This document shows positions 1 through 64,000 of a stretch of DNA of 64,000 nucleotides, in pieces; position 1 is the stretch's first letter; each line of letters starts with the position of its first letter. Location of the stretch: positions 1,550,001 to 1,614,000 of the forward strand of contig NZ_CP011308.1 in assembly GCF_000987835.1 (NCBI RefSeq), in the 5' to 3' direction. The notes below the pieces were generated by a model. That model was not told the origin of the DNA. It ran no database searches and was given only the letters and a program-made list of their open reading frames with translations. Position numbers and translations under genes: made by a program. This DNA is from Sulfurovum lithotrophicum (GTDB lineage Bacteria > Campylobacterota > Campylobacteria > Campylobacterales > Sulfurovaceae).

Positions 1-1470
1 GATGTCTACAAAAAGATGCATGACGAACCTATCTGGATAGAACTGCTGCCCATCATCAGAGAAGCGCTGCAGCACATCTACCTTCACACGGGAACCAAAA
101 ACATTGAAGAGATCTTTGCCGATGAACACTTCGCTTTTGCCAAAGGGGCAAAAATGGAAGTTATATCAGTCAAATCCATGAAAGCAAAGAACCTTACACA
201 AAAGATTGACAATCTGCTTATCAACAAGATCCTCGGTATCCCGCTCTTTCTCTTCTTCATGTGGGCCTTGTTTCAACTCACATTTGAACTGGGTGCCGTA
301 CCGATGGACTGGATCGATGCCGGATTTGTCTGGCTTGCCGACCAGGCAAGAACGCTGCTCGGAAACGGTGAGATGGCTTCACTCGTTGCAGATGGGATCA
401 TAGGCGGTGTGGGTGCGGTCATCATGTTTCTTCCGAACATCATCATCCTCTTTGTAGGTATAGCGCTGCTGGAAACTACAGGGTATATGAGCCGTGTCGC
501 TTTTTTGCTTGACGGTTTTTTCCACAAATTCGGACTTCACGGAAAAAGTTTCATTCCCCTTGTGACCGGGTTCGGATGTTCCGTACCTGCCTACATGGCA
601 GCAAGAATCCTGAAAAATGAAAAAGACAGGCTCATCACCCTCTTTATCATCGGCTTTATGAGCTGTGGCGCGCGACTGCCCATCTATGTACTCTTTGCCG
701 GTGCTTTCTTCGGACAGGAGCATGCAGGGAACATCCTTTTCATCATCTATATTTCCGGAGCGATGCTCGGACTCTTCATGGCAAAAGCACTGAAGACATT
801 CGTTTTCAAGGGAGATGATGAACCGTTTGTTATGGAAATGCCAAAATACCGTATGCCCTCTTTAAAACTCATCTGGCATACAGTCTATGGTCAGGCAAAG
901 AGCTACCTCAACAAAGCAGGTACATTCATTCTTGCAGCTTCAGTGCTTGTCTGGTTTGCAAGCAACTACCCCAAAGATCCTACTTTGGAAGCACAGTACC
1001 AGACAAAGATAGAGCAGGTACAGAGCAGTGCCAAAAAAGCCGAACTGAACAACGAGCTTCAGTCAAAACTTCTTGAGCAAAGCTACCTTGGAAAGATAGG
1101 CCATGCAAGTGAAGCGTTCTTTGAACCGATTGGTATGGACTGGCGTATGTCCGTGGCGCTGGAAGCAGGACTGGCAGCCAAGGAAGTGGTCGTCTCCACC
1201 CTTGGGGTCCTCTATTCACTGGGCGACCAGGTCGATCAGGAGAGTAACAGCCTCATCGCCCAGATACGCGCACAGATACCTTTTGCTTCCGCCATTGCCT
1301 TCATTGTCTTTGTCATGGTCTACCTACCCTGTTTTGCGGCATCGGCTGTTTTTGCCAAAGAGGCAGGCGGATGGAAGTATCTGGCCTACCTTTTCTTCAT
1401 GACCACGGCCAGTGCGTGGATATTGAGCTTTATTGCTTACAGAGTAACACTATTGATCACAGGAGGATGA
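1..1470 (+). CDS. feoB: Ferrous iron transporter FeoB, C-terminal part
   Basis: Inner-membrane Fe(II) transporter. The reading frame is open from the first base, so the GTPase domain and true start lie upstream of the window; about 489 codons remain, against more than 700 usual for FeoB. The visible part carries the membrane domain with many hydrophobic segments and the Gate motifs of the FeoB permease (the PLVTGFGCSVPA stretch and the later LEAGLAAKEVVVSTLG stretch). The stop codon is one base before feoA, with an AGGAGG Shine-Dalgarno inside the last codons. The feoB-feoA order is the reverse of E. coli. Function is secure by family; the missing 5' end is only the window edge. Confidence 0.95.
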   Translation, partial: DVYKKMHDEPIWIELLPIIREALQHIYLHTGTKNIEEIFADEHFAFAKGAKMEVISVKSMKAKNLTQKIDNLLINKILGIPLFLFFMWALFQLTFELGAVPMDWIDAGFVWLADQARTLLGNGEMASLVADGIIGGVGAVIMFLPNIIILFVGIALLETTGYMSRVAFLLDGFFHKFGLHGKSFIPLVTGFGCSVPAYMAARILKNEKDRLITLFIIGFMSCGARLPIYVLFAGAFFGQEHAGNILFIIYISGAMLGLFMAKALKTFVFKGDDEPFVMEMPKYRMPSLKLIWHTVYGQAKSYLNKAGTFILAASVLVWFASNYPKDPTLEAQYQTKIEQVQSSAKKAELNNELQSKLLEQSYLGKIGHASEAFFEPIGMDWRMSVALEAGLAAKEVVVSTLGVLYSLGDQVDQESNSLIAQIRAQIPFASAIAFIVFVMVYLPCFAASAVFAKEAGGWKYLAYLFFMTTASAWILSFIAYRVTLLITGG

Positions 1471-1471
1471 A

Positions 1472-1696
1472 ATGAAACTTACAGAATTGACAAAAGGCGA
1501 CAGAGCCGAGATCATAAGAATAGATGCTGACAAAGCACTGAAAGACCGATTGAACTCATTTGGTGTTATGCGTGGGGAGGAACTCACTGTCAAAGGATGT
1601 TCCCTCGCCAAACAGACCATGGAGATAGAGGTTGGCAGCACCTTGATCGCCCTTCGTAAAGAAGAAGCCGAAAAGATAGAAGTCAAAAAAATATAA
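1472..1696 (+). CDS. feoA: FeoA-like iron transport accessory protein
   Basis: A 74-residue cytosolic protein of FeoA type (SH3-like fold) that assists FeoB. The typical pattern of an N-terminal LTKGDRAEI segment, a central LxxxLxSFGVMRGEELTVK turn and a C-terminal LIALRKEEAEKI strand is visible. It follows feoB by one base and uses the AGGAGG inside the feoB end, so the two are translationally coupled. Length is normal for the family. No separate promoter is apparent. Confidence 0.9.
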   Translation: MKLTELTKGDRAEIIRIDADKALKDRLNSFGVMRGEELTVKGCSLAKQTMEIEVGSTLIALRKEEAEKIEVKKI

Positions 1697-1728
1697 ACTA
1701 AAAACAGATCAATAAGGGGAATACAGGA

Positions 1729-3030
1729 ATGAATAAAATAGGATCAGGCATACTTTTTTTAGTGATAATGAGTATTGATATATATGGTGAAAATAATCAA
1801 ACCCTATCTTCGCAGGAGAGTGCTGATATTCTCCATCAATCTGTAGAAATCAAAACGGTCAGGGGTATCATGGGAGCCAACAACCCCATAGAGCATACCA
1901 GTGGACAACTGCGTACCGGGTATATCACATTCAAAGAGGATGGAGGCAGTCGTAACAGTGCCTATGCGCTCGGCGGACACTACCACTTTGATTCAAGAAA
2001 CTGGAATGGACTGAGTGTAGGCCTTTCTGCCTATACGGTGCTCAATCTTGGCATCAATCAGAATACAAACAATGTCAATCCGGATTTTTTCAATGCTGAA
2101 GGAAATAGTTTCATACTGCTCTCCGAGGCCTACCTTGACGGAAAATGGGGAAATACTGAGATCAAACTGGGAAGACAGTTACTCGACACTCCCCATGCCG
2201 ACAGTGACGACATCAGGATGATCCCCAACTACTTTGAAGCCTATACCCTTACCAATACAGATATTGATAACCTCACACTTTCCGCAGGGTATATCAACAA
2301 AATGGCCGGCTGGGAGAACGGTGTAGATGCATCCAGGTTTGTCAAAATATACGAGACACTCGGAACCGGTAACGACATGAACGGGATAGCCTATGCTTCA
2401 GCCATCTATGAGGGCATAGAGGATCTGACTCTGAGTCTTTGGTACTACAACTATGACAATGTCGCCAATGTCGTATATGCCGAAGCGGGATACACTTATG
2501 CCTTCTCCAAAGAGAGAAGCCTGACATTCGGTCTTCAGTATGACGGAAGCCGTGACACAGGAGAGGCACTTCTTGGCAAGCAGGATGCCAATACTTACGG
2601 AGTAAGTATTGAATTCGCCGATGAAGAAAGAGGCATACATCTGCTTGCCGCGTACAACCGTGACAACGGTGAGACAGGTGCCACAGGGCTCAGCCTTGGC
2701 GGCGGACCCTTCTTTACCTCCATGGAGGACCAGACACTCGATGCCATGGGTATAAAAGGAGAGGCCTGGATGATCGGTGCCGGATACCACTTCGCAGCTG
2801 TAGGAGTCGACGGACTTATCACCGGTATTGCCTACGGACATTTCGAAGCCGAAAATACTTCACTCTATGAATCAAGAGAAACTGACATCGTACTTGAATA
2901 CAGCTGGAATGAAAAACTTACACTGACTGCTGCCTATGCTTCTGTCGGTTTCGATGCCGAAGTCGATGAGAACGGAGATCTGCTCAAAGATTACCAGCAG
3001 TTCCGCCTTGTAGCCAATTACAATTTTTAA
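1729..3030 (+). CDS. OprD-like outer-membrane porin
   Basis: A 433-residue predicted beta-barrel with an N-terminal signal peptide (about residues 1-20, ending near IYGEN) and a C-terminal aromatic ending, VANYNF, as expected for BAM-dependent insertion. Alternating strands and an NxxTNTDIDNLTLSAGYINK type strand resemble the Campylobacterota OprD-like porins that pass small solutes. It lies 32 bp after feoA, so it may be co-transcribed with feoBA and supply iron or another cation to the periplasm; that link is inference. A copy of its last six codons occurs again at 3898-3918, next to pcoB. Confidence 0.8.
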   Translation: MNKIGSGILFLVIMSIDIYGENNQTLSSQESADILHQSVEIKTVRGIMGANNPIEHTSGQLRTGYITFKEDGGSRNSAYALGGHYHFDSRNWNGLSVGLSAYTVLNLGINQNTNNVNPDFFNAEGNSFILLSEAYLDGKWGNTEIKLGRQLLDTPHADSDDIRMIPNYFEAYTLTNTDIDNLTLSAGYINKMAGWENGVDASRFVKIYETLGTGNDMNGIAYASAIYEGIEDLTLSLWYYNYDNVANVVYAEAGYTYAFSKERSLTFGLQYDGSRDTGEALLGKQDANTYGVSIEFADEERGIHLLAAYNRDNGETGATGLSLGGGPFFTSMEDQTLDAMGIKGEAWMIGAGYHFAAVGVDGLITGIAYGHFEAENTSLYESRETDIVLEYSWNEKLTLTAAYASVGFDAEVDENGDLLKDYQQFRLVANYNF

Positions 3031-3039
3031 AGTCTAAAA

Positions 3040-3108
3040 TTAAAACTGGAAACGTATACCACCTGGCGGTAACGTTTCGTTAACTGGGGTTAAAGTCACA
3101 CGATACTC
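3040..3108 (-). pseudogene. Relic of a PcoB-like 3' end
   Basis: Read on the minus strand, this stretch encodes a tail ending TPVNETLPPGGIRFQF then a stop, matching the PcoB tail at 3915-3965 (NPVDETSLLVGVRFWF then stop) in spacing and in most key residues. No start or upstream barrel remains; the DUF302 gene follows at once. It sits directly after the porin stop, in the same convergent layout as the porin remnant and pcoB at 3898-3918. Confidence 0.55.
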
Positions 3109-3184
3109 CCAAATCCTTCTTCCTGCATCAAGCCGATATCATATATTTTCTCTTAAATGTTTTGATTTCTCTATTCTGTATTGT

Positions 3185-3571
3185 TTAGTCATCCCAGGAG
3201 TGCATAACATGTTTAAGGTTCTCAAAAATTATGGTCATATAGGACCTGAATTCATCATTTCCGTTTACCCCACTCAATATCGATGCAAGTCCTATCGTTA
3301 CTATTTTTGTCACACCTCTCGCTTTATAGACTGAGATACGGCAGGGAAAAGAGACAGAGACTTCTGGCATATGCGTCAGGGCCTGTTGTGCAGCAGAAGG
3401 ATTGCACAACTCAAAGACCGTAATATCCTTTTCTATGGGATAGCCTTTATCATGCAGTATCTTTTTAAATTCATATGACTGCAATACATCAAAGCCAACG
3501 GCTCTTGCTTTCTCTGCAATCTGCTCTTTTACAATATCTATATCTTGTGTTGTTTGTACTTTATAAATCAT
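3185..3571 (-). CDS. DUF302-family protein, intact copy
   Basis: A 128-residue soluble protein of the DUF302 family, whose biochemical role is not established. The ATG at 3571 is preferred over an upstream TTG at 3577 because AAGGA lies about 7 bp before it. No signal peptide is evident. Conserved landmarks shared with the copy at 6577-6964 are MIYKVQT at the start, ELCNP in the middle and RSYMT plus VMHSWD at the end. In this copy the middle reads NPSAAQQAL with no homopolymer, so the frame is intact. The neighbouring copper genes suggest a role in metal handling, by association only. Confidence 0.75.
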   Translation of the reverse strand: MIYKVQTTQDIDIVKEQIAEKARAVGFDVLQSYEFKKILHDKGYPIEKDITVFELCNPSAAQQALTHMPEVSVSFPCRISVYKARGVTKIVTIGLASILSGVNGNDEFRSYMTIIFENLKHVMHSWDD

Positions 3572-3914
3572 TAACAATCCTTTTTTAAGTTATACTGAGG
3601 AAATCTATAACTTTCCTTCGAAAGCCATTTCTATCGTTTCCAATATATTTTTAAAACATAATGTGTGCTAAAAATCTTACTCCATTTTACAGCCAAACGT
3701 GTAATATTTTGACTAATTTTATTTTAGCATAAATCCAAAAAATTCAATGCCTGCGTCATAGTGTTTGACAGCGGCAGGTATGTAAAAAAGCCGTTCATCG
3801 CTTGTCTATACGCCAAAGCAGCCAATAAAAGGCCAGATACCGATAGAGCCGATAAAAAACACAGTGATAGGGTCATGAGGGGGGGGTCAACGGCCCTGTT
3901 GCCAATTACAACTT
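3572..3914. other. 343-bp intergenic stretch with G8 tract and porin relic
   Basis: This AT-rich gap holds no convincing gene. It contains a run of eight G at 3879-3886, and at 3898-3918 the codons VANYNF plus stop, which repeat the 3' end of the porin at 1729-3030. On the minus strand a 50-codon frame (3876 down to 3724) begins with ATG two bases after the poly-C run and has a hydrophobic N-terminus; it has no recognisable family and may be chance or the remains of a membrane peptide. Confidence 0.5.
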
Positions 3915-4619
3915 CTAAAACCAGAAGCGTACACCTACGAGCAGTGATGTTTCATCTACGGGATTGAAATCACGTGTATTACCGAATGTCTTTTCCCATG
4001 TCACCCCCACATAAGGTGCGAATTCACGGACGATCTCATAACGCAGACGAAGGCCCGCTTCCAAAGAGGAGAGTCCGGAGCCTATCAGCATTTCCGGATC
4101 GTCCTTGGTATAAAAATCTGCTTCCACGGAAGGGGTCAGTATAAGCTTCTGGGTGATCAACGCTTCATATTCCGCATCGAGACGCAGGCCCACATTGCCG
4201 TCACTGTTGATCAGCAGTGCTGCACGTGTTTCGAAAAAATACGGCGCCAGACCTGCAATGGCGATCTCTCCCCATGTTTTGGAGGCATCACCGGTCTTGT
4301 CATAGGCAATACCCGCCTGAATATCCCAGAACGGTGCAATAGCCCTGGAATAGACCAAGTCATTCTGGCTTGATTCCAAACCATCGGAAGTCGCTGCTCC
4401 CTGGGAATAGATGTAGAGTTTATCCAGGTCATACCCGACGTAGAAGCTGCCTTCCCACTCCCTGCTGTTATCGTCATTGTTCAGTATTTCGAACTTGTCC
4501 ATGATGAACATGGTACGAATAGGGTCATCCGCACCTGCAGCATGAAGCGTCTGCCCGAGGACCATAGCACCGCTTAATAGCAGAAATATCTTTTTCCAGT
4601 TATTTTTAATATGTTTCAT
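3915..4619 (-). CDS. pcoB: Copper resistance outer-membrane protein PcoB/CopB
   Basis: A 234-residue outer-membrane barrel of the CopB/PcoB copper-resistance family, with a signal peptide (MKHIKNNWKK then a hydrophobic core ending near HAAGA) and a terminal GVRFWF. Family landmarks include the FxxDKFE, GYDLDKLY and SRAIAPFWDIQAGI segments. It is the last gene of the DUF302-SHOCT-pcoA-pcoB operon, 10 bp after pcoA. PcoB is thought to act with PcoA in periplasmic copper sequestration or oxidation. The Met-rich N-terminal extension of many CopB proteins is absent, so this is a short form. Confidence 0.88.
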   Translation of the reverse strand: MKHIKNNWKKIFLLLSGAMVLGQTLHAAGADDPIRTMFIMDKFEILNNDDNSREWEGSFYVGYDLDKLYIYSQGAATSDGLESSQNDLVYSRAIAPFWDIQAGIAYDKTGDASKTWGEIAIAGLAPYFFETRAALLINSDGNVGLRLDAEYEALITQKLILTPSVEADFYTKDDPEMLIGSGLSSLEAGLRLRYEIVREFAPYVGVTWEKTFGNTRDFNPVDETSLLVGVRFWF

Positions 4620-4629
4620 TTTTATCTCC

Positions 4630-6333
4630 TTACGATACCACTACTTTTCTGAACATCCCCGCCATATGGTAGAGAAGATGGCAATGGTAGGCCCAGCCAC
4701 CTTTAGCATCGACGGTCACACGGTAGCTGATCTTCGCTCCGGGCTGCACGACGATGGTATGCTTGCGTACCAGATGGTTGTCGTCACCGGTTTCAAGGTC
4801 ACTCCACATCCCATGCAGGTGCATGGGATGGTTCATCATCGTATCATTGATGAACGTGATGCGCAGACGTTCCCCGTAATGGAACTGCAGCGGCTTAGCA
4901 TCCGAATACTTTATCCCGTTGATGGACCACATATAGCGTTCCATATTACCCGTAAGATGCAGAACGATCTCTCTGTCAGGTTTTTTGTGTCGGCGTGTGG
5001 AATAGCGGTTCTTCAGGTCTGCATAGGTCAGTACCCTTCTACCGTTATTACGCAACCCCACTCCCGGGTCTTCCAGTCTGTATTTTGGATCCATTGCCAT
5101 CATGGTGCTTTGTACCCCTTTTGCCATAGGCAGTTTGGTAATAGGATACTTTTGTGCCTCCATCGCTGACCATCTGTACTTCTTCATTGGCATTTTCATA
5201 CCTTTGTGTTTACCCATTTTGGACATATCCATTCCCATATCCGTCATCGTAAGGGCCTGGGGCTTGTCCATTTTCGGTGCTTTCGCCAACAGTGTGACAG
5301 AAGGTGTCAATGACCCAAGGGCATGACCGCTTCGTTCGATACTCTGGGCAAAGATGGCATAAGCTCTGTTCGAGGTCGGTTCAACAATAACATCATAAGT
5401 CTCGGCCACCCCTATGCGGAATTCATCCACTTTGACAGGTTTTATATGGTTTCCGTCCGCTGAGACCACGGTCATCTTCAATCCGGGAATGCGTACATCG
5501 AAGAAGCTCATTGCCGCACCGTTGATGAAACGCAGACGGATCTTCTCACCTTTTTTGAACAACGCTTTGAACTGCGTGGCAGGATTCTGTCCGTTCATCA
5601 GGTATGTATAGGTATACCCTGTGACATCGGAAAGGTCTCTGTCGCTCATACGCATCGTGTTCCACATCTTTCGGTCATCGAACGCCTTGCCAAAACCCTT
5701 TTTCTTCACTTCCGAGAAGAAGTCGCCTACGGTTCGCTGGTTGAAGTTGTAGTAGTCGCTTGAAAGTTTGAGCTTTCTGTAGATGCTTGTCGGTTTTTCA
5801 TCGCTCCAGTCCGAAAGAAGGACCACGTAGTCTTTGTCATAACGGAAGGGTTCTCTCTTCCTCGGCTTGATGACGATGGCGCCGTACATCCCCGTCTGCT
5901 CCTGATAACCCGAATGGCTGTGGTACCAGTAAGTACCGTGCTGATGTACCTTGAACCTGTAGGTAAAAGTTTCTCCCGGCGCAATACCTTTATAGCTGAT
6001 ACCCGGTACGCCATCCATCTGATAGGGCAGAATGATCCCGTGCCAGTGTATGGAGGAGGATTTTTTCAAATGGTTCGTTACATGGATCGTAACAGTGTCG
6101 CCTTCCTGCCATACCAAAGTCGGACCGGGGATCTGTCCGTTGATAGTCGTTGCAACCGATCTCTTTCCTGTGATATTGACAGATGTATAGTCAATATCGA
6201 GAAAAAACTCTTTGCCAGTCAGTGTACGCCTCTTGTCTGACGATCTTTTGGGCGATTCCGCCTGCAGATCTGCCGCTGATATACCGATAAGTGAGCTTGC
6301 AGCTACTCCCTTTATAAATGTTCTTCTCTGCAC
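4630..6333 (-). CDS. pcoA: Multicopper oxidase PcoA/CopA type
   Basis: A 567-residue periplasmic three-cupredoxin oxidase that oxidises Cu(I) and binds copper. The N-terminus has a twin-arginine signal (QRRTFIKG) and starts at GTG 6333 behind AGGGGA. All four copper motifs are present: HWHG at 96-99, HSHSG at 137-141, HPMHLHGM near 502 and HCHLLYHM near 550, supplying the type 1 and trinuclear sites. A Met-rich segment around residues 360-420 (MTDMGMDMSKMGKHKGMKM) is typical of PcoA and likely binds Cu(I). Transcribed from the metal-box promoter at 6993-7024 together with DUF302, SHOCT and pcoB. Confidence 0.95.
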   Translation of the reverse strand: MQRRTFIKGVAASSLIGISAADLQAESPKRSSDKRRTLTGKEFFLDIDYTSVNITGKRSVATTINGQIPGPTLVWQEGDTVTIHVTNHLKKSSSIHWHGIILPYQMDGVPGISYKGIAPGETFTYRFKVHQHGTYWYHSHSGYQEQTGMYGAIVIKPRKREPFRYDKDYVVLLSDWSDEKPTSIYRKLKLSSDYYNFNQRTVGDFFSEVKKKGFGKAFDDRKMWNTMRMSDRDLSDVTGYTYTYLMNGQNPATQFKALFKKGEKIRLRFINGAAMSFFDVRIPGLKMTVVSADGNHIKPVKVDEFRIGVAETYDVIVEPTSNRAYAIFAQSIERSGHALGSLTPSVTLLAKAPKMDKPQALTMTDMGMDMSKMGKHKGMKMPMKKYRWSAMEAQKYPITKLPMAKGVQSTMMAMDPKYRLEDPGVGLRNNGRRVLTYADLKNRYSTRRHKKPDREIVLHLTGNMERYMWSINGIKYSDAKPLQFHYGERLRITFINDTMMNHPMHLHGMWSDLETGDDNHLVRKHTIVVQPGAKISYRVTVDAKGGWAYHCHLLYHMAGMFRKVVVS

Positions 6334-6345
6334 GACTATCCCCTT

Positions 6346-6555
6346 TTATGCATTTTCTCTTAAAAGTTTTGATTTCTCTTCATACTCTTCTTTGCTGATG
6401 CCTCCGCTGGCATACCTTTTGTCAAGTATATCCTGCGCTTCGCTTCTGCTTTTATTTTTAGTTTTATCCTGAAACAGATAAAATAAAATACCGATGATCA
6501 GTAAAGGAACGAGCCATCCAAAGCCCATTCCCCATCCGTGTCCAAATCCGTACAT
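6346..6555 (-). CDS. Small SHOCT-domain membrane protein
   Basis: A 69-residue protein with one N-terminal membrane helix (GWLVPLLIIGILFYLF) after a Gly/Trp/His-rich start (MYGFGHGWGMGFG), and a C-terminal SHOCT domain (ILDKRYASGGISKEEYEEK). SHOCT domains are short modules of unclear function. A paralogue lies at 24967-25161 in the other cytochrome cassette. Position between the DUF302 gene and pcoA, 12 bp before pcoA, makes it part of the copper operon. The GHGWGMG segment could bind metal, which is inference. Confidence 0.8.
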   Translation of the reverse strand: MYGFGHGWGMGFGWLVPLLIIGILFYLFQDKTKNKSRSEAQDILDKRYASGGISKEEYEEKSKLLRENA

Positions 6556-6576
6556 AACGTCTCCTTTATTATTAAT

Positions 6577-6964
6577 TTAGTTATCCCAAGAGTGCATGAC
6601 CTGCTTGAGGTTCATGAACAACAACGTCATGTAAGATCTGAATTCTTCATTTACCTCGACTGCAGCGAGCATCTCTTCAAGTCCGATGGTCGAAAGCTTG
6701 GTTACATAATTCTCTTCATAAATTACGATCCGGCATGGCAGATAGGCTGCGATCTCCGGAAGCTGTGTCAAAGCCTGCTGTGCACCCGGGGGGGTTACAG
6801 AGTTCAAAAACAGTGATATTTCTTTCTATCGGATACCCTTTCTCTTTCAGGATTTCTTTGAATTCATATGTCTGCAGTACACCGAAACCGACGGCTTTGG
6901 CCTTTTCCCCGATCTCTTCTTTAACCTGTGTTATGGGGGTTGATGTTTGTACTTTATAGATCAT
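6577..6964 (-). pseudogene. DUF302 gene frameshifted at a G7 tract
   Basis: Second DUF302 copy. The frame starting at 6964 (MIYKVQTSTP) runs correctly to ELCNPP and then leaves frame at a run of seven C on the coding strand (G7 at 6788-6794). The remainder (GAQQALTQLPE to VMHSWDN) continues in another frame to 6577. Compared with the intact copy at 3185-3571 both halves are conserved throughout. Six or nine C would restore one frame of about 128 codons, so the gene is either phase-variable and OFF, or carries a sequencing indel. It is the first gene after the metal-box promoter. Confidence 0.8.
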
Positions 6965-6992
6965 CTATTATCCTTTATGTTATCTTAGAAAA

Positions 6993-7024
6993 AGTATATC
7001 CGGATAGTGTGCATGTTGTGTGCA
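6993..7024 (-). promoter_or_regulatory. Metal-box promoter of the DUF302-SHOCT-pcoAB operon
   Basis: On the minus strand TGCACA-N5-TGCACA (7024-7008) is followed by exactly 9 bp (CTATCCGGA) and a -10 box TATACT (6998-6993). The half-sites are 11 bp apart, as for OmpR/PhoB-type activators, and cover the -35 position. One of seven matches with the same spacing in this window. Confidence 0.75.
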
Positions 7025-7165
7025 TATGCGGCTATATATTGTGTATGAAGTTTGAAAAATGCGTAGAAGTATATACTTGTCCTGAACTTTGCATGTTACA
7101 GAAGTTCAGGACACGGTTATGTAAAATTAAATGGGTTCTTTAATTCATGTTATCTATTGTCATCA

Positions 7166-8092
7166 TTACAATGAAGTGACAGTGGTTGTTACCTTTCCTA
7201 TAACATTAACTCCGCGACTGTCATAGTAACTGATACTCGCATCATAGGTACCGGCACTTGGCATAGTGAGCAGAATGTCATAACGTTCACCCGGTGTCAT
7301 ATAGAGTGATGTCACAGTCTGAGCTTCGGCTGCGGGACGTCCATCTGCTGCGATCACTTCAAAAGGCAATCCGCCAAACTCGATCTTGGCTCCCTGGTAG
7401 GATGTTTGGTTTGTTCGGATAAGTACCTTCTCCCCTGCATTTGCAGTGATAGCAACAGTAGAATCCGTATTGGCATCTACGCCGTTAACACCATTGATCA
7501 TGAAACAGTCAGGACGGTAACGAACGGTTTTTGAACCACTTACATTCGTACTTCTCCATGTTGTATCGAACGTTCCCATCTGCCAGACGTACTCTTTTGA
7601 GAAAGTCGGTCCGCCATCCCATGCCTCTTCAATATTCCCACTTTTTGGACGGATGATAATCGTACCGTGCATACCCATATCGTAATGAAGTACCGTATCT
7701 ACGTGGCAGTGATACTGATACGTTCCTGCATGCGGTGCTACAAAAGTATAGGTATAAGATCTACCCAACCATGTATATCCGTCAACACGACCAAACTCTC
7801 CATTGCTTTTACTGCCAGCGATATATCCCGAAGTTGCAGGCACGCCATCATTTGCCTGATCTACATCAAGACCATGAAGATGAATTGTATGCGGCATACC
7901 TGAACGAAGCGTGATCTTGACCACGTCACCCTCTGTTGCCTCGATAATCGGTCCTGCCCAATCCCTGTCTCCGGAAAAACCATTCCCAAAATACCATGTT
8001 TTTACTGAACCACCATTATCAAGAGTGATATTTCCATTCATTCTTGCTCTAAGAGTTGTTCCATTTGTTTCGTAGTTAAATGTTCTTGCCAT
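7166..8092 (-). CDS. Two-domain multicopper oxidase subunit carrying the type 1 site
   Basis: A 308-residue protein of two cupredoxin domains. Domain 1 has HTIHLHG at 68-74 and HCHVDTVLHYDMGM at 128-141. These give the type 1 copper ligands (His68, Cys129, His136, a following Met) and one half of a trinuclear site. Domain 2 (about 160-308) has no His clusters. No signal peptide is visible, although the partner gene 16 bp upstream has a Tat signal, so export as a complex is possible. It lacks the second half of the trinuclear site, which the partner at 8109-9062 could provide. Substrate unknown. Confidence 0.8.
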   Translation of the reverse strand: MARTFNYETNGTTLRARMNGNITLDNGGSVKTWYFGNGFSGDRDWAGPIIEATEGDVVKITLRSGMPHTIHLHGLDVDQANDGVPATSGYIAGSKSNGEFGRVDGYTWLGRSYTYTFVAPHAGTYQYHCHVDTVLHYDMGMHGTIIIRPKSGNIEEAWDGGPTFSKEYVWQMGTFDTTWRSTNVSGSKTVRYRPDCFMINGVNGVDANTDSTVAITANAGEKVLIRTNQTSYQGAKIEFGGLPFEVIAADGRPAAEAQTVTSLYMTPGERYDILLTMPSAGTYDASISYYDSRGVNVIGKVTTTVTSL

Positions 8093-8108
8093 AATTTTCT
8101 CCTTCTTC

Positions 8109-9062
8109 TTAAGACGCTACCATGATGATAAGACCACCACCGTAAGGGTTTGTATAGACACCGTTGACCGTTACTCCTGGTACATAATGCGTATGCAATG
8201 GATAAGCACCTGACTGTTCTACAGGAAGAATAACCTCAGCTGTCGTATCTGGTCTGACAAGCACAGTATCACGGCTGATGAAGCCACTGACGAGCTGGCG
8301 ATTGTTCTTGATGGCATTGACATGGTACCCATGGAAGTGCATAGGGTATTCGATCACCCCTGCATTGATGAAGCGAATTGCGACATCCTCTCCTACATTC
8401 ATCGTAATAAGTGTATCATCATACTTTTTCGTATCAGGGTAGATAAGACCGTTGGCAAAATAGTAGTTTGGTTCATAATTATTAATGTCATAGCTCGTCG
8501 CACCGTTTTTAATGGCATCGTTCAGGCGGCCGTCCATATCGCTCATGACCATGACATATTGCTGGTCATAGGTCGGACCGTTTTCATAAAGTGCTGCAGA
8601 ACCATCTGCAGGATTTACAACTAGTGCACCAAAAAGTCCCATCGCCTTGGCGATGTACCCATTCGCATCATCGGTATACATATAGGTACCGGCAGCAGGT
8701 GCAGTAAAGGTATAGGTTTTTGTTTCGCCCGGTGCAACCGTAGGAGTTGAGCCTAAGACACCCTGTACAACAAAATTGATGTCTCTGTCAAGATTGTTTG
8801 TAAGATTTACTTCAATGGTATCACCTTCAGTCACTACCATTCCAGAACCGACATGTCCCGGACCGGGAGATGCAGGATCATCCAATGACCATGTAAATAC
8901 CGTACTCCCATCGATCATGGTTGTATCTTGACTGTTAGCGCTTATATCGTATGTTCTTGTTGCTGTTGCAGCCTGTACGTTGACCGGAGCCATAATCAAT
9001 CCAGATAGAGCAAAAGCGATTGAACCTCCAGCCCCTTTCCTTAAAAAATCACGTCTGTTCAT
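8109..9062 (-). CDS. Two-domain multicopper oxidase subunit without type 1 site, Tat-exported
   Basis: A 317-residue protein with Tat signal (NRRDFLRKGAGG, cleavage near VQAAT) and two cupredoxin domains. Domain 1 (about 35-150) has lost every copper ligand: INFVVQG and MYTDDANGY stand where HxHG and HxH are expected. Domain 2 has MHFHGYH at 241-247 and LHTHY near 289-293, giving a trinuclear half-site but no Cys for a type 1 centre. It is the first gene of a pair with 7166-8092, whose copper sites are complementary. The promoter region upstream has three 11-bp T/A-rich repeats at 9135-9167. Confidence 0.8.
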   Translation of the reverse strand: MNRRDFLRKGAGGSIAFALSGLIMAPVNVQAATATRTYDISANSQDTTMIDGSTVFTWSLDDPASPGPGHVGSGMVVTEGDTIEVNLTNNLDRDINFVVQGVLGSTPTVAPGETKTYTFTAPAAGTYMYTDDANGYIAKAMGLFGALVVNPADGSAALYENGPTYDQQYVMVMSDMDGRLNDAIKNGATSYDINNYEPNYYFANGLIYPDTKKYDDTLITMNVGEDVAIRFINAGVIEYPMHFHGYHVNAIKNNRQLVSGFISRDTVLVRPDTTAEVILPVEQSGAYPLHTHYVPGVTVNGVYTNPYGGGLIIMVAS

Positions 9063-9315
9063 TTTATCCCTTTATGTGTAGAACTCTGCAAGAAAGCTTG
9101 GAACTCTTTTACAGGTTAAAGTAAGTTTATAGGATAAAAATTAAAAAAAAATTACAGGAAAATTAAAAAATAGTTAAATTTTACTAAATCAATAGATTTA
9201 CTTAACTATATGTAGATTAAGCGCTGCACTATGTGTTAAATATATAATGATTGTAGTAAATGTGTCACCCTCTGATGCAGTGACCTGCTACCCAAAATTT
9301 GAGCCAAAACCAGAG
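9063..9315. other. Intergenic region with 11-bp repeats and a possible IS end
   Basis: On the minus strand, three adjacent 11-mers of form TTTAATTTTNN / TGTAATTTTTT / TTTAATTTTTA lie at 9167-9135, just before a TATAAA (9131-9126), and may be response-regulator sites for the oxidase pair. At 9281-9306 the sequence TGACCTGCTACCCAAAATTT followed by GAGCCA resembles the terminal inverted repeat of IS3-type elements; no transposase is present. It abuts the truncated kinase. Confidence 0.4.
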
Positions 9316-9663
9316 TTAGACTATAATGTAAATACTACTGTATGAAATGATATCATCGGGAAAATCCTTAGACTGTTTACCTATTTGAATATTGGTATTT
9401 TCCAGAACATGCTTATAAGATGGCAAACACCATTTTGCATTTTCCAAAAGCTTTTCTTTTATTTGATCCTGGCTATTGAACGTGTACAGTTTGTTGACAA
9501 TAATTGTTTTGGAGATGGAATCAAAATCCTCGTAGATCTCTTCTTTAAAATGATTTTTATAAAAAAACAATGATATATAAAGCATAATGCCCATTGCAAG
9601 CAATAATGTAGAAAGTATGAAAAAGCTCAGTCTGGTCTGGAGTGAAAGGTTATTGAGCTTCAA
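9316..9663 (-). pseudogene. Truncated sensor histidine kinase (N-terminal part only)
   Basis: Encodes 115 residues: a first membrane helix (LSFFILSTLLLAMGIMLYI) and part of a periplasmic sensor loop, then stops. The second helix, HisKA and ATPase domains of the kinase are absent. It begins at TTG 9663, overlapping the response regulator end by 14 bp, the same arrangement as in the complete pair at 37860-39732. An IS3-like end lies just past its stop, so truncation by a mobile element is likely. The product cannot phosphorylate a regulator. Confidence 0.7.
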
Positions 9664-10300
9664 TGATGTAGCCTCTGGTTTTAATGTTTTTTATCAGGTC
9701 AACCGGAAGTTTCTTACGAATGGCATTGATCCTAACATTGATGGTATTTGATGCTATCTCCTCAGGGTGCACATAGAGTGAATGCAAAAGCTGTTCATGC
9801 GAGATCACTTTGTTTTTATTAATCAAAAGATAGAAAAGGAGATCGTTCTCTTTATGTGTTAGGAATATCTCTTCTTCATTATGAAATATCCGTTTGTTCG
9901 TTGTGTCGAATATCATCGGGCCTACTTCAATGTTTTTGGGTACATTTCTGCGATGAAGTGCCTGTATGCGAGCATAAAGTTCTTTCATGTCAAACGGTTT
10001 TTCCATATAATCGTCTGCACCCAGTTCCAGGCCATCTATCTTGTCATTGATGGTACTGTAGGCACTCATAATTATAATGCCCGTCTCCTGACTCTGCTTT
10101 TTGATCATATCTATAAGGTTCATACCAATATCCTGTCCGTGAATATTACGGTCAAGCAAAGCAATATCGTAGTGATAACTTAACAAGTGTCCCTGTGCTT
10201 CATCGAAGGTATTGACAGCATCAATGATCACTTTATCTTGCAAGAACTCTTTTACGATCTGCGAAAGCTTTTCATCATCTTCCAGATAAAAGACCCGCAT
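9650..10300 (-). CDS. OmpR-family response regulator
   Basis: A 216-residue DNA-binding regulator: receiver domain (acidic pocket EDDE near residue 7, phospho-Asp in LLDRNIHG near 51, KPF switch Lys near 102) and a C-terminal winged helix ending RGYIIEAQ. Closest relative in the window is the regulator at 37860-38513, with which it shares LLDRNI, MSAYSTI and the pattern of its C-terminal half. Its own kinase (9316-9663) is truncated, so it may be orphaned or served by another kinase. A C10 tract lies about 158 bp upstream of the start. Confidence 0.88.
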   Translation of the reverse strand: MRVFYLEDDEKLSQIVKEFLQDKVIIDAVNTFDEAQGHLLSYHYDIALLDRNIHGQDIGMNLIDMIKKQSQETGIIIMSAYSTINDKIDGLELGADDYMEKPFDMKELYARIQALHRRNVPKNIEVGPMIFDTTNKRIFHNEEEIFLTHKENDLLFYLLINKNKVISHEQLLHSLYVHPEEIASNTINVRINAIRKKLPVDLIKNIKTRGYIIEAQ

Positions 10301-10457
10301 CCCTTCTCCTTTAAAATATTTTCATATACCGTATAAACCTAGTATCATCTTTTTAGTATATTACTAATATATAAAAATAATCTTTATACTTTATATTATT
10401 TTATGAACGGTTGTACCCTTTATAGTTTCTATCTTAATAAAGCTTTTTTGTTACCAA

Positions 10458-10467
10458 GGGGGGGGGG
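10458..10467. repeat. Poly-G tract of ten bases
   Basis: Ten consecutive G between the cytochrome c terminator and the response regulator, in the upstream region of the regulator. Runs of this length are the usual substrate for slipped-strand phase variation in Campylobacterota. Here the tract lies outside any coding frame, so a length change could only affect transcription. Confidence 0.85.
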
Positions 10468-10480
10468 AGATCATCTTGTG

Positions 10481-10511
10481 AAAAAGAATGTGGTGCACAA
10501 TATTGCACCAC
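10481..10511 (-). terminator. Rho-independent terminator after cytochrome c
   Basis: On the minus strand an 8-bp perfect stem (GTGGTGCA / TGCACCAC, 10511-10504 with 10497-10490) with a 6-nt loop is followed by ATTCTTTTT. It lies 22 bp past the stop of the cytochrome gene at 10534-11100. Confidence 0.75.
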
Positions 10512-10533
10512 TTGTTAAGTTCAGATAAAGAGA

Positions 10534-11100
10534 CTATTTCCCACCGCATTTACCCGGAGCACATTTCATACCACCCCCAGATTTTGGGGCAGGGGAAGCC
10601 ATACCACCACCGCATTTCATCATGCCTTTACCGGTATTGCACATCATATTCATCGCATTTTCGTCCCACTTTTCATTGAAGTTGTCCACGACCCAGTTCG
10701 CAATCGTATCGAGGTCTTCTGCAGAGAGTGATTTGCCGATGGGAGGCATTACACCGAACCGTTTCAGTGCCATAGGCATACAATGTGCTTTGTCAACGCT
10801 TGGATTGACGATGTAGTCTTTAACGAAAGCAACAATCTGTGCCTTGTCACCCTTAAAATCATATTTCAGTTTTGCAGAAACCTTGGCCATTGGCGGTGCT
10901 TTCATGTTCTTCATCATCTTCTCTTTCATCGACATACGGTCCGCTCTGCTCATCTGCATCATCTTCTGCTTATTCATCATCGGCTTGAGCATATGGCAGG
11001 CTTTACAGTTCGCTTCATAAACGGCATTGCCGTTATTGCCTGCGCTAAGCGTCAGAGTGGAAAAGAGCAGCCCTGCCGTTACGATCAGTGTTTTCTTCAT
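10534..11100 (-). CDS. Periplasmic cytochrome c with Cys-rich tail
   Basis: A 188-residue exported mono-haem protein. The ATG at 11100 is chosen because GGATACACCT precedes it and a clear signal peptide (MKKTLIVTAGLLFSTLTLSAG) follows. The haem motif CKACH is near residue 32, followed by a Met-rich stretch (MNKQKMMQMSRADRMSMKEKMM). A later MPPIG segment could give the axial Met. The C-terminus is Gly/Cys-rich, MKCGGG and MKCAPGKCGGK, a tail shared with other small proteins of this window. It resembles the cytochrome at 37434-37844. Transcribed from its own metal-box promoter; probably an electron acceptor for the nearby oxidases. Confidence 0.85.
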   Translation of the reverse strand: MKKTLIVTAGLLFSTLTLSAGNNGNAVYEANCKACHMLKPMMNKQKMMQMSRADRMSMKEKMMKNMKAPPMAKVSAKLKYDFKGDKAQIVAFVKDYIVNPSVDKAHCMPMALKRFGVMPPIGKSLSAEDLDTIANWVVDNFNEKWDENAMNMMCNTGKGMMKCGGGMASPAPKSGGGMKCAPGKCGGK

Positions 11101-11134
11101 AGGTGTATCCTTTTGTTTTGAATTTGTATAACAA

Positions 11135-11166
11135 AGTATATAGGAAAAGTGTGTACAGATTGTGCA
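11135..11166 (-). promoter_or_regulatory. Metal-box promoter of the cytochrome c gene
   Basis: Minus strand: TGCACA-N5-TACACA (11166-11150), then 9 bp (CTTTTCCTA), then -10 TATACT (11140-11135). It sits 35 bp before the ATG at 11100, in the gap after the CueO-like oxidase gene, so the cytochrome can be expressed separately from it. Confidence 0.75.
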
Positions 11167-11181
11167 CACCTTTCAAATCTA

Positions 11182-12627
11182 TTAACTAACAGTGAACTGC
11201 CCCATCATCCCGTTGTCTTCATGTTCGAGGAAATGGCAGTGGAACATATAGGGATTGTTGCTGTCTGCAGTCACTCCGTCCGCCGGGATCTCTACGATGA
11301 ACTTGAGTGTTTCATTTGCCGGGAGATAGACTACGTCTTTATAGCCTTTTTCGTTCTCAAGTACCTGTGCAGTACTTCCGTTACGTGAAACAACCCTGAA
11401 GTGGGTACCGTGTATGTGGAAATTGTGGTCGACGCCCATGTCGTTGATGACCTCCCACTCTTCGACATCTCCCTGGGAAAGTGCCGCATCGATACGGTTC
11501 ATATCCATCGTTTTGTCATTGATGGTAAAGACACCCATCCCTGCCATACCGAGCCTGAACTGCCTGCTGTTAGTCGGCGTAGCAACCGGATCAAGCGTTG
11601 TCAACTGTGCAGGTAAAGAGGTAACTGCCGTAGCATTTTTGTTGATATTGATCTTGAGGAATGTTTTGCTGTACCTGTATTCCTCAAGTCTCAAGGATGC
11701 ACCTGTATCATCTGTAAAGTCCACAACGATCTCCGCTCGCTCCCCTGGAGAGAGTATGATGCGGTTCATATTCACAGGTTTTTCCAGAAATGCATTATCC
11801 GAAGCGATCTGTCTGAAATTTTTCCCATTACTGAAACCAAGCTCATAGACCGTTGAATTCGAACCGTTAAGCAGGCGGAACCTGATCTCTTTGGCTTCGG
11901 CATCAAAGGTAGGTTCTATGGCACCGTTAGTGATGAATGTATCGCCTATATATCCGTTGCTGAGCTGCATATTGGACGGAGAGTAGTCAAGTTGTGTTTT
12001 GTCAGCTGAAAAGAATCTATCTTGTAGTACCAAAGGAATATCGTCGATACCATAACGCTTTGGAATATCCAGTGCCTGACTTTCACTATCTTCAATAATG
12101 ATCATTCCGGCAAGTCCCTGATAGACATGTGGTGCAGTTTTATGAAGATAGTGAGGATGATACCAGTTGGTGCAGGCATTCTGTTGTACACGGTAGCTGG
12201 CAGACCATCTGGCACCAACTGCAATGGGTTGATGTGCTGTACCGTCCATTTTTCCGGGCACATGCATACCGTGTCCGTGCATAGTCGTTTCAACATCGAG
12301 TTTATTGGTGTAGTTGATGGAAACATCCATACCGTTCTTCAGAAGAAGGGTTGGTCCCAGGTAGGTACCACTGATGGCATATGTTGCCGTCTGTATACCT
12401 TCAAAGAAACTATGCTGTGCATTGACAATATCCAAGTCATAGTGCAGCACACCGTTAACATCCTTACCTTCTAGAAGTTCGGGAATCGGGAGTGTCCCCC
12501 CTACAGGTGTACCGTTGCCAGGGTTATCGTTACCCATACCGCCGCTGTTACCTCCACCGCCGCATCCTGTAAGTACCCATACTGCTGCTGCCGAACTGAT
12601 CGTAATAAACTTTCTTCTTTTCATCAT
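11182..12627 (-). CDS. CueO-like multicopper oxidase, Tat lipoprotein
   Basis: A 481-residue three-domain oxidase, probably a periplasmic cuprous oxidase or laccase. The N-terminus MMKRRKF plus a hydrophobic core ending LTGC is a Tat signal with a lipobox, so the mature protein is likely anchored by Cys22. A Gly/Asn linker follows. Copper motifs: HGHGMH at 117-122, YHPH at 156-159, DHNFHIHGTHF in domain 3 and HCHFLEHEDNGM at 463-474 with the type 1 Cys464. A paralogue with about the same length and motifs is at 40743-42191 but has no lipobox Cys. Driven by the metal-box promoter at 12658-12689. Confidence 0.92.
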   Translation of the reverse strand: MMKRRKFITISSAAAVWVLTGCGGGGNSGGMGNDNPGNGTPVGGTLPIPELLEGKDVNGVLHYDLDIVNAQHSFFEGIQTATYAISGTYLGPTLLLKNGMDVSINYTNKLDVETTMHGHGMHVPGKMDGTAHQPIAVGARWSASYRVQQNACTNWYHPHYLHKTAPHVYQGLAGMIIIEDSESQALDIPKRYGIDDIPLVLQDRFFSADKTQLDYSPSNMQLSNGYIGDTFITNGAIEPTFDAEAKEIRFRLLNGSNSTVYELGFSNGKNFRQIASDNAFLEKPVNMNRIILSPGERAEIVVDFTDDTGASLRLEEYRYSKTFLKININKNATAVTSLPAQLTTLDPVATPTNSRQFRLGMAGMGVFTINDKTMDMNRIDAALSQGDVEEWEVINDMGVDHNFHIHGTHFRVVSRNGSTAQVLENEKGYKDVVYLPANETLKFIVEIPADGVTADSNNPYMFHCHFLEHEDNGMMGQFTVS

Positions 12628-12657
12628 CTTGTTTTATCCTTATATTATGATAGGGAA

Positions 12658-12689
12658 ATCATAATTATCTTGTGTGCATGAAATGTGCA
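12658..12689 (-). promoter_or_regulatory. Metal-box promoter of the CueO-like oxidase
   Basis: Minus strand: TGCACA-N5-TGCACA (12689-12673), 9 bp (CAAGATAAT), -10 TATGAT (12663-12658). It is back to back with the rightward promoter at 12697-12728; the two pairs of half-sites are 7 bp apart. Confidence 0.72.
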
Positions 12690-12696
12690 GACAATA

Positions 12697-12728
12697 TGCA
12701 CACTGCATACACACTGTTCTCTTATAAT
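12697..12728 (+). promoter_or_regulatory. Metal-box promoter toward the repeat peptide
   Basis: Plus strand: TGCACA-N5-TACACA (12697-12713), 9 bp (CTGTTCTCT), -10 TATAAT (12723-12728). The first gene downstream in this direction is the small periplasmic protein at 13046-13381. Confidence 0.72.
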
Positions 12729-12894
12729 GCGGATGTACAGAGAGTGAAACCTCTGGAGGGCGTCTCTAACAATAGACGATACCCACAATGGGTTTAACAG
12801 ATGTGAAATTGTGCAAGAGATTCTCAAGTCCTGGCCGTAGTCAAGACGAAGTGAATATCTTGTGCAAGATCGCATTTGTAAATCCCACCCTTCG

Positions 12895-12994
12895 GGCATC
12901 ACCAGCTTTCGCCCATACTGCGTTACTCTTTTTTGACTTGGCTTCAGCCAGGCCTTCAAAAGAGTGCCTTGTCTGAACAAAAGCTGGAGATGTT
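12895..12994. repeat. Long imperfect palindromic element
   Basis: The arms GGCATCACCAGCTTTCGCCC (12895-12914) and, inverted, ACATCTCCAGCTTTTGTTC (12993-12975) pair well. Within them an ACTCTTTT / AAAAGAGT pair and a small GGCTTCAGCC hairpin continue the fold. It could be an intergenic repeat, a small non-autonomous element or a structured leader for the gene at 13046. Copy number elsewhere is unknown. Confidence 0.5.
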
Positions 12995-13045
12995 GTGGAT
13001 ACCGTCTATTGTCAGAGTCGCCCTAAAACACTTAAAGGATACGAC

Positions 13046-13381
13046 ATGAAAAAAGTAGTTGTAGCAAGCATTCTTGCACTCGGATTAGGATTTGGTTTTG
13101 CTCAGGCAGAAAATAAAGCAGCGGTAGAGTTGGAACATGCGAACAAAACAGCCACAGGACCTGACAGTTTTACAGGCGATATGTCTAAAATGAAAGCTGC
13201 CGGAAAATGTAATGCCGAACAGAGCGGTAAAATGAAAACCAAGTCAACAAAGCCGGCAATAAAGCCGACCAAAGCGGAACTTGAGCTTGAGCATGCAAAC
13301 AAATTGGCTACAGAACCAGGCAGTTCAGAAGGCAATATGAAAAATATGAAAGCTATGGGTAAATGCAATACCGGTAAATAA
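13046..13381 (+). CDS. Small periplasmic protein with two internal repeats
   Basis: A 111-residue exported protein of no family I recognise. Start at ATG 13046 follows AAAGGATACGAC; the signal peptide is MKKVVVASILALGLGFGFAQAE. The mature part is two copies of about 35 residues: VELEHANKTATGPDSFTGD with MKAAGKCN, and LELEHANKLATEPGSSEGN with MKAMGKCN, joined by a Lys/Pro linker. Each repeat carries one Cys in a GKCN context, plus a conserved His, suggesting metal binding. It lies behind a metal-box promoter and before a strong terminator, so it is probably a monocistronic, metal-induced peptide. Confidence 0.75.
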   Translation: MKKVVVASILALGLGFGFAQAENKAAVELEHANKTATGPDSFTGDMSKMKAAGKCNAEQSGKMKTKSTKPAIKPTKAELELEHANKLATEPGSSEGNMKNMKAMGKCNTGK

Positions 13382-13463
13382 TAAAACTAAACAATAGTCA
13401 CGGTTTTTAGAATCTTCCGTGGCCATTTTATATTACGCCACCCACTAAATACCCTCCTTGTTA

Positions 13464-13494
13464 GGCAGTCCGATAGTATCGGACTGCCGTTTTT
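13464..13494 (+). terminator. Strong rho-independent terminator
   Basis: A perfect 12-bp stem GGCAGTCCGATA / TATCGGACTGCC (13464-13475 and 13477-13488) followed by GTTTTT. It ends the transcript of the repeat peptide and separates it from the ATPase promoter at 13558-13589. Confidence 0.9.
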
Positions 13495-13557
13495 CCCAAT
13501 CCATTACCATATGGGCACCTCCAATAACCCTAAATGCTCATAACATCTCTTTCACCA

Positions 13558-13589
13558 TACACAGTCCATGCACATTATCGCACTATAAT
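13558..13589 (+). promoter_or_regulatory. Metal-box promoter of the Cu(I) ATPase
   Basis: Plus strand: TACACA-N5-TGCACA (13558-13574), 9 bp (TTATCGCAC), -10 TATAAT (13584-13589), 31 bp before the ATG at 13621. No CueR-type palindrome is present, so control differs from the E. coli copA system. Confidence 0.75.
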
Positions 13590-13620
13590 CGTTATAAGAA
13601 TGAACCTGAAAGGATCCATC

Positions 13621-15996
13621 ATGAAAACAAATATAAAAGATCCCGTTTGCGGAATGGAAGTCACTAGCGATTCCAAATTCCATATAAACTATGAAGGAAC
13701 AACCTACTATTTCTGTTCCGAGAGCTGTCAGCATAAATTCGATGCTGACCCTCAGAGCTATATACATACAGAGGAAGAAGCCGAATGTGCCACCTGCCGA
13801 CCTCTTTTTACAGAAGAGCATCCTCATGAACATCAACGGCATGATCATGGCACTATGGAAAACAAAGAGAATGATCCTCATGCCGTCTATACCTGTCCTA
13901 TGCACCCCGAGATCCGGCAGGAGGGTCCGGGGAACTGCCCTATTTGCGGTATGGCACTTGAACCTGTAATAGTACAAGCTGAGGAAGCGGAGAATGAAGA
14001 GCTGATCGATATGACACGCCGGTTCAAGGTGAGTACAACGCTGGCACTCCCTGTGTTCATCCTGGCAATGGTGGCTGACCTTGCTCCTGACCTGATACCC
14101 TCCTGGCTCTCTATGCGCATGGTGCAGTGGATCGAGTTTGCACTGGCAACACCTGTGGTACTTTGGGGCGGATGGCCTTTCTTTGTCAGGGGATATCAGT
14201 CGGTCAAAACCTGGAATCTGAATATGTTCACCTTGATAGCCCTGGGTGTGGGTGCGGCATGGCTCTACAGTATGGTCGCACTTCTTTTCCCCCATGTCTT
14301 TCCGCCCAAAATGCAGTTTGAAGGCGAACTGGTACATGTCTATTTCGAAGCGGCAGCGGTCATTGTGGCACTGGTACTTCTGGGGCAGGTGCTTGAATTG
14401 CGTGCCCGTTCACAGACCAACACTGCCATACAGGCACTTCTCGGACTCGCACCCAATACAGCACGTATCGTCAGAGAGGACGGCAGCGAAGAGGATATCG
14501 CACTTGAAGCGGTCAAAGTGGGAGACATTCTGCGTATCCGTCCGGGTGACAAAATACCGGTGGACGGTGTCGTGATTGAGGGGGAAAGCAATATCGATGA
14601 ATCGATGGTCACGGGAGAGCCTGTTGCCGTACCCAAAAAATCGGGAGATGCAGTCATAGGTGCCACGGTCAATGCGACCGGTTCCCTGCTGATAGAAGCA
14701 CAGAAGGTCGGAGCCGATACCCTGCTCTCACAGATAGTGAACATGGTAGCTCAGGCACAGCGCTCACGTGCACCTATTCAGAAACTTGCAGATGTCGTCT
14801 CGAGCTACTTTGTACCTATCGTAGTGATCGTAGCGATACTCGCTTTCATCGGATGGTACTTCTGGGGACCGGAACCCCGTCTGGCCTATGCTGTCGTCTC
14901 TGCGGTAGCAGTGCTTATCATCGCCTGCCCCTGTGCCCTTGGTCTGGCAACGCCGGTCTCCATTATGGTCGGTACGGGGAAAGGTGCTTCTATGGGTGTG
15001 CTCATCAAAAATGCGGAAGCACTGGAGATACTTGAAAAGGTAGATACACTGGTGGTTGACAAGACTGGTACACTCACAGAGGGTGCACCCAAACTGGTCA
15101 CTGTCGAAGTACTTGAAGGTATTGATGAAGAAACACTACTAAGGGCCGTTGCCACACTGGAGAGATCGAGTGAACATCCCTTGGCTGAAGCGATCGTTGA
15201 GGGTACCGAAGCCAGAGGCTTGAAACTTGGCAAAACAGACAACTTCAATTCCGTCACCGGAGAAGGTGTAACGGGTGAAGTGGATGGCCTGAAGGTTGCT
15301 ATAGGCAATGACAAACTCTTTGAAAGTCTCGGCATCGATGCGGAAAAACTTCCTGCTTTGTCGGAGCAGTACCGGGAAGAAGGACAGACCGTAATGCTCA
15401 TAGCGCTTGACAACAAAGCCACCGGTATCATAGGTGTCATGGACCCGATCAAAGAGAGTACGGCTGAAGCGATCGAGGCACTTCATGAAGAGGGTATCGA
15501 AATCGTCATGCTCACCGGAGACAATGAAACCACGGCAAAAGCAGTCGCTGCCAGGCTGCATATAGACAGAGTACAGGCAGAAGTCTCTCCGGAAGATAAG
15601 TCGAAGGTCGTACAGGCCCTGCAGAAAGAAGGCAGGCATGTAGCAATGGCCGGCGATGGTGTCAATGATGCCCCTGCCCTGGCACAAGCGCATGTGGGTA
15701 TTGCCATGGGAACAGGTACGGATGTGGCAATGGAGAGTGCAGGAGTGACACTTGTCAAAGGAGATCTGACCGGTATCGTCAGAGCTATCAGACTCAGCCG
15801 TTCTACAATGAAGAATATACGGCAGAACCTTTTCTTTGCCTTTATCTATAATTCTCTGGGCGTACCGGTAGCAGCAGGTGTACTCTACCCGTTCTTTGGA
15901 ATTTTACTTTCACCGGTGATTGCGGCAGCAGCCATGAGTTTTTCTTCTGTTTCAGTCATCAGCAATTCGCTCAGGCTGAAAAACATAAAATTATAG
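13621..15996 (+). CDS. copA: Cu(I)-exporting P1B-type ATPase with YHS and metal-binding N-terminus
   Basis: A 791-residue inner-membrane pump exporting Cu(I) to the periplasm. ATG 13621 is preferred (AAAGGA just before it, YHS domain directly after). Order: YHS domain (DPVCGM at 7-12, FCSESC at 31-36), His-rich linker ([10 protein letters not shown] near 67-76), a heavy-metal-binding domain (YTCPMHPEI and CPICGM, 90-111), membrane helices, actuator domain (TGE), CPC at 436-438, phosphorylation site DKTGT at 480, [16 protein letters not shown], and a last helix with [15 protein letters not shown] as in Cu(I) pumps. No HMA domains. Confidence 0.95.
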
Positions 15997-16050
15997 AAAA
16001 TGCAGCGTGGTATGTAAAGATACCAGGCTTATATATAGTTTTTTTATATT

Positions 16051-16422
16051 TTATGATTTGGTATTATCAAACTGATATACTACCCCTTCTTCATACTCTT
16101 TGACAAGTTTTCTAAAACATTCAGCTATCTCTTTCATGGTTTCTATATTGGGCTCTATGTAGATTTTGTTCTTACTTTTCGTCATAGTGATGATCTTTGC
16201 ATCTTTAAGTTCTTTAAGATGGCGTGAAATGGTAGGCAAGGCAAAGTCAAACTGGTCGGCAATACTTGTGACACAGGTTGCCTGCGCGATGATGTCATCT
16301 TCCGGTTTCTTGTCATCTATGGAGCAGGCATAACCACCGGTAAAGATATTTTTAAATATTTTAAATCGTGTTTCATTTCCCAATGCTTTGAAAATTTTGA
16401 TCTTATCTTCTATATTCAGCAT
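16051..16422 (-). CDS. ArsR-family repressor (copy 1)
   Basis: A 123-residue winged-helix repressor of the ArsR family. The recognition helix region reads FALPTISRHLKELKDA. Possible metalloid ligands are the Cys in GGYACSID and in QATCVTSIAD, different from the CVC motif of the regulator at 22890-23231. It is convergent with the Cu(I) ATPase gene and divergent from the MerT-rhodanese gene; the palindrome at 16534-16551 is a likely operator for the operon. A close paralogue is at 18974-19348. Arsenic or antimony sensing is inferred from the arsM gene it borders. Confidence 0.85.
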   Translation of the reverse strand: MLNIEDKIKIFKALGNETRFKIFKNIFTGGYACSIDDKKPEDDIIAQATCVTSIADQFDFALPTISRHLKELKDAKIITMTKSKNKIYIEPNIETMKEIAECFRKLVKEYEEGVVYQFDNTKS

Positions 16423-16472
16423 AGTACAGCCCTCTTAAAGTAATTTAATAAGATTATAGCAAAATAAATCTA

Positions 16473-16551
16473 TTTAGCAATTTAGACAATTAACTTTATA
16501 TTAAGCCAATACTCTATACAATCCTTAAACCTATTTAGCATATTAGCTAAA
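16473..16551 (+). promoter_or_regulatory. Operator candidates for the ArsR copy 1 / MerT-rhodanese intergenic region
   Basis: TTTAGC-N6-GCTAAA at 16534-16551 is a perfect inverted repeat 18 bp before the ATG of the MerT-rhodanese gene. A second TATTTAGCAATTTAG segment at 16471-16485 repeats its left half and lies close to the ArsR start. Both are placed as expected for an ArsR dimer controlling divergent genes. Confidence 0.55.
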
Positions 16552-16569
16552 TTACTATGGAGCTTATAA

Positions 16570-17586
16570 ATGATAAATAAAAGTATTTTAACCGCTATTG
16601 GCGCAACGATCGCAGCATCTTTATGTTGTATTACACCTGTATTGGCAGTACTTGCCGGTTCCAGTACTCTGGCATCCTCTTTTTCCTGGTTGACACCGTA
16701 TCATAACTATTTGGTCTGGTTCACGGTTTTAGTTCTGCTATATGCCTGGTACGACAAACTGAAACCTGCAAAAGAGATCGACTGTGACTGTGATGCAAAA
16801 GTTGGATTTTTCTCAAGTAAAAAGTTTTTGGCGATCGTGACGGTCTTTTCTGTAATAATGCTCTCCTTCCCTCAATGGGGAAACAAGGTATTTGACGCAG
16901 CACCGAGTGCAGAAAGTTGTGCGACAGGTGTCTGTGATAGTAAAATAAGTAAAAAAAATGAAACCGCAAACAAGAATGAAGAGAAAACAGCCAATGCCAC
17001 ACCTGCCAGTACTGGATCAGCCTGCAAAACAAAATCAGACTGTAATGCCAAGCCGTTTAAACAGGCAATAAAGAGACCTATAATAAAAAAGCCGACAGAT
17101 GAAAAGGCATTGACGGTATTTAAGTATATGCAAAATGAGAAACTTCATCCTACACCTTATAAACAAAAAGCCTGTACAGGTTATGGCCGTCCGGCAATTG
17201 ACGGAATGATGGCTGATGCCAGAAGCAAAGTGGAAGAGATGTCTCCGATCGTGCTGAAAAAGATGATAGACAATGAAGATGAATTCATACTGCTTGATGT
17301 CAGAGAAGTGGCACAACGTTCTGAGGGTGAGATCTATGCAGATGATACGGTACAAATGACACGGGGTAACCTTGAATTCATGATCATGAACAAGATCAAA
17401 AACAAAGATGCGGTCATTGTGACTTACTGTCGTACCGGAGGGAGAGGACTCCTGGCCGCTGAGACTCTGAAAAAACTGGGTTACAACAATGTCTATACGC
17501 TCAAAGGCGGTCTTAAAGCCTGGGCAAAAGCAGGTTTGCCTTTTGATTCCGGTTTGGGTATTGTTGTAAAAGTGGAGGATGAATAA
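16570..17586 (+). CDS. MerT-like transporter fused to a rhodanese domain
   Basis: A 338-residue membrane protein. N-terminal part (1-110): MerT-type helices with the vicinal CysCys pair at 19-20 (ASLCCITPVLAVLAG) and a second helix pair, with a CDCD motif near 76. A Cys/Lys-rich linker with several CxxxxC-type pairs follows (ESCATGVCDSK, ACKTKSDC). C-terminal part (about 230-330): rhodanese domain, with LLDVRE, catalytic CRTGGR (Cys287) and GGLKAWAK. MerT moves Hg(II) inward; with arsM next door the substrate could instead be a metalloid or sulfur compound. First gene of an ArsR-controlled operon; overlaps nothing but abuts arsM. Confidence 0.82.
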   Translation: MINKSILTAIGATIAASLCCITPVLAVLAGSSTLASSFSWLTPYHNYLVWFTVLVLLYAWYDKLKPAKEIDCDCDAKVGFFSSKKFLAIVTVFSVIMLSFPQWGNKVFDAAPSAESCATGVCDSKISKKNETANKNEEKTANATPASTGSACKTKSDCNAKPFKQAIKRPIIKKPTDEKALTVFKYMQNEKLHPTPYKQKACTGYGRPAIDGMMADARSKVEEMSPIVLKKMIDNEDEFILLDVREVAQRSEGEIYADDTVQMTRGNLEFMIMNKIKNKDAVIVTYCRTGGRGLLAAETLKKLGYNNVYTLKGGLKAWAKAGLPFDSGLGIVVKVEDE

Positions 17587-17587
17587 A

Positions 17588-18967
17588 ATGGCAGACAACA
17601 GACAGATCATTGAACTCTATTCGGAGTTGGCTGAAAATCCCAAGAAAGATTTTGGCTGGGAAAAAGGTTTGGAGAATGCAAAGGCACATAGCTACAAAGA
17701 AGAGTGGATCGAAAAGCTTCCAGATGAAGTCTGGGAGTACTGTGCCGCTGTAGGCAACCCTTTTTCTGTAGGAGACATACCTGAAGGGGCAAGAGTTTTA
17801 GACCTTGGCTGTGGTGCGGGTGTTGATCTGCTTGTTGCTACAATCCTTGTGGGTGAAAGTGGCCGGGTCACAGGTGTGGACATCACACCCAAAATGGTAG
17901 AAAAGGCAAGAGAGCATGCAAAAGAGGCAGGATTTGACAATGTAGAAGTCTTAGAGAACAGTTTTGATGCGTTGGATATTGAAGATGAATCGATCGATAT
18001 TGTCATCTCCAACGGTGCTATCAACCTGACTTCCTGCAAAGAGTCTGTCTTTGCTGAAATATACAGGGTACTTAAACCTGACGGGAAGATCTATTTTGCC
18101 GATATGATAGATATTTCTGTAGAAGAAGGTACCTGCTGTTCTGTGGAGCAAAGTGCCTGTTGTGACAGTGAAAATAGTAATGAAGGTGAAGAAGACTGGG
18201 CAAACTGTGTGGCAGGTACCCTTCGTCAGGATGAACTGATAGAGATCATTGAAAAAGCAGGATTTAAAGATGTCGTATGTACAGGACTTACCCATTATAC
18301 TACTGCTGAAACGACACAAGGGGCTACATTTAAAGCCGACAAGGTTCCTGCTGTAAAAATAAGAGAAAAACACTGGAATAAGATTTTTAAAACCAAAGAC
18401 TACACCCAGGTTTTATGGCACCAAAATTCACCGGAATTTTCCATAGCACAGATTAAATCACATATAAATTCCAGGGAAGATGCCATTATTGATATTGGTT
18501 GTGGTGCATCTTTCCTGGTTGATGAGTTGTTACAAGAGGGATACAGCAATATAACCTTGCTTGATGTTTCAGGTCAGGCACTTGAAATTGTGAAAGAAAG
18601 ATTAGGTGCATTGGCTGATAAAGTGACGTATGTCTGTTCAGACATTACCACTTTTGAAACTTCCAAACGTTATACATTTTGGCATGACAGAGCCGTTTTT
18701 CATTTTTTACTGGACGCTAAAGACAGAAAGAAATATTTTGAAGTCTTGCACGATTCATTGGAAGAACACGGAACTGCACTTATTGGAACATTTAGTGAAA
18801 CGGGTCCATTGCAATGCAGCGGACTGGATATTGTTCAATACGATGATAAGAAATTAAAATCGGAGTTAATAGACGGATTAGAATTGGTTGACAGTATAGA
18901 AGTCATCCATACAACACCGAAAGAGACAGAGCAGTCGTTTCGGTTTTTTATGATCGAGAAGGTCTGA
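17588..18967 (+). CDS. arsM: Arsenite methyltransferase ArsM fused to a second methyltransferase domain
   Basis: A 459-residue cytosolic protein. ATG 17588 is chosen over 17579 because GGAGG at 17574-17578 is correctly spaced only for it. Residues 1-275: ArsM-type SAM methyltransferase (LDLGCGAGVD, GVDITPKMVEKA, SNGAINLTSCKES) with Cys in NLTSCK and ANCVAGT as likely arsenic ligands and an extra cluster GTCCSVEQSACCDS. Residues 276-459: a second Rossmann methyltransferase (IIDIGCGAS, LLDVSGQALEIV) of tellurite-resistance/UbiE-like type. The enzyme probably methylates As(III); the role of the second domain is not known. Starts 1 bp after the MerT-rhodanese stop. Confidence 0.85.
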   Translation: MADNRQIIELYSELAENPKKDFGWEKGLENAKAHSYKEEWIEKLPDEVWEYCAAVGNPFSVGDIPEGARVLDLGCGAGVDLLVATILVGESGRVTGVDITPKMVEKAREHAKEAGFDNVEVLENSFDALDIEDESIDIVISNGAINLTSCKESVFAEIYRVLKPDGKIYFADMIDISVEEGTCCSVEQSACCDSENSNEGEEDWANCVAGTLRQDELIEIIEKAGFKDVVCTGLTHYTTAETTQGATFKADKVPAVKIREKHWNKIFKTKDYTQVLWHQNSPEFSIAQIKSHINSREDAIIDIGCGASFLVDELLQEGYSNITLLDVSGQALEIVKERLGALADKVTYVCSDITTFETSKRYTFWHDRAVFHFLLDAKDRKKYFEVLHDSLEEHGTALIGTFSETGPLQCSGLDIVQYDDKKLKSELIDGLELVDSIEVIHTTPKETEQSFRFFMIEKV

Positions 18968-18973
18968 TTCCTC

Positions 18974-19348
18974 TCAATTAATAGCAACTTCACCAAAAAA
19001 CAGTTCACGGTTCTCCTCAAAGTTATTGACCAAAGTGGTGAAGCATCCTCCCAGTTCCCGAACTGTCTCTATGTTCGGTTCTATGTAAATTTTATTACCT
19101 TTTTTTTCCATAGTAACGATATTGGCCTCTCTTAATTCTTTCAAGTGTTTGGAAATAGTAGGTAAAGAAAATTCAAAATGTTCTGCAATGGTACTGACAC
19201 AGGTAGCATGTGGACTTACTTTGACTTTGGGATCTTTCTTATCTATAGAACAGGTATACCCTCCGGTAAAAATATTTTTAAAAATTAAAAATCTCGTTTC
19301 GTTCCCCAGCGCTTTAAAGATCTTTATCTTTTGGTTCATGTCCAGCAT
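18974..19348 (-). CDS. ArsR-family repressor (copy 2)
   Basis: A 124-residue ArsR-type winged-helix protein, strongly similar along its whole length to copy 1 at 16051-16422 (IKIFKALGNETRF, GGYTCSID, LPTISKHLKELREA). Cys in GGYTCSID and HATCVSTIAE are retained. It is convergent with arsM and divergent from the rhodanese gene at 19440; an inverted repeat at 19391-19418 is the probable operator. The two copies bracket the MerT-rhodanese/arsM operon, which looks like a duplication of a regulator-rhodanese unit. Confidence 0.85.
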   Translation of the reverse strand: MLDMNQKIKIFKALGNETRFLIFKNIFTGGYTCSIDKKDPKVKVSPHATCVSTIAEHFEFSLPTISKHLKELREANIVTMEKKGNKIYIEPNIETVRELGGCFTTLVNNFEENRELFFGEVAIN

Positions 19349-19390
19349 TTGAATCCTTGTAGTTTAAGTAAAAGTATTATACCATACATA

Positions 19391-19418
19391 AACTACTTGC
19401 ACAATTGCCTAAGTAGTT
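19391..19418 (+). promoter_or_regulatory. Operator candidate, ArsR copy 2
   Basis: AACTACTT-N12-AAGTAGTT is a perfect 8-bp inverted repeat in the 91-bp gap between divergent arsR copy 2 and the rhodanese gene. A further half-site GTAGTTTAAG is at 19360-19369. It differs from the copy 1 operator, so the two repressors may have separate targets. Confidence 0.6.
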
Positions 19419-19439
19419 AATATAATATGAGGAAATACT

Positions 19440-19898
19440 ATGAACAGACTGACACAGCTATCACTAATTATACTGTTGGGGGTTTCTCCTTTGCTTGCAG
19501 GTCATCCACAGACAGATAAGCTGATTGAAGAAGCAAAGAAAGAATCTGGCGAGATTACAGCTAAAAAACTCAAAACGATGCTGGATAAAGAGGAACCTGT
19601 CATTGTTTTAGATGTGCGTGAAGCAGAGCAGAGAGCCGAAGGACAGATCTATGCGGATGACTATTTTGCTATTACCCGCGGAAACCTTGAGTTTAAAGTT
19701 CTCAACAAGATCAAAAATAAAGATGCAGTGATCGTCACTTACTGTCGTGGCGGTAGTCGCGGTGCTCTGGCTGCCCAAACGCTTAGGAAACTGGGCTATA
19801 AAAATGCCGTCAACCTTAAAGGCGGACTCAAGGGATGGGCTAAAGAAGGATACCCTATAGATACAGGTTTAGGTGTTACAAAACTCTCAGGAGAATAA
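19440..19898 (+). CDS. Periplasmic rhodanese
   Basis: A 152-residue exported single-domain rhodanese (sulfurtransferase). Signal peptide MNRLTQLSLIILLGVSPLLAG; domain with VLDVREAEQRAEGQIYADD, catalytic CRGGSR and GGLKGWAKEGYP. It is a clear paralogue of the C-terminal domain of the MerT-rhodanese fusion at 16570 (shared DVRE.AQR.EG.IYADD, RGNLEF, NKIKNKDAVIVTYCR). Paired with a DsrE-like gene 2 bp downstream, pointing to sulfane-sulfur or thiol-metalloid handling. Under control of the operator at 19391. Confidence 0.88.
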   Translation: MNRLTQLSLIILLGVSPLLAGHPQTDKLIEEAKKESGEITAKKLKTMLDKEEPVIVLDVREAEQRAEGQIYADDYFAITRGNLEFKVLNKIKNKDAVIVTYCRGGSRGALAAQTLRKLGYKNAVNLKGGLKGWAKEGYPIDTGLGVTKLSGE

Positions 19899-19900
19899 AG

Positions 19901-20254
19901 ATGACTACCATTATACTGAACCATCAGCCCTATGATGGTTCTGATATAACATGGAATGCACTGCGTTTGGCAAAAACACTTCACAAAAACGGAGAAGAGG
20001 TCAATATTTTTCTTATAAATGATGCTGTTGATCTTGCCAGAGACAAGACCAAGAAGCCAGAAGGATATGACTATGATCTGCTAGAAATGTTGAAAAAAAT
20101 GTATACCAGGGGAATAAACCTTCAAGTGTGTGGTACCTGCAATGCCCGTTGCGGCCTGTTCAAAAATGAACCGTATTTTGATGAGAGTGTCTCATCAACA
20201 ATGCAGATACTTTCTGATTGGGTGATAGAGAGCGACAAGGTTTTGACATTTTAA
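19901..20254 (+). CDS. DsrE-family sulfur relay protein
   Basis: A 117-residue soluble protein of the DsrE/DsrF-like family, which carries persulfide on cysteine. Features are the N-terminal strand TIILNHQPYDGSD, a central FLINDAVDLA strand and a C-terminal VCGTCNARCGL segment with three Cys. It follows the rhodanese by 2 bp, so the rhodanese-DsrE pair probably passes sulfur, although the rhodanese is periplasmic and this protein has no signal peptide, an unexplained mismatch. Confidence 0.8.
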   Translation: MTTIILNHQPYDGSDITWNALRLAKTLHKNGEEVNIFLINDAVDLARDKTKKPEGYDYDLLEMLKKMYTRGINLQVCGTCNARCGLFKNEPYFDESVSSTMQILSDWVIESDKVLTF

Positions 20255-20402
20255 AACCAGAACCTCAAACCCACAATCAGATTGGTTGTGTATGAGTATA
20301 TGATTATCCATTTATTTAAAAAAGTGTCTATGGTTTTGGGGTCATTACATTAATATACACTATTAAATATCTTATTGTAAAATATGTAAAGAGGAATAAA
20401 AA

Positions 20403-21056
20403 ATGAAAATACTACTTATGGAAGATGACCCCGTTCTTGGAGACATCCTTACAGACTACCTTCAGCAGTTCTATACGACACACAGGGCGTTCGATTCTGC
20501 AGAGGCACAGGAGTTCATCGATGATGAATCTTACGATCTTTTCATCTTCGACATCAATGTCCCGGGTAAAAGCGGCATAGAACTGCTTGAAGAGCTCAGA
20601 AGTTTCAACGATACCACACCCGCCATTATCATTACTGCCTATGAGGACACAAAACATCTCAAAGAGAGTTTCGATGTCGGGGCACATGACTATATACGCA
20701 AACCTTTTGAGCTTGAAGAGCTGAGACTGCGCATAGAAAAGAGCAAGATACTCTTTCATATAGAGCAGGATGCCCCTGTCAAACTCAGTGACAGACTGAC
20801 CTACTACCCTAAAAAACAGTTGGTCAGTGACGGAACGAACGAAATGCCGCTACGACCTAAGGAGTGTGAGATACTGGAATACTTCATCGCCCATCCCCAG
20901 AGGCTCATATCGCAAGAAGAACTGATACAGAATATCTGGGAGTTCGACGCCCTGCCCAGTGATGCCACACTGCGTTCCTACATACGGAACCTGCGGGAAG
21001 TCATAGGTGCCGACAAGATCGTGACACAAAGAGGATTGGGCTACCGGTATGAATGA
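20403..21056 (+). CDS. OmpR-family response regulator
   Basis: A 217-residue regulator: receiver with EDD near residue 7, phospho-Asp in LFIFDINVPGKSG near 51, TAYEDT, and KPF near 101; winged-helix output domain ending RGLGYRYE. It forms a pair with the kinase at 21049, overlapping it by 8 bp. It lies outside any metal cassette of its own and its kinase is complete, which makes it a candidate activator of the seven metal-box promoters; this is inference. No metal box is seen upstream of it. Confidence 0.9.
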   Translation: MKILLMEDDPVLGDILTDYLQQFYTTHRAFDSAEAQEFIDDESYDLFIFDINVPGKSGIELLEELRSFNDTTPAIIITAYEDTKHLKESFDVGAHDYIRKPFELEELRLRIEKSKILFHIEQDAPVKLSDRLTYYPKKQLVSDGTNEMPLRPKECEILEYFIAHPQRLISQEELIQNIWEFDALPSDATLRSYIRNLREVIGADKIVTQRGLGYRYE

Positions 21057-22197
21057 TCTGGAAAAAAAATCCTTTTATTCCTTCCTGGGGCTTTACATCG
21101 TCTCCTCTTTTCTCTTTATCTCCTTGATAGGCTTCTGGTACTACACGGCACAGAAACATGCACTGGAAAATGAAATACACTATAAACTCGAACACATTGC
21201 CGACAAGAAGGCAGGGGAACTCATCATGGCGCATATGCATGGTACATCCATGAAAAAGGCAATAGTTCCCAAAGATGTCACGATGGCACTGATCGATACC
21301 AAGGGGAAAATAGTTGAAGGAAAGCTTGTCAAACCAAACATAGAAATAAAACCAGGCTATTTTACGGTCGATGACTACAATATACTCATCTCCGATGCAC
21401 CACGTGAACATATGAACATTTCCTATGTGGTCGTCCAGTCCAACATATTGAAAGGACAACTCCACAGACTGAAAAATTCTGTCCTACTGGTAGTGGGGAT
21501 CGTTCTGCTGATAATCATGGCCATTGCATGGATGCTCTCCAAACTCTTCATGAAACCGGTCCATGAGCGTGTCACACAGATAGAGCGTTTCATCAACGAC
21601 GTCACCCATGAGCTCAACACCCCCATCACTTCACTTACAATGTCTGCCGACCAGGCACTGAAAGCAGGCGGCTGTTCCCCAAAAATGCTCAACAATATCT
21701 CCATCAGCACCAAGCAGCTCTATGACATTTACCGTTCTTTGACCTATCTGAACTTCAGTGACAAAAAAGAGATCGCCGAGCCGCTCAATATCAAAGAAGT
21801 CCTGGAAGAGAGTGTCGCCTACTACACTCCTCTGGCCGAGATCAAACGCATCACCTTCAAAGTAGAAGCCCAGGAGACGAAATGCGTCATCCCAAAATCA
21901 CAGCTGACCCTGCTTCTGGGCAACCTCATCGGCAATGCCATCAAATACTCATCCCCCAGATCGACCATCACGATCATTCTGAAAGACAGAACACTGAAGA
22001 TCATCGATGAAGGCATCGGTATCGAAGCCGACCAGCAAAAAGAGATCTTTGAAAAATTCAAACGCGGTACCGAATATTCCGGCGGTTTCGGGGTAGGTTT
22101 GAGCATCGTTAAGAGCATCTGTGACCAGTACGGTATCCAGATAGAACTGGACTCTACGGTAAATGTCGGTACGGAGTTCAGATTATTGTTCCCCTAA
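21049..22197 (+). CDS. Sensor histidine kinase
   Basis: A 382-residue membrane kinase: helix 1 near 14-36, periplasmic sensor of about 110 residues containing a HMHGTSMKKA segment, helix 2 (LVVGIVLLIIMAIAWMLS), then HisKA with phospho-His in VTHELNTPITS, N box GNLIGNAIKYSS, G1 DEGIGIE and G2 GGFGVGLSIVK. All catalytic boxes are intact. The His/Met segment in the sensor could detect metal. Translation is coupled to the upstream regulator. Confidence 0.9.
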   Translation: MNDLEKKSFYSFLGLYIVSSFLFISLIGFWYYTAQKHALENEIHYKLEHIADKKAGELIMAHMHGTSMKKAIVPKDVTMALIDTKGKIVEGKLVKPNIEIKPGYFTVDDYNILISDAPREHMNISYVVVQSNILKGQLHRLKNSVLLVVGIVLLIIMAIAWMLSKLFMKPVHERVTQIERFINDVTHELNTPITSLTMSADQALKAGGCSPKMLNNISISTKQLYDIYRSLTYLNFSDKKEIAEPLNIKEVLEESVAYYTPLAEIKRITFKVEAQETKCVIPKSQLTLLLGNLIGNAIKYSSPRSTITIILKDRTLKIIDEGIGIEADQQKEIFEKFKRGTEYSGGFGVGLSIVKSICDQYGIQIELDSTVNVGTEFRLLFP

Positions 22198-22272
22198 ACA
22201 ATAATCCAAAAGTTTTAGAGAACAAGAAGCAGTGAAATGTGAGTAAAAAACAGTGTAGGGCTATCCATAGCT

Positions 22273-22803
22273 CTACTGTCCCAGACCAAAGACGTTGGAG
22301 AGTGTATTGATATAGTTGAAGTAGCCGGTGATCGCAACTGCTTCAAGGATCTCTTTGTCACTCCAACCCATTGCTTTAAGTGCATCTATCTCCTCTTTTT
22401 GGATCTTGTAATTGTCTTTGCGAGAAGCCCTGATACAAAAGTTCAGCAGTGCTTTCTCTTTTTCATCCGTATCGATCTCCTCCACACCCCGCAGTATCTC
22501 TTCAATACGTTCATCTCTTAATCCAAGCATCTTTGCGATCCCTCTGTGCACATCGACACACATCTTGCAGCTGTTCTCTCTGGAGATCAGCAGTGCGATC
22601 GCCTCCTTGATATCATAAGAGAGGTGCGTTTCATCCAGCAGATAACCCTGTACCATTGCATCGGTTGCAAAATAGATTTTTTCATCTACCGCAAGCAGCT
22701 TGAATATCTCACCGAGTTTTCCGGTCTTTTCCATAATTGGCCTGGCTTTCTCCTGTATCACAGGACTCATTTCTTCAAATTCGGGAAGTTCTATATATGC
22801 CAT
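22273..22803 (-). CDS. AhpD-like carboxymuconolactone decarboxylase family protein
   Basis: A 176-residue helical protein of the CMD/AhpD-like peroxidase family, with the redox pair in ENSCKMCVDVHR (CxxC followed by His two residues later). Such proteins reduce peroxides or act as small disulfide reductases. Start ATG 22803 follows AAGGAAC. It is divergent from nothing; the ArsR-type gene at 22890 is upstream on the same strand, 86 bp away, so both may share a transcript. Exact substrate unknown. Confidence 0.85.
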   Translation of the reverse strand: MAYIELPEFEEMSPVIQEKARPIMEKTGKLGEIFKLLAVDEKIYFATDAMVQGYLLDETHLSYDIKEAIALLISRENSCKMCVDVHRGIAKMLGLRDERIEEILRGVEEIDTDEKEKALLNFCIRASRKDNYKIQKEEIDALKAMGWSDKEILEAVAITGYFNYINTLSNVFGLGQ

Positions 22804-22889
22804 TATTGTTCCTTTTTCATATATGAAATTTAAAGATAAGTTTAACTTAATAGATTTTATTTCTGCTTAGAGGCTATCGCCTCTTCCTA

Positions 22890-23231
22890 TCAGAATTTAA
22901 GTTCAGTTGACTTCTCAGTTTCTTTGACATATTGGCTGCATACGACCTGTTCGGGCAGTGCGGGAACAGACTTTCTGACTGCATCAAGCCAGCAGAAAAG
23001 TTCCCCACTCTCCTTCTCAACTGAATAGAGCATCCATTTTCCCTTTTTTACGGAGCTGATCACGCTTGCATTTTTCATTTGTTTGAGATGTCGGGATACC
23101 AGAGGCTGTGAAAGTTGCAGCGTATCACATATCTCACAGACACAGATCGGCCCGTCCCTCATAAGCAGAGCGATGATCCTGACACGGTTTTCGTCTGAAA
23201 AAACCTTGGCGATTTGAATGAGTTGTTTCAT
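22890..23231 (-). CDS. ArsR/SmtB-family repressor with CVCEIC motif
   Basis: A 113-residue winged-helix repressor. The metal motif PICVCEICDTL in helix alpha3 matches the CVCDL arrangement of classical ArsR As(III)/Sb(III) sensors; recognition helix LSQPLVSRHLKQMK. It is divergent from the permease gene at 23314, with 82 bp between containing an ATATAACAATATCGTTATAT near-palindrome (about 23264-23285) as likely operator. Distinct in sequence from the two ArsR copies at 16051 and 18974. Confidence 0.88.
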   Translation of the reverse strand: MKQLIQIAKVFSDENRVRIIALLMRDGPICVCEICDTLQLSQPLVSRHLKQMKNASVISSVKKGKWMLYSVEKESGELFCWLDAVRKSVPALPEQVVCSQYVKETEKSTELKF

Positions 23232-23263
23232 TTAAGGTTATCCTTAATCTCTTTCGAAGTTCT

Positions 23264-23285
23264 AATATATAACAATATCGTTATA
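23264..23285 (+). promoter_or_regulatory. Operator candidate of the CVC-type ArsR
   Basis: ATATAACAATATCGTTATAT is a palindrome with one mismatch-rich centre (ATATAACgATATtGTTATAT in ideal form) between the divergent repressor and permease genes, matching the usual position and AT-rich form of ArsR/SmtB operators. Confidence 0.55.
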
Positions 23286-23313
23286 TGAATGATAGCATAA
23301 AAAGGTTTACAGT

Positions 23314-24435
23314 ATGGAAATTACACATTTTTTGGAAGCACTCTGGCAGCTGAGCCTTGCCATGGCTCCCTATATTTTATTTGGTCTGATCTTTGCAGGC
23401 ATCCTGCACGAGATCGTACCTGACAGTATCGTTACCAAGCATCTGGGCAACGACAATATCACGTCAGTGGTCAAATCCACCCTTTTCGGCATCCCCCTGC
23501 CCGTCTGTTCTTGCGGGGTCATACCCCTGGCAACTTCCATCAAAAAGTCAGGTGCGAGCAAAGGTGCAACGCTCTCTTTTCTCATCTCAACACCCATTAC
23601 CGGGGTTGATTCCATTCTGGCGACTTACGGCATATTCGGGTGGATCTTCACGATCTACCGCGTTGTCACCTCCATGGTCATTGCCACGGCAGCGGGGATA
23701 CTTACGAATATCTTCGACAAATATGAACAGTCAGAAACCACGGCTGTAAAGAAACCGGCATTCTCATCCGCTGCACCGCAACAGATGACCAGTTTCAGCA
23801 TGAATGCTCCAAAAGCTGAAAAAGCAGATACTGAAGAGACTGATACTACAGAGAAAAAAAGCTTCTCATTCCTGGCTGCCATGAAGTACGCCTTCATCAC
23901 ACTGCTCGGAGATATCGCCAAGCCGCTATTCTGGGGTCTCATTATTGGTGCGCTTATCACCGTGGCGATCCCGGACAACCTGAGTGAAATACTCAAAACC
24001 TACAACTGGCTAAGCTACCTCATCGTCATTGTCATTGCCGTACCGATGTATGTCTGCGCCACCGCATCGCTTCCCATTGCAGCCGGACTGATGCTGAGCG
24101 GAGTGAGTGCCGGAGCGGCATTTGTCTTTCTTTCGGCAGGTCCTGCAACCAATACGGTGACCATCGGAGTGGTCAAAAAGATGCTTGGCAACAGGTCACT
24201 GGCTATTTACCTGGGAACGATCGTGATAGGGAGTATCCTTTTCGGTCTTGGACTCGATGCCATCTTTGATGCATCACATATCGATCCGACATCACTCATA
24301 CATATGGATGAACACGGGGGCATCATCGCAACACTCAGTTCCATCGTACTGTGGGGACTGGTACTATACTTCCTACTCAAACCCTACTTTACGAAAAAAG
24401 AGAGTTGCAGCGGTGGTTCATGCTGTTCATCATAA
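23314..24435 (+). CDS. DUF318/ArsP-like efflux permease with Cys tail
   Basis: A 373-residue inner-membrane permease of the ArsP / SO_0444 group, implicated in export of organoarsenicals or of Cu/Zn. Two repeats of four to five helices flank a hydrophilic loop (about 145-185). The first repeat carries the PLPVCSCGVIPLA motif and GASKGATLSFLISTP; the second carries PMYVCATASLPIAAG and AGPATNTVTIG. The C-terminus ENDs in KKESCSGGSCCSS, a soft-metal binding tail. Governed by the divergent ArsR-type repressor. A short relic of a sister gene occurs at 42428-42475. Confidence 0.85.
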   Translation: MEITHFLEALWQLSLAMAPYILFGLIFAGILHEIVPDSIVTKHLGNDNITSVVKSTLFGIPLPVCSCGVIPLATSIKKSGASKGATLSFLISTPITGVDSILATYGIFGWIFTIYRVVTSMVIATAAGILTNIFDKYEQSETTAVKKPAFSSAAPQQMTSFSMNAPKAEKADTEETDTTEKKSFSFLAAMKYAFITLLGDIAKPLFWGLIIGALITVAIPDNLSEILKTYNWLSYLIVIVIAVPMYVCATASLPIAAGLMLSGVSAGAAFVFLSAGPATNTVTIGVVKKMLGNRSLAIYLGTIVIGSILFGLGLDAIFDASHIDPTSLIHMDEHGGIIATLSSIVLWGLVLYFLLKPYFTKKESCSGGSCCSS

Positions 24436-24509
24436 GTGATCCATGAACGAGAGTACTTACTTTGTCTACCTCTCTCTTCTAAGAAGATAGATCATAATGC
24501 AGATGTTCA

Positions 24510-24541
24510 CTCACACTTTACTAACGCTCTTTGACTATAAT
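24510..24541 (+). promoter_or_regulatory. Promoter of the cytochrome-SHOCT-regulator cassette
   Basis: A -10 TATAAT at 24536-24541 is preceded, after 9 bp, by CTAACG (24521-24526) and, 11 bp earlier, CTCACA (24510-24515). The geometry copies that of the metal box, but the half-sites differ (CTMACR instead of TRCACR), so a paralogous regulator, perhaps the one at 25559, may bind here. Confidence 0.45.
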
Positions 24542-24571
24542 TGTTATATCTAAAAAGAAAAAGGATTCAAA

Positions 24572-24964
24572 ATGAAAAAAGTTATAGTTACATTCGGTCT
24601 TACAGCTATGATAGCAACCTCGGTATTTGCAGGAGATCCAGCACAAACACTTATAGAAAAAAACAAATGTATGTCATGCCACAACATCATGGGTATGAAA
24701 GATGCACCCCCTTTTGCAGGTATTGCATGGAGAAACTCAAGAATTAATGCCAACACTGCAAAGGCCACACTAAAAAACAGTATTAAGAACGGAAGTCATG
24801 GCAAGTACCCGATGTTTTCCAATACGAGAATGCCATCCTTCTCACATCTTAGCGACAAAGAGCTGGACACATTGGCAACATGGGTCCTCTCACAAGCACA
24901 AAATATGAAATGTGGACAGGGGAAATGCGGTTCCTCCATGAATAATAAAAAAGGATGGTGGTAG
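24572..24964 (+). CDS. Periplasmic cytochrome c with KCGQGKCG tail
   Basis: A 130-residue class I cytochrome c: signal peptide MKKVIVTFGLTAMIATSVFAGD, haem motif CMSCH near residue 34, axial Met in TRMPSFSHLSD, then a terminal extension NMKCGQGKCGSS followed by Met/Asn/Lys/Trp residues. The tail has the same KCGxGKCG pattern as the proteins at 10534 and 25136. First gene of a cassette with a SHOCT peptide, a Cys-rich peptide and a two-component system. Confidence 0.88.
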   Translation: MKKVIVTFGLTAMIATSVFAGDPAQTLIEKNKCMSCHNIMGMKDAPPFAGIAWRNSRINANTAKATLKNSIKNGSHGKYPMFSNTRMPSFSHLSDKELDTLATWVLSQAQNMKCGQGKCGSSMNNKKGWW

Positions 24965-24966
24965 TC

Positions 24967-25161
24967 ATGTGGTTCGATTGCTGGACAATAGGAGGTATCG
25001 GTATTATTCCACTACTCCTCCTGCTAACCATACTGTTTTTCTTCTACAGCCTATTTGCAAATGAAAAAAGAAGCAGCAGCCTGGATATACTGGAATCAAG
25101 ATATGCCAAAGGTGAAATCAGCAAGGAGGAGTATATTGACATTAAAAAAGATATTACCTAA
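24967..25161 (+). CDS. Small SHOCT-domain membrane protein
   Basis: A 64-residue protein with one membrane helix (IGIIPLLLLLTILFFFYSLF) and a SHOCT domain (LDILESRYAKGEISKEEY). ATG 24967 lies 2 bp after the cytochrome stop; an in-frame ATG at 24955 would overlap it. Paralogous to the protein at 6346-6555. Its 3' end contains the Shine-Dalgarno and start of the next gene. Confidence 0.8.
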   Translation: MWFDCWTIGGIGIIPLLLLLTILFFFYSLFANEKRSSSLDILESRYAKGEISKEEYIDIKKDIT

Positions 25162-25531
25162 AAAAATAAAATCTGCTCTGGCACTTTTTTTTCTTGGATT
25201 TTCTGTATGGAGTATTGCACAAACCAATACCATTGATGAGAAAATAGATAAGATCAAGAAGGCTTCAGGCACAGAAAAAAAGCTGTTGCTAAAACAGTTG
25301 GAAGTAGATATATCACAACAAAAATATAATAGTATAGATACAAACAGATCTACAGAAAACAATAAAAGCATCGATGAAAATATAAAGGAGCATACGTCAA
25401 AAGATCTCAATTCTTCTACATGGAAGATGAATAAATGTGGCACAGGAAAATGCGGGACTGTGAAATGCGGAGTGGGCAAAAAGCCAAAAGCAGCAAAATC
25501 ACTTGAGACCAATGTACCAACCTGTGACTAA
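25136..25531 (+). CDS. Exported Cys-rich protein with triple KCG motif
   Basis: A 131-residue protein starting at TTG 25136, chosen because AAGGAGGA at 25123-25130 lies just before it and because a signal peptide (ILPKKIKSALALFFLGFSV) then starts correctly. The mature part is Lys/Asn/Ser-rich and probably extended. Near the end is NKCGTGKCGTVKCGVGKK: three Cys in KCG units three to four residues apart, plus a final Cys. It overlaps the SHOCT gene by 26 bp. No family recognised; a soft-metal binding role is inferred. Confidence 0.65.
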   Translation: MTLKKILPKKIKSALALFFLGFSVWSIAQTNTIDEKIDKIKKASGTEKKLLLKQLEVDISQQKYNSIDTNRSTENNKSIDENIKEHTSKDLNSSTWKMNKCGTGKCGTVKCGVGKKPKAAKSLETNVPTCD

Positions 25532-25558
25532 TACTGAAAATAGGTTATCTGAAGTACC

Positions 25559-26197
25559 ATGAATAAACAAATATTGCTTCTTGAAGATGACTTCAACCTG
25601 GGTGACACCATTAAAGACCTGCTTGTTGCAGGCGGATATCAAGTCGATTATGTTACAAGTGGGCAGACAGCGATAGATCTTACCTATGATCATCAGTATG
25701 ACCTGTATATCTTCGATATCAATATCCCGGATATTGATGGTTTGGATATTTTAAAAAGTCTTCGTAATGCGGATGATCTGACACCAGCTATTTTCATCAG
25801 CGCCATGACAGATTTAAAAACCGTACTCAAGGCTTTTGATGCAGGAGCTTATGATTTCATAAAGAAGCCTTTTTATTCAGAAGAGCTGCTCATTAAAGTC
25901 AACCTGAAGCTCATGGAAAAGGATCAAAAAATCCAATATAAAGATCTGGAATATTTCCCAAAAGAGAAAAAGCTGCTTCGAAACCAAAAGCTCGTATCTC
26001 TTGGTGAGGTCAGTACACAGATATTTGATCTCTTCCTTCATAATATCGGCAGAGTCATCAATAAAAATGAACTATATGAGTGCATGAACAATCCAGGTCC
26101 GAATGCATTGAGGTTTCATATCAGCAATATTAACAAAATAACCGGTATAGAGATCAAGAACATACGGGGAAGAGGATATATTCTTGAGCAAAGTTGA
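25559..26197 (+). CDS. OmpR-family response regulator
   Basis: A 212-residue regulator: receiver with EDD near 9, phospho-Asp in LYIFDINIPDIDG near 52, SAMTD, KPF near 103; short winged-helix output domain ending RGRGYILEQS. The output domain differs from the 20403 protein, consistent with another binding site. Overlaps the kinase gene by 14 bp. Last regulator in the cytochrome-SHOCT-KCG cassette. Confidence 0.9.
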   Translation: MNKQILLLEDDFNLGDTIKDLLVAGGYQVDYVTSGQTAIDLTYDHQYDLYIFDINIPDIDGLDILKSLRNADDLTPAIFISAMTDLKTVLKAFDAGAYDFIKKPFYSEELLIKVNLKLMEKDQKIQYKDLEYFPKEKKLLRNQKLVSLGEVSTQIFDLFLHNIGRVINKNELYECMNNPGPNALRFHISNINKITGIEIKNIRGRGYILEQS

Positions 26198-27269
26198 AAT
26201 AAATTCATTTATGAGAAGTATTGTTCTCTTTTTTGTTTCGTTGTCCATATTGATAATACTACTTTACAATCATATCTATCGTGACAAAGTGCAGACCCAT
26301 CAATACACGCTTTATTCCCAAATGCAGATTGCCAGTCTGACTTTACATAGCAGCATATTTACAATCAATTTTGTAGAAAAGTCAAAAGACAAGCAGCTTT
26401 ATAAACTTCTTCGTAACAAGAAGTCTCTTTATGCCTATTTTGAAATATTCAACTCAAAAAAATACTTTACAAAAGTTTCATACCCGCTAGAAAATTTTCG
26501 TAATGACATTGCCATCATCGAACGTGGGATTGTACATGAGATCATTCAAGCCTTATTCCTCGCATTTATTGTCTCTGTACTTTTCTCATTTTATGCACTC
26601 TACCCATTAAAACAATCGTTAAAAATGACAAATGAATTCATAAAAGACATACTGCATGATTTCAATACACCCATCTCTACCATCAGGTTAAACCTCAGGC
26701 TCCTACCAGAATCAAACCCTAAAATAAAACAGAGGATAGCCAGTGCAGTAGATACGATTTTGAACCTTCAGAAGAACCTCAAGGAGTTTATCAATGAAGA
26801 TATGGGAGAACGTGAAGCATTTGACATCAAATCACTGATCGAACAAAGAATAGCATTCTTCTCCGGCAGCTACCCCCATATATATTTCAATTTAGATATG
26901 GAATCAAAAAATATATATACCTACAAAAATGCAATGATCCGGATCATTGACAATCTTTTGTCAAACGCATGTAAGTACAGTAACAATGAAGGTAATGTAT
27001 CTGTTTCCTTGGATCAAAATATATTATCGATCAAAGATAACGGGATCGGAATCAAAAACCCTAAAAAAATATTTGACAGGTTTTACAAAGAAACATCAAG
27101 AGGTTTGGGCATCGGTCTGCACATCGTTGACAAATTGGCAAAAAAAATGGATATTAAAATTGAAGTCCGATCCAAAATAAATAAAGGGTCTGTGTTCAAA
27201 CTTGACCTATCTGCCATTATGGATCAATCACAGCAAACCAGGCAGACAAACACAAAGGATTACCTATGA
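26184..27269 (+). CDS. Sensor histidine kinase
   Basis: A 361-residue kinase starting at TTG 26184; AGAGGA, encoded inside the conserved RGRGY end of the regulator, is its Shine-Dalgarno. Two membrane helices (near 10-28 and 120-142) border a sensor loop of about 90 residues. HisKA has LHDFNTPISTIR, the N box DNLLSNACKYSN, G1 DNGIGIKN and G2 GLGIGLHIVDK. All boxes are intact. It ends with ATGA shared with the PepSY-like gene. Confidence 0.9.
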   Translation: MSKVEINSFMRSIVLFFVSLSILIILLYNHIYRDKVQTHQYTLYSQMQIASLTLHSSIFTINFVEKSKDKQLYKLLRNKKSLYAYFEIFNSKKYFTKVSYPLENFRNDIAIIERGIVHEIIQALFLAFIVSVLFSFYALYPLKQSLKMTNEFIKDILHDFNTPISTIRLNLRLLPESNPKIKQRIASAVDTILNLQKNLKEFINEDMGEREAFDIKSLIEQRIAFFSGSYPHIYFNLDMESKNIYTYKNAMIRIIDNLLSNACKYSNNEGNVSVSLDQNILSIKDNGIGIKNPKKIFDRFYKETSRGLGIGLHIVDKLAKKMDIKIEVRSKINKGSVFKLDLSAIMDQSQQTRQTNTKDYL

Positions 27270-27604
27270 AATATTTACTATTCACACTTGCTTTTTGTAC
27301 AATAATTTACGCTCAGACCATGTCAGACTCTGAACACATAGACCTGCATATGGAGTCAGCAAAACAGACCGACAAGACTCAATTACATCAAATGCATAAG
27401 ATAGACGAGAACGAAGCAATGAAAATTACCTAAAAACAGTGTAAGGAGGACAATATCAAACTGACGCTCAAGCATCACAAAAAGTATCTTTACTATCTTG
27501 GCATGACAACAGACTGCAAGGTCTACATCAATGCACTTAACGGTAAGATACTTACACCTGAAGAGATCAAAAAAAAAGCAGTAACGGATAAAACAGATGA
27601 CTGA
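27266..27604 (+). pseudogene. PepSY-like gene interrupted by an in-frame TAA
   Basis: Starts in an ATGA overlap with the kinase. Signal peptide MKYLLFTLAFCTIIYAQTM, then EHIDLH and LHQMHKIDENEA as in the intact paralogue at 31422-31757. After AMKIT the frame meets TAA at 27431-27433, then continues without other lesions (KQCKEDNIKLTLKHHKKYLY to INALNGKIL) to 27604. Exactly the PepSY-like domain is lost. A single base change would repair it, so the mutation is recent or a sequence error. Confidence 0.8.
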
Positions 27605-27617
27605 CCAAGGAAACAAT

Positions 27618-29507
27618 ATGAAAAAGAAAAAAGAAAACCAGTTTCATTCATGGATCACCTACCCTCCTCTGCGAAACGCTCTGATAGCAGCCATCATTGC
27701 GTTGATTACATTCGGTATGGAATACTTTCTGCAAATCAGCAGTACCATTACGACCCCCATGTATATCATTGCTATTGTCATTGGCGGATACCTTTGGGTC
27801 CGGGAGGGGATTGAAGAGCTCATTGTTGAGCATGAGATCAGCATATCCATGCTGATGATATGGGCGACATCCGGGGCAGCCTACCTTGGAATGTGGGATG
27901 AAGCGGCGGCTCTTGTAGTCCTTTACGGTGCTGCCGAGGGGATAGAAGAATACACTTTCAGTAAAACACGTAATGCCATCCGCTCCCTGCTCGACCTTGC
28001 ACCCAAAGAGGCACGGCTCGTACGAAACGGTGCCGAAGAGATCGTTCCAGCCGAAACATTGAAAGTCGGTGACAGGTTCAACGTTCTTCCTGGAGAATCC
28101 GTACCTACCGACGGTATCATCATCACAGGAGAATCAAGTCTGGATGAATCCCCTGTCACAGGTGAATCTATGCCGGTGAAGAAGAAAGCCGGGGAGAAGG
28201 TATTTGCTGCCACCATCAATGGTGAATCAGCCCTTCTTGTCGAAGCGACCACAGCATTTTCGGACAATACACTCTCTCGTATCATCGAACTTGTCGAAAA
28301 TGCACAGGAGCAAAAAGGCCATGCGCAGATGTGGATGGAACGTTTTGGACGCGTTTACAGTCCCATTGTACTGCTAAGTGCCATATTGCTTATGATTGTT
28401 CCATTTGTTACAGGAGCAGACTCTGCCTACTGGATAGAAAAAGCCGTGATCCTGCTTGTTGCAGCAGCACCCTGTGCACTTGTTATTTCCCTCCCCATCG
28501 CTATGGCAGCAGGCATAAGCGGTGCAGCCAAACGGGGGATCCTCATCAAAGGAGGTGCACATCTTGAACATTTGGGTGTTATCGAAACCATCGCTTTTGA
28601 CAAGACCGGTACGCTTACCTATGGTAAACCGAAAGTCACTGATGTCATCACTTTTCAAGAAGATGAGAGAGCACTTCTAAGCAAGGCGGCATCTCTTGAA
28701 CAGTACTCTACACATCCTCTTGCCAAAGCCATCGTCATATATGCCAAAGGAAATAATATCCCCCTGTTACCGGCAGATGCTTCAAAAACACTGATCGGTT
28801 CAGGCGTACAGGGACACATCGATGACATGCTTTGGTACCTGGGCAGCCCCAAGCTCTTTGAAGAGCTTGGCATAGAACTCAAAGCGCATACTTCCATCAT
28901 TGAAGATCTGCAATCGGCAGGCAAGACCGTTGTACTTCTTGGTAACAGAGATCAACTTCTGGGCCTCATTGCTATTCAGGACACCATACGGGAAAATGCA
29001 GCGAATGTCATTAAAAAACTTCACGGTCTCGGTATAAAAACTGTCATGTTGACCGGGGACAATTCCAAAACAGCACAAAGGGTGGCAGAACAGCTCGGTA
29101 TGGATGATGTCCGTGCTTCACTTAAACCCGATGACAAAGTAAACGCCATCAAGGAACTGATGAAATCAGGTCCGACACTGATGGTGGGAGACGGGGTAAA
29201 CGATGCACCTGCACTTGCAACAGCCACCTGCGGCATGGCTATGGGAGCCGCAGGTACGGATGCTGCCATAGAAGCAGCAGATATTGCGTTGATGGCAGAT
29301 GATCTGAACAAGATCATTGAAGCCATGAAGATAGGTCAAAAAGCCCGTCGTGTCAGCAAACAGAACATTGTATTTGCGATCATTATACTTGCCATTTTGA
29401 TTCCTTCGGGAGTGGGAGGACTCATCTCTGTCGCCATGGCTGTACTTGTACATGAAGCCAGTGAGCTACTGGCCGTTGCCAACGGACTGAGGTCCGGAAA
29501 GATATGA
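27618..29507 (+). CDS. P1B-type metal ATPase with APC motif
   Basis: A 629-residue pump without N-terminal metal domain. ATG 27618 follows AAGGAAACAAT. Visible: actuator TGES, translocation motif APC at 284-286 in place of the usual CPC or SPC, phosphorylation site DKTGT at 328, [16 protein letters not shown], and a last helix HEASELLAVANGLR where Zn/Cd pumps have HEGSTLLV. The final helix and absence of Cu signatures suggest a divalent ion (Zn, Cd, Co or Mn), not Cu(I). It belongs to the regulator-kinase-PepSY operon. The missing first Cys would alter ion preference. Confidence 0.85.
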   Translation: MKKKKENQFHSWITYPPLRNALIAAIIALITFGMEYFLQISSTITTPMYIIAIVIGGYLWVREGIEELIVEHEISISMLMIWATSGAAYLGMWDEAAALVVLYGAAEGIEEYTFSKTRNAIRSLLDLAPKEARLVRNGAEEIVPAETLKVGDRFNVLPGESVPTDGIIITGESSLDESPVTGESMPVKKKAGEKVFAATINGESALLVEATTAFSDNTLSRIIELVENAQEQKGHAQMWMERFGRVYSPIVLLSAILLMIVPFVTGADSAYWIEKAVILLVAAAPCALVISLPIAMAAGISGAAKRGILIKGGAHLEHLGVIETIAFDKTGTLTYGKPKVTDVITFQEDERALLSKAASLEQYSTHPLAKAIVIYAKGNNIPLLPADASKTLIGSGVQGHIDDMLWYLGSPKLFEELGIELKAHTSIIEDLQSAGKTVVLLGNRDQLLGLIAIQDTIRENAANVIKKLHGLGIKTVMLTGDNSKTAQRVAEQLGMDDVRASLKPDDKVNAIKELMKSGPTLMVGDGVNDAPALATATCGMAMGAAGTDAAIEAADIALMADDLNKIIEAMKIGQKARRVSKQNIVFAIIILAILIPSGVGGLISVAMAVLVHEASELLAVANGLRSGKI

Positions 29508-29520
29508 TGCACGTGTCTGA

Positions 29521-30891
29521 TCAATCCGAAATAATATCCAGAGTATCAAAAAACTCTTTCGGATCTTCATAGCCATAGAAGAGATCATTTTTAAGTTCCT
29601 TTCCGTTTCTATCAAAAAAGACGAAAGAGGGCGAGCCGAAGATATTAAAGCGTTTTCGGATCGCCTGGCTCTTTTCATCGGAAGTATCAGTAATATTGAC
29701 CTTGACAGCAACATACTTCTCCTTCAATTTTGCCCTGACCTTCGGATCCTGGAATGTAGTGGCATTCAGCTTCTTGCAGACAGGGCAGGTATCTTTATAG
29801 AAATAGATGATCAGGAGTTTTCTGGCTTTGATCGCCTCTTTTATTTTGGCATCAAGCTCCCTCTCGTCTTTCACAAGCGTAAAAGGAATATAGTTCTTCT
29901 CATCGATCACAGAAACGTTATTCAGAGAGAGTTTTGGCAGAGGATGAAGTATATCTCTCTGACCATATGCCGCACCTATAAGCAGGAGCATACCCCATAC
30001 CAGCACCACGATCCCTATGCCTTTGAGGAATTTGTACCATCCTCTTGCCTCTTCACCCAAAGGACGCAAAGCCCCCAGGTAGATACTCACGACGATGAAT
30101 AAAATACCCCAGGGAAGAAGCGGCGGTACAAGATCTAGCTCATTGAAAATGTAGATGGCTGTGGCCAGAAGCAGTACACCGAATGTGTATTTAATCTTAT
30201 TCATCCACTCACCGGCTTTTGGTAACAGATGTCCCGCACCCAGTCCCAGAAGCAGCAAAGGTATACCCATACCCAAAGCCAGGAAGAACATCGTGACCGC
30301 ACCGAGCATCGGATCTGCTTTGGCAATAGCGATACCCAGGAACGAAATGAGTATGGGAGAGACACAGGCACCCAGGATCAAAGCGGAAATGGCACCGAGT
30401 AAAAAGACCATTGGACCGCTGCCTCCCTTGATATGCTGGGAACTGGCGTTCAGTTTTGACTGTATAAATGAAGGAAGCTGTATTTCGTACAGTCCGAACA
30501 TAGAAAGTGCCATAGCTACAAAGATCAGAGAGATGGCCCCTATGGCCCATACATTTTGAAAATAAGCCTGCAACTGTTCCCCAGTAGCACCTGCCAGTGC
30601 ACCCATGACCGTGTAAGTCAGTATGGTCCCCAGCACATAGGCAGCAGAAAGATACAGGGCTTTGGCCTTGGTAATTTCCTTTCCCTGCCCTACGATAATA
30701 CTTGATACAATGGGTACCATCGGAAGTACACAGGGTGTAAAAGTAAGCAAAAGACCTGCCACAAAAGAGCCCAGCGCCAGACTGAGCACCCCTTCATTCC
30801 CGGAAACCGTCTCCGTATCCACTCCTGCATAAAGCAGTGTAGCTGACAGCAAAACAAATACTGACAGAATCATCCATCTATTTTTTTTCAT
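29521..30891 (-). CDS. dsbD: DsbD-type thiol:disulfide interchange protein, lacking alpha domain
   Basis: A 456-residue inner-membrane electron transporter. Signal/anchor at 1-22, then the eight-helix beta domain with its Cys pair in LTFTPCVLPM and ILGACVSPI, then a periplasmic thioredoxin domain with KDTCPVCKKLN (near 350) . The N-terminal DsbD-alpha domain of E. coli is absent, as in CcdA-thioredoxin or ScsB-like variants. Transcribed from a metal-box promoter divergent from the tripartite pump; it likely keeps the Cys-rich periplasmic peptides and cytochromes of this island reduced. Confidence 0.9.
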   Translation of the reverse strand: MKKNRWMILSVFVLLSATLLYAGVDTETVSGNEGVLSLALGSFVAGLLLTFTPCVLPMVPIVSSIIVGQGKEITKAKALYLSAAYVLGTILTYTVMGALAGATGEQLQAYFQNVWAIGAISLIFVAMALSMFGLYEIQLPSFIQSKLNASSQHIKGGSGPMVFLLGAISALILGACVSPILISFLGIAIAKADPMLGAVTMFFLALGMGIPLLLLGLGAGHLLPKAGEWMNKIKYTFGVLLLATAIYIFNELDLVPPLLPWGILFIVVSIYLGALRPLGEEARGWYKFLKGIGIVVLVWGMLLLIGAAYGQRDILHPLPKLSLNNVSVIDEKNYIPFTLVKDERELDAKIKEAIKARKLLIIYFYKDTCPVCKKLNATTFQDPKVRAKLKEKYVAVKVNITDTSDEKSQAIRKRFNIFGSPSFVFFDRNGKELKNDLFYGYEDPKEFFDTLDIISD

Positions 30892-30923
30892 TTTATTTAC
30901 CTATGTATTGAAATTATATAAGC

Positions 30924-30955
30924 AGTATAATCAAAGCCTGTGCAAGGTTTGTGTA
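30924..30955 (-). promoter_or_regulatory. Metal-box promoter of dsbD
   Basis: Minus strand: TACACA-N5-TGCACA (30955-30939), 9 bp (GGCTTTGAT), -10 TATACT (30929-30924), 33 bp before the dsbD ATG. Back to back with the pump promoter at 30964. Confidence 0.75.
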
Positions 30956-30963
30956 GATACCAC

Positions 30964-30995
30964 TGCACACTCCTTACACGAAAATAAAATATAAT
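30964..30995 (+). promoter_or_regulatory. Metal-box promoter of the tripartite pump operon
   Basis: Plus strand: TGCACA-N5-TACACG (30964-30980), 9 bp (AAAATAAAA), -10 TATAAT (30990-30995). It precedes the small His/Cys peptide gene at 31053 and, through it, the pump genes to 37121. Confidence 0.75.
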
Positions 30996-31052
30996 AAATG
31001 AATAAAGTATATTTCCGTTATACTACAACAAATATTTCAGAAGGGAGAAGCA

Positions 31053-31358
31053 GTGAAAAGTGCCATATTGAAACTTTTACTATTGTCAGCGTTATTTTTC
31101 AATATTGCCCATGCCGTTGTCATCGCTTCTGAAGAGCATTGCGTACATGAAAGTGCCAAGGAATATGTACAGGAAGTGGATCACGGCACGAAGTGTGGTG
31201 ATCTTTGTGATTTTCACCACTTCTTTCATATGAGTGCTATCATCACACCTGTTATACAGCATATGCCAACTATTCAGCACGCAGAACAGCCCGATACGAA
31301 ACTGCTCACCTACCACCCACCTTTCAAAGAAACCGAAAACAAACCCCCTATAGCCTGA
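31053..31358 (+). CDS. Small exported His/Cys-rich protein
   Basis: A 101-residue protein from GTG 31053 (AAGGGAGAAGCA before it) with signal peptide MKSAILKLLLLSALFFNIAHAV. The mature part holds EEHCVHESAKE, KCGDLCDFHHFFHMS and a C-terminal YHPPFKE. The composition of His, Cys and Met suggests metal binding. It resembles in design the protein at 42535-42816, which also leads a metal-transport operon. First gene after the pump promoter; family not recognised. Confidence 0.7.
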   Translation: MKSAILKLLLLSALFFNIAHAVVIASEEHCVHESAKEYVQEVDHGTKCGDLCDFHHFFHMSAIITPVIQHMPTIQHAEQPDTKLLTYHPPFKETENKPPIA

Positions 31359-31421
31359 TCCTTTTACCGGCACCATAGTTCTCTTTACAGAGCACTTTAA
31401 AACCCTAATTCAAGGATTACA

Positions 31422-31757
31422 ATGAAATACCCATTATTCATACTTGGTTTTTGCACATCTATGTATGCGCAGACCATGTCAGCATCAGAACATCTCGATC
31501 TGCACAGATACAACCATCGTCCGTCACTGAAACATATGGATGAGAAAAATGCACATCGATTACATAAAATAGACGAAGACCAGGCGAAGAAGATAGCCGC
31601 CAGGGTGTGCAGGAACAGTGACGTAAAACTCACATTGACACATCGCGGATCCTACCTTTACTATATTGCCAGGACCACGAAATGCACGGTTTACATCAAT
31701 GCACTCGACGGAACGGTCATCGATCCGAAAAAAATCAACACGGAGAAAAAACAATGA
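31422..31757 (+). CDS. PepSY-like small exported protein, intact copy
   Basis: A 111-residue protein: signal peptide MKYPLFILGFCTSMYAQTMS, then EHLDLHRYNHRPS and a PepSY-like domain (KIDEDQAKKIAARVC, VKLTLTHRGSYLYYI, TVYINALDGTVIDPKKI). Two Cys (in RVCRN and TKCTVY) are conserved in the interrupted copy at 27266, as are several His in the linker. PepSY domains usually bind or inhibit partner proteins; here a metal or redox role is likely but unproven. ATGA overlap with the next gene. Confidence 0.75.
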   Translation: MKYPLFILGFCTSMYAQTMSASEHLDLHRYNHRPSLKHMDEKNAHRLHKIDEDQAKKIAARVCRNSDVKLTLTHRGSYLYYIARTTKCTVYINALDGTVIDPKKINTEKKQ

Positions 31758-32929
31758 AACGAATGGGTTACCTCTTTTGCATATTTTCACTCAGTCTTTA
31801 CGGCATGAGTTACGAAACATTCAAAGCAAAGACACTGAAAAACTCGAAGATACTGAAAAGCCAGACACTCACCCTGCAGACGGCACAACAGAAGAACAAC
31901 ATACTGCTGAGGGCTTCGAACCCGGTAATGAACCTGGAACTCTCAAATTACAACGAGAACGCCGGAGGAAGCAATATCGAATACGCAGCCGGACTTTCCC
32001 AGACCATCCGTACCGGAAGCTACATGGATGGACTGCAGGAGAAAGCAAATGCAAATTCACTGCTGAGCAAAGCTTTTGTCACACAGGGACGTGCCGGCTA
32101 CATCAAAACACTCGAAAACCTCTACACACAGTATGTCTACCAGAGCAAGATGCTGTCGCTTCTGGACCAGGAGTACACACTCTCCAACAGAGTGACTGCC
32201 ATGGTAAAAGAACGCTACAAGAGCGGCTCTGAAAACCGTGTCGCCTACCTTCAGGCCCGAACGGAAACACTGACGCTCAAAACAATGAAATATACGACGA
32301 AGCAGGAGCTTGTCAAGCTCTATTACCAACTGCTTGCCATAGCGGGACTGAGCCAGAAAGTCTCTCTGGAGAAACGTTTCATCTATTCTGTCTCTTCCAA
32401 AACAAAGAGCAGTGCCAAACTGAGTCCGCAGCAGCAGGTTCTCAAGGCAAAAGAGAAACTCTACCGGAGTGACTACAGCATCAACCAGAGCAGTTTCCGA
32501 AATTTCGATCTCTATACCAGTGTGGAGCAGGAACCCGACCAGGGTATCGTACGTGTGGGAGTGAGCATCCCCCTCTCCGTCAACAATGACAGAAGCGAAG
32601 AGAGAATGCTGGCAAAGCTCAAAATGCAGCAGACGCAGCTGGACAATGAGCAGCTCTCTATCAGCATACGTTCGCAAAAACAGATGCTCAAAGCAGCCCT
32701 CAGAGAACTTTCCGCGCAGTACCACGCACTCAGGAGCCTGCAGAAAGAACAGCAGGAACTTACCACCCTTCTCCAGGAAGGATACAAGATAGCCAAAGGC
32801 TCGCTCTTTCAACTGATGACAGCGAAGAACAAGCTCATTCAGACAAGAAAAGCCCTGCTTCAGACACAAAAAATGATCAACGATCAAAAAATAGAATTAC
32901 GTTTTTTACAAGGAGACTACAATGATTAA
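31754..32929 (+). CDS. TolC/CusC-like outer-membrane channel
   Basis: A 391-residue outer-membrane efflux protein with signal peptide (MKRMGYLFCIFSLSLYG). Long heptad-rich helices and the two repeat halves of the OEP family are visible, for example AKTLKNSKILKSQTLTLQ and ANSLLSKAFVTQGRAGY. It is somewhat shorter than TolC (about 470). Start ATG 31754 sits in ATGA overlap with the PepSY gene. It is the channel of the pump with the two genes downstream. Confidence 0.8.
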   Translation: MKRMGYLFCIFSLSLYGMSYETFKAKTLKNSKILKSQTLTLQTAQQKNNILLRASNPVMNLELSNYNENAGGSNIEYAAGLSQTIRTGSYMDGLQEKANANSLLSKAFVTQGRAGYIKTLENLYTQYVYQSKMLSLLDQEYTLSNRVTAMVKERYKSGSENRVAYLQARTETLTLKTMKYTTKQELVKLYYQLLAIAGLSQKVSLEKRFIYSVSSKTKSSAKLSPQQQVLKAKEKLYRSDYSINQSSFRNFDLYTSVEQEPDQGIVRVGVSIPLSVNNDRSEERMLAKLKMQQTQLDNEQLSISIRSQKQMLKAALRELSAQYHALRSLQKEQQELTTLLQEGYKIAKGSLFQLMTAKNKLIQTRKALLQTQKMINDQKIELRFLQGDYND

Positions 32930-34058
32930 GACTTTACTGCTCATAGTGCCGATACTGGCTTTTGCCGGCGAAACGGCCACGAATAAAATAACGATGGACC
33001 ATGCCAAGATAAAACCTTTGGGAAAGATCGTCCGTACCAATGCACAGATCACCCAGCTTTCCGACCAGAAACAGAAGATCGTCTCCAGACTTCCGGGACA
33101 TGTCGAGAAATATTTCGTCACCACCGGACAGCATGTAAGAAAAGGCGAAAAAGTAGTACTTATAGAGTCCATAGAACTCTCAAAGATGTCTGCGAACTAT
33201 GTCGCCCTGAAGCAACAGGCCAAAGCGGCCAAAGAACAACTTGCTACAGCGAAAAAGCTTTATAAGAAAGGCCTGACCTCCCAGAATGAACTCAACCAGA
33301 AGATCATCGAGATAGAAGAGATACTTGCTCAGCAAAACGCTCTTGCTTCACAGCTCAATTCACTGGGGATCGATGCGAAAAAACTGACCACTGCAACCGA
33401 CAAGTTCATCCTCTATGCCCATGCCGACGGCGTGGTCGGACAGATATTCGTTCCCCTTCACTCCAATGTCAATGCCGAAGATCCTCTCATGTCCATTGTC
33501 AACCAAAGCGCCTATTATGCCATCGCCTATGTGGATTTGAACGATGCCATGAAAGTGACAGCCAAAACAACGGGTTTCGTTACATTTGCCGGGAAGAAGT
33601 ATCCTGCGCACTTCGTACAGCTTCTGCCCACCATCGACGAAGAGACACAGCGCGCCAAAGTACTTTTCATGATGATGAATTACCCAGAAAATATACTCAT
33701 CAATGCCTTTACGGAGATGGAGATATCGCTTGAGCCGTACAGAAATGCACTCATGATAAAAAAATCTGCCCTCTCTCTCTTTCAGGGCGAATGGGTCGTC
33801 TTTGAAGAAGCCCGTCATGAAGACGAGGAACATGCTGCAGAAAAGCCGCATGGCCATAACAAAGAGGCAAAAGAGCATGAGGAGGAAGGCGAAGAAGAGG
33901 AAGAAGCACCCTATGTACCCAAAGTGGTCAAGATCATTGCCTACTACGGGGATGATGTTGCCATTGAAGGGCTTGACAAAGGTGAAGAGTATGTCTCTGA
34001 CGGTGTTTATTTCGTCAAGTCTATGCTGCTGAAATCTTCACTGGGTGATGGGGATTAG
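32922..34058 (+). CDS. RND membrane-fusion protein (CusB/CzcB-like)
   Basis: A 378-residue periplasmic adaptor: signal peptide MIKTLLLIVPILAFAGE, lipoyl half-motifs (SRLPGHVEKYFVTTGQHVRKGEKV), a short alpha-hairpin (about 85-145) and beta-barrel. A His/Glu-rich insert near 300-332 (ARHEDEEHAAEKPHGHNKEA plus poly-Glu) is probably a metal-binding loop. Overlaps the channel gene by 8 bp and precedes the RND gene by 9 bp. Confidence 0.88.
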   Translation: MIKTLLLIVPILAFAGETATNKITMDHAKIKPLGKIVRTNAQITQLSDQKQKIVSRLPGHVEKYFVTTGQHVRKGEKVVLIESIELSKMSANYVALKQQAKAAKEQLATAKKLYKKGLTSQNELNQKIIEIEEILAQQNALASQLNSLGIDAKKLTTATDKFILYAHADGVVGQIFVPLHSNVNAEDPLMSIVNQSAYYAIAYVDLNDAMKVTAKTTGFVTFAGKKYPAHFVQLLPTIDEETQRAKVLFMMMNYPENILINAFTEMEISLEPYRNALMIKKSALSLFQGEWVVFEEARHEDEEHAAEKPHGHNKEAKEHEEEGEEEEEAPYVPKVVKIIAYYGDDVAIEGLDKGEEYVSDGVYFVKSMLLKSSLGDGD

Positions 34059-34067
34059 GAGTAGATT

Positions 34068-37000
34068 ATGAAACGTTTTTTTGAACTGTTAATACAGTAT
34101 AAATTCCTGATCCTGGCACTTTTCATTGCTGTTGCGAGTTTCGGTTACAAGGCCTACAAGGACATTCCGGTAGATGCCTTTCCCGACATTACACCCAAGC
34201 AGGTTGTCATCTATACCGAAAGTCCCGGAAACTCGGCTGAAGATATTGAGAAACTCATTACTTACCCTATAGAAGCGGCGATGTCCGGTCTTCCGGGTGT
34301 CAAGATGATACTCTCAAATTCTATTTTCGGACTCTCGTATGTCTCCATTTTCTTTGAAGACGGTTATGATACCTACTTTCTCAGACAACTGGTCACCGAG
34401 CGTCTCAACACTATCGAGATACCAAAAGGCTGGGGTAAACCTACCATGGGACCAAATACAACAGGACTGGGACAAGTCTTTTGGTATCAAGTCAAAGACA
34501 GTAGCGGCAAACTTTCATTAACCAAACTACGTGAAATACAGGAGTATATTGTTACACCGCTGCTGAAATCTGTTGACGGTGTAGAGGATGTCATCAGCTG
34601 GGGAGGATTTACCAAGCAGTATGATGTACTCATAGACCCCAAACGCCTGCAGGCAACCAATACCACTTACGATGAGATCATTGAAGCACTGGAGCGTTCC
34701 AACATGTCCGCAGGCGGGCAGTATCTGGAGTTCAACAAGGAGCAGTATCTCATTCGCGGTGCAGGCTTTTACCAGACACTCGATGACATCAGGAACACGG
34801 TCATTCGCAGCAAAGATGCCATAGCGGTCACCATTGCGGATGTTGCAGAGGTCAAAGCTGGAACAGCACCCCGTTTTGGTGCCGTGACTATTGACGGTAA
34901 AGAAGCGATGTTCGGTATGGTACTGCAGCGAAGCGGTACCAATGCCGCCAAAGTCGTCGATTCGATCAAGGCAAAACTCCCGCTTGTCAATGCTGCACTT
35001 CCCAAAGGCGTGAGCATCGAGACCATCTATGACAGGACCGAGATCACCCATAAAGCGGTCAATACAATGACTTCTGCACTTTTAACAGGTTCTATTCTTG
35101 TTGCGATCGTACTCTTTTTGTTTCTCTTTGAACTGCGTTCGGCATTCATCGTCATTATCTCCCTACCACTCTCTTTACTTATCGCATTTTTGATGATGCA
35201 GGAGTATGGTATGTCGGCGAACCTCATGTCTCTTTCCGGGCTTGCCATCGCCATCGGTATGATCGTGGACGGGACCATCGTTGTGGTTGAGAACAGCTTC
35301 AGGCTTCTGCATGACAACCCCAAACTTGAACGGGCAGAGGTGATCGCCATGGCAACGGCAGAAGTTGCCAAACCGGTCATTTTTGCCCTACTGATCATTG
35401 CTGTGGTATTCATACCTCTGCTTAGTCTGGAAGGGCTTGCAGGAAAGCTCTACTCTCCCATGGCACTGGACATCGTCTTTGTTATGCTGGGTTCTCTTGC
35501 CGTGGCGCTGCTGCTCGTACCCGTACTCTCATTTATGATGCTTAAAACAGGGAAGCACTCCAACTCCCCACTCATGAATTTCATTAAAGGTTTCTACACG
35601 CCTATGCTGAATTTTGCCATGCATAATGCCAAAAAGGTCATCATCGTTACCTTTGCGATCTTTGCCGTTCTTGCTGCAATGCTTACACAGCAGGGACGAG
35701 AGTTCATGCCTGAACTCAATGAAGAGTCCATTATGTACCGTGTGATCGCCATACCGGGTACTGCTTTGGGGCAAAGTGTCGATACCTCTAACGCTATTGA
35801 AAAATATATACTTAAAAACTATTCCAAAGAGATAAGCTCAGTGCTTACGATGATAGGACGAAGTGAAAAAGGTGAAACGGCACAGGGTAACTATATGGAA
35901 GTACTTCTCACCCTTAAACCCGGGATCGAAGATATGGAGTCACTGGGACATAATATGACAGAAGATCTGCAAAAAACATTCTCTTTTGTACAATTTATAC
36001 CGACGCAGCCTATTTCCATGCGTATCGAAGAACTTCTTGAAGGTGTCAAGGCAGAGCTTGCCGTAAAGATCTACGGTGAGGATCAGAAAGTCATGGACAG
36101 GATCGCCACCCAGATCCAGCAGGCGGTTTCCGGCATAGAAGGGTTGGAGAGACCGGAAATAGAATCACAGCTGGGACAGGCACAGATCACCATAAAACCT
36201 GACTATCTGGCACTTTCCCGTTACGGCATCAATGTTGATGAAGTGATGCGTGTCATCCGCAACGGCATAGGAGAAGAACCTGTCACCGAAAAAATAGAAG
36301 GTATCCGTCGTTTTGGTATCGTTCCAAAAATAAAGGGAGCGAAGAAAGATATAGCAAGCATTAAAGCCGTACTTCTGCGTAGCAATACAGGAAAAATGGT
36401 ACGACTCGATGAAGTATGTGACATTAAAGTCATACAGGGGCCTTCCTTTATTAAACGTGAAGATCTGAGCCGTTATATGGTACTTTCCATGGAAGTTGAA
36501 GGAAGAGACATTGCATCCTTTGTTGAAGAAGCAGATGCAAAGATAAAAAAAGAAGTAGATATACCTAACGGTTACTACATCAAATGGGCCGGGGACTTTA
36601 AAAATATGCAGGAAGCTACGGCAACCCTTGCAATGATCATTCCGATCACTCTGCTGCTGATCTTGCTGTTGCTCTACACAGCTTTCAACTCGTTTAAAAA
36701 AGCCTTCCTCATTCTGCTTGGTGTACCACTTGGAATGATCGGAGGAATTGCAGGACTCATTATTTCAGGTGAATACCTGTCTGTCTCTGCCATTGTCGGT
36801 TTCATTGCCATCTTTGCTATTGCCATATTGAACGGGATCGTACTGGTCTCTTTCATTGATGAATTACGGAAGAAATTCCCTCATGTCAAAATGGTGGATA
36901 TGGTAAAAGATGCCACACTGTTACGTCTCAGACCGGTACTCATGACAGCCTTTACCACGCTCTTCGGTATTTTGCCACTGCTTTATGCCACAGGTGTCGG

Positions 37001-37121
37001 TTCAGAGATACAGTATCCGCTTTCGGTAGTAGTTACAGGTGGAATCATCTCTTCTACACTACTCACTCTCCTGGTTTTACCAGGGTTGTATGTATTGTTT
37101 TTTAAAAAGGAGGAAAACTAA
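34068..37121 (+). CDS. Heavy-metal efflux RND transporter (CusA/CzcA family)
   Basis: A 1017-residue inner-membrane proton-driven pump with twelve helices and two large periplasmic loops. Typical HME-family signs: YKAYKDIPVDAFPDITPKQV at the start, GLAIAIGMIVDGTIVVVENS in the fourth helix region, the second-half GIVLVSFIDEL and MTAFTTLFGILPLL. The N-terminal PVDAFPD matches metal, not drug, RND proteins. The ion is not fixed by sequence alone; the copper-linked promoter favours Cu(I)/Ag(I). Stop is directly followed by the next start codon. Confidence 0.92.
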   Translation: MKRFFELLIQYKFLILALFIAVASFGYKAYKDIPVDAFPDITPKQVVIYTESPGNSAEDIEKLITYPIEAAMSGLPGVKMILSNSIFGLSYVSIFFEDGYDTYFLRQLVTERLNTIEIPKGWGKPTMGPNTTGLGQVFWYQVKDSSGKLSLTKLREIQEYIVTPLLKSVDGVEDVISWGGFTKQYDVLIDPKRLQATNTTYDEIIEALERSNMSAGGQYLEFNKEQYLIRGAGFYQTLDDIRNTVIRSKDAIAVTIADVAEVKAGTAPRFGAVTIDGKEAMFGMVLQRSGTNAAKVVDSIKAKLPLVNAALPKGVSIETIYDRTEITHKAVNTMTSALLTGSILVAIVLFLFLFELRSAFIVIISLPLSLLIAFLMMQEYGMSANLMSLSGLAIAIGMIVDGTIVVVENSFRLLHDNPKLERAEVIAMATAEVAKPVIFALLIIAVVFIPLLSLEGLAGKLYSPMALDIVFVMLGSLAVALLLVPVLSFMMLKTGKHSNSPLMNFIKGFYTPMLNFAMHNAKKVIIVTFAIFAVLAAMLTQQGREFMPELNEESIMYRVIAIPGTALGQSVDTSNAIEKYILKNYSKEISSVLTMIGRSEKGETAQGNYMEVLLTLKPGIEDMESLGHNMTEDLQKTFSFVQFIPTQPISMRIEELLEGVKAELAVKIYGEDQKVMDRIATQIQQAVSGIEGLERPEIESQLGQAQITIKPDYLALSRYGINVDEVMRVIRNGIGEEPVTEKIEGIRRFGIVPKIKGAKKDIASIKAVLLRSNTGKMVRLDEVCDIKVIQGPSFIKREDLSRYMVLSMEVEGRDIASFVEEADAKIKKEVDIPNGYYIKWAGDFKNMQEATATLAMIIPITLLLILLLLYTAFNSFKKAFLILLGVPLGMIGGIAGLIISGEYLSVSAIVGFIAIFAIAILNGIVLVSFIDELRKKFPHVKMVDMVKDATLLRLRPVLMTAFTTLFGILPLLYATGVGSEIQYPLSVVVTGGIISSTLLTLLVLPGLYVLFFKKEEN

Positions 37122-37430
37122 ATGATACGCATAACAAGTACGATAAAAGTATTAAATGTCACTGGACAACTACAGAAGCCAAAAATGAGAATGCTTCTGA
37201 TAATATTTGCATTAAATTTTTCAGTTTTAAGTATGGCAGACAACTATACCGTAAACGGAAATGAACACAATAAAAGTGTGTCAAAACCTTTGGAAAAGTC
37301 TAAATTTGAAATGCTGAAACAGTCAAAAGATGGCATTTCCCATGGTTCCAAATGTGGTACTTCCGACACAAAATGTAATGGAGGAACCTCACATGGTTCA
37401 AAATGCGGTTCCTGCAACCCCGAAAGGTAA
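37122..37430 (+). CDS. Small exported KCG-motif protein
   Basis: A 102-residue protein. ATG 37122 has AAGGAGGAAAACTAA before it and starts immediately after the pump stop; an internal ATG at 37185 would begin a tighter signal peptide (MRMLLIIFALNFSVLSMAD). The C-terminal third has HGSKCGTSDTKCNGGT and HGSKCGSCNPER: five Cys, two in HGSKCG units. It belongs with the other KCG proteins in the island although the rest of the sequence is unrelated. Likely metal-binding, periplasmic. Confidence 0.65.
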   Translation: MIRITSTIKVLNVTGQLQKPKMRMLLIIFALNFSVLSMADNYTVNGNEHNKSVSKPLEKSKFEMLKQSKDGISHGSKCGTSDTKCNGGTSHGSKCGSCNPER

Positions 37431-37433
37431 CTC

Positions 37434-37844
37434 ATGAAATATTTATTTTTATCAGGATTATTACTTTCAGGCTTATCGGCTATGGACGGCCGGGCTGTTT
37501 TTGATAAAAAATGTGCCTCCTGCCACAGGTATGAGGTTAAAAAATATGACTTTGCCAAAGAGAAACATTCACTGAAAGCACCACCGATGAATGAAATTTC
37601 AAGGCGTCTTAAAAAAAGAATAAAAGTATATGACAAAGACATCCACAGATTTGTGGTCGTCTCATTTATAAAAGAATATATCAAGCATCCCTCTTTTACC
37701 TACTATATGTGCGATGACAAGGCAGTTGCCAGATTTGATATTATGCCGGCCATTACAGATATGAGAGAAGAGGAATATCAGACTGTTGCCGAATGGATAT
37801 ATGACAACTACTCCATAGAAGAGTATGGTAAAAAACCAAAGTAA
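37434..37844 (+). CDS. Periplasmic cytochrome c
   Basis: A 136-residue mono-haem protein: signal peptide MKYLFLSGLLLSGLSAMD, haem motif CASCH near residue 29, and the segment APPMNEISRRLKKR that mirrors APPMAKVSAKLK of the cytochrome at 10534. YYMCDDKAVARFDIMPAITD supplies a further Cys and a candidate axial Met. It has no KCG tail; the gene before it supplies one as a separate protein, which looks like a split version of the 10534 arrangement. Confidence 0.85.
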   Translation: MKYLFLSGLLLSGLSAMDGRAVFDKKCASCHRYEVKKYDFAKEKHSLKAPPMNEISRRLKKRIKVYDKDIHRFVVVSFIKEYIKHPSFTYYMCDDKAVARFDIMPAITDMREEEYQTVAEWIYDNYSIEEYGKKPK

Positions 37845-37859
37845 CGGGAAAGGTATATT

Positions 37860-38513
37860 ATGAAACGTATATTATATCTGGAAGATGATGGCAAACTTGC
37901 CAAGCTGGTCATGCAGTATCTTGAGCATTATTATCTTGTCGATCATGTCTCCACATTGAACGATATTGAAGCATACCTGAAGCAGTATCATTATGATATC
38001 GCCATCCTGGACAGAAATATCAATGATGCAGATATAGGGCTTATGGCAATAGAGCTCATTCATGCCCACAATATAGATACAGATATTATCATAACAAGTG
38101 CCTACAGTACAGTGGATGATAAAATAAAGGGACTTTCTCTTGGAGCGAATGACTATCTCGAGAAGCCTTTTGATGTCAGGGAGCTGGCAGCAAGGATCAA
38201 TGCACAGCTTCGGAAAAAATTTCCCGAGCAGATCAGCTATAAAGGGTTGCAGTTCAATATGACCAACAAGCAGATCCATTATGAGGGCAATATGATCCTG
38301 CTGAGCCAAAAAGAGAACGCGCTTCTCTTTTTCCTTTTGGAAAATGCCAACAAACTCTTCACAGCACAGGAGTTGATTTATGCACTTTATGCACACCCTG
38401 ACGATATTTTGCCCAACACCATAACGGTAACCATCGGCAAGATCAGAAAAAAACTGCCCGTTGATATCATCAAGACATTTAAGACGAGAGGATATATGAT
38501 TGAACTTTTTTAG
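37860..38513 (+). CDS. OmpR-family response regulator
   Basis: A 217-residue regulator: receiver with EDD near 7, phospho-Asp in AILDRNINDAD near 51, TSAYSTVDD and KPF near 102, winged-helix output domain ending RGYMIELF. Sister to the regulator at 9650-10300. Its genes are last in the pump operon; the 40-bp repeats at 39726 and 40659 that follow are plausible targets. Overlaps the kinase gene by 14 bp. Confidence 0.9.
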   Translation: MKRILYLEDDGKLAKLVMQYLEHYYLVDHVSTLNDIEAYLKQYHYDIAILDRNINDADIGLMAIELIHAHNIDTDIIITSAYSTVDDKIKGLSLGANDYLEKPFDVRELAARINAQLRKKFPEQISYKGLQFNMTNKQIHYEGNMILLSQKENALLFFLLENANKLFTAQELIYALYAHPDDILPNTITVTIGKIRKKLPVDIIKTFKTRGYMIELF

Positions 38514-39732
38514 ACCCTCTTTGGAAAACAAAACCCTTATGCTGCTTTTGGGCAGCCTTTACGGTGCCCTCATTTTGATGTCCACGGTCTCTTTGAATGT
38601 CTATGAGAACCATTTGAAAAGTGAGTACCGAGACAACCTGAAATTCATTGCAAGCTCTCTCGAACACTTGACAAGCCAAGAGATAAAAAATAAAAATTTT
38701 AATACCTGCAATACCCAGAGTCAGAAAATGTGTACACTCTGTACCCTCAACAATGATTTTGCCTCTGTGAATGTGGACTACTTTACCAGAAAAGAAGACA
38801 TAAGGCACAAAGAATATGAAAAAATACTGATTTTAAAAGACGGCTCCTATATACAGCTTTCCATGTCAAAAAAATACATTGAGAGTCAACTGAACAATAT
38901 GAGATACATTTTGTTCTATGTCTTTCTTATTGTCTCCATTCTCTTTACTTTCATCATTTATCTTTTACACAGAAAGCTCTTCTCTCCGCTCAAATGCCTG
39001 GTAAACACCTGTCATAACCTCGAACAGGAAAAAGGTACGACGACACAATGCCCTTCAGACAGTTACGAGATCCAGGAGTTGCGTATGGCGATCCTCAATC
39101 TACTCAAAAAAAACAAGTTGCTGTATGAAAAAAAGCATGACATGTTCAAGGAGATCACCCATCAGCTGAAGTCTCCCATCGCCATTATGCAGGCGAGACT
39201 CTCTTCACTGACCAACGATACCTCTCCTGATACCGTCAAAGAGTATGTCAAGGAGACCAATACAGACATAGAGGGTATTAAAGAGATCATTCAGGATATC
39301 CTTTTTCTCGAAGGGGTGGAACTTGATATACAAAACACCCACAAAAGCGATATCTCCATGAAAGCCGTTTTTGAAGATATGCAGAAAAAATTCCAGCCTC
39401 TGCTCGAACTCAACCAGATCACTATCGATGCAGACTGGCATGAGGACTTCACCATTCACTCCTACAGGAAACCCATTTTACAGGTGATACAGGCGATGTA
39501 TGAAAATGTATCGATACACACCAAAAAAGGAACTACTATCGATATGGCCATTGATGCGGCAAAGAAAACACTTATCATCAGCAATATCCCAAAAGACAAA
39601 GAGGACAACCTCTTCAAATCGACCAGGATCGGCACAAAGATCATAAAACGCCTTTCCGAGAAGCTGAATTTTACAGTGACCACGGAGCATCATAAAAACA
39701 GATATATCACTATGATCACCTTCCATTCATAA
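38500..39732 (+). CDS. Sensor histidine kinase with degenerate ATP-binding domain
   Basis: A 410-residue kinase from TTG 38500; the AGAGGA Shine-Dalgarno is inside the regulator's RGYM codons. Two membrane helices (about 13-30 and 133-155); the sensor loop has Cys pairs (NTCNTQSQKMCTLCTL). HisKA is normal (ITHQLKSPIAIM). The ATPase part is odd: N box YENVSIHT lacks the usual NA, the G1 DxGxG is missing (ISNIPKDKED instead) and G2 is reduced to RIGTKIIKRL. It may bind ATP poorly or act mainly as phosphatase. Confidence 0.82.
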   Translation: MNFFRPSLENKTLMLLLGSLYGALILMSTVSLNVYENHLKSEYRDNLKFIASSLEHLTSQEIKNKNFNTCNTQSQKMCTLCTLNNDFASVNVDYFTRKEDIRHKEYEKILILKDGSYIQLSMSKKYIESQLNNMRYILFYVFLIVSILFTFIIYLLHRKLFSPLKCLVNTCHNLEQEKGTTTQCPSDSYEIQELRMAILNLLKKNKLLYEKKHDMFKEITHQLKSPIAIMQARLSSLTNDTSPDTVKEYVKETNTDIEGIKEIIQDILFLEGVELDIQNTHKSDISMKAVFEDMQKKFQPLLELNQITIDADWHEDFTIHSYRKPILQVIQAMYENVSIHTKKGTTIDMAIDAAKKTLIISNIPKDKEDNLFKSTRIGTKIIKRLSEKLNFTVTTEHHKNRYITMITFHS

Positions 39733-39765
39733 TTTTTTCATATTGGCATCACTTTTTCGTCATAT
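39726..39765 (+). promoter_or_regulatory. 40-bp promoter repeat, copy 1
   Basis: Forty bases identical to 40659-40698. Inside, TTTTTCATAT and TTTCGTCATAT are about 22 bp apart around ATTGGCATCAC, the layout of OmpR-type sites. It lies 67 bp before the Asp-rich lipoprotein gene; its left end overlaps the kinase stop codon region. Confidence 0.7.
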
Positions 39766-39831
39766 CTATAAGTTATAGTTTTCATAAGTATAAGTCTTCT
39801 GGCTTGTACAACTACAATAAAAAGGACTCAT

Positions 39832-40566
39832 ATGAAAGGGTATATAAAAATTTTTGGCTTAGGTTCAGCGGTAGTGCCATTTATCATCGGCTGCAGCGGA
39901 GGAGGATCTTCCACCCCGGCAGGTACGGCAACTTCTGCCACAATGGCAACTGTTTCCGGTACCGTACCGGGTACATTCATCGAAGCATTTTGTGAAGACG
40001 GCTATTATGCACAGGTGACTTCAAACAACAATGGAACATCACAGCACCCGTTTGAAATCGACATCCCGACAAATACAAACTGTACGATGATAATGACGAC
40101 CAATGAGAAGGATCCTGCAAACCGATGCATCTCGCAGGTTGGTTTTGACACAGGAAATACAACAGGTAAGACCTTTAAGATTACAGAAGATATGAATATG
40201 GGACATATTCCGCTTCCTATGCAATACAGTGATGTCAAAGACGTGGACGGAGACCATGTTATTGATGACTGTCTCTATGTTAAAACGTCTATGGACAATA
40301 TGGTGGTGAACGATATACCGGTAATGGACCGTGACCAGAACGGTATGGTGGATAGTTATGACGACCGAGATGATGACGGTACCTGTAATGCTTACGAAGA
40401 TGATGACCATGACGGAATACCCAACGTACTCGATGACGAGAACAACAATAACATGCCTGACTATATGGATGATGATGACCGTGACGGTACTTGGAATCAC
40501 TATGACGATGATTACTGGAACCAATATTCTGACTATGATGATCACAATGCAACTGTAGATCCCTAA
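39832..40566 (+). CDS. Asp-rich calcium-binding-type lipoprotein
   Basis: A 244-residue lipoprotein: signal with lipobox FIIGC (Cys at 20) followed by GGGSS. The first half carries a carboxypeptidase-like strand (SGTVPGTFIEAFCEDGYY) and two Cys pairs. The second half is a run of DxDxDG repeats (VDGDHVIDDC, MDRDQNGMVDSYDDRDDDG, DHDGIPNVLDDEN, DDRDGTWNHYDDD) typical of thrombospondin type 3 / EF-hand-like Ca2+ loops. It is anchored in a membrane and could buffer divalent ions. Controlled by the first 40-bp repeat. Confidence 0.75.
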   Translation: MKGYIKIFGLGSAVVPFIIGCSGGGSSTPAGTATSATMATVSGTVPGTFIEAFCEDGYYAQVTSNNNGTSQHPFEIDIPTNTNCTMIMTTNEKDPANRCISQVGFDTGNTTGKTFKITEDMNMGHIPLPMQYSDVKDVDGDHVIDDCLYVKTSMDNMVVNDIPVMDRDQNGMVDSYDDRDDDGTCNAYEDDDHDGIPNVLDDENNNNMPDYMDDDDRDGTWNHYDDDYWNQYSDYDDHNATVDP

Positions 40567-40580
40567 GATCAGAATATCAT

Positions 40581-40614
40581 AAAAAAGAACAGTGATTTAC
40601 AGCTGTTCTTTTTT
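40581..40614 (+). terminator. Rho-independent terminator
   Basis: A perfect 12-bp stem AAAAAAGAACAG / CTGTTCTTTTTT (40581-40592 and 40603-40614) with a 10-nt loop and a T run in the right arm, just after the lipoprotein stop. Confidence 0.9.
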
Positions 40615-40658
40615 ACACTTCTTCTCCTGCTTTTTTAATCCGCACAAGAAACAATCTG

Positions 40659-40698
40659 TTCATAATTTTTTCATATTGGCATCACTTTTTCGTCATAT
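40659..40698 (+). promoter_or_regulatory. 40-bp promoter repeat, copy 2
   Basis: Identical over 40 bases to 39726-39765; it lies 45 bp before the oxidase gene at 40743. Sequence differs completely on both sides of the repeat, so this is a conserved control element, not a wider duplication. Confidence 0.7.
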
Positions 40699-40742
40699 TG
40701 CTGGGTTAAACTTCTTGTATAACATATAAAAAAGGATATACC

Positions 40743-42191
40743 ATGAAAAGAAGAAAATTTTTAGGACTTAGTGGAATCACAGCAATGTATCTATTTATCG
40801 GGACAGAGGGTGCTGAAGCGAGAAGATGGAAAAGACGGGGTGGTGGCGGTACTACTACCCCTCCACCGGCAGTCACTCCAAAGGCACTTCCAATACCTGC
40901 ACTCATTAAACCCATCGACAGAAATGGTGTGAAACACTTTGACCTCAATGTAAATAAAGCACAACATGAGTTTTTTGATGGTATCCTGACCAATACTTTT
41001 TCCATTAGCAGTACCTACCTTGGACCTACACTGTTACTTACAAATGGAGATAATGTCTCGTTGAACTATACAAACAATCTTTCCGAAGAAGTCACTATGC
41101 ACGGTCATGGTATGCATGTACCTGCCAATATGGACGGTACACCACACCAAACTATAGCGATAGGAGAAACATGGTCTGCACAATATACCGTAAATCAGAA
41201 TGCCTGTACAAACTGGTATCACCCGCATACACATCATAAAACACCACATCATGTGTATCAGGGCTTGGCAGGGATGATCATTATTGAAGATGATGAGAGC
41301 AGAGCTTTAGACCTTCCAAACCGATATGGTATTGACGATATTCCTGTGGTACTTCAGGACCGTTTCTTTACAGCAGATAAAACAGCCTTGGATTACAGTC
41401 CGACACAGATGCAGATATCCAGAGGATATATAGGAGATGTATTTATCACCAATGGTGCGATAGAACCAACTTTTGAAGCAGAAGCAAAAGAGATCCGTTT
41501 CCGTCTTCTCAATGGTTCAAACTCTTCAGTCTATGACTTAGGATTCTCAAATGGGAAAAGTTTTAAACAAATAGGTGGAGACAACTCTCTTTTGGAAGCC
41601 CCTGTTTCTATGACACGCCTCGTACTCTCTCCAGGTGAAAGAGCAGAAATTGTTGTAGATTTAAGCAATGACTCTGGAGCATCTTTTACACTGCATGAAT
41701 ACAAAAACAATAAAACATTTATGACAGTCAATGTGAGTAAAAATGCTACAGCAGTCACTTCATTGCCCAACACACTTGCAGAGCTTGACCCTATAGACCT
41801 GTCACTTGTCACAAATACAAGAAAATTCAATCTCGGTATGCAAAATATGGTATTTACCATCAATGGAAAAGCGATGGATATGAAGAGAATAGATGAAGTG
41901 GTTCCTCTGGGAGATACTGAGATATGGGAAGTAACCAATATGATGGGTATGGATCATAATTTCCATATTCATGCAACACACTTTAGAGTCATTGAACGTA
42001 ACGGCAGTGCTGCAAATGTACTTGAAAATGAAAAAGGCTACAAAGATGTGGTCTACCTGAAAGGCAAAGAAAGCGTAAAACTCCTGGTCAAGATGACCGA
42101 CTATGCTGATGCGACTGTACCATACATGTATCACTGCCACTTTTTAGAGCATGAAAATAATGCCATGATGGGTCAGTTTACAGTAGTTTAA
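40743..42191 (+). CDS. CueO-like multicopper oxidase, Tat-exported
   Basis: A 482-residue three-domain oxidase, paralogue of the one at 11182-12627. Twin-arginine signal MKRRKFLGLSG with cleavage near AEARR and no lipobox Cys, so it should be soluble. Copper motifs: HGHGMH in domain 1, YHPHTHHK (richer in His than the paralogue), DHNFHIHATHF in domain 3 and HCHFLEHENNAM at 464-475. Probable cuprous oxidase. It is driven by the 40-bp repeat instead of the TRCACR metal box, so the two oxidases answer to different regulators. Confidence 0.92.
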   Translation: MKRRKFLGLSGITAMYLFIGTEGAEARRWKRRGGGGTTTPPPAVTPKALPIPALIKPIDRNGVKHFDLNVNKAQHEFFDGILTNTFSISSTYLGPTLLLTNGDNVSLNYTNNLSEEVTMHGHGMHVPANMDGTPHQTIAIGETWSAQYTVNQNACTNWYHPHTHHKTPHHVYQGLAGMIIIEDDESRALDLPNRYGIDDIPVVLQDRFFTADKTALDYSPTQMQISRGYIGDVFITNGAIEPTFEAEAKEIRFRLLNGSNSSVYDLGFSNGKSFKQIGGDNSLLEAPVSMTRLVLSPGERAEIVVDLSNDSGASFTLHEYKNNKTFMTVNVSKNATAVTSLPNTLAELDPIDLSLVTNTRKFNLGMQNMVFTINGKAMDMKRIDEVVPLGDTEIWEVTNMMGMDHNFHIHATHFRVIERNGSAANVLENEKGYKDVVYLKGKESVKLLVKMTDYADATVPYMYHCHFLEHENNAMMGQFTVV

Positions 42192-42534
42192 AACTTTTGG
42201 CACTTTTATAGGTAAGTCCAAATAATATATCCTCCTTTGGACAAGGAATGGCACTTAGACTGAAATCTAAGTGCCATGACATATTAGCCCATTGTCCATA
42301 CAATAGTGAAAATTTTGATATCAAATCACTTCTAGAGCAAAAAGTGGAACAGATACATGATACCTACCTATATATTACATTCGTAAAAAAAGCCCTCAAA
42401 CCTCATACACATCAAGGTATCTGTCACAGCTACCTCATCGTTATCGTTATTGCCGTATCCATGTATGTCTGTGCTCATAGCTTTTGAAAAAAAACCAAAA
42501 ATAAGCTATACTTCCATAAAAAAAGGAGAAATGT
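42192..42534. other. 343-bp region with a hairpin and gene relics
   Basis: No functional gene is supported. It holds a perfect 12-bp inverted repeat (42248-42259 with 42266-42277) lacking a T tail, then coding relics at 42311-42478, then a -10-like TATACT near 42508 before the His-rich gene. Confidence 0.6.
42311..42478 (+). pseudogene. Composite relic: kinase fragment plus permease fragment
   Basis: In one open frame, NFDIKSLLEQKV (about 42311-42346) matches AFDIKSLIEQRI of the kinase at 26184. SYLIVIVIAVSMYVCA (42428-42475) matches SYLIVIVIAVPMYVCA of the permease at 23314, with 15 of 16 residues equal. Neither gene has a start or the rest of its domain. The nucleotide match to the permease (tgtatgtctg and tacctcatcgt blocks) rules out chance for the second part. 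Confidence 0.65.
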
Positions 42535-42816
42535 ATGAAACGGTTTCAACAACGTATCGTACATTTTCTTCTTCTTTTCTATCTTTTCTCGTCCTATCTT
42601 GGGGCAACACATATACATCACGATGCACTTGCATCCCATGATAATTGTAAAGTATGTATCGTTGTCAAAAATCTTCATAACGGCGACACACCTGACTCTG
42701 TTACCCTGCCCCTTATAGACAGTATTCTTTATCAAAAGATAGCACTATATCAATCCCTCTTTGTTTTCGAAACTTTTAAAGGTTTTGACGCACACGCTCC
42801 CCCGTTATTTTCCTGA
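42535..42816 (+). CDS. Small exported His-rich protein
   Basis: A 93-residue protein with signal peptide MKRFQQRIVHFLLLFYLFSSYLGA followed by THIHHDALASHDNCKVCIVV: four His and a CxxC within 20 residues, a metal-binding style start to the mature chain. The rest is ordinary, ending HAPPLFS. Similar in plan to the protein at 31053. It lies 110 bp before the zinc-type porin gene. Shine-Dalgarno GGAG. Family not recognised. Confidence 0.68.
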   Translation: MKRFQQRIVHFLLLFYLFSSYLGATHIHHDALASHDNCKVCIVVKNLHNGDTPDSVTLPLIDSILYQKIALYQSLFVFETFKGFDAHAPPLFS

Positions 42817-42925
42817 AAAATTCATATAACCCATACCAATATTGATATGCCTGGTGTGAGACAGATGTTCTGTATTCATAACAGGCCTGTACTCCCTATT
42901 CAATGTATATAAGGAAAATACCCCT

Positions 42926-44290
42926 ATGACAAAAAAAATCATTCTATTGTCCATGGCAGCTTCCGTCAGCCTTTTCGCGCAGAGCGAACTGGAAGAACTG
43001 AAAGCACTCCTGGCACAACAGATCAAAACAACACAGGCACTGCAAAAACGTGTCGAAGATCTTGAAAAAAAACAGACACATGTTGCAGCAGAAACTACAG
43101 AAAAAGAACAACATGTTGTGCAAAAAGAAAAGAAACAAGCAACAGTAAAAAGAAAAGAACCCAAATTGGCCAAAACCGAACCGTCTGCAGAGGAAGAAGC
43201 GTATGGTGAAACAGACGATACAGTGTCATTACAACAAAATACGCAGACATTCGACCAAAAATCTTTTCTTCCCGATATCGCCCTGATTCTTGACGGCTCT
43301 GCGGTGGGACGCAGTGTAGACAACAGTACCTATGAAACACAATCCATCCCGGGGTTCAGCAGCTATGATCCTGACGGGGAGACTGAAATTCCGTTCAATA
43401 AAAACCGGGGATTCAACTTTAACTATGCCGAACTTGCTCTGCACTCTACCGTGGGACCCTACTTTGATGCCGATGCGATCTTCCACCTGCATCCCGATGA
43501 ATTCGAAATTGAAGAGGCTTACATCACTTCACGAAGCCTGCCCAATGGTTTACGGGCAAAACTCGGTAAGTTCAGAAGTGAATTCGGACGCATCAATGCC
43601 ATACACCAGCATGCCTGGAAATTCACTTCCCAGCCTCTTGTCTATGAAGCACTGCTTGGTCCTGAAGGTATAAACGATGCAGGGGCACAGCTTCAGTGGG
43701 TACTCCCTACCGATACCTATATGATGCTTGGCCTTGAAGCGATGCAGGGCAGCAATGATATCAGTTTCGGTGACACGGAAAAGAACAATCTCTATATCGG
43801 TTATCTCAAAAGCAGTATAGATGTTGGAGATACAAGCACCCTGCTTGGCGGTCTTTCCATTGCGCACGGGAAAAATGAAGAGGGGCTTGACACGGACATC
43901 TACGGTGCGGACCTCACACTCAAGACCGCACTGGACAGTTATAGCTCTCTGACCTGGCAGTCAGAACTGCTTTATCGGGACAAAGACACCGAAACCGGAA
44001 ATGAAAAACAGGCCGGATACTATACACAGCTGGTCTATCAATATGACCAGAACTGGGCAGGCGGCATTCGGTATGACTCGCTCTTCAAAAACATTGACGA
44101 ACAGCCAGAAGACCTGGACCGATACACGGCCATGCTGGAGTATAAACCCTTTGAGTTCACCAAATTCAGACTGCAGTATACCTATGATGATTCAAAAGCA
44201 TTCGGTATAGAACAGCAGCGCAGGAATGTTTCCGAAATACTCCTCGGATTTACCATTGAAGCAGGCGCACACGGCGCACACGCATTTTAG
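42926..44290 (+). CDS. Outer-membrane porin linked to zinc uptake
   Basis: A 454-residue outer-membrane protein: signal peptide MTKKIILLSMAASVSLFAQ, a coiled coil (LEELKALLAQQIKTTQALQ) and a charged Glu/Lys linker to about residue 100, then a barrel similar to OprO/P-type porins of metal uptake loci. The end GAHGAHAF has two His and a terminal Phe. Start of a porin-znuA-znuB transcription unit, 9 bp before znuA. It probably lets Zn(II) (or another divalent ion) into the periplasm; the ion is inferred from znuA/B. Confidence 0.8.
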   Translation: MTKKIILLSMAASVSLFAQSELEELKALLAQQIKTTQALQKRVEDLEKKQTHVAAETTEKEQHVVQKEKKQATVKRKEPKLAKTEPSAEEEAYGETDDTVSLQQNTQTFDQKSFLPDIALILDGSAVGRSVDNSTYETQSIPGFSSYDPDGETEIPFNKNRGFNFNYAELALHSTVGPYFDADAIFHLHPDEFEIEEAYITSRSLPNGLRAKLGKFRSEFGRINAIHQHAWKFTSQPLVYEALLGPEGINDAGAQLQWVLPTDTYMMLGLEAMQGSNDISFGDTEKNNLYIGYLKSSIDVGDTSTLLGGLSIAHGKNEEGLDTDIYGADLTLKTALDSYSSLTWQSELLYRDKDTETGNEKQAGYYTQLVYQYDQNWAGGIRYDSLFKNIDEQPEDLDRYTAMLEYKPFEFTKFRLQYTYDDSKAFGIEQQRRNVSEILLGFTIEAGAHGAHAF

Positions 44291-44299
44291 GAGAACCTC

Positions 44300-45181
44300 A
44301 TGAAAAAAATTATTTTACTGACCCTTGTCTTTTCTATATCGCTGTTTGCAAAACTCAATGTAGTTGCAAGTTACCCCTATCTTGGCAAGATTGTCCAGGC
44401 AGTCGGAGGAGACCATGTGAAGGTCAAGGTGCTGGCTTCGGCAAAATTCGACCCTCACTTCATCATTCCAAAACCCTCACTTATCCCTGCCATTGCCCGT
44501 GCAGATATACTTGTCGCAAACGGAGCCGGTCTGGAGATAGGCTGGCTGCCACCCCTGATAAAACGTGCCAATAACCCCAAAGTTCGTATCGGGACAGAAG
44601 GCTTTGTGGATGTCAGTCGCAGCATTCACCTCATAGACAAACCAAAAGCAGTCTCACGCGCCTATGGAGACGTACACCCGGAGGGTAATCCCCATTTCGC
44701 TACCGACCCCCACAATGTACTTCCGATTGCACGCTATATTACCAAAAAACTCTCTAAACTCGATACGGCGAACGCCTCAGTGTTTGCACAGAATCTTTCC
44801 CGTTTTACGGCACGGTGGAAACAGTACCTCAATACATTTGACCGGAAAATGAAAGCATGCAGCGGAAAAAAAGTAATACAGTATCATGAACTCTACAACT
44901 ATCTTCTCAAACGTTACCACATCAAAGCCGTAGGAACCATAGAGCCGCTTCCGGGCATTTCTCCAAGTTCCAAACACACTATGGCTTTGATCACAAAAAT
45001 GAAACAGGAACATATCAGTACCATTTTACAGGATGCCTATCATGAGAAAAAGACTGCCAAATTCATTGCAGCCAAAACAGGAGCAAGGGTCGTTATACTG
45101 CCACACGATGTCGGCGCTGTAAGTGGCACAAATACACTTGAAGACTTCTATAATCTTATAGCGAAGAGACTATGTCGCTGA
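44300..45181 (+). CDS. znuA: Metal ABC transporter substrate-binding protein ZnuA/MntC-type
   Basis: A 293-residue periplasmic cluster A-I binding protein: signal peptide MKKIILLTLVFSISLFAK, then VVASYPYLG with the first ligand region DPHFIIPKPS (His), HPEGNPHFATDPHN in the middle, YHELYNY, and IQDAYHEKKTAKF near the end. Ligands His, His, His and Glu/Asp are placed as in ZnuA. The long His/Asp-rich loop of E. coli ZnuA is absent. The gene overlaps znuB by 10 bp. Confidence 0.88.
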   Translation: MKKIILLTLVFSISLFAKLNVVASYPYLGKIVQAVGGDHVKVKVLASAKFDPHFIIPKPSLIPAIARADILVANGAGLEIGWLPPLIKRANNPKVRIGTEGFVDVSRSIHLIDKPKAVSRAYGDVHPEGNPHFATDPHNVLPIARYITKKLSKLDTANASVFAQNLSRFTARWKQYLNTFDRKMKACSGKKVIQYHELYNYLLKRYHIKAVGTIEPLPGISPSSKHTMALITKMKQEHISTILQDAYHEKKTAKFIAAKTGARVVILPHDVGAVSGTNTLEDFYNLIAKRLCR

Positions 45182-45912
45182 TCACATTACTCTGGCCGGC
45201 TTTTGCACTGGCGATACTGCTGGTCTTTATCCATGCTGTTTTCGGACTGGAGATCATCAAGCGTGGTGTGATCTTTACCGATCTTGCCATTGGTCAATTC
45301 GCTGCGATCGGCGTAGCACTCAGCCTCCTCTTCTTTGATGGGAAATATGCTTTTGTGCTTACCCTGCTTTTTGCACTCATCGGGGCACTGCTCATCTCTA
45401 TTGCTACCCATCGCATCAAACATATCGAAGCTTTTATCGGTATGCTTTACGCCTTGGGGGCAAGTGCGATCATTGTGCTGCTCTCCAATACCACACAGGG
45501 AACGGAGCTTTTCAACAAGCTTCAGGCAACCGATATTCTTTTCACTATGCCATCGGACCTCTGGGAGCCGCTGATACTTTACAGCAGTATCGCTCTGCTT
45601 TTTTATCTTTTTCACAAGTCACTGTCAGGTATAAAAAAAGAGATGTTTTTCTTTGGTCTTTTAGCGCTGACCGTTACTTCTTCAGTCCAGCTTGCAGGGG
45701 TTTTAGTGGTTTTCGTACTACTTATTGTTCCCGCATTTCTATCATTATTGCAGCATAAGTTCAACCCTCTCGTCTTTGCCTGGGTCGTTGGATCTGTCAT
45801 CATCATGCTTTCTATGACTATTTCATATATTTATGATCTTCCTACAGGTTATACTATCGTATTTCTTGCTTCTTTAACAGGAATTGTAAGTGCGTTGATT
45901 ATTTCAAAATGA
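45172..45912 (+). CDS. znuB: Metal ABC transporter permease ZnuB-type
   Basis: A 246-residue inner-membrane permease of the ABC-3 family with about seven helices, including GLEIIKRGVIFTDLAIGQFAAIG and the VQLAGVLVVFVLLIVPAF segment. No ATPase gene (znuC) is found within the window; it must be elsewhere or be shared. Translationally coupled to znuA. Confidence 0.85.
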   Translation: MSLITLLWPAFALAILLVFIHAVFGLEIIKRGVIFTDLAIGQFAAIGVALSLLFFDGKYAFVLTLLFALIGALLISIATHRIKHIEAFIGMLYALGASAIIVLLSNTTQGTELFNKLQATDILFTMPSDLWEPLILYSSIALLFYLFHKSLSGIKKEMFFFGLLALTVTSSVQLAGVLVVFVLLIVPAFLSLLQHKFNPLVFAWVVGSVIIMLSMTISYIYDLPTGYTIVFLASLTGIVSALIISK

Positions 45913-45914
45913 AT

Positions 45915-45941
45915 TTTCCCGGCATTTCAAATACCGGGAAA
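45915..45941. terminator. Possible bidirectional hairpin after znuB
   Basis: TTTCCCGG / CCGGGAAA (45915-45922 with 45934-45941) with an 11-nt loop lies between the convergent znuB and the acidic protein gene. No long T run follows on either side, so termination strength is uncertain. Confidence 0.4.
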
Positions 45942-45959
45942 GAGGGAGAGGTTAGCAGA

Positions 45960-47135
45960 TCAATAGAGACTTTCTATCATCTTGTCAAGACGGTTTTTCG
46001 CTCTGTAGAGGAAAAGCGTACTTTTACCGGAGAGTTTTCCCTCTTCCGACATAGGCGTGTTTAGGAACTCTTTGATGGTCTTGATGAGTTCATAGGTATC
46101 CTCCATCTCTTTGAGAGATTTGGCATGGTAATCTGCCGATTCATCATCGCTCTTTTCGAGATGATGGATCCGCTTGAGTTTTCCTTTCTGCTCATGCAGG
46201 ATCACTTCATAATTCTTCAGTGTCTCAATGGCATCTTTGATATGGGCATCTATACTGTCCATCTCATCTTTACAGGTACCTTTCAGTTCTGCATACTCTT
46301 CGGCTTTTTTCAATTGCTCTTTGGCAAACGCAAAATTACCTGCAGCTTTTATGCTGACACGGATCTTGTAGACAATAAACATCACAAGCAGTACCGCAAT
46401 TGCCAATATCGCTCCACCAACCATTGGATTATCCATTCCTACAAGAGAACCCAAACCTGCCAGAAGATTTTTATATGTTTCAACCGACAGTATATTGTTC
46501 GGGTTAAGCGTGGTTCCGATTTTTGATGCGGCAAAGTAAATAAGTCCGATAAACGTAGCCGCTCCAAAGACCAGGGCAAGCAGGAAACCGGTGAATTTAC
46601 CACTGGAGACATCACGGATATGGACCGGCGGAACCTCCTCTTTGGTTTCAAATACAACAGCTTCTTCTTCCTCACCACCCTCCTTGGTACCGCTATAGCC
46701 CAGTGTTTCCAACATCTCTTCACACTCGTCCATACCGCCTTTCTCAAGAGATTCTTTGGCAGCCTCAAGATCTTTGAGATCATCCGAAAGCAGGAGCTTA
46801 CACTCTTCCATCTGTGCTTCGGCATCATGAACGATATGTTTGGCTTTCTTAACAAGAAGTACAGCAGCATCCTCATTGTTCAGATTGGCGATCTGCGAAT
46901 CAAGATCTTCTTCTGTTACTTCTTCAGCCTCTTCAGTTTCATCGGAAACTTCCGTTTTTTCAGTTTTTTCGACATCGGCCGGAACTTCTTCATCCTTTTC
47001 AGGAACTTCAGTCTCCTCTATTGTCTCATTCTCAGGTTCAGTCACCTTCTCATTCTCCTCCGGATTAAGCAGTGCTTCCTCCAGATTTTCACCTTTTACT
47101 TCAAGCTCTTCATTTTGTTCTTTATGCTCACTCAT
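45960..47135 (-). CDS. Acidic two-TM coiled-coil protein of unknown function
   Basis: A 391-residue protein from ATG 47135, chosen for AAGGAAGGAG 7 bp upstream. Residues 1-90 are Glu-rich (EENEKVTEPENE and similar), then a helical region with MEECKLLLSDDL and MDECEEMLETLG. Two helices follow (FTGFLLALVFGAATFIGLIY and AILAIAVLLVMFIVYKIRV), then a coiled coil to the end (LDKMIESLY). It resembles no enzyme; it may be a membrane scaffold. Divergent from rseP. Confidence 0.6.
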   Translation of the reverse strand: MSEHKEQNEELEVKGENLEEALLNPEENEKVTEPENETIEETEVPEKDEEVPADVEKTEKTEVSDETEEAEEVTEEDLDSQIANLNNEDAAVLLVKKAKHIVHDAEAQMEECKLLLSDDLKDLEAAKESLEKGGMDECEEMLETLGYSGTKEGGEEEEAVVFETKEEVPPVHIRDVSSGKFTGFLLALVFGAATFIGLIYFAASKIGTTLNPNNILSVETYKNLLAGLGSLVGMDNPMVGGAILAIAVLLVMFIVYKIRVSIKAAGNFAFAKEQLKKAEEYAELKGTCKDEMDSIDAHIKDAIETLKNYEVILHEQKGKLKRIHHLEKSDDESADYHAKSLKEMEDTYELIKTIKEFLNTPMSEEGKLSGKSTLFLYRAKNRLDKMIESLY

Positions 47136-47316
47136 CAACATACTCCTTCCTTTAAAATTTGCTACTGCCTCCTTTTTTTCTTCTACAATGCAGCAACCTA
47201 TTTTTATTTTAGCAAAAAAATATCTCAAAAGGTTAATCTATATCAATTTTTTACTACACTTGGATATAATCTGTTAAAAATTTATCCCAATCAAAACAGG
47301 GATACATAGGATTAAT

Positions 47317-48369
47317 ATGGGTATTTTAGTCGCACTGCTGGTTCTTTCCGTACTGATCTTCTTTCATGAGCTCGGGCACTTTACTGCTGCACGTTTTTTC
47401 GGTGTACAGATCGATGTTTTCAGCATAGGATTCGGCAAACGTCTCTGGACGAAAAAGATCGGAAAGACCGAATGGAGCATCTCAGCCATTCCTCTTGGCG
47501 GCTATGTCAGGATGAAAGGCCAGGATGACACCGACCCGACAAAGGTCAGCTACGATGAGGACAGTTACAATACCAAAAAACCCTGGCAGCGCATCATCAT
47601 TCTTCTTGCCGGGCCTTTTGCCAACTTCCTGATGGCCTTTCTGCTCTACCTGGCCATCGCCTACATGGGTGTACCCAAGCTGCTTCCGTATGTGGACAAG
47701 GTCACCAAAGATTCTCCGGCCTATCAGGCAGGCATCCAGAAAAAAGACAGGATCCTTCAGATCAACGGTGTCAACATCAAATACTGGGAAGATATCGGCA
47801 AACAGATCAATACTTCACAGGGAAAACTCACAATGATCATCGAAAGGGATCATCACCTCAAAACACTTATACTTGAACCCAAAGTGATCGAGGACAAGAA
47901 TATTTTCGGAGAAACGGTCAAACGGCGCATTATCGGTATTACCCCTCTGCCGGAACAGACAACAGTGGTCTACGGTTTTACGGAGGGTCTCAAATATGCC
48001 TGGGATGAAACAGTCAAGTCAAGTACCCTGATCTTTAAAAGTGTACAGAAGCTCATTACCGGAGCGGTCAGCACAGACCAGCTTGGAGGGATCATCACCA
48101 TCGTTGATGTCACCGCGCAGGCGAGCCATGCCGGCATTCTGGCACTCTTTTTCTTCACAGCCCTCATCTCTGTGAACCTGGGAGTACTGAACCTTCTGCC
48201 TATCCCTGCCCTGGACGGCGGACACATCATGTTTAACCTCTATGAGATGCTGAGAGGCAAAGCCCCAAGTGAGAATGTCATGTATTACATGACCGTAACA
48301 GGGTGGGTACTACTTGGCGGATTGATGTTCCTTGGAATTTATAACGATATCCATCGGTTGATGGGCTAA
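47317..48369 (+). CDS. rseP: Site-2 intramembrane metalloprotease RseP
   Basis: A 350-residue inner-membrane protease that cleaves transmembrane substrates. Zinc site HELGH at 17-21 and LDGGH near 305 (the Asp ligand); a single PDZ domain between them (AYQAGIQKKDRILQINGVNI). E. coli RseP has two PDZ domains and 450 residues; one PDZ and about 350 residues are normal for Campylobacterota. Upstream is the divergent acidic membrane protein; downstream is yggS. Confidence 0.93.
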   Translation: MGILVALLVLSVLIFFHELGHFTAARFFGVQIDVFSIGFGKRLWTKKIGKTEWSISAIPLGGYVRMKGQDDTDPTKVSYDEDSYNTKKPWQRIIILLAGPFANFLMAFLLYLAIAYMGVPKLLPYVDKVTKDSPAYQAGIQKKDRILQINGVNIKYWEDIGKQINTSQGKLTMIIERDHHLKTLILEPKVIEDKNIFGETVKRRIIGITPLPEQTTVVYGFTEGLKYAWDETVKSSTLIFKSVQKLITGAVSTDQLGGIITIVDVTAQASHAGILALFFFTALISVNLGVLNLLPIPALDGGHIMFNLYEMLRGKAPSENVMYYMTVTGWVLLGGLMFLGIYNDIHRLMG

Positions 48370-48420
48370 CCTCTTATTTTGCAAAAGGAATTAAGAATGT
48401 TGAATTATGAATTTTGGTAT

Positions 48421-48474
48421 GCTTTTCTTAACGAAAAGCTTTGATAGCGGTAGGGTGCCGTGCCCTCACGGCAC
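48421..48474 (+). other. Two hairpins between rseP and yggS
   Basis: GCTTTTC / GAAAAGC (48421-48427 with 48433-48439) and GTGCCGTG / CACGGCAC (48455-48462 with 48467-48474) lie directly before the yggS ribosome binding site. The second is strong and could attenuate read-through or affect yggS translation. Confidence 0.45.
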
Positions 48475-48491
48475 TAACAAAGGATGCTAAT

Positions 48492-49175
48492 ATGATACTG
48501 GACAAAGAACATTTAAGAGCGAATCTCGATGAAGTCATCTGGAACATAGAAGAGGCGCGCATCTCGGTCAGCGAGCACCATATCGTGCAGCTGGTCGCGG
48601 TAGGAAAATACACCGAAGTGGAGAACATTGCCACACTCTATGAACTGGGACAGAGGGCTTTCGGTGAGAATCAGGTACAGCAGCTCAAAACCCGCATGAC
48701 AGTACTTGAAGAACTCCCGCTTGAATGGCATATGATAGGTACGTTACAGAAGAACAAGATCAACAATCTCATTGACCTGCGTCCTTCACTGATGCACTCT
48801 CTTGACTCTCTTTCCCTGGCTGAAGAGCTCAACAAGAAACTTGGAGCCAAAGAGGCCAATATGCACTGCCTGCTTCAGATCAACTCTGCAAGAGAAGAGA
48901 GCAAATCGGGTGTGACACCCGAAGAGGCCCATGACATCTACCTTCAGATCAAAGAGAGCTGCCCCAATATCACACTTAAAGGCGTTATGACCATTGGTGC
49001 ACACACCGACGATACTTTACTTATTCAGCAGAGCTTTGAGATCACACACGGTATCTTTGAGACTTTGGGAAAAGAGGGAGCGACTGTCTGCTCAATGGGT
49101 ATGAGCGGGGATTACCCTCTGGCGATTAAATGCGGATCAAACCTCGTGCGTGTGGGTTCAGCACTCTTCAAATAG
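48492..49175 (+). CDS. yggS: PLP homeostasis protein YggS/ProSC
   Basis: A 227-residue cytosolic PLP-binding protein of the alanine-racemase fold. ATG 48492 follows AAAGGATGCTAAT and starts with DKEHLRANL as usual. The PLP Lys is in LVAVGKYTE, and GENQVQQLKTR, WHMIGTLQKNK and SMGMSGDYPLAIK are family signatures. It manages vitamin B6 and amino-acid balance. Probably co-expressed with rseP, about 120 bp upstream. Confidence 0.92.
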   Translation: MILDKEHLRANLDEVIWNIEEARISVSEHHIVQLVAVGKYTEVENIATLYELGQRAFGENQVQQLKTRMTVLEELPLEWHMIGTLQKNKINNLIDLRPSLMHSLDSLSLAEELNKKLGAKEANMHCLLQINSAREESKSGVTPEEAHDIYLQIKESCPNITLKGVMTIGAHTDDTLLIQQSFEITHGIFETLGKEGATVCSMGMSGDYPLAIKCGSNLVRVGSALFK

Positions 49176-49200
49176 ACTGTGGGCAGTTTGGCCCATACAG

Positions 49201-49617
49201 TTATCCGGCCAAGACCAGATCATCATTTAATCGTTCAAATCCCTTCTTCACATCCTCTTCGGTCACATCTGACATCAGATCGATATAATAACTGTACTTC
49301 AGCGATAGCCCTTTTCGTACCTCCATATTGAGATAGGAGCTTGGAAAACCATTGATACATTTTGTCTGAACATTCTGTGTACTGTTGCAGGCAATACCAC
49401 TTTTATGAGTGATGTCAAGATGATAGGGACAGCTCTTATCGAAGGTGTACAATCCTTCCATTGTCTTTTGTATCATTTCGTTTTTAGGGAAAACTGTCAG
49501 TTTTAAACAGGGGAGCGGAGTTTTCAGGATATTCTTGTCATAGACATTCACTATGGCCTTGTCGCCACAGGCACTCAGAAAAAACAGACAGATACAAAGT
49601 GAAATCGTCTTTTTCAT
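49201..49617 (-). CDS. Hypothetical lipoprotein
   Basis: A 138-residue lipoprotein: MKKTISLCICLFFLSAC with lipobox LSAC. The mature part has Cys in LPCLKLTV, SCPYHLD, IACNST and TKCINGF, likely two disulfides. No family recognised. It sits just after the fur-type gene (17 bp) and ends with VEEDVKKGFERLNDDLVL-like helix. The start ATG 49617 follows a close AGGAA. Confidence 0.7.
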   Translation of the reverse strand: MKKTISLCICLFFLSACGDKAIVNVYDKNILKTPLPCLKLTVFPKNEMIQKTMEGLYTFDKSCPYHLDITHKSGIACNSTQNVQTKCINGFPSSYLNMEVRKGLSLKYSYYIDLMSDVTEEDVKKGFERLNDDLVLAG

Positions 49618-49634
49618 TTCCTGTTTAGTCTGTA

Positions 49635-50057
49635 TTATGAAGCGGTTTGTATCTGACAGCTTTCGCAAACACCGTAAAGATTCACTTGGCGGGTACTCAG
49701 CTTGAAATGTTCTTTCTCTGTCATCTCGTGGAAGATTCTGTCTGTCGTCTCCATACAGCTCATATCTTTTACCGCACCACATTCTATACAGATAAGATGC
49801 ATATGGTCTGTCTTTGCAAGCTCATATTTCGATTTTTTGCCAGCAATGGGTACTTCCACCAAAATACCGTTCTCCTGCATCAAAATGATGTTTTTGTAGA
49901 TCGTAGCAAGAGAGAGGGATGGATGCACTTTGATCACTTCCGCATAGATGTCATCCACCGACATATGTCCGTGTTTCTCTATGACTTCGAGAATATTCAT
50001 ACGCTGAAATGTCGCTTTTAGACCACTCTCTTTGAGTAGTGCTGCATAATCTGTCAT
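49635..50057 (-). CDS. Fur/PerR-family repressor
   Basis: A 140-residue metalloregulator. ATG 50057 is preferred (GGAAAGGAAAACA before it). Winged helix with LSLATIYKNIILM; regulatory His in TDHMHLICIECG; structural zinc Cys pairs CIEC and CESC. Position beside a peroxiredoxin gene makes PerR more likely than Fur, but the ligand set alone does not decide. A long inverted repeat lies in its leader. Confidence 0.85.
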   Translation of the reverse strand: MTDYAALLKESGLKATFQRMNILEVIEKHGHMSVDDIYAEVIKVHPSLSLATIYKNIILMQENGILVEVPIAGKKSKYELAKTDHMHLICIECGAVKDMSCMETTDRIFHEMTEKEHFKLSTRQVNLYGVCESCQIQTAS

Positions 50058-50081
50058 TGTTTTCCTTTCCGTGACAGGAAT

Positions 50082-50151
50082 TGATACGTTAGCCCCGCAC
50101 CCTCGCAAAAAAGGGAGGGAGAAGAAGTTCGGGTACGGAGCTAGCGTATCA
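50082..50151. repeat. Imperfect 21-bp inverted repeat in the fur/prx gap
   Basis: TGATACGTTAGCCCCGCACCC (50082-50102) and, inverted, the arm at 50131-50151 match at 18 of 21 positions with a 28-nt loop. It lies between the peroxiredoxin stop and the repressor start, thus in the untranslated part of either transcript. Confidence 0.6.
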
Positions 50152-50197
50152 TTTCCAAACAGCTCCGGGGAAAAACCCGGAACATTGTCTTGTAAGC

Positions 50198-50794
50198 TTA
50201 CAGTTCGTCAGCGTGTTTTTCAAGATAGGAAGCAACACCTTCAGCATCCGGCTTCATACCTTCATCACCCGGCTGCCAACCAGCAGGACATACTTCACCA
50301 TGCTCATTGGTAAAGAGCATTGCATCTACCATTCTGAGCATCTCATCTTCATTTCTTCCGAGAGGGAGGTCATTGATGACCGCGTGTCTGATCGTTCCGT
50401 CAGCATCGATAAGGAAAGAACCTCTCAGTGCTACGGCTTCGTCAAGAAGTACGTCGTAATCTCTTGAGATCTGCTTGGTAAGGTCTGCGACCAACGGGAA
50501 GTTGATACGGCCGATACCACCCTGCTCTACCGGAGTCTCTCTCCAGGCAAAGTGTGAGAACTGACTGTCTACGGACACACCGATGATGTTAATCCCTCTT
50601 TTTTTGAACTCATCTGCTCTGTGAGAGAACGCGATGATCTCTGAAGGACATACGAAGGTAAAGTCAAGCGGGTAGAAGAAAAGAACCGCACCTTTTTCAC
50701 CGAGGTTGTCCATCAGGTTGAAATCCTCTACGATCTGACCGTTTGCGAGTACGGCTGTTGCTGTAAAATCAGGAGCTTTTTTTGTTACTAACAT
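50198..50794 (-). CDS. 2-Cys peroxiredoxin (AhpC/Prx1 type)
   Basis: A 198-residue thiol peroxidase reducing H2O2 and organic peroxides. Peroxidatic Cys in FVCPSE (near 49) and resolving Cys in EVCPAGW (near 170); GGIGRINFPLVADL is the GGLG-type loop giving sensitivity to overoxidation. Length as for bacterial AhpC/TsaA. Upstream of the PerR-like gene on the same strand. Confidence 0.93.
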   Translation of the reverse strand: MLVTKKAPDFTATAVLANGQIVEDFNLMDNLGEKGAVLFFYPLDFTFVCPSEIIAFSHRADEFKKRGINIIGVSVDSQFSHFAWRETPVEQGGIGRINFPLVADLTKQISRDYDVLLDEAVALRGSFLIDADGTIRHAVINDLPLGRNEDEMLRMVDAMLFTNEHGEVCPAGWQPGDEGMKPDAEGVASYLEKHADEL

Positions 50795-50859
50795 ATTTTT
50801 TCCTTAGAGATAATTTTTATTACGTAAGAATTCTAGCATAGTTTCTTTAATCTATTATT

Positions 50860-50894
50860 AAAAAACATTAAATAGGATAAAAAATATCCTATTT
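50860..50894 (-). terminator. Rho-independent terminator of ubiD
   Basis: On the minus strand a 10-bp stem AAATAGGATA / TATCCTATTT (50894-50885 with 50879-50870) with a 5-nt T loop is followed by AATGTTTTTT. It starts just past the ubiD stop. Confidence 0.8.
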
Positions 50895-50898
50895 TGTT

Positions 50899-52719
50899 TT
50901 AAAACGGTAACAAACCGAACTTTTTGATAAATGCTTCGTCGATATCGATCAGCCCTTTCTCCTGTAAACTGTCCAATACCTCTTTCGTACAGAAGGTATC
51001 TCCCGGCCATTCACGCATAAAGCCGTCCACTTCGCTTTTGTTGGTTGCATCGATAGCAATGATGGATTTCAGTTTCACATCACGCTGCGCATCAATATTA
51101 TTTACCACACGCCAGATGAGCATATAGGGATCGTTCAGGTCATTGTTTGCCTCATCGATTACCACGAGCACTCTGATATGTGCTTTGAGCACCCGCAGTT
51201 TTTTCATGAGTTTCTGCTGGGAACGTTCTTTTTTTACAGCAATGACACAGACAGGATTTTTTGTATGGGTCATATACTGTTTGAGGCCAACCACAGAAGC
51301 ATCGATCTCCTGTATTGTGGCAAGCAGTATTTCATCGCTCAAGAGTTCCCCTATACCCTCTTCCACTTCATAACCAGTGGCATCTACCCCCAGTTTTCCG
51401 CCTACGAACTGTTCACTTGAAGAATGGTCCAGATGGTCCACGATCCCCTGGGTGATCAGTATTTTATCTTTACTGAGCCTGTTAAGGATATGCTCTGTCA
51501 AAGCTTCTGCCTCCTCGAGCTCCGGTGCATTCTCACCCACAAAAAGGGCATGTTTGACGAAGCTCATCTGCCCCACACCCCAGAAGGCATGCATGAACTG
51601 CTGGGCATGTCCTTTGTACATCACTTTCATTTTAGCCAGTATCAGATTATGGAACACGCCATTCTCCGGCATATTGTAATCTATAAGGTCCGGTGCCATC
51701 GGTTTTAGCATTGGTAAAAAGACACGTTCGGTCGCCCACCCCATATACTTGTCCTCCAGCGGCGGCTTTCCCACCACTGTAGCTGCAAAGACAGGCTCTT
51801 TCTTCATTGTGACCGTCTCTACCTCCATGACAGGGAAAGGCTCTTTGAGCGTATAATAACCGGTATGGTCACCAAACGGCCCTTCTATCTCCATCTTTTC
51901 AGGATCAACGAAACCTTCAATGACGATATCCACATCTCTTGGAATATAGATATTATTGCTGATAGACTTCACAAGCTGGGCATTTTTATTTCTTACAAAA
52001 CCATACAATAACATTTCGAACATTCCGTGCGGCATCGGTGCCTGCCCGCACCAAATGTAAAGCGGGTCACCACCTATTGCTACCGTTACAGGCATCTTCT
52101 TTCCTGCTTTTTGGTACTGGTCAAAGAAGTGCGAAGCGTCTTTATGGATCTGCCAGTGCATCCCCAGTCTGTTCTTGTCATACTGCTGTAATCTGTACAT
52201 CCCGAGATTCTGCATCTGTCCGTCAAGGCTCTGGGTATAGACCTGCCCCATCGTAATGAATGGACCCCCATCCTCTTCCCATGTTTTAAGGATGGGCAGT
52301 CTGTCAAGATCGACCTCCTCTTTGGGAATAATCACTTCCTGGCATTCCCCTTTGAATTTCAAACGTTTTGGAAAGACGTTTTTCAAAGAAAAGAGTTTGG
52401 GGATCATCGCCAGTTTGGCTTTGAATGTTTTGGGCGGTTTGAGCTTGAGGAGTTCCTCGATACCCTCAGCCACATTATCCGGATGCTTGCCGAAGATCTT
52501 CTCGGTGATCTCTTTGTTCGCAAAGATATTCATGAGTACGGGCATCTCATACTCGATACCCTTGGCTTTATTGACGGGTTTGGTAAAGAGAATCGGTCTG
52601 GAGTCTTCTTTTTTCACTTCTATGTAAGCGACATGGGGAATTTCAAGCTCCACATCGAGAGGTTTATCTATCACCTTTAAGTTACCGTTATCTTTGAGCC
52701 ATTGGATGACATCTTGCAT
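50899..52719 (-). CDS. ubiD: UbiD-family decarboxylase
   Basis: A 606-residue prenylated-FMN decarboxylase. In Campylobacterota this family acts in menaquinone synthesis through the futalosine route (MqnL-like role) or on 4-hydroxybenzoate derivatives. Signs: GPFGDHTGYYT, the EGFVDPEKMEIE segment with the catalytic Glu-Arg-Glu region and SGTRP-like IAIGGDPLYIWCGQAP. ATG 52719 follows AAAGGTAAAGC. Its own terminator follows. Confidence 0.9.
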   Translation of the reverse strand: MQDVIQWLKDNGNLKVIDKPLDVELEIPHVAYIEVKKEDSRPILFTKPVNKAKGIEYEMPVLMNIFANKEITEKIFGKHPDNVAEGIEELLKLKPPKTFKAKLAMIPKLFSLKNVFPKRLKFKGECQEVIIPKEEVDLDRLPILKTWEEDGGPFITMGQVYTQSLDGQMQNLGMYRLQQYDKNRLGMHWQIHKDASHFFDQYQKAGKKMPVTVAIGGDPLYIWCGQAPMPHGMFEMLLYGFVRNKNAQLVKSISNNIYIPRDVDIVIEGFVDPEKMEIEGPFGDHTGYYTLKEPFPVMEVETVTMKKEPVFAATVVGKPPLEDKYMGWATERVFLPMLKPMAPDLIDYNMPENGVFHNLILAKMKVMYKGHAQQFMHAFWGVGQMSFVKHALFVGENAPELEEAEALTEHILNRLSKDKILITQGIVDHLDHSSSEQFVGGKLGVDATGYEVEEGIGELLSDEILLATIQEIDASVVGLKQYMTHTKNPVCVIAVKKERSQQKLMKKLRVLKAHIRVLVVIDEANNDLNDPYMLIWRVVNNIDAQRDVKLKSIIAIDATNKSEVDGFMREWPGDTFCTKEVLDSLQEKGLIDIDEAFIKKFGLLPF

Positions 52720-53117
52720 GCTTTACCTTTAAACTTTAAATAGTTAAAGATTATAGCAAAAAATCCATTGCAATTGCCTACAGAATGTCACGGATATCTC
52801 TATTTACTTATTCCCAACCGTCCTCGGTGGGAATGCGTACGAGAGCCTATGTCACAAAAATATTTCCACCTCAATCAAACCCGATATTTCTTCATAATCC
52901 CTGGCAGAACTACCTCGCCAATGCCTCGCTTCATCTACATATCCACGTTTTATATTTTGTATCGACTTCTACCCGTGGTTTTATCTTTTTTTCTGTATAG
53001 TAGTTTAGAAAAATAAAAGCTTGATTGAGAATTTTTTGAGTATTATATTCTATAATTGGATATGTATTCCAAAACATTGTTTAGGTATGAATCAACAATA
53101 AATATAAAGGATATTTT
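52720..53117. other. 398-bp intergenic region with hairpin repeat
   Basis: The region has no supported gene; the open frames present are short and unlike known proteins. It includes the promoter side of ubiD, a hairpin at 52811-52833 (TTCCCAACCG / CGGTGGGAA) of the type often found as a dispersed intergenic repeat in bacterial genomes, and an AT-rich stretch with AAAGGA before the lipoprotein at 53118. Confidence 0.5.
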
Positions 53118-53690
53118 ATGCGTTATTTTATGATATTGCTATCAATGCTATTTTTATCAGGCTGTATTCCTTATGCTGATCATGCACTCACTAAACCCAA
53201 TAAAGAACAGATAGACCCATCTATCTTAGGAACTTGGTTTTGGAAAGATGACCGTGAATTGGGATACATCCACATAGGACTAGATAAAGAAACAAAATTG
53301 ATTCGACTCATCATGATAGAGATGAAAAAAGATGGCAGATTAAAATCTACAGAGTTATTTGGTCACACATCATCACTAAAAGGAAACAAGTACCTAAATC
53401 TCAAATGGACACATCCAGAAGATAACAAATCTACGGGATACATGTTTATGAAATATAGTGTAACGTCAGATGGTCTTGGTATTGGATTTATGAACAGCGA
53501 AGTGGCCGAAAAGGCAATAAAAGCCGGAACACTCAAAGGTAAAGTAGAAAAAGGTAAATGGCTATCATCAGTTTATATTACAGAAGGATCCGAAAAGCTT
53601 CAAAAGTTTATCCTAAAAAATGACAAAGCGTTATTTCCAGAAATGAAGTATTTAGCGAGGCTAAAACTACCAGATCATAAAGTGAAATAG
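53118..53690 (+). CDS. Hypothetical lipoprotein
   Basis: A 190-residue lipoprotein with signal MRYFMILLSMLFLSGC (lipobox LSGC). The mature chain reads as a beta-rich domain: LGTWFWKDDRELGYIHIG, STELFGHTSSLKGNKYLN, TGYMFMKYSVTSDG and VEKGKWLSSVYITEGSE, as in small lipocalin-like proteins. No specific family is recognised. Base composition is more AT-rich than its neighbours and it is alone on the plus strand, so it may be an acquired gene. Confidence 0.65.
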   Translation: MRYFMILLSMLFLSGCIPYADHALTKPNKEQIDPSILGTWFWKDDRELGYIHIGLDKETKLIRLIMIEMKKDGRLKSTELFGHTSSLKGNKYLNLKWTHPEDNKSTGYMFMKYSVTSDGLGIGFMNSEVAEKAIKAGTLKGKVEKGKWLSSVYITEGSEKLQKFILKNDKALFPEMKYLARLKLPDHKVK

Positions 53691-53798
53691 CTGCTCTTTA
53701 CGTGTCTCATAGCTAAAGCATATCGATGTGAATTATTAAAAAAAGATTCTGATAGGATATGACATCCCACCAGAGGACTGGCGGAATAAGGGAAAGAC

Positions 53799-54770
53799 TT
53801 ACAATCTCTCCGGCATCTCATCTTTGAAGGCGATCTTCTCGGCATTCTCGAGGATCTCCAGTGCGCCGTTCTCTATCATTTTCTCTGCCAGTTCATCACC
53901 GAGGATATCCGCTCCATCCAGCGCTGAAGTAAGGCTTTCATGAAGAATATGCGTACCGTCAGGGTAACCGATCATCGCTCTTACACTGATAGTGGGAGCT
54001 TCATCATCCTCTTTCTTATCCATCATGGCATTGACCGCAACAGGCGCGGAGCATCCTGCACCGATAACAGAGATGAAGTCCCTCTCCACTTTCGTACAGA
54101 TAAAGGTCGGCTCGTGGTTGAGACTCATGGCGATCTCTCTGACCCTCTCGTTGTCTGCGACGATCTCGATGCCCAGTGCCGCCTGTCCCATAGGAGGGAT
54201 GAAGAAGTCCAGCTTTTCTACATAAGGGATATCTTTGAGCAGATCGAGTCTGTAAAGCCCTATGTACGCAAGGATGATCGCATCGTACTGCCCCTCTTTG
54301 AGCTTTCTCAGACGGGTATTGACATTTCCTCGGAGATCTTTTACTTTCAGGTCCGGGCGCTTCTCAAGCAGCTGCATACGGCGTCGCAATGAAGTCGTAC
54401 CCACCACCGCACCTTCAGGAAGTTCACTCAGGCTTTTGTAGGTGTGGGAGAGAAAGACATCGCTCTGGTCCTGACGCTCGGTAATGGCACAAAGTTCCAG
54501 CCCTTCGGGGATATAGGTAGGTACATCTTTCAGTGAATGCACTGCCAGATGGGCATTGCCCGCGATCATTTCATCTTCGAGTTCCTTGGTAAAGTGCCCT
54601 TTACCCCCGACCAGTGCCAGAGGTTTGTCAAGTATCTTGTCACCCTTTGACGTGATCTCATTGAGTTCCACTTTTACATCCGGGAACGTTGTTTCGATCC
54701 GCTCTTTGATATGATATGCCTGCCATAAAGCGAGGTTGCTCGCCCGTGTCGCTATAACCAGTTTTTCCAA
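53799..54770 (-). CDS. hemC: Porphobilinogen deaminase (hydroxymethylbilane synthase)
   Basis: A 323-residue enzyme of tetrapyrrole synthesis that joins four porphobilinogens. Starts at TTG 54770 (GGGGAGAGAT before it). Signatures: IATRASNLALWQA, TTSLRRRMQL and the dipyrromethane-binding Cys in GAGCSAPVAV. Normal length. Close to hemA and proS on the same strand, giving a haem-precursor cluster. Confidence 0.95.
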   Translation of the reverse strand: MEKLVIATRASNLALWQAYHIKERIETTFPDVKVELNEITSKGDKILDKPLALVGGKGHFTKELEDEMIAGNAHLAVHSLKDVPTYIPEGLELCAITERQDQSDVFLSHTYKSLSELPEGAVVGTTSLRRRMQLLEKRPDLKVKDLRGNVNTRLRKLKEGQYDAIILAYIGLYRLDLLKDIPYVEKLDFFIPPMGQAALGIEIVADNERVREIAMSLNHEPTFICTKVERDFISVIGAGCSAPVAVNAMMDKKEDDEAPTISVRAMIGYPDGTHILHESLTSALDGADILGDELAEKMIENGALEILENAEKIAFKDEMPERL

Positions 54771-54799
54771 ATCTCTCCCCTTTATTAATTAAAAAAGGC

Positions 54800-55633
54800 T
54801 TATTTAAGCTTTTTATATCCGTCTCTCATCTTGTCCCACTGACCGTCAATATACACAGTAGGTGTTCCTGAAACCATCATCCTACCCGCAGCTTTTTCAT
54901 CTGCTTTCATGGCATCTGTCACCTCTTTGGCATTGATCTTTGCTTCGGTGATATCATACCCGGTATGTTTCTTTACTGCCGCGATGATCTTCTTTTTGTT
55001 GGTCTCTCTCGGATCGATCTTGAGAGAATACATTTTCTCCACTACATCCGTTTTGCCTTCCTTCTGAGCCACGTGCATGATACGTGTCAAGGAACCTGAG
55101 ACCGGATGGATCCTCATGAGAGGCAGGTGGTAGTAGTAGACTGCCATCAGGTTAGGATTCTTCTTGGCTGATGTCAGTATTTCAGGAACGACATCACGAC
55201 AGAATGGACACATCGGATCAGAGAAAACAAGGATCTTGTGTTTGGCATTCTTGTTCCCCATCAGCAGGTGCGCATCGTCATACATTTCATTTGGCACTGT
55301 CGGCTTGATCTCGTTGCGGTAATCTCTTCCCGTCTTTAGATTTACCAGATGCCCCGTGGCCAGCCCGTCTTTATTCACGAAAATCATTTCAGGCGCGTCT
55401 ATGTCCTTGTTTTGGTACTTCAGCTGCATAGAGGTCAGATACACATCCCAACCCGGGATATCTTTATGTGTTTTCTTTTCGAGTACTTTGATACCCTTGA
55501 CCTCGACCTGCGGGTTTTTGACTATATTTCGTTTAATATACTTCAACAGTGCTTTATTGTCTACCTGTGCATTAGCGCTCAATGCGATCGTCACGATCAC
55601 TGTGCTCGTCAATAATTTCGACATCAATGACAT
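54800..55633 (-). CDS. Exported DsbC/DsbA-like thiol-disulfide protein
   Basis: A 277-residue periplasmic thioredoxin-fold protein. ATG 55633 is chosen for AAGGAG six bases upstream; signal peptide MSKLLTSTVIVTIALSANAQ. N-terminal domain with VKGIKVLEKKTH, then thioredoxin domain with active site DPMCPFCRDV and the cis-Pro loop SGTPTVYID. CPFC, not CPYC or CGYC, and the extra N-domain suggest a disulfide reductase/isomerase. Its start lies inside the end of fxsA (62 bp overlap). Confidence 0.85.
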   Translation of the reverse strand: MSLMSKLLTSTVIVTIALSANAQVDNKALLKYIKRNIVKNPQVEVKGIKVLEKKTHKDIPGWDVYLTSMQLKYQNKDIDAPEMIFVNKDGLATGHLVNLKTGRDYRNEIKPTVPNEMYDDAHLLMGNKNAKHKILVFSDPMCPFCRDVVPEILTSAKKNPNLMAVYYYHLPLMRIHPVSGSLTRIMHVAQKEGKTDVVEKMYSLKIDPRETNKKKIIAAVKKHTGYDITEAKINAKEVTDAMKADEKAAGRMMVSGTPTVYIDGQWDKMRDGYKKLK

Positions 55634-56003
55634 TGTCATCTCCTTTGTTTTTGTTAAATTTTGTTTGTTCAGGGGTGATTTTAGCAACAAAACGTAAATA
55701 CATTGTATAGCTCAATGCCAGAACCCCCAATATATCTGTCAATACCCCGGGGATGATCAAAAGTATCGCACCTAACAGGTAGGAAGTACTGGCATTCTGA
55801 AACTCTTCAAGACTCAGTTTCCCCATAGAAACATGAGAAATATTTCCCATCAGTGTATAGGGAGTGTACTGAAGCAGCCTGATCCCTAATATCATCGTGG
55901 CTACGATCCAGATCACTGACCACCAGAAGCCTATACGCTCTCCTACATAGAGGGAAAGGTACAGTTCCAGCAACATAAAAGGAATCATGATCAGTAAAAA
56001 CAT
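55572..56003 (-). CDS. fxsA: FxsA-family membrane protein
   Basis: A 143-residue inner-membrane protein of the FxsA family (phage exclusion suppressor in E. coli; cellular role unclear). Four helices (LLIMIPFMLLELYLSL, WWSVIWIVATMILGIRLL, and YLLGAILLIIPGVLTDILGVLAL with the typical PGVLTDILG) and a polar C-terminus. Starts 1 bp after the proS stop and overlaps the next gene by 62 bp in another frame. Confidence 0.88.
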   Translation of the reverse strand: MFLLIMIPFMLLELYLSLYVGERIGFWWSVIWIVATMILGIRLLQYTPYTLMGNISHVSMGKLSLEEFQNASTSYLLGAILLIIPGVLTDILGVLALSYTMYLRFVAKITPEQTKFNKNKGDDNVIDVEIIDEHSDRDDRIER

Positions 56004-56004
56004 A

Positions 56005-57711
56005 TCAGACCCTTTCTCCTACGACATCGAGGATATCATCAGCAGAGACCTCTTCTTTGACAAGCCCCTCTCTGCTGATGAACTCGACCAGCCCATCCTG
56101 AAGCTTTTTGCCGATGACCACTGCATGGGGAATACCAAGCAGCTCATAATCCTTCATTTTGGCACCAAAACGGTCTTTCCTGTCATCGAAGAGTATATCC
56201 AGACCTTTGGCACTTAGCGCATCGTAGAGTTTTTCACCCAATGCCACCTGTGCTTCGTCTTTAATGTTGGAAACAATCAGCTGAAGGTCGAACGGGGCGG
56301 ACTCTTTGGTCCAGATGCATCCTCTCTCATCATGGTTCTGCTCGATAATGGCTGCCAGCAGACGGCTCACACCGATACCATAGGTTCCCATGACCATCGG
56401 CTGTGCCTTTCCGTTCTCATCGAGGAAGGTTGCGCCAAGCGGTTCGGAATACTGTGTGCCAAGCTGGAAGATGTGTCCGGCCTCTATCCCTTTGGTATAA
56501 CGCATCGGTGATCCACATTTCGGACAGAGATCTCCCTCCTGTACTGCTGCGATATCATGATAGTCACCCGCCATGCCTTCGAAACTGACCCCGGCCAGAT
56601 GCTGATCTTTCTCATTTGCACCACAGATCATGGAGTCTGCTTCTTTGAGATTGTTGTCGAGTACCACTCTGACCCCTTCAGGTACGACCGTCGGCCCCAT
56701 GTAACCTGCCAGCAAACCGGCAGCTTCCAATTCCTCTTCACTGATATCGACCAGATCATTGGCATTGACTGCATTGCATGCTTTGACTTCCTGGAGTTCG
56801 TCGGAACCGCGAAGGGCGAAAAGTACCACTTCACTCTTTCCTTCATCATAGAGTGCACGTTTGGCAACCGTTTTTACCAGATAATAAGGATCGGCATCGA
56901 AGAAAGTACTCAATGCTTCGATGGTCGTCGTATCAGGCGTGTGAACCTTGCCTGGTTCTGTTTCGGGCGCTTTGGCCTCACAGGCTTTCTCCCGACGTAC
57001 CGCCGCTTCAATATTGGCACCATAGTCACAGTTGTCGCAGACCACGATGGTATCTTCTCCGCTGTCTGCCAGTACCATGAACTCTTTGCTTCCGCTTCCG
57101 CCGATAGCGCCGGAGTCTGCTTCGACCACTTTGAACTCAAGTCCCAGACGGGTGAAGATCTTCTTGTAAGTCTCTTCCATCAAGGCAAATTCACGTTTCA
57201 TATCTTTTTCGGACACATGGAAACTGTACCCGTCTTTCATCAGAAACTCACGCCCCCGCATAAGACCGAAACGCGGTCTGATCTCATCACGGAACTTCAG
57301 GTTGATCTGGTAGAGATTTAAAGGCAGCTGCTTGTAGCTTTTGACACTCTGACGTACCAGGTTCACCATCATCTCTTCATGCGTCGGACCAAGTACGAAC
57401 TCATTGTTCTTGCGGTCTTTGAAGCGCAGGAGCTCTTTACCGTACTTCTCGTAACGTCCGCTCTCTTCCCAGAGCGATGCCGGTGTTACAAAGGAGAGAC
57501 TGACCTCCTGACACCCAGCTTTGTCCAGTTCCTCTTTGACGACACTGCGTACCCTGTCGAGTACTTTTTTGCCCAGGGGAAGAAAATTGTATAGTCCGCT
57601 TCCACCTACCGACTGAATAAATCCTCCGCGGATCAGATAGATGTGACTTGCAAGGGTTGCATCGTTGGGGGTCTCTTTGGTCGTAGGGATCAATAATCTT
57701 GAAAATCTCAC
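56005..57711 (-). CDS. proS: Prolyl-tRNA synthetase
   Basis: A 568-residue class II synthetase, bacterial type, with the editing insertion (INS domain, about 225-390) . Motifs: motif 1 with [14 protein letters not shown], motif 2 [19 protein letters not shown], motif 3 [13 protein letters not shown]. Starts at GTG 57711, overlapping the hemA stop in GTGA. Essential housekeeping gene. Confidence 0.97.
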
Positions 57712-59015
57712 GCGCTGTATCCTTTGGTATGATGATCGTTTTTGTACTGCTTGAAGTCCACATGTTCCGTATCGATGCTGAACATCTTTTTGACCGCTTC
57801 AATACAGTTGGCATTCTTACTCTCGGTCGAAGAGGCTCGGAGGTTCTGCGTCGGATCGTGCAGAAAACGGTTAAACATTTGCTCGGCCATCTTTCTCATA
57901 TTGGATTCATACTCTTTGGGTACAAAACCTTTTTTCAGTGCACGCTGTATCTCTTTTTCGATGGCTGCCGAGACATGCTGGCGCATCTGTTTGATGACCG
58001 GCTCTATGGAAAGTGCTTTGAGCCACGCATAGAACTCTTCCGTATAGCGCTCAACGATCTCAGTTGCTCTTACCGCCTGTTCTTCACGCATGGCATGGTT
58101 GTCATGGGAGATAGCACGCAGATCATCGATACGGAAAAGCTGCAGTTTTTCCAGTGTCATATCTTCAATGTCACGCGGGATTGCCATATCGAACCAGTGA
58201 CGCGGCAGTGTTTCGTTTTCAATAAGACCTTTGGTAATCACAGGATCGGGTGACGAGGTAGCCGAGAAAAGCAGTCTGTAGCGGTTAAGATACTTTGGAA
58301 GGTTCTCCATCGTATCGGCTTCGACATCTTCACCGAGCGTATCCGCTACTGCCTGTACCTTTTCAAGGTCCCGTCCTATCAGTACGACATCACAGCCTAC
58401 CCTGAGCAGATGTTTGGCCGCCAACACGCCCATATCCCCGGCACCGACCACGATACCTTTCATTCCCTGAATATTGTCGCCCAGAAGTTTGTGGGCCTGT
58501 GCCACGGCTACCGAAGCGATAGAGATGGGGTTTTGGGAAATATTGGTCGCATTACGCACTTCCGCAGCACATTTGACCGCATAGGAAATGACACGGTTAA
58601 GCCTGCGTCCCGCCGTACCATGCTGATAGGAGAACCTGAATGCCTCTTTTACCTGGCCGGTGATCTGTGATTCACCTATGACAAGGGAGTCAAGTGAAGA
58701 AACTACCGAGAAGATATGTTCGATCGCTTCTTCGTCATCATAGCGTTTGGCAGAAGTTTTCAGTTCGTAGAAGTTCACATCCTTGTTTTGGCTCATCAGG
58801 CCCAGAACGGCATGATAGCTTGAAAAGTTGTCACGTGTGGCCATAACGATCTCTACCCTGTTGCAGGTGGAGACAATAAAGGCTTCATGAACGAATTCGA
58901 ACCCTACCAGCTGGTCAAGAAAGGTCCTCTTGGCATCATCGTCGGCAAAGGCCAGACGCTCACGCATTACCTGTTCACAATTCTTGTGGGAAAAACTGAT
59001 GACCTGGTAATACAT
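57708..59015 (-). CDS. hemA: Glutamyl-tRNA reductase
   Basis: A 435-residue enzyme of the C5 haem pathway, converting Glu-tRNA to glutamate semialdehyde. Catalytic Cys in STCNRVE (near 50), [18 protein letters not shown]-binding [12 protein letters not shown]. Starts in a one-base overlap with the ispB stop. Normal length. Confidence 0.96.
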
Positions 59016-59911
59016 TAGAATTCCCTCTCTATCATTTCCATAGCGATGTCAGAGAGCGCCTCTTCACCATGGGAGTTCATCAGTTCCACCGCCTCTTCTA
59101 TCAGCTCTTTGGCCTGGGCATAGCACTTCATGAGTACCTGTCGCTCCTCCATCTCTGTCTTGATCCAGTTCTGTTCATCCGCAGTCAATACTTTTCCGTG
59201 AAGAGAGGCAAGTTTCTGCTGTCCTTTTTCGTCCAGTGCTTCATACAGATAGATGTAAGGAAGTGTCGTTTTGCCTTCCACAAAATCATGAAGAGCAGGC
59301 TTGCCCAGTGTTGCCGTATCCTGCGTAATATCCAGGAGGTCATCGATCATCTGGAATGCCATCCCCAGGTTCCTGCCGTAGGTCATATATGCCTCTTTGG
59401 GTTTGCCGGCAAGCACCGCTGCCGCACCGGCACTGGCTTCTATGAGTGATGCTGTCTTTTGGTAGATCATTTCAAGGTAGATCGCTTTATCCGTATTGAA
59501 TGTTTTGGAGAGAGAGACATCTTTGAGTTCTCCGAGACTAAGCTGCGTTACGGCATTGGAGACGATCTTCGCTACTACCGGCGAAATATTGTTCAATTCA
59601 AAAAAGCCTTTTGAATAGAGGATATCACCCAGCATAATGGCCCTTTTATTGCCGTACAGTGCATTGAGAGAGGGCTTGGAACGCCTCGTATAGGCATCGT
59701 CTATAACATCGTCATGCAGCAGACTGGCCGCGTGGATCATCTCCACAATCGCTGCTGTCTTCACAACGGGCAGTCCGTTGCCGGCAATCTTCAAAATAAG
59801 CTTTGCCCGCAGTCTCTTTCCCTGCGGGAGTTTGGCATACAGTCCCAGGACCTCTTTGTCATTCAGCTCGGCAATGAATTGTTCTATTTTTCTTTCAACG
59901 GAATTTAACAC
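59015..59911 (-). CDS. ispB: Polyprenyl (octaprenyl-type) diphosphate synthase
   Basis: A 298-residue all-helical prenyltransferase making the side chain of menaquinone. First Asp-rich motif LLHDDVIDDA, second MIDDLLDITQD. Start GTG 59911 follows AAGGACAAATT. First gene of the ispB-hemA-proS-fxsA-dsb-hemC transcription unit. Chain length is not fixed by sequence here. Confidence 0.92.
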   Translation of the reverse strand: MLNSVERKIEQFIAELNDKEVLGLYAKLPQGKRLRAKLILKIAGNGLPVVKTAAIVEMIHAASLLHDDVIDDAYTRRSKPSLNALYGNKRAIMLGDILYSKGFFELNNISPVVAKIVSNAVTQLSLGELKDVSLSKTFNTDKAIYLEMIYQKTASLIEASAGAAAVLAGKPKEAYMTYGRNLGMAFQMIDDLLDITQDTATLGKPALHDFVEGKTTLPYIYLYEALDEKGQQKLASLHGKVLTADEQNWIKTEMEERQVLMKCYAQAKELIEEAVELMNSHGEEALSDIAMEMIEREF

Positions 59912-60033
59912 AATTTGTCCTTCTTTTCAGACTGTCATTTTTTAAAAAGTCAATAATTATAACCAAAAATTGTTAATTTTAAATTCAAGTAGCAGATATA
60001 TTAAAGAAAAGAAGAAGCGGTAAACAGAGAAAA

Positions 60034-63000
60034 TCATAAAAATGAGGAAGTTTTACCGTTTTTCTCTTCCGGACCAGCGGGATTGACCCTGTAGATGACC
60101 GCATACATCAACGGTACATAATAGAGGTTCAGTACCGTAGCCCAGGCGATCCCGAAGCCCAGTGAGATCGCCATCGGCTGGATAATGAGTGCCTGCCCGC
60201 TGGCAAAGAAGATCATGCTTGAAAGCCCCAGCACCGTGGTAATAGAGGTCAGCAGGATCGGGCGCAGTCTGTATCCGGCTTTCTGCATCATCTCCTGCTG
60301 GTCTTTCGAGCCTTTAATGAAAGAGAGCATAATGAGCCCGTCATTGACCACTACCCCGGCAAGGCCGATCATCCCCATGACACCCGGCATAGTCAGGTTG
60401 ATCCCCATGATGTAGGTTCCCGCCAGCGCCCCTACGATGGACAGCGGTATGGTCGAAACGATGATAAGCGGGAGTACCAGTGAGTTGAACATCCATACCA
60501 GCGAGATGAAGATAAGGAAGATCGCGATCATCGCAGCCTGTGTCATCTCTTTTTTCATCTGTTTGTTCTCTTTCTCTTCACCTTTAATGATCACCTTTAT
60601 ACCTTCTTTCTCAAAGGTCTGCAGCAGAGGTTTTATCCTGGTCATCACTTCTGTTGCCAAAACAGTTTTGCTCTCTACTCTGGCAATGACCGTACGTACC
60701 CTCTCACCATCTTCTTTAAATATCTTGACATAGCTTTTTTTATAGATAAAGTCGGCAATCTCATCCAGGCGCACTACCTGTCTACCGTCAGGCGTTGTCA
60801 GCTTGATGGAGGAGACATCGAGATCTTCATCTTTCTGGGGATCTTCTATGCGCACACGTATGAGCCCTTTGGTGTCGAACATCTTTCCGTATTCACCTTT
60901 GAGAAAAGTACCTTTGAGCACAGAAGTAACATAGGCTTCATTGAAGCCAAGCATCTGCCCGTATTCGTTAATACGCAACTTCAGTTCTTTGACACCTTCG
61001 GTAGCATTGTCCGTAATGTCAAAAACCCCTTTGATACTTCCAAGTGCTTTCTTCAGCCGATTGATCGCCTCAAACTGTTTCTTTCCATCTGCAGTATTGA
61101 GACCTATCTCGATATCGTGCCCCACGATACCTGTCTGCGGAACAAAAATGTTCAGTTCGGAAAATAGTTTCTCGCCGTTTGGCAGTTGCTTCTTCCTGAA
61201 TGCCTCAACCACATCTTTCTGCGTTTCCGTGGCAATCTCCTGCGCCTTTTTCTCTCTAATCATATCCGAGCCGTCATACTCCAGAGAGAGAATGGGGTTG
61301 ATGTATTTGTCAAAAAAGTTTTCCGGCGCTTTCTCATGCAGGTTGATAAAGATATGAAAAAGATTCTTTCCTGTCTGGAAGGTCTGGTCCGCATTGAAGT
61401 AGAGACCGATGACCGAAGTAATGGAAGAGACTTCCGTATCTTCTTTCCCATAATACTCCAGCAGTTTTTTTTCTATCTCGGTCACCACTTTTTCAGTATC
61501 TTCCAGTTTGGAATTGACATCGATCTTCCCGTTCAGGTAGATCTGTGTCGAATCGAACTCCGGAAAAAGTTTAAACTTGGTCAATTCCAGCATCCCCACG
61601 GTGGAAAGTATGATGAAAGTTACAAGCAGAAAGAGTGAACGTTTTTTGCGTTTGAGCAGTTTTCCAAGCAGCCTTTCATACATTACATCAAGTTTGATCC
61701 AGAAGTCACTCCTGTCATGCCCCTTCTTCATATCTTTCGTAGAAAAAAACTCTTTGGAATGCAAAGGCAGAAAATAGAAGGCTTCAAAAAGTGAGGAGAG
61801 CAGCAAAATGGAAATCATAACGGGCAGCACTTTCATGAACATTCCCATCTCACCGCTCATAATGAGCAAAGGCAGGAAGGCAAACACCGTTGTCAACGTG
61901 GCTGTCAATACAGCCGGGAACATTTCCAGCGAGCCGTCGATAGCAGCTTCCCTCGGTGCTTTTCCCATTTCCAAATGCCGGTAAATATTCTCCGCCACGA
62001 CAATGGCTTCATCCACCAGCATCCCCAGGGCTATAAGTGCCCCAAGCAGGGTCAGCATATTCAGACTGTAGCCTATCATATCCGCCGCGATCAGGGTGAT
62101 CATGAAACTTGTCGGTATCCCTATGGCCACAACCAGTGCGATCTTGTAATTGACACTCAGCAGCAACGCCAAAAACACCAGTATGAGCCCGAAAAGAATA
62201 TTGGAAGAGACCAGGTTCAAACGGTTTTTGATCCAGACAGAGGTATCGGTATAGGCTTCAAAAACCACGTCCTTATACTCTTTCTGTACCTCCTTGAGCA
62301 TCTGTTTTATCTCACGGCTCAGGGCAATGGCATTTCCTTTTTTGGTCTTGTTGATATTGATAGAGATATTCTGCACACCGTTGAAGTGGGAAATTTCATT
62401 GCTTTCGCTCAATCCAAATTGGACATGGGCAATATCACCGAGACGTACCCTTTTACCGGCAACACTGATCAGTGTAGCTTCCAGAGCTTTGGCTGACTTT
62501 TCCCCGTTAATTGTAGAAAGATAGAGATGACTCCCTTTCTGTTCAATCGTACCTATGGGAAAGATGGAGCTGAGTGTGGAGATGGCTTTGTACACACCCT
62601 CCTTCGACAGGCCGTAAGCATTAAGCTTGTCATTGTCTATCTGTATAAGTACCTCATCGTCCGCATCCCCACGGATACTGATACTGCTGAGATTCTTATA
62701 GGTGCTCAGTTTGCTCTTGAGATCTTCAGCGATATTCAGAAGTCTCTTTTTAGGGACATCTCCTGAGATCGCAACGAGCAGCAAAGGAAAATCATGCACG
62801 GTGATCTTGGCGATGGGTTCATCCATATCGGCAGGGAGGTCCCGTCTGATATTGGCAATCACATCTTTGACATCTCCCAGGACAAGCTGGTTCTCACTCC
62901 CTTCCTTAATATCTGCACGGATGGAGAAAAAACCGTTCTGTATCACAGTATCTATATTGTTGATCTCGCTGATACTTTTTATTTCATCTTCAATGTTCCT

Positions 63001-63198
63001 GACCGCCATCTTATCCAATACATCTGCACTGGCACCGGGGTAGCCGCCGGTAATGGTTATCTGATCAAGTGTCGAAGGCGGGAAGATCTCTTTGGGAATA
63101 TCCTGGTAGGCAAAAATGGAAAGTACCAGCATGAAGGCCATCAGAATATGATTGATGACCGGCCTGTCAACAGCGAAAGTTACGAATTGACGGATCAT
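60034..63198 (-). CDS. RND-family efflux transporter
   Basis: A 1054-residue inner-membrane pump with two large periplasmic loops and helices typical of AcrB/MexF relatives: FAVDRPVINHILMAFMLVLS at the start, YQDIPKEIFPPS, GALIALGMLVDEAIVVAENIYRH, and the second-half MGMIGLAGVVVNDGLIMLSFI. Drug or metabolite efflux rather than metal. No adaptor or channel gene lies beside it on the visible side; it follows an ftsL-like gene directly. Substrate unknown. Confidence 0.9.
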   Translation of the reverse strand: MIRQFVTFAVDRPVINHILMAFMLVLSIFAYQDIPKEIFPPSTLDQITITGGYPGASADVLDKMAVRNIEDEIKSISEINNIDTVIQNGFFSIRADIKEGSENQLVLGDVKDVIANIRRDLPADMDEPIAKITVHDFPLLLVAISGDVPKKRLLNIAEDLKSKLSTYKNLSSISIRGDADDEVLIQIDNDKLNAYGLSKEGVYKAISTLSSIFPIGTIEQKGSHLYLSTINGEKSAKALEATLISVAGKRVRLGDIAHVQFGLSESNEISHFNGVQNISININKTKKGNAIALSREIKQMLKEVQKEYKDVVFEAYTDTSVWIKNRLNLVSSNILFGLILVFLALLLSVNYKIALVVAIGIPTSFMITLIAADMIGYSLNMLTLLGALIALGMLVDEAIVVAENIYRHLEMGKAPREAAIDGSLEMFPAVLTATLTTVFAFLPLLIMSGEMGMFMKVLPVMISILLLSSLFEAFYFLPLHSKEFFSTKDMKKGHDRSDFWIKLDVMYERLLGKLLKRKKRSLFLLVTFIILSTVGMLELTKFKLFPEFDSTQIYLNGKIDVNSKLEDTEKVVTEIEKKLLEYYGKEDTEVSSITSVIGLYFNADQTFQTGKNLFHIFINLHEKAPENFFDKYINPILSLEYDGSDMIREKKAQEIATETQKDVVEAFRKKQLPNGEKLFSELNIFVPQTGIVGHDIEIGLNTADGKKQFEAINRLKKALGSIKGVFDITDNATEGVKELKLRINEYGQMLGFNEAYVTSVLKGTFLKGEYGKMFDTKGLIRVRIEDPQKDEDLDVSSIKLTTPDGRQVVRLDEIADFIYKKSYVKIFKEDGERVRTVIARVESKTVLATEVMTRIKPLLQTFEKEGIKVIIKGEEKENKQMKKEMTQAAMIAIFLIFISLVWMFNSLVLPLIIVSTIPLSIVGALAGTYIMGINLTMPGVMGMIGLAGVVVNDGLIMLSFIKGSKDQQEMMQKAGYRLRPILLTSITTVLGLSSMIFFASGQALIIQPMAISLGFGIAWATVLNLYYVPLMYAVIYRVNPAGPEEKNGKTSSFL

Positions 63199-63474
63199 CT
63201 ACTCTTCCGTATTGTCAAGTATAAAGATCGTATCGGTTACCCTGTTCTTAAATTTCAAGGCTTCAATATTTTGCTCAAGAAGGACCTTTTCGGCTTTGAG
63301 TGCTGAAACTTCCCTCTGCATCTTGTTGACCTCTTTGCTCTCATAATAGATCTGATTGCTCAGGTAGATCTTGATACCTGCCAGGATCAGTACAATCGAT
63401 ATGGAGATCAGAATGATCATCACCATTTTCCAGGTGATCCCGTCGGGTCTTTTTTTCTTCACGCCTTTTGCCAT
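63199..63474 (-). CDS. FtsL-like small membrane coiled-coil protein
   Basis: A 91-residue protein from ATG 63474, one base after the rsmH stop (a GTG at 63486 is an alternative that would overlap rsmH). One membrane helix (MVMIILISISIVLILAGIKI) then a coiled coil (YYESKEVNKMQREVSALKAE). Placement right after rsmH is that of ftsL, a divisome protein, in many genomes. Sequence alone is not conclusive. Confidence 0.7.
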   Translation of the reverse strand: MAKGVKKKRPDGITWKMVMIILISISIVLILAGIKIYLSNQIYYESKEVNKMQREVSALKAEKVLLEQNIEALKFKNRVTDTIFILDNTEE

Positions 63475-63475
63475 T

Positions 63476-64000
63476 TTAGCTGTCACTTTTGAACCTGAAA
63501 CTTCTGAGTTTGGCTGATCGGCTTCTGGGGTTGACCCTGAGCTCCTCTTTGGAGGCGGTCACCGGTTTGCGTGAGAGTGCTTTGCCCAATGCATGCTTCT
63601 TACCGCAGGTACAGCGGATCGCATGGGGATCACAGATACACTCCTGACTCCATTTTCTGAAGCGGTTCTTGACCAGTCGGTCTTCCAGCGAATGAAAGGT
63701 AATGAGTGAGACCACTTCCCCTTCATAATGTTTGGCTTCAATGGCATCAAGCAGCCCTTCTATCTCTCCGAGTTCATTGTTCACCTCTATGCGGATCGCC
63801 TGGAACATCAGGGTCGCCGGGTGTATTTTTCCTCCCGGGGGGATAACGCTTTTGGCTATCTCACTCAGCGCTTTGGCACTCTCTATGGGTGCTTTGGCCC
63901 TGGCATCAACCACAGCTGATGCCAGTTTTTTATAGGAACGAACTTCTCCGTAGGTATCGAAGATATACTCCAGCTTCTCTTTGGGATAGGTGTTGACCAC
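63476..64000 (-). CDS. rsmH: 16S rRNA (cytosine1402-N4)-methyltransferase RsmH, C-terminal part
   Basis: Partial at the right window edge: 174 codons of the C-terminal half. Visible are PPGGKIHPATLMFQAIRIEVN, LITFHSLEDRLVKNRF and Cys-rich CICDPHAIRCTC, followed by SRKPVTASKEE, the typical RsmH tail. The SAM-binding N-terminus is outside the window. First of a group with the ftsL-like gene. Confidence 0.92.
   Translation of the reverse strand: MVNTYPKEKLEYIFDTYGEVRSYKKLASAVVDARAKAPIESAKALSEIAKSVIPPGGKIHPATLMFQAIRIEVNNELGEIEGLLDAIEAKHYEGEVVSLITFHSLEDRLVKNRFRKWSQECICDPHAIRCTCGKKHALGKALSRKPVTASKEELRVNPRSRSAKLRSFRFKSDS

Follow-up and report, generated by a model that had tools for sequence, protein, structure and literature searches.

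The window, a 64,000-nt stretch of the Sulfurovum lithotrophicum genome (NZ_CP011308.1, positions 1,550,001 to 1,614,000), holds a set of copper-defence genes and a two-component regulator-kinase pair, listed here in window coordinates:

3915-6964 (-), box 1 operon: DUF302 protein (6577-6964, frameshifted), SHOCT protein (6346-6555), PcoA-type oxidase (4630-6333), CopB (3915-4619)
10534-11100 (-), c-type cytochrome, box 2 target
11182-12627 (-), CueO-like multicopper oxidase, box 3 target
13046-13381 (+), secreted repeat peptide, box 4 target
13621-15996 (+), copper P-type ATPase CopA of the YHS-HMBD type (TIGR01511 above cut-off), box 5 target
20403-21056 (+), response regulator P0001, OmpR/PhoB family (Response_reg and Trans_reg_C), proposed box-binding activator
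21049-22197 (+), sensor histidine kinase P0008, with candidate copper ligands His49, Met63 and His121 (His62 in most) in its N-terminal sensor part
29521-30891 (-), DsbD-like protein, box 6 target
31053-37121 (+), small proteins, OMF, HlyD and CusA/CzcA-type RND pump (TIGR00914 above cut-off), box 7 target

A sequence-only reading had assigned these genes to seven promoters of one architecture. The assignments stand, except that the DUF302 gene contains a frameshift, located in a G7/C7 tract (6788-6794), and that the pump operon, although a target of box 7 as proposed, begins with a small protein at 31053.

A tandem box at seven promoters

The architecture TRCACR-N5-TRCACR-N9-TAT(A/G)(A/C)T is present at 7/7 sites, with every coordinate and strand as read earlier (distances are counted from the final base of the -10 up to the start codon):

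Box 1, 6993-7024 (-), TGCACA-CAACA-TGCACA-CTATCCGGA-TATACT, upstream of DUF302/SHOCT/pcoA/copB, 29 nt to the DUF302 start
Box 2, 11135-11166 (-), TGCACA-ATCTG-TACACA-CTTTTCCTA-TATACT, 35 nt to cytochrome c
Box 3, 12658-12689 (-), TGCACA-TTTCA-TGCACA-CAAGATAAT-TATGAT, 31 nt to the CueO-like multicopper oxidase
Box 4, 12697-12728 (+), TGCACA-CTGCA-TACACA-CTGTTCTCT-TATAAT, divergent from box 3, 318 nt to the repeat peptide
Box 5, 13558-13589 (+), TACACA-GTCCA-TGCACA-TTATCGCAC-TATAAT, 32 nt to CopA
Box 6, 30924-30955 (-), TACACA-AACCT-TGCACA-GGCTTTGAT-TATACT, 33 nt to dsbD
Box 7, 30964-30995 (+), TGCACA-CTCCT-TACACG-AAAATAAAA-TATAAT, divergent from box 6, 58 nt to the first gene of the OMF-HlyD-RND (CusA/CzcA-type) operon

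The -10 lies 9 bp past the second half-site at all seven sites, the letters of N5 and N9 vary among them, and the copper-defence genes with a box are scattered across a 24-kb stretch. The pattern does not occur at a random rate: the window has seven exact matches with TATNNT, against a mean of 0.0 and a maximum of 0 in 200 dinucleotide-preserving shuffles. Scanning the whole 2.2-Mb genome gave 12 exact copies, seven inside the window and five outside, compared with 0 matches to a reversed control pattern. Half-site pairs counted without the -10 requirement number 15 in the genome (control 6), and N9-TATNNT follows 12 of these 15.

Head-to-tail repeats of 11 bp at a constant distance from the -10 are the signature of OmpR/PhoB-type regulators, as opposed to the MerR-type palindrome within a long spacer. 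The sites consist of two direct half-sites in 11-bp phase, and the box overlaps the -35 region at a constant 9 bp from the -10, as expected of class II sites, rather than forming a CueR-type palindrome in a long (19-bp) spacer. The earlier description of an OmpR/PhoB-type direct repeat over the -35 is upheld.

Conservation in related genomes

The box is conserved in relatives: of 60 genomes, 31 carry it, with 130 distinct copies between them and 0 control matches. In the related genome G024 the counterpart of box 1 reads TGCACACTACATGCACACTCTCCCGATATACT and the position of box 2 is kept. The same genome has the repeat-peptide gene in two copies, one of them with a box at 51 nt; an inverted-repeat element is inserted between box 4 and the gene in S. 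lithotrophicum. Orthologues of copA carry boxes in many relatives.

Around 36 orthologues of the response regulator gene at 20403, a scoring matrix built from boxes partly of those same genomes detected 104 boxes, against 0 in shuffles. At these loci the start-to-start distance of the half-sites is 11 in 99 cases, with every other distance at 5 or below, and for TA(T/A)NNT a distance of 9 occurs 62 times (next highest 12). Positions 10-120 nt before the start of a same-strand ORF account for 66/104 boxes, compared with 5.8% for random positions, and the median distance from box to ORF start is 32 nt. Among the 73 first genes that could be assigned, 58 resemble copper-cluster genes of the window, including CopA (14) and the regulator itself (9). 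The proposal of a copper regulon is sustained.

The regulator and its proposed mechanism

The 20403 product matches both domains of the OmpR/PhoB family (PF00072, E 1.2e-23; PF00486, E 3.2e-18). A box lies directly upstream of the regulator gene at 16 of the 36 orthologue loci; on the 20403 promoter of S. lithotrophicum itself, a search for the box found none. In the Sulfurimonas-like family f16, 20403 orthologues (E<=1e-73) are present in 12/12 box-bearing but only 2/39 box-less genomes, an association with Fisher values of 5.7e-10 and, within one genus, 1.1e-6, both of which ignore shared ancestry. Boxes near 20403 orthologues also differ in their A/G preference from boxes of genomes that have none (Fisher 2e-4); given the relatedness of these sequences, the difference is no more than suggestive. 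That the box is kept in dozens of relatives makes one sensor-regulator pair of this stretch the likely switch.

The seven sites probably make up one regulon, with activator promoters of the class II type that are read by 20403 together with the kinase 21049-22197. A dimer of the response regulator would bind both TRCACR half-sites head-to-tail, 11 bp apart. The site would cover the poorly conserved -35 region and end 9 bp before the -10, and the bound regulator could therefore recruit sigma-70 RNA polymerase. The partner kinase probably senses periplasmic copper via conserved His/Met residues (conservation of His49 0.97, Met63 1.00 and His121 1.00 in 31 Sulfurovum-type kinases), and we propose that excess copper therefore switches the box genes on. 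Copper as the signal is suggested by the gene content and by these sensor residues. Export would then fall to CopA and the RND pump, oxidation and binding in the periplasm to the multicopper oxidases, PcoA/CopB, cytochrome c and the repeat peptide, and disulfide handling to DsbD. The promoter of the regulator-kinase pair itself has a box in many relatives, which could add positive feedback there; no such box is visible in this genome.

Alternative readers of the box

The tentative earlier choice of the 20403-22197 pair holds up, with orthologues embedded among boxes, boxes on their own promoters and co-occurrence in f16, whereas the claim of a single regulator was too simple. The near-complete Sulfurovum genomes G020 and G027 carry boxes on copA and pcoA and have no 20403 orthologue; therefore, another protein can read the box. 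The best candidate in such genomes is P0005, a paralogue of 20403 encoded outside the window (genome 581736-582386, beside dnaK). In genus g1 it is present in 31 of 37 genomes and missing from the box-less G006, G021, G034, G035 and G036 (Fisher 0.004 for genomes >=90% complete). Moreover, copA is boxed in G020, G027 and G023, which have P0005 and lack 20403, and unboxed in G034 and G035, where both regulators are missing, and the P0005 recognition helix THATIRTYIKNLR is close to SDATLRSYIRNLR.

P0005 could even be the main reader, with 20403 regulating something else or only modulating, which is possible but in our view doubtful. Among the relatives searched P0005 was not found beyond its genus, yet boxes persist in f16 alongside 20403 orthologues. 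Its promoter has no box in the loci scanned, as against 16 of 36 loci for 20403 orthologues, and the pairing breaks down in G011 (P0005 but no box) and G031 (69% complete; a box but no P0005). With 20403 retained as the preferred reader, P0005, whose recognition helix is of the same type, probably reads the same box too and probably carries it in genomes without a 20403 orthologue. Two further candidates were rejected as readers: P0006 (791188), since P0006-type genes also occur in the box-less G034-G036, and P0007 (1285957), whose close orthologues fail to track the box.

Our survey took in only part of the genome-wide regulators, which leaves room for a box-binding protein from a different family, such as MerR/CueR or an orphan essential regulator. 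We regard this as unlikely: the repeat geometry fits OmpR/PhoB and speaks against a MerR palindrome, and outside the genus the box tracks 20403 orthologues. Control by 9650, 25559 or 37860, further window regulators that the sequence-only reading had named as alternatives, is more improbable still. They are situated in the same copper-rich region, but they are too narrowly distributed (S. lithotrophicum and one or two further species) for a box present in 31/60 relatives: close orthologues of 25559 occur only in G024 and those of 37860 only in G024 and G022, and 9650 turns up only as a 51% paralogue of 37860 in this genome. Their recognition helices also differ from that of 20403. That the promoters resemble one another through recent duplication or chance, with no common regulator, has next to no credibility even though several of the genes adjoin one another, given that N5 and N9 differ, the target genes are unrelated, five further copies lie at distant genomic positions, and the box is conserved across families, where control matches are nearly absent.

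Comparison with known systems

For every NCBIfam equivalog listed, the 20403 product scores far under the cut-off. The two-component systems CopR/CusR/CztR (TIGR01387) with CopS/CusS (TIGR01386) control copper export and oxidase genes, as proposed here, but 20403 reaches only 79.3 bits against the TIGR01387 cut-off of 279.2, and its kinase 90 bits against the TIGR01386 cut-off of 292.6. The class II PhoP box of Salmonella (mgtA-type) has the half-site (T/G)GTTTA in place of TRCACR, and it serves other signals and other genes. DccRS of Campylobacter jejuni reportedly recognizes a direct repeat TTCAC-N6-TTCAC over the -35; the 11-bp phase and CAC core would be the same as here, which offers a lead, although its regulon is said to be unrelated to copper.

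The tandem spacing of the E. coli CpxR box, GTAAA-N5-6-GTAAA, is similar and its half-site different; CpxR has been linked to copper-inducible promoters in papers cited in PMC9600279. In the same phylum, CrdRS of Helicobacter pylori is a copper-responsive OmpR-type two-component system (PMC9449129); the texts consulted describe no binding box for it. PceP (RR2) of Sulfurospirillum is a Campylobacterota OmpR-family activator that uses direct repeats over the -35 (PMC7755780). The PceP half-sites are CTATW with 17 bp between them, whereas the present box has TRCACR in 11-bp phase. This tandem-repeat specificity is an addition outside the described copper-regulator families tested.

In Sulfurovum and Sulfurimonas-type bacteria, which abound at vents and are difficult to work with genetically, the box makes a copper regulon readable and provides 20403 as a named candidate regulator. 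Its consensus is strong enough for targets to be predicted from the sequence by itself.

Reach beyond copper

The regulon is wider than copper, as box targets also include a small membrane protein, a DoxX operon, a fatty-acid operon and a candidate small RNA. The latter (genome 2182841-2182930, between ppnP and nrdB) is conserved, with three stems and a C-rich loop, and ties the regulon to what may be a new small-RNA family; a search against Rfam gave no match for it and none anywhere in the window. A copy in G001 has the box and the C-rich loop but is not counted as firm, because its fold is no better than that of shuffles and it was missed by the model. We suggest, with a little less than even confidence, that in free-living Campylobacterota a box common to 20403 and P0005 drives both the copper genes and this small RNA, whose C-rich loop could pair with G-rich ribosome-binding sites and so extend a metal/envelope stress regulon to the post-transcriptional level. 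A cytochrome oxidase likewise carries the box in one relative.

Results and Discussion

The sequence-only reading had placed seven metal-box promoters in the window, and all seven are present where it had placed them, each with the claimed invariant spacing, hexamer-N5-hexamer-N9-TAT(A/G)(A/C)T. With TATNNT as the -10 box, this architecture occurs seven times in the window versus not once in 200 dinucleotide-preserving shuffles, and the genome-wide scan that the reading had proposed returned 12 exact copies in 2.2 Mb and none of a reversed control pattern. When the -10 requirement was dropped, 15 half-site pairs were found genome-wide, 12 of which have a -10 box at N9. The distance from -10 to start codon is 29-35 nt at five of the seven window boxes. 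Conservation, on which the reading had also asked for evidence, is borne out: 31 of 60 relatives carry the pattern, in 130 distinct copies altogether, with zero control matches. Across the class, the box is found in 31 of 397 near-complete genomes; these cluster in the window's genus (g1), which corresponds to Sulfurovum, and families f4 and f16, and outside them matches are single and scattered. The promoter architecture and its regulon are thus real and conserved; the box description was not found in the literature searched, outside which most subscription journals lie.

Four OmpR-type or related response regulators are encoded in the window. Three were rejected as the box reader: 25559 and 37860, which have close orthologues in one or two relatives only, and 9650, which came up nowhere except in its own genome, as a paralogue of 37860 (51%). 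Orthologues of 20403 (20403-21056 (+)) with more than 70% identity occur in 17 of 60 genomes, its own included. Scanning 36 loci around close orthologues of 20403 with a box matrix (score 18 or more) gave 104 boxes versus none in shuffles of the same DNA; 66 of the 104 sit 10-120 nt 5' of a same-strand ORF start (random positions, 5.8%), with a median of 32 nt from -10 to ORF start. Around 20403 orthologues the half-sites lie at distance 11 in 99 pairs and the -10 box at distance 9 in 62, and in 16 of the 36 loci the regulator gene itself has a box, 27-159 bp upstream. Identity to 20403 is 83% in the Sulfurovum record JALUYL010000057.1 (the same figure as for G013:C57), 53-59% in named Sulfurimonas records and 54-61% in f16 genomes, which we infer to be Sulfurimonas-like. 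Within f16, an orthologue (E 1e-73 or better) is found in 12/12 box-positive versus 2/39 box-negative genomes (Fisher 5.7e-10; 1.1e-6 within genus g16; neither corrected for ancestry). Of all the evidence, this co-occurrence speaks most strongly for 20403-type proteins as the probable readers of the box.

The proposal of a single regulator, possibly 20403 with its kinase, stands as regards 20403, supported by the f16 co-occurrence and the boxes at orthologue loci, but not as regards "single": two genomes of the window's genus that are rated 99-100% complete, G020 and G027, have no 20403 orthologue, yet their copA and further copper genes are boxed. The 20403 paralogue P0005, encoded outside the window (genome 581736), is found in 31 of 37 genomes of the genus and is absent from the box-less G006, G021, G034, G035 and G036. 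The copA orthologues are boxed in G020, G027 and G023; those of G034 and G035, which have neither regulator, show no box. The recognition helix reads SDATLRSYIRNLR in 20403 and THATIRTYIKNLR in P0005. Taken together, these observations lead us to propose two paralogues with presumably overlapping box specificity, although the negative genomes are few and related; 20403 probably shares its role as regulator with P0005.

By its domains 20403 belongs to the OmpR/PhoB family; it scores below the curated cut-offs for the CopR/CusR subfamily as well as for the other equivalogs listed, and its kinase below those for CopS/CusS. In its workings the regulon thus resembles a PhoP- or CusR-type system, but it is no member of the named copper family. 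In the N-terminal sensor part of the kinase, His49 (0.97), Met63 (1.00), His121 (1.00) and His62 (0.87) are conserved among 31 orthologues of Sulfurovum type; two of the four, Met63 and His121, are kept in the Sulfurimonas set as well. These residues are plausible Cu(I) ligands and, with the gene content, make copper the likely signal. Because the second half-site ends 9 bp upstream of -10, the 17-bp tandem site would occupy the position of the -35 hexamer at these promoters (for such sites, see PMC3335776). OmpR/PhoB proteins bind such repeats head-to-tail (PMC4660055), and PceP of Sulfurospirillum is an example from the Campylobacterota of activation through direct repeats that overlie -35 (PMC7755780).

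The window targets agree with the copper regulon first proposed: DUF302-SHOCT-PcoA-CopB, a cytochrome c, a CueO-like oxidase, a repeat peptide, CopA, DsbD and, behind box 7, an OMF-HlyD-RND pump of CusA/CzcA type. Among first genes behind boxes in relatives, 58 of 73 resemble these copper genes. The regulon is wider than copper, and in G029 a box lies on a cytochrome c oxidase operon.

Box targets outside the window (genome position; functions assigned by eye)
570884: small membrane protein
1087282: DoxX operon
1274731: acyl-CoA synthetase operon, divergent from a CopZ-like protein
1531389: small protein with a haem-type CxxCH motif
2182808: intergenic region downstream of ppnP

In G027 a box (L101:5508 (-)) precedes an 857-aa gene identified by eye as that of the chaperone ClpB, which suggests a further role for the box, in proteotoxic stress, in some relatives. 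In G039, from another family, a box (L113:7606 (+)) precedes a DUF2063-DoxX cluster, likewise assigned by eye, which we take to resemble bufferin (copper-storage peptide) operons.

The box at genome 2182808 is directed into the ppnP-nrdB gap, where a candidate small RNA, predicted to be box-driven, was found.

G000:C1:2182841-2182930 (L012:1534-1623): candidate small RNA, present in G000 (the window's genome), G024, G030, G014 and G015

The 5' part of the predicted transcript would form a 90-nt three-stem structure with a C-rich loop of ~20 nt (fold z-scores -5.6, -2.5 and -3.8 in G000, G024 and G030). A covariance model of the RNA part alone of these three copies retrieved two more, in G014 and G015 (72 and 69 bits), both with the box TTCACA-N5-TACACA-N9-TATACT at the same distance; these independently confirm that box and predicted RNA go together. 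Across the five sequences, both partners have changed in 8 of 23 pairs versus 2.9 in shuffles, and Rfam gave no match. With its C-rich loop the candidate is reminiscent of H. pylori RepG, whose target is a G-repeat in the leader of an mRNA (PMC8295292); a post-transcriptional arm of the regulon is possible.

Further features of the window
6577-6964 (-): DUF302 gene behind box 1, frameshifted at a 7-base G/C homopolymer (6788-6794)
3879-3886 and 10458-10467: homopolymer G tracts of 8 and 10 bases
12757-12788 / 12993-13024: imperfect inverted repeat of 32 bp (88%) on either side of ~270 bp inserted after box 4, ahead of the repeat-peptide gene
9316-10300 (-): regulator 9650, followed only by a short ORF (92-115 aa) at the expected kinase place
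7166-9062 (-): two adjoining ORFs of ~310 aa each, both with multicopper-oxidase domains

The DUF302 homopolymer, across which the G024 copy stays in frame, could be phase-variable or reflect an error in the sequence. G tracts like the two listed are linked to phase variation in Campylobacterota. The insert behind box 4 would be a MITE-like element, and one of two repeat-peptide gene copies in G024 appears to have an insert too, the other being without. Since the ORF in the kinase place is short and has no Pfam match, the 9650 regulator/kinase pair may be degraded. The ORF pair at 7166-9062, with no box before it, looks like a split or two-part oxidase.

Follow-up and report, generated by a model that had tools for sequence, protein, structure and literature searches.

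A putative multicopper oxidase divided between two adjacent genes of Sulfurovum lithotrophicum

The complete ligand set of a multicopper oxidase (MCO) consists of a type 1 copper site (H/C/H/M) and the eight histidines of a trinuclear cluster (TNC). Two-domain MCOs form trimers, and their TNC sits where domain 1 of a protomer meets domain 2 of its neighbor (PMC13151041). Six-domain MCOs have kept a single TNC and lost the equivalent sites, and in the bacterial and algal enzymes this TNC lies between domains 2 and 3 (PMC3600357). According to one published account, two-domain MCOs with three equivalent sites gave rise to the single-chain six- and three-domain enzymes by loss of redundant copper sites (PMC3600357). 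Co-export of signal-less partners by the Tat system is also established, e.g. for PaoABC (PMC4273604).

The window analyzed here is a stretch of 64,000 nucleotides of the S. lithotrophicum genome (contig NZ_CP011308.1, positions 1,550,001 to 1,614,000, assembly GCF_000987835.1). Two genes on its minus strand form a tight operon, with A upstream and B downstream:

8109..9062, minus strand: protein A (317 aa), a two-cupredoxin-domain MCO homologue with half of the trinuclear site in domain 2 and a ligand-free domain 1
8093..8108, minus strand: intergenic gap of 16 bp between A and B; it contains GAAGGAG, a ribosome-binding site of the AGGAG type, ahead of B, as read from the sequence
7166..8092, minus strand: protein B (308 aa), with the type 1 copper site and the other half of the TNC in domain 1 and a ligand-free domain 2

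Pfam places MCO domains in both halves of A and of B. PF07732 and PF07731 score above the gathering thresholds in both proteins and PF00394 in B, so that the cupredoxin and Cu-oxidase domains by which the MCO superfamily is recognized are present in each. Residues 112-301 of A align to B with 27% identity (E = 4e-15). By these profiles and this alignment, A and B are homologous two-domain MCO proteins. The top solved-structure match is 3g5w for A and for B, with 2zwn within the top three. AlphaFold single-chain models, made from two-row alignments, had pLDDT values of 31 (A) and 40 (B), too low to be of use.

The ligand motifs of the two proteins are located as follows:

8331..8339, minus strand: A residues H242-F-H244, TNC histidine pair 1, invariant in 8/8 A proteins compared
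8187..8195, minus strand: A residues H290-T-H292, TNC histidine pair 2, with no Cys between, invariant in 8/8 A proteins
7874..7891, minus strand: B residues H68-T-I-H71-L-H73, type 1 His and a TNC histidine pair, invariant in 7/7 B proteins
7670..7711, minus strand: B residues H128-C129-H130-x5-H136-x4-M141, type 1 Cys/His/Met and a TNC pair, invariant in 7/7 B proteins

Ligands were compared in an alignment of seven complete A/B sets, six unsplit type C relatives and one more divergent archaeal MCO; the eight A proteins are those of the seven complete sets and the A of Paenarthrobacter TC1. Complete type C oxidases (Deinococcus, haloarchaea) have HxxHxH and HCH-x5-H-x4-M in domain 1 and two HxH motifs in domain 2, and all six unsplit relatives in the alignment retain every ligand. 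In A, domain 2 has MHFHGYH (H242, H244) and LHTH (H290, H292), and the aligned ligand positions of domain 1 are occupied by I/V/Q and T/D/D. In B, domain 1 has HTIHLHG (H68, H71, H73) and HCHVDTVLHYDMGM (H128, C129, H130, H136, M139/M141), and the aligned positions of domain 2 are occupied by A/E/G and S/S. The type 1 set of B is H68, C129, H136 and M141 and its TNC histidines are H71, H73, H128 and H130; M139 is likewise invariant in the seven aligned B proteins. The preliminary description of this DNA had read both frames as two-domain proteins, with the ligands of A confined to domain 2 and those of B to domain 1. The frame positions and Pfam domains, and the replaced residues at the aligned positions, bear this out.

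The same division is seen in 7/7 complete A/B sets, where A has 4/4 TNC histidines in domain 2, and B has 0/4 there and the full domain-1 ligand set. The type C arrangement, in which a single chain has the type 1 site (domain 1) and a TNC half in each domain, is thus found in neither protein, since A is without the domain-1 and B without the domain-2 ligands, and the full MCO ligand set is reached by A and B jointly, by neither chain alone. As judged from the ligand residues, A and B together make up exactly one complete MCO site, and homo-oligomers of A or of B could not build a TNC from the ligands present. The complementarity of the pattern is far beyond chance. In domain 1 of several A proteins the former type 1 His survives as a relic, and both actinobacterial A proteins keep one further histidine there; the A proteins of Indioceanicola and of the Actinomycetota have HCH in domain 2 without the downstream type 1 His.

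The seven sets with this ligand table come from Campylobacterota, Alphaproteobacteria and Actinomycetota:

Window: A/B set of Sulfurovum lithotrophicum
L007: A/B set of Sulfurimonas sp. MAG313, 78-81% identity to the window pair
L002: A/B set of a same-genus genome (G003), 30-36% identity to the window pair
L015, L037 and L050: three A/B sets of the alphaproteobacterium Indioceanicola profundi, distributed over two plasmids
L039 3539-5886: A/B set in a fused frame on a plasmid of Arthrobacter sp. FW305-BF8

A adjoins B in the window, in MAG313, in G003 and at the three Indioceanicola plasmid loci. In Arthrobacter the A frame stays open across a linker and enters the beginning of B domain 1, where a run of G carries a 1-nt frameshift that is either a sequencing error or real; as read from this frame, the Arthrobacter A and B were once a single chain. 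Plasmid pTC1 of Paenarthrobacter aurescens TC1 has a decayed A-B copy (L051, about 2500-3200) and, about 7 kb away, an intact lone A (L038 3365-4945) that shows the A ligand pattern; an intact B is absent from the plasmid.

When 78 genomes of the genus were searched with a B profile, the B clade was found in two, the window genome (G000) and G003, both with an adjoining A. The pair was found in no other sampled genome when the order was searched with A and the phylum with A or B. A scan of GTDB contigs with A gave a single locus, and scans of viral contigs gave no relatives. The A/B pair is rare among the sampled genomes. Conserved pairing of the genes, which the preliminary description had named as a thing to look for, was encountered across distant bacteria of the three phylum- and class-level groups listed above.

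Two groups of longer matches were considered and set aside. Matches of about 700 aa in four same-genus genomes, taken as candidate fused pairs, are instead three-domain CopA-type oxidases with a C-terminal extension. These MCOs (L068, L069, L070 and L071 in G074, G027, G077 and G072, respectively) are about 695-715 aa long, and their last 170-200 residues or so resemble the outer-membrane protein CopB, so that a CopA-CopB fusion is possible. In other families, matches of about 450-570 aa proved to be complete two-domain MCOs that have the type 1 site in domain 2. On Rhizobium and Roseateles plasmids (L016 1948-3894, L045 415-2334) an MCO was observed behind an N-terminal membrane domain, and related plasmid matches are annotated DUF4396.

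A maximum-likelihood tree resolved three clades: A (support 100/99), B (97/94) and unsplit type C (95/91). With three supported clades the split would be old, and most simply a single event for this set. The pairwise distance matrices of A and B are correlated with r = 0.976, a value reached by 1 of 5,040 relabelings (the best). The G003 pair groups with Indioceanicola and Arthrobacter, and not with the same-genus pair of the window, in the A tree and in the B tree. This placement against the genus, together with the congruent trees, suggests that both genes moved together, and the transfer appears to have been horizontal and joint. Descent of A and B from a type C two-domain MCO, by a duplication after which each copy lost the ligands kept by the other, is the best explanation of these sequences, in line with the A, B and type C clades and with two-domain MCOs as top PDB matches.

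Type 1 sites can operate alone, and the profiles show each protein as a complete two-domain unit. A and B might therefore have separate roles, B as a type 1 electron carrier whose TNC ligands are vestigial, and A as a copper-binding or structural protein, with no TNC at all. We regard this as unlikely, because the eight TNC histidines would be useless to a type 1 site and are yet invariant in all A/B sets, while the complementary ones are lost in all of them; adjacency, joint inheritance and the fused frame would also be left unexplained.

Relatives of A and B occur together with a large third protein, X, in two further clusters:

L058 8508-19927: B-A-X cluster of Paraburkholderia
L080 5303-17044: B-A-X cluster of Cupriavidus metallidurans CH34 (NC_007974, about 1335300-1347000)

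The order B-A-X is common to the Paraburkholderia plasmids and the C. metallidurans CH34 megaplasmid. The B-like protein (519 aa in Paraburkholderia) has HTVHFHG and WHCH-x5-H, with no ligands in domain 2; the A-like protein (543-552 aa) has HPFHEHGNH and WHSH, with no ligands in domain 1. X is about 2,700 aa long and annotated as hypothetical. In Paraburkholderia its first 450 residues form an MCO-like unit of two domains that has no ligand set (E = 4e-22 with the profile, against 0.5 or worse for shuffled sequences), followed by a cadherin/Ig-like domain. In the tree the A-like protein joins A (together with X); the position of the B-like protein beside B is weakly supported (72/65). Three homologous units, one with the type 1 site and half a TNC, one with the other half and one with none, are what an asymmetric three-chain, six-domain ring would require.

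These clusters also bear on whether the two halves are completed by another MCO, in a mixed assembly with a third protein, and not by each other. A large third protein is encoded alongside in Paraburkholderia and Cupriavidus, and its N-terminus is homologous in Paraburkholderia. The X unit has no ligand set, however, and so cannot complete either half. A profile search of the window genome found no other two-domain MCO and no third homologue; apart from A and B it encodes only three-domain MCOs of the CopA and CueO types, each with its own complete site. Thus, as far as their sequences tell, no other MCO of this genome has a missing half for A or B to fill, and completion by a third protein is given only a slim chance.

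A split NirK-like copper nitrite reductase was considered as well, with the type 1 site in B and one type 2 copper where A meets B. The NirK type 2 copper is bound by HxxDxH and one domain-2 His. Profile TIGR02376 aligns to A and B, and the type 1 copper of NirK is likewise in domain 1, but its scores of 53 and 42 bits fall short of the 296 cut-off, 7/7 B proteins have HxxHxH in place of HxxDxH, and A supplies four histidines, all of which makes a split NirK highly improbable. Equally improbable is neutral decay of both copies of a duplicated two-domain oxidase: each copy does lack ligands in one domain, and the TC1 plasmid does hold a decayed copy, but the ligands kept by one copy are exactly those lost by the other, a pattern fixed in 7/7 sets that mostly share only about 30-40% identity, reading frames are intact in 6/6 two-gene sets, two Indioceanicola pairs give a dN/dS (NG86) of about 0.25-0.35, and the comparison of the window with MAG313, in which dS is saturated, gives a dN of 0.13-0.15.

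Export signals, judged by eye, are likewise divided unequally between the two proteins:

8967..9062, minus strand: signal-peptide region of A, residues 1-32, MNRRDFLRKGAGG..., with a Tat-type RR motif, as read from the sequence

A starts with an RR motif and B has no signal peptide in 6/6 two-gene A-B sets, and only 8 open codons precede B in the window, which leaves no room for one. A Tat signal on one gene only, as first described, is therefore what the locus has. A signal on one subunit only is the pattern of a Tat hitchhiker, seen here in six two-gene sets from sequence alone; with an RR signal on A and none on B, B should cross the membrane bound to A, the two being carried together by the Tat system. 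The B-like and A-like proteins of Paraburkholderia both start with Sec-like signals (by eye), and hitchhiking would thus not be universal.

Taken together, A and B are probably two obligate subunits of one periplasmic hetero-oligomeric MCO, derived from a type C ancestor by duplication and complementary loss, with B exported on the Tat signal of A. The preliminary description had placed the trinuclear site between two different proteins. Such a site is supported by the conserved pairing and ligand split, the congruent trees, the Arthrobacter fused frame, the lack of another two-domain MCO in the window genome and the signal on A only. Given the published trimer geometry and the ligand table, the only place where the eight TNC histidines could meet is between A domain 2 and B domain 1. 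A domain 2 would pack on B domain 1 like neighboring subunits of the two-domain MCO trimers, giving one unit of type 1 site and TNC. The type 1 copper of B would accept electrons singly from the reductant, and these would pass via His-Cys-His to the TNC at the A/B interface, where O2 would be reduced to water. The remaining interfaces would be purely structural, as in six-domain MCOs; the likely quaternary forms are then an A2B or AB2 pseudo-trimer and an AB dimer, by analogy with those enzymes. A three-subunit ring of A and B alone leaves one half-site unpaired, which counts against the model, as does the TC1 plasmid, where an intact A is accompanied by merely a degraded A-B copy elsewhere.

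The neighborhood of the pair contains regulatory and copper-resistance genes:

9650..10300, minus strand: OmpR-type response regulator upstream of the pair, a position that it shares with its counterpart in Sulfurimonas MAG313 (L007)
9316..9663, minus strand: truncated sensor histidine kinase, 115 aa; the MAG313 homologue (L007 806-2032) has 408 aa
4630-6333: CopA-type MCO, one of the copper-resistance genes of the window
3915-4619: CopB, likewise a copper-resistance gene of the window

The OmpR-type protein is the likely regulator of the pair, and in MAG313 regulator and kinase occupy the same place relative to it. The remaining 300 or so kinase residues had no convincing match near the window kinase, which suggests that it is broken. 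Short similar ORFs (MIYKVQT...) at 3185-3577 and 6716-6964 (minus strand) flank the CopA and CopB genes; their C-termini are divergent, and they are possibly a duplicated small protein, one or both copies being damaged. A SCO1-family protein is encoded downstream of one Indioceanicola pair, and a Nramp Mn/Fe transporter is the neighbor in Arthrobacter and Paenarthrobacter, with a metal-dependent regulator in Arthrobacter as well. Because the window pair sits in a copper-resistance cluster, its substrate is most likely Cu(I), a reading taken from a genomic context that differs between hosts; Fe(II) or Mn(II) is possible.

It is likely that these proteins represent an MCO family in which two gene products, or three in Cupriavidus and Paraburkholderia, jointly form the O2-reducing TNC and its type 1 site, recreating in trans the asymmetric, single-site layout of the six-domain enzymes. 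This would be the first known obligate hetero-oligomeric MCO active site, horizontally mobile between distant bacteria and with one subunit exported on the signal of the other. No relevant account of split, heterodimeric, heterotrimeric or four-domain MCOs was found in the open-access literature, where fungal heterodimeric laccases were matched by name; as far as that literature goes, the heteromeric division of labor seems undescribed. The A/B pairs, the fused A-B frame and the three-gene set with a ligand-free unit look like living intermediates of the published route from two-domain to single-chain MCOs, in which asymmetry would have come before fusion. The pair would also provide a natural system for expressing, mixing and mutating the TNC halves separately. 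In two records the A half is annotated as 'hypothetical protein' or 'Tat domain protein', which suggests that annotation pipelines overlook these oxidases.

Among described systems, the Tat hitchhiker PaoABC is comparable for export only: its signal-less subunits leave with a Tat-signalled partner (PMC4273604), and its proteins are unrelated to A and B. The manganese oxidase MnxEFG is also an MCO that functions only as a heteromeric complex (PMC5622069), but MnxG is its sole MCO, and MnxE and MnxF are unrelated to MCOs and take no part in the TNC. Six-domain MCOs (ceruloplasmin, hephaestin and the bacterial MnxG type) share three two-domain units with a single TNC and loss of the other equivalent sites, and the TNC between domains 2 and 3 of the bacterial and algal enzymes (PMC3600357) corresponds formally to the A domain 2/B domain 1 position. 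They are single polypeptides, whereas A and B are two chains of two domains each, and the bacterial type 1 site is in domain 2, whereas that of A/B would be in 'domain 3' (B domain 1). Closest are the type C two-domain MCOs (the two-domain laccase 2zwn, and 3g5w), which are both the best solved-structure matches and the nearest full-length relatives of A and B. They have two cupredoxin domains per chain, the type 1 site in domain 1 and a TNC to which one chain contributes its domain 1 and another its domain 2. They differ in that one gene encodes identical subunits with both halves, while in A/B the halves come from different genes and each chain is without the other half. The A/B pair is best placed among the two-domain MCOs, as a putative heteromeric form, and needs no category of its own.
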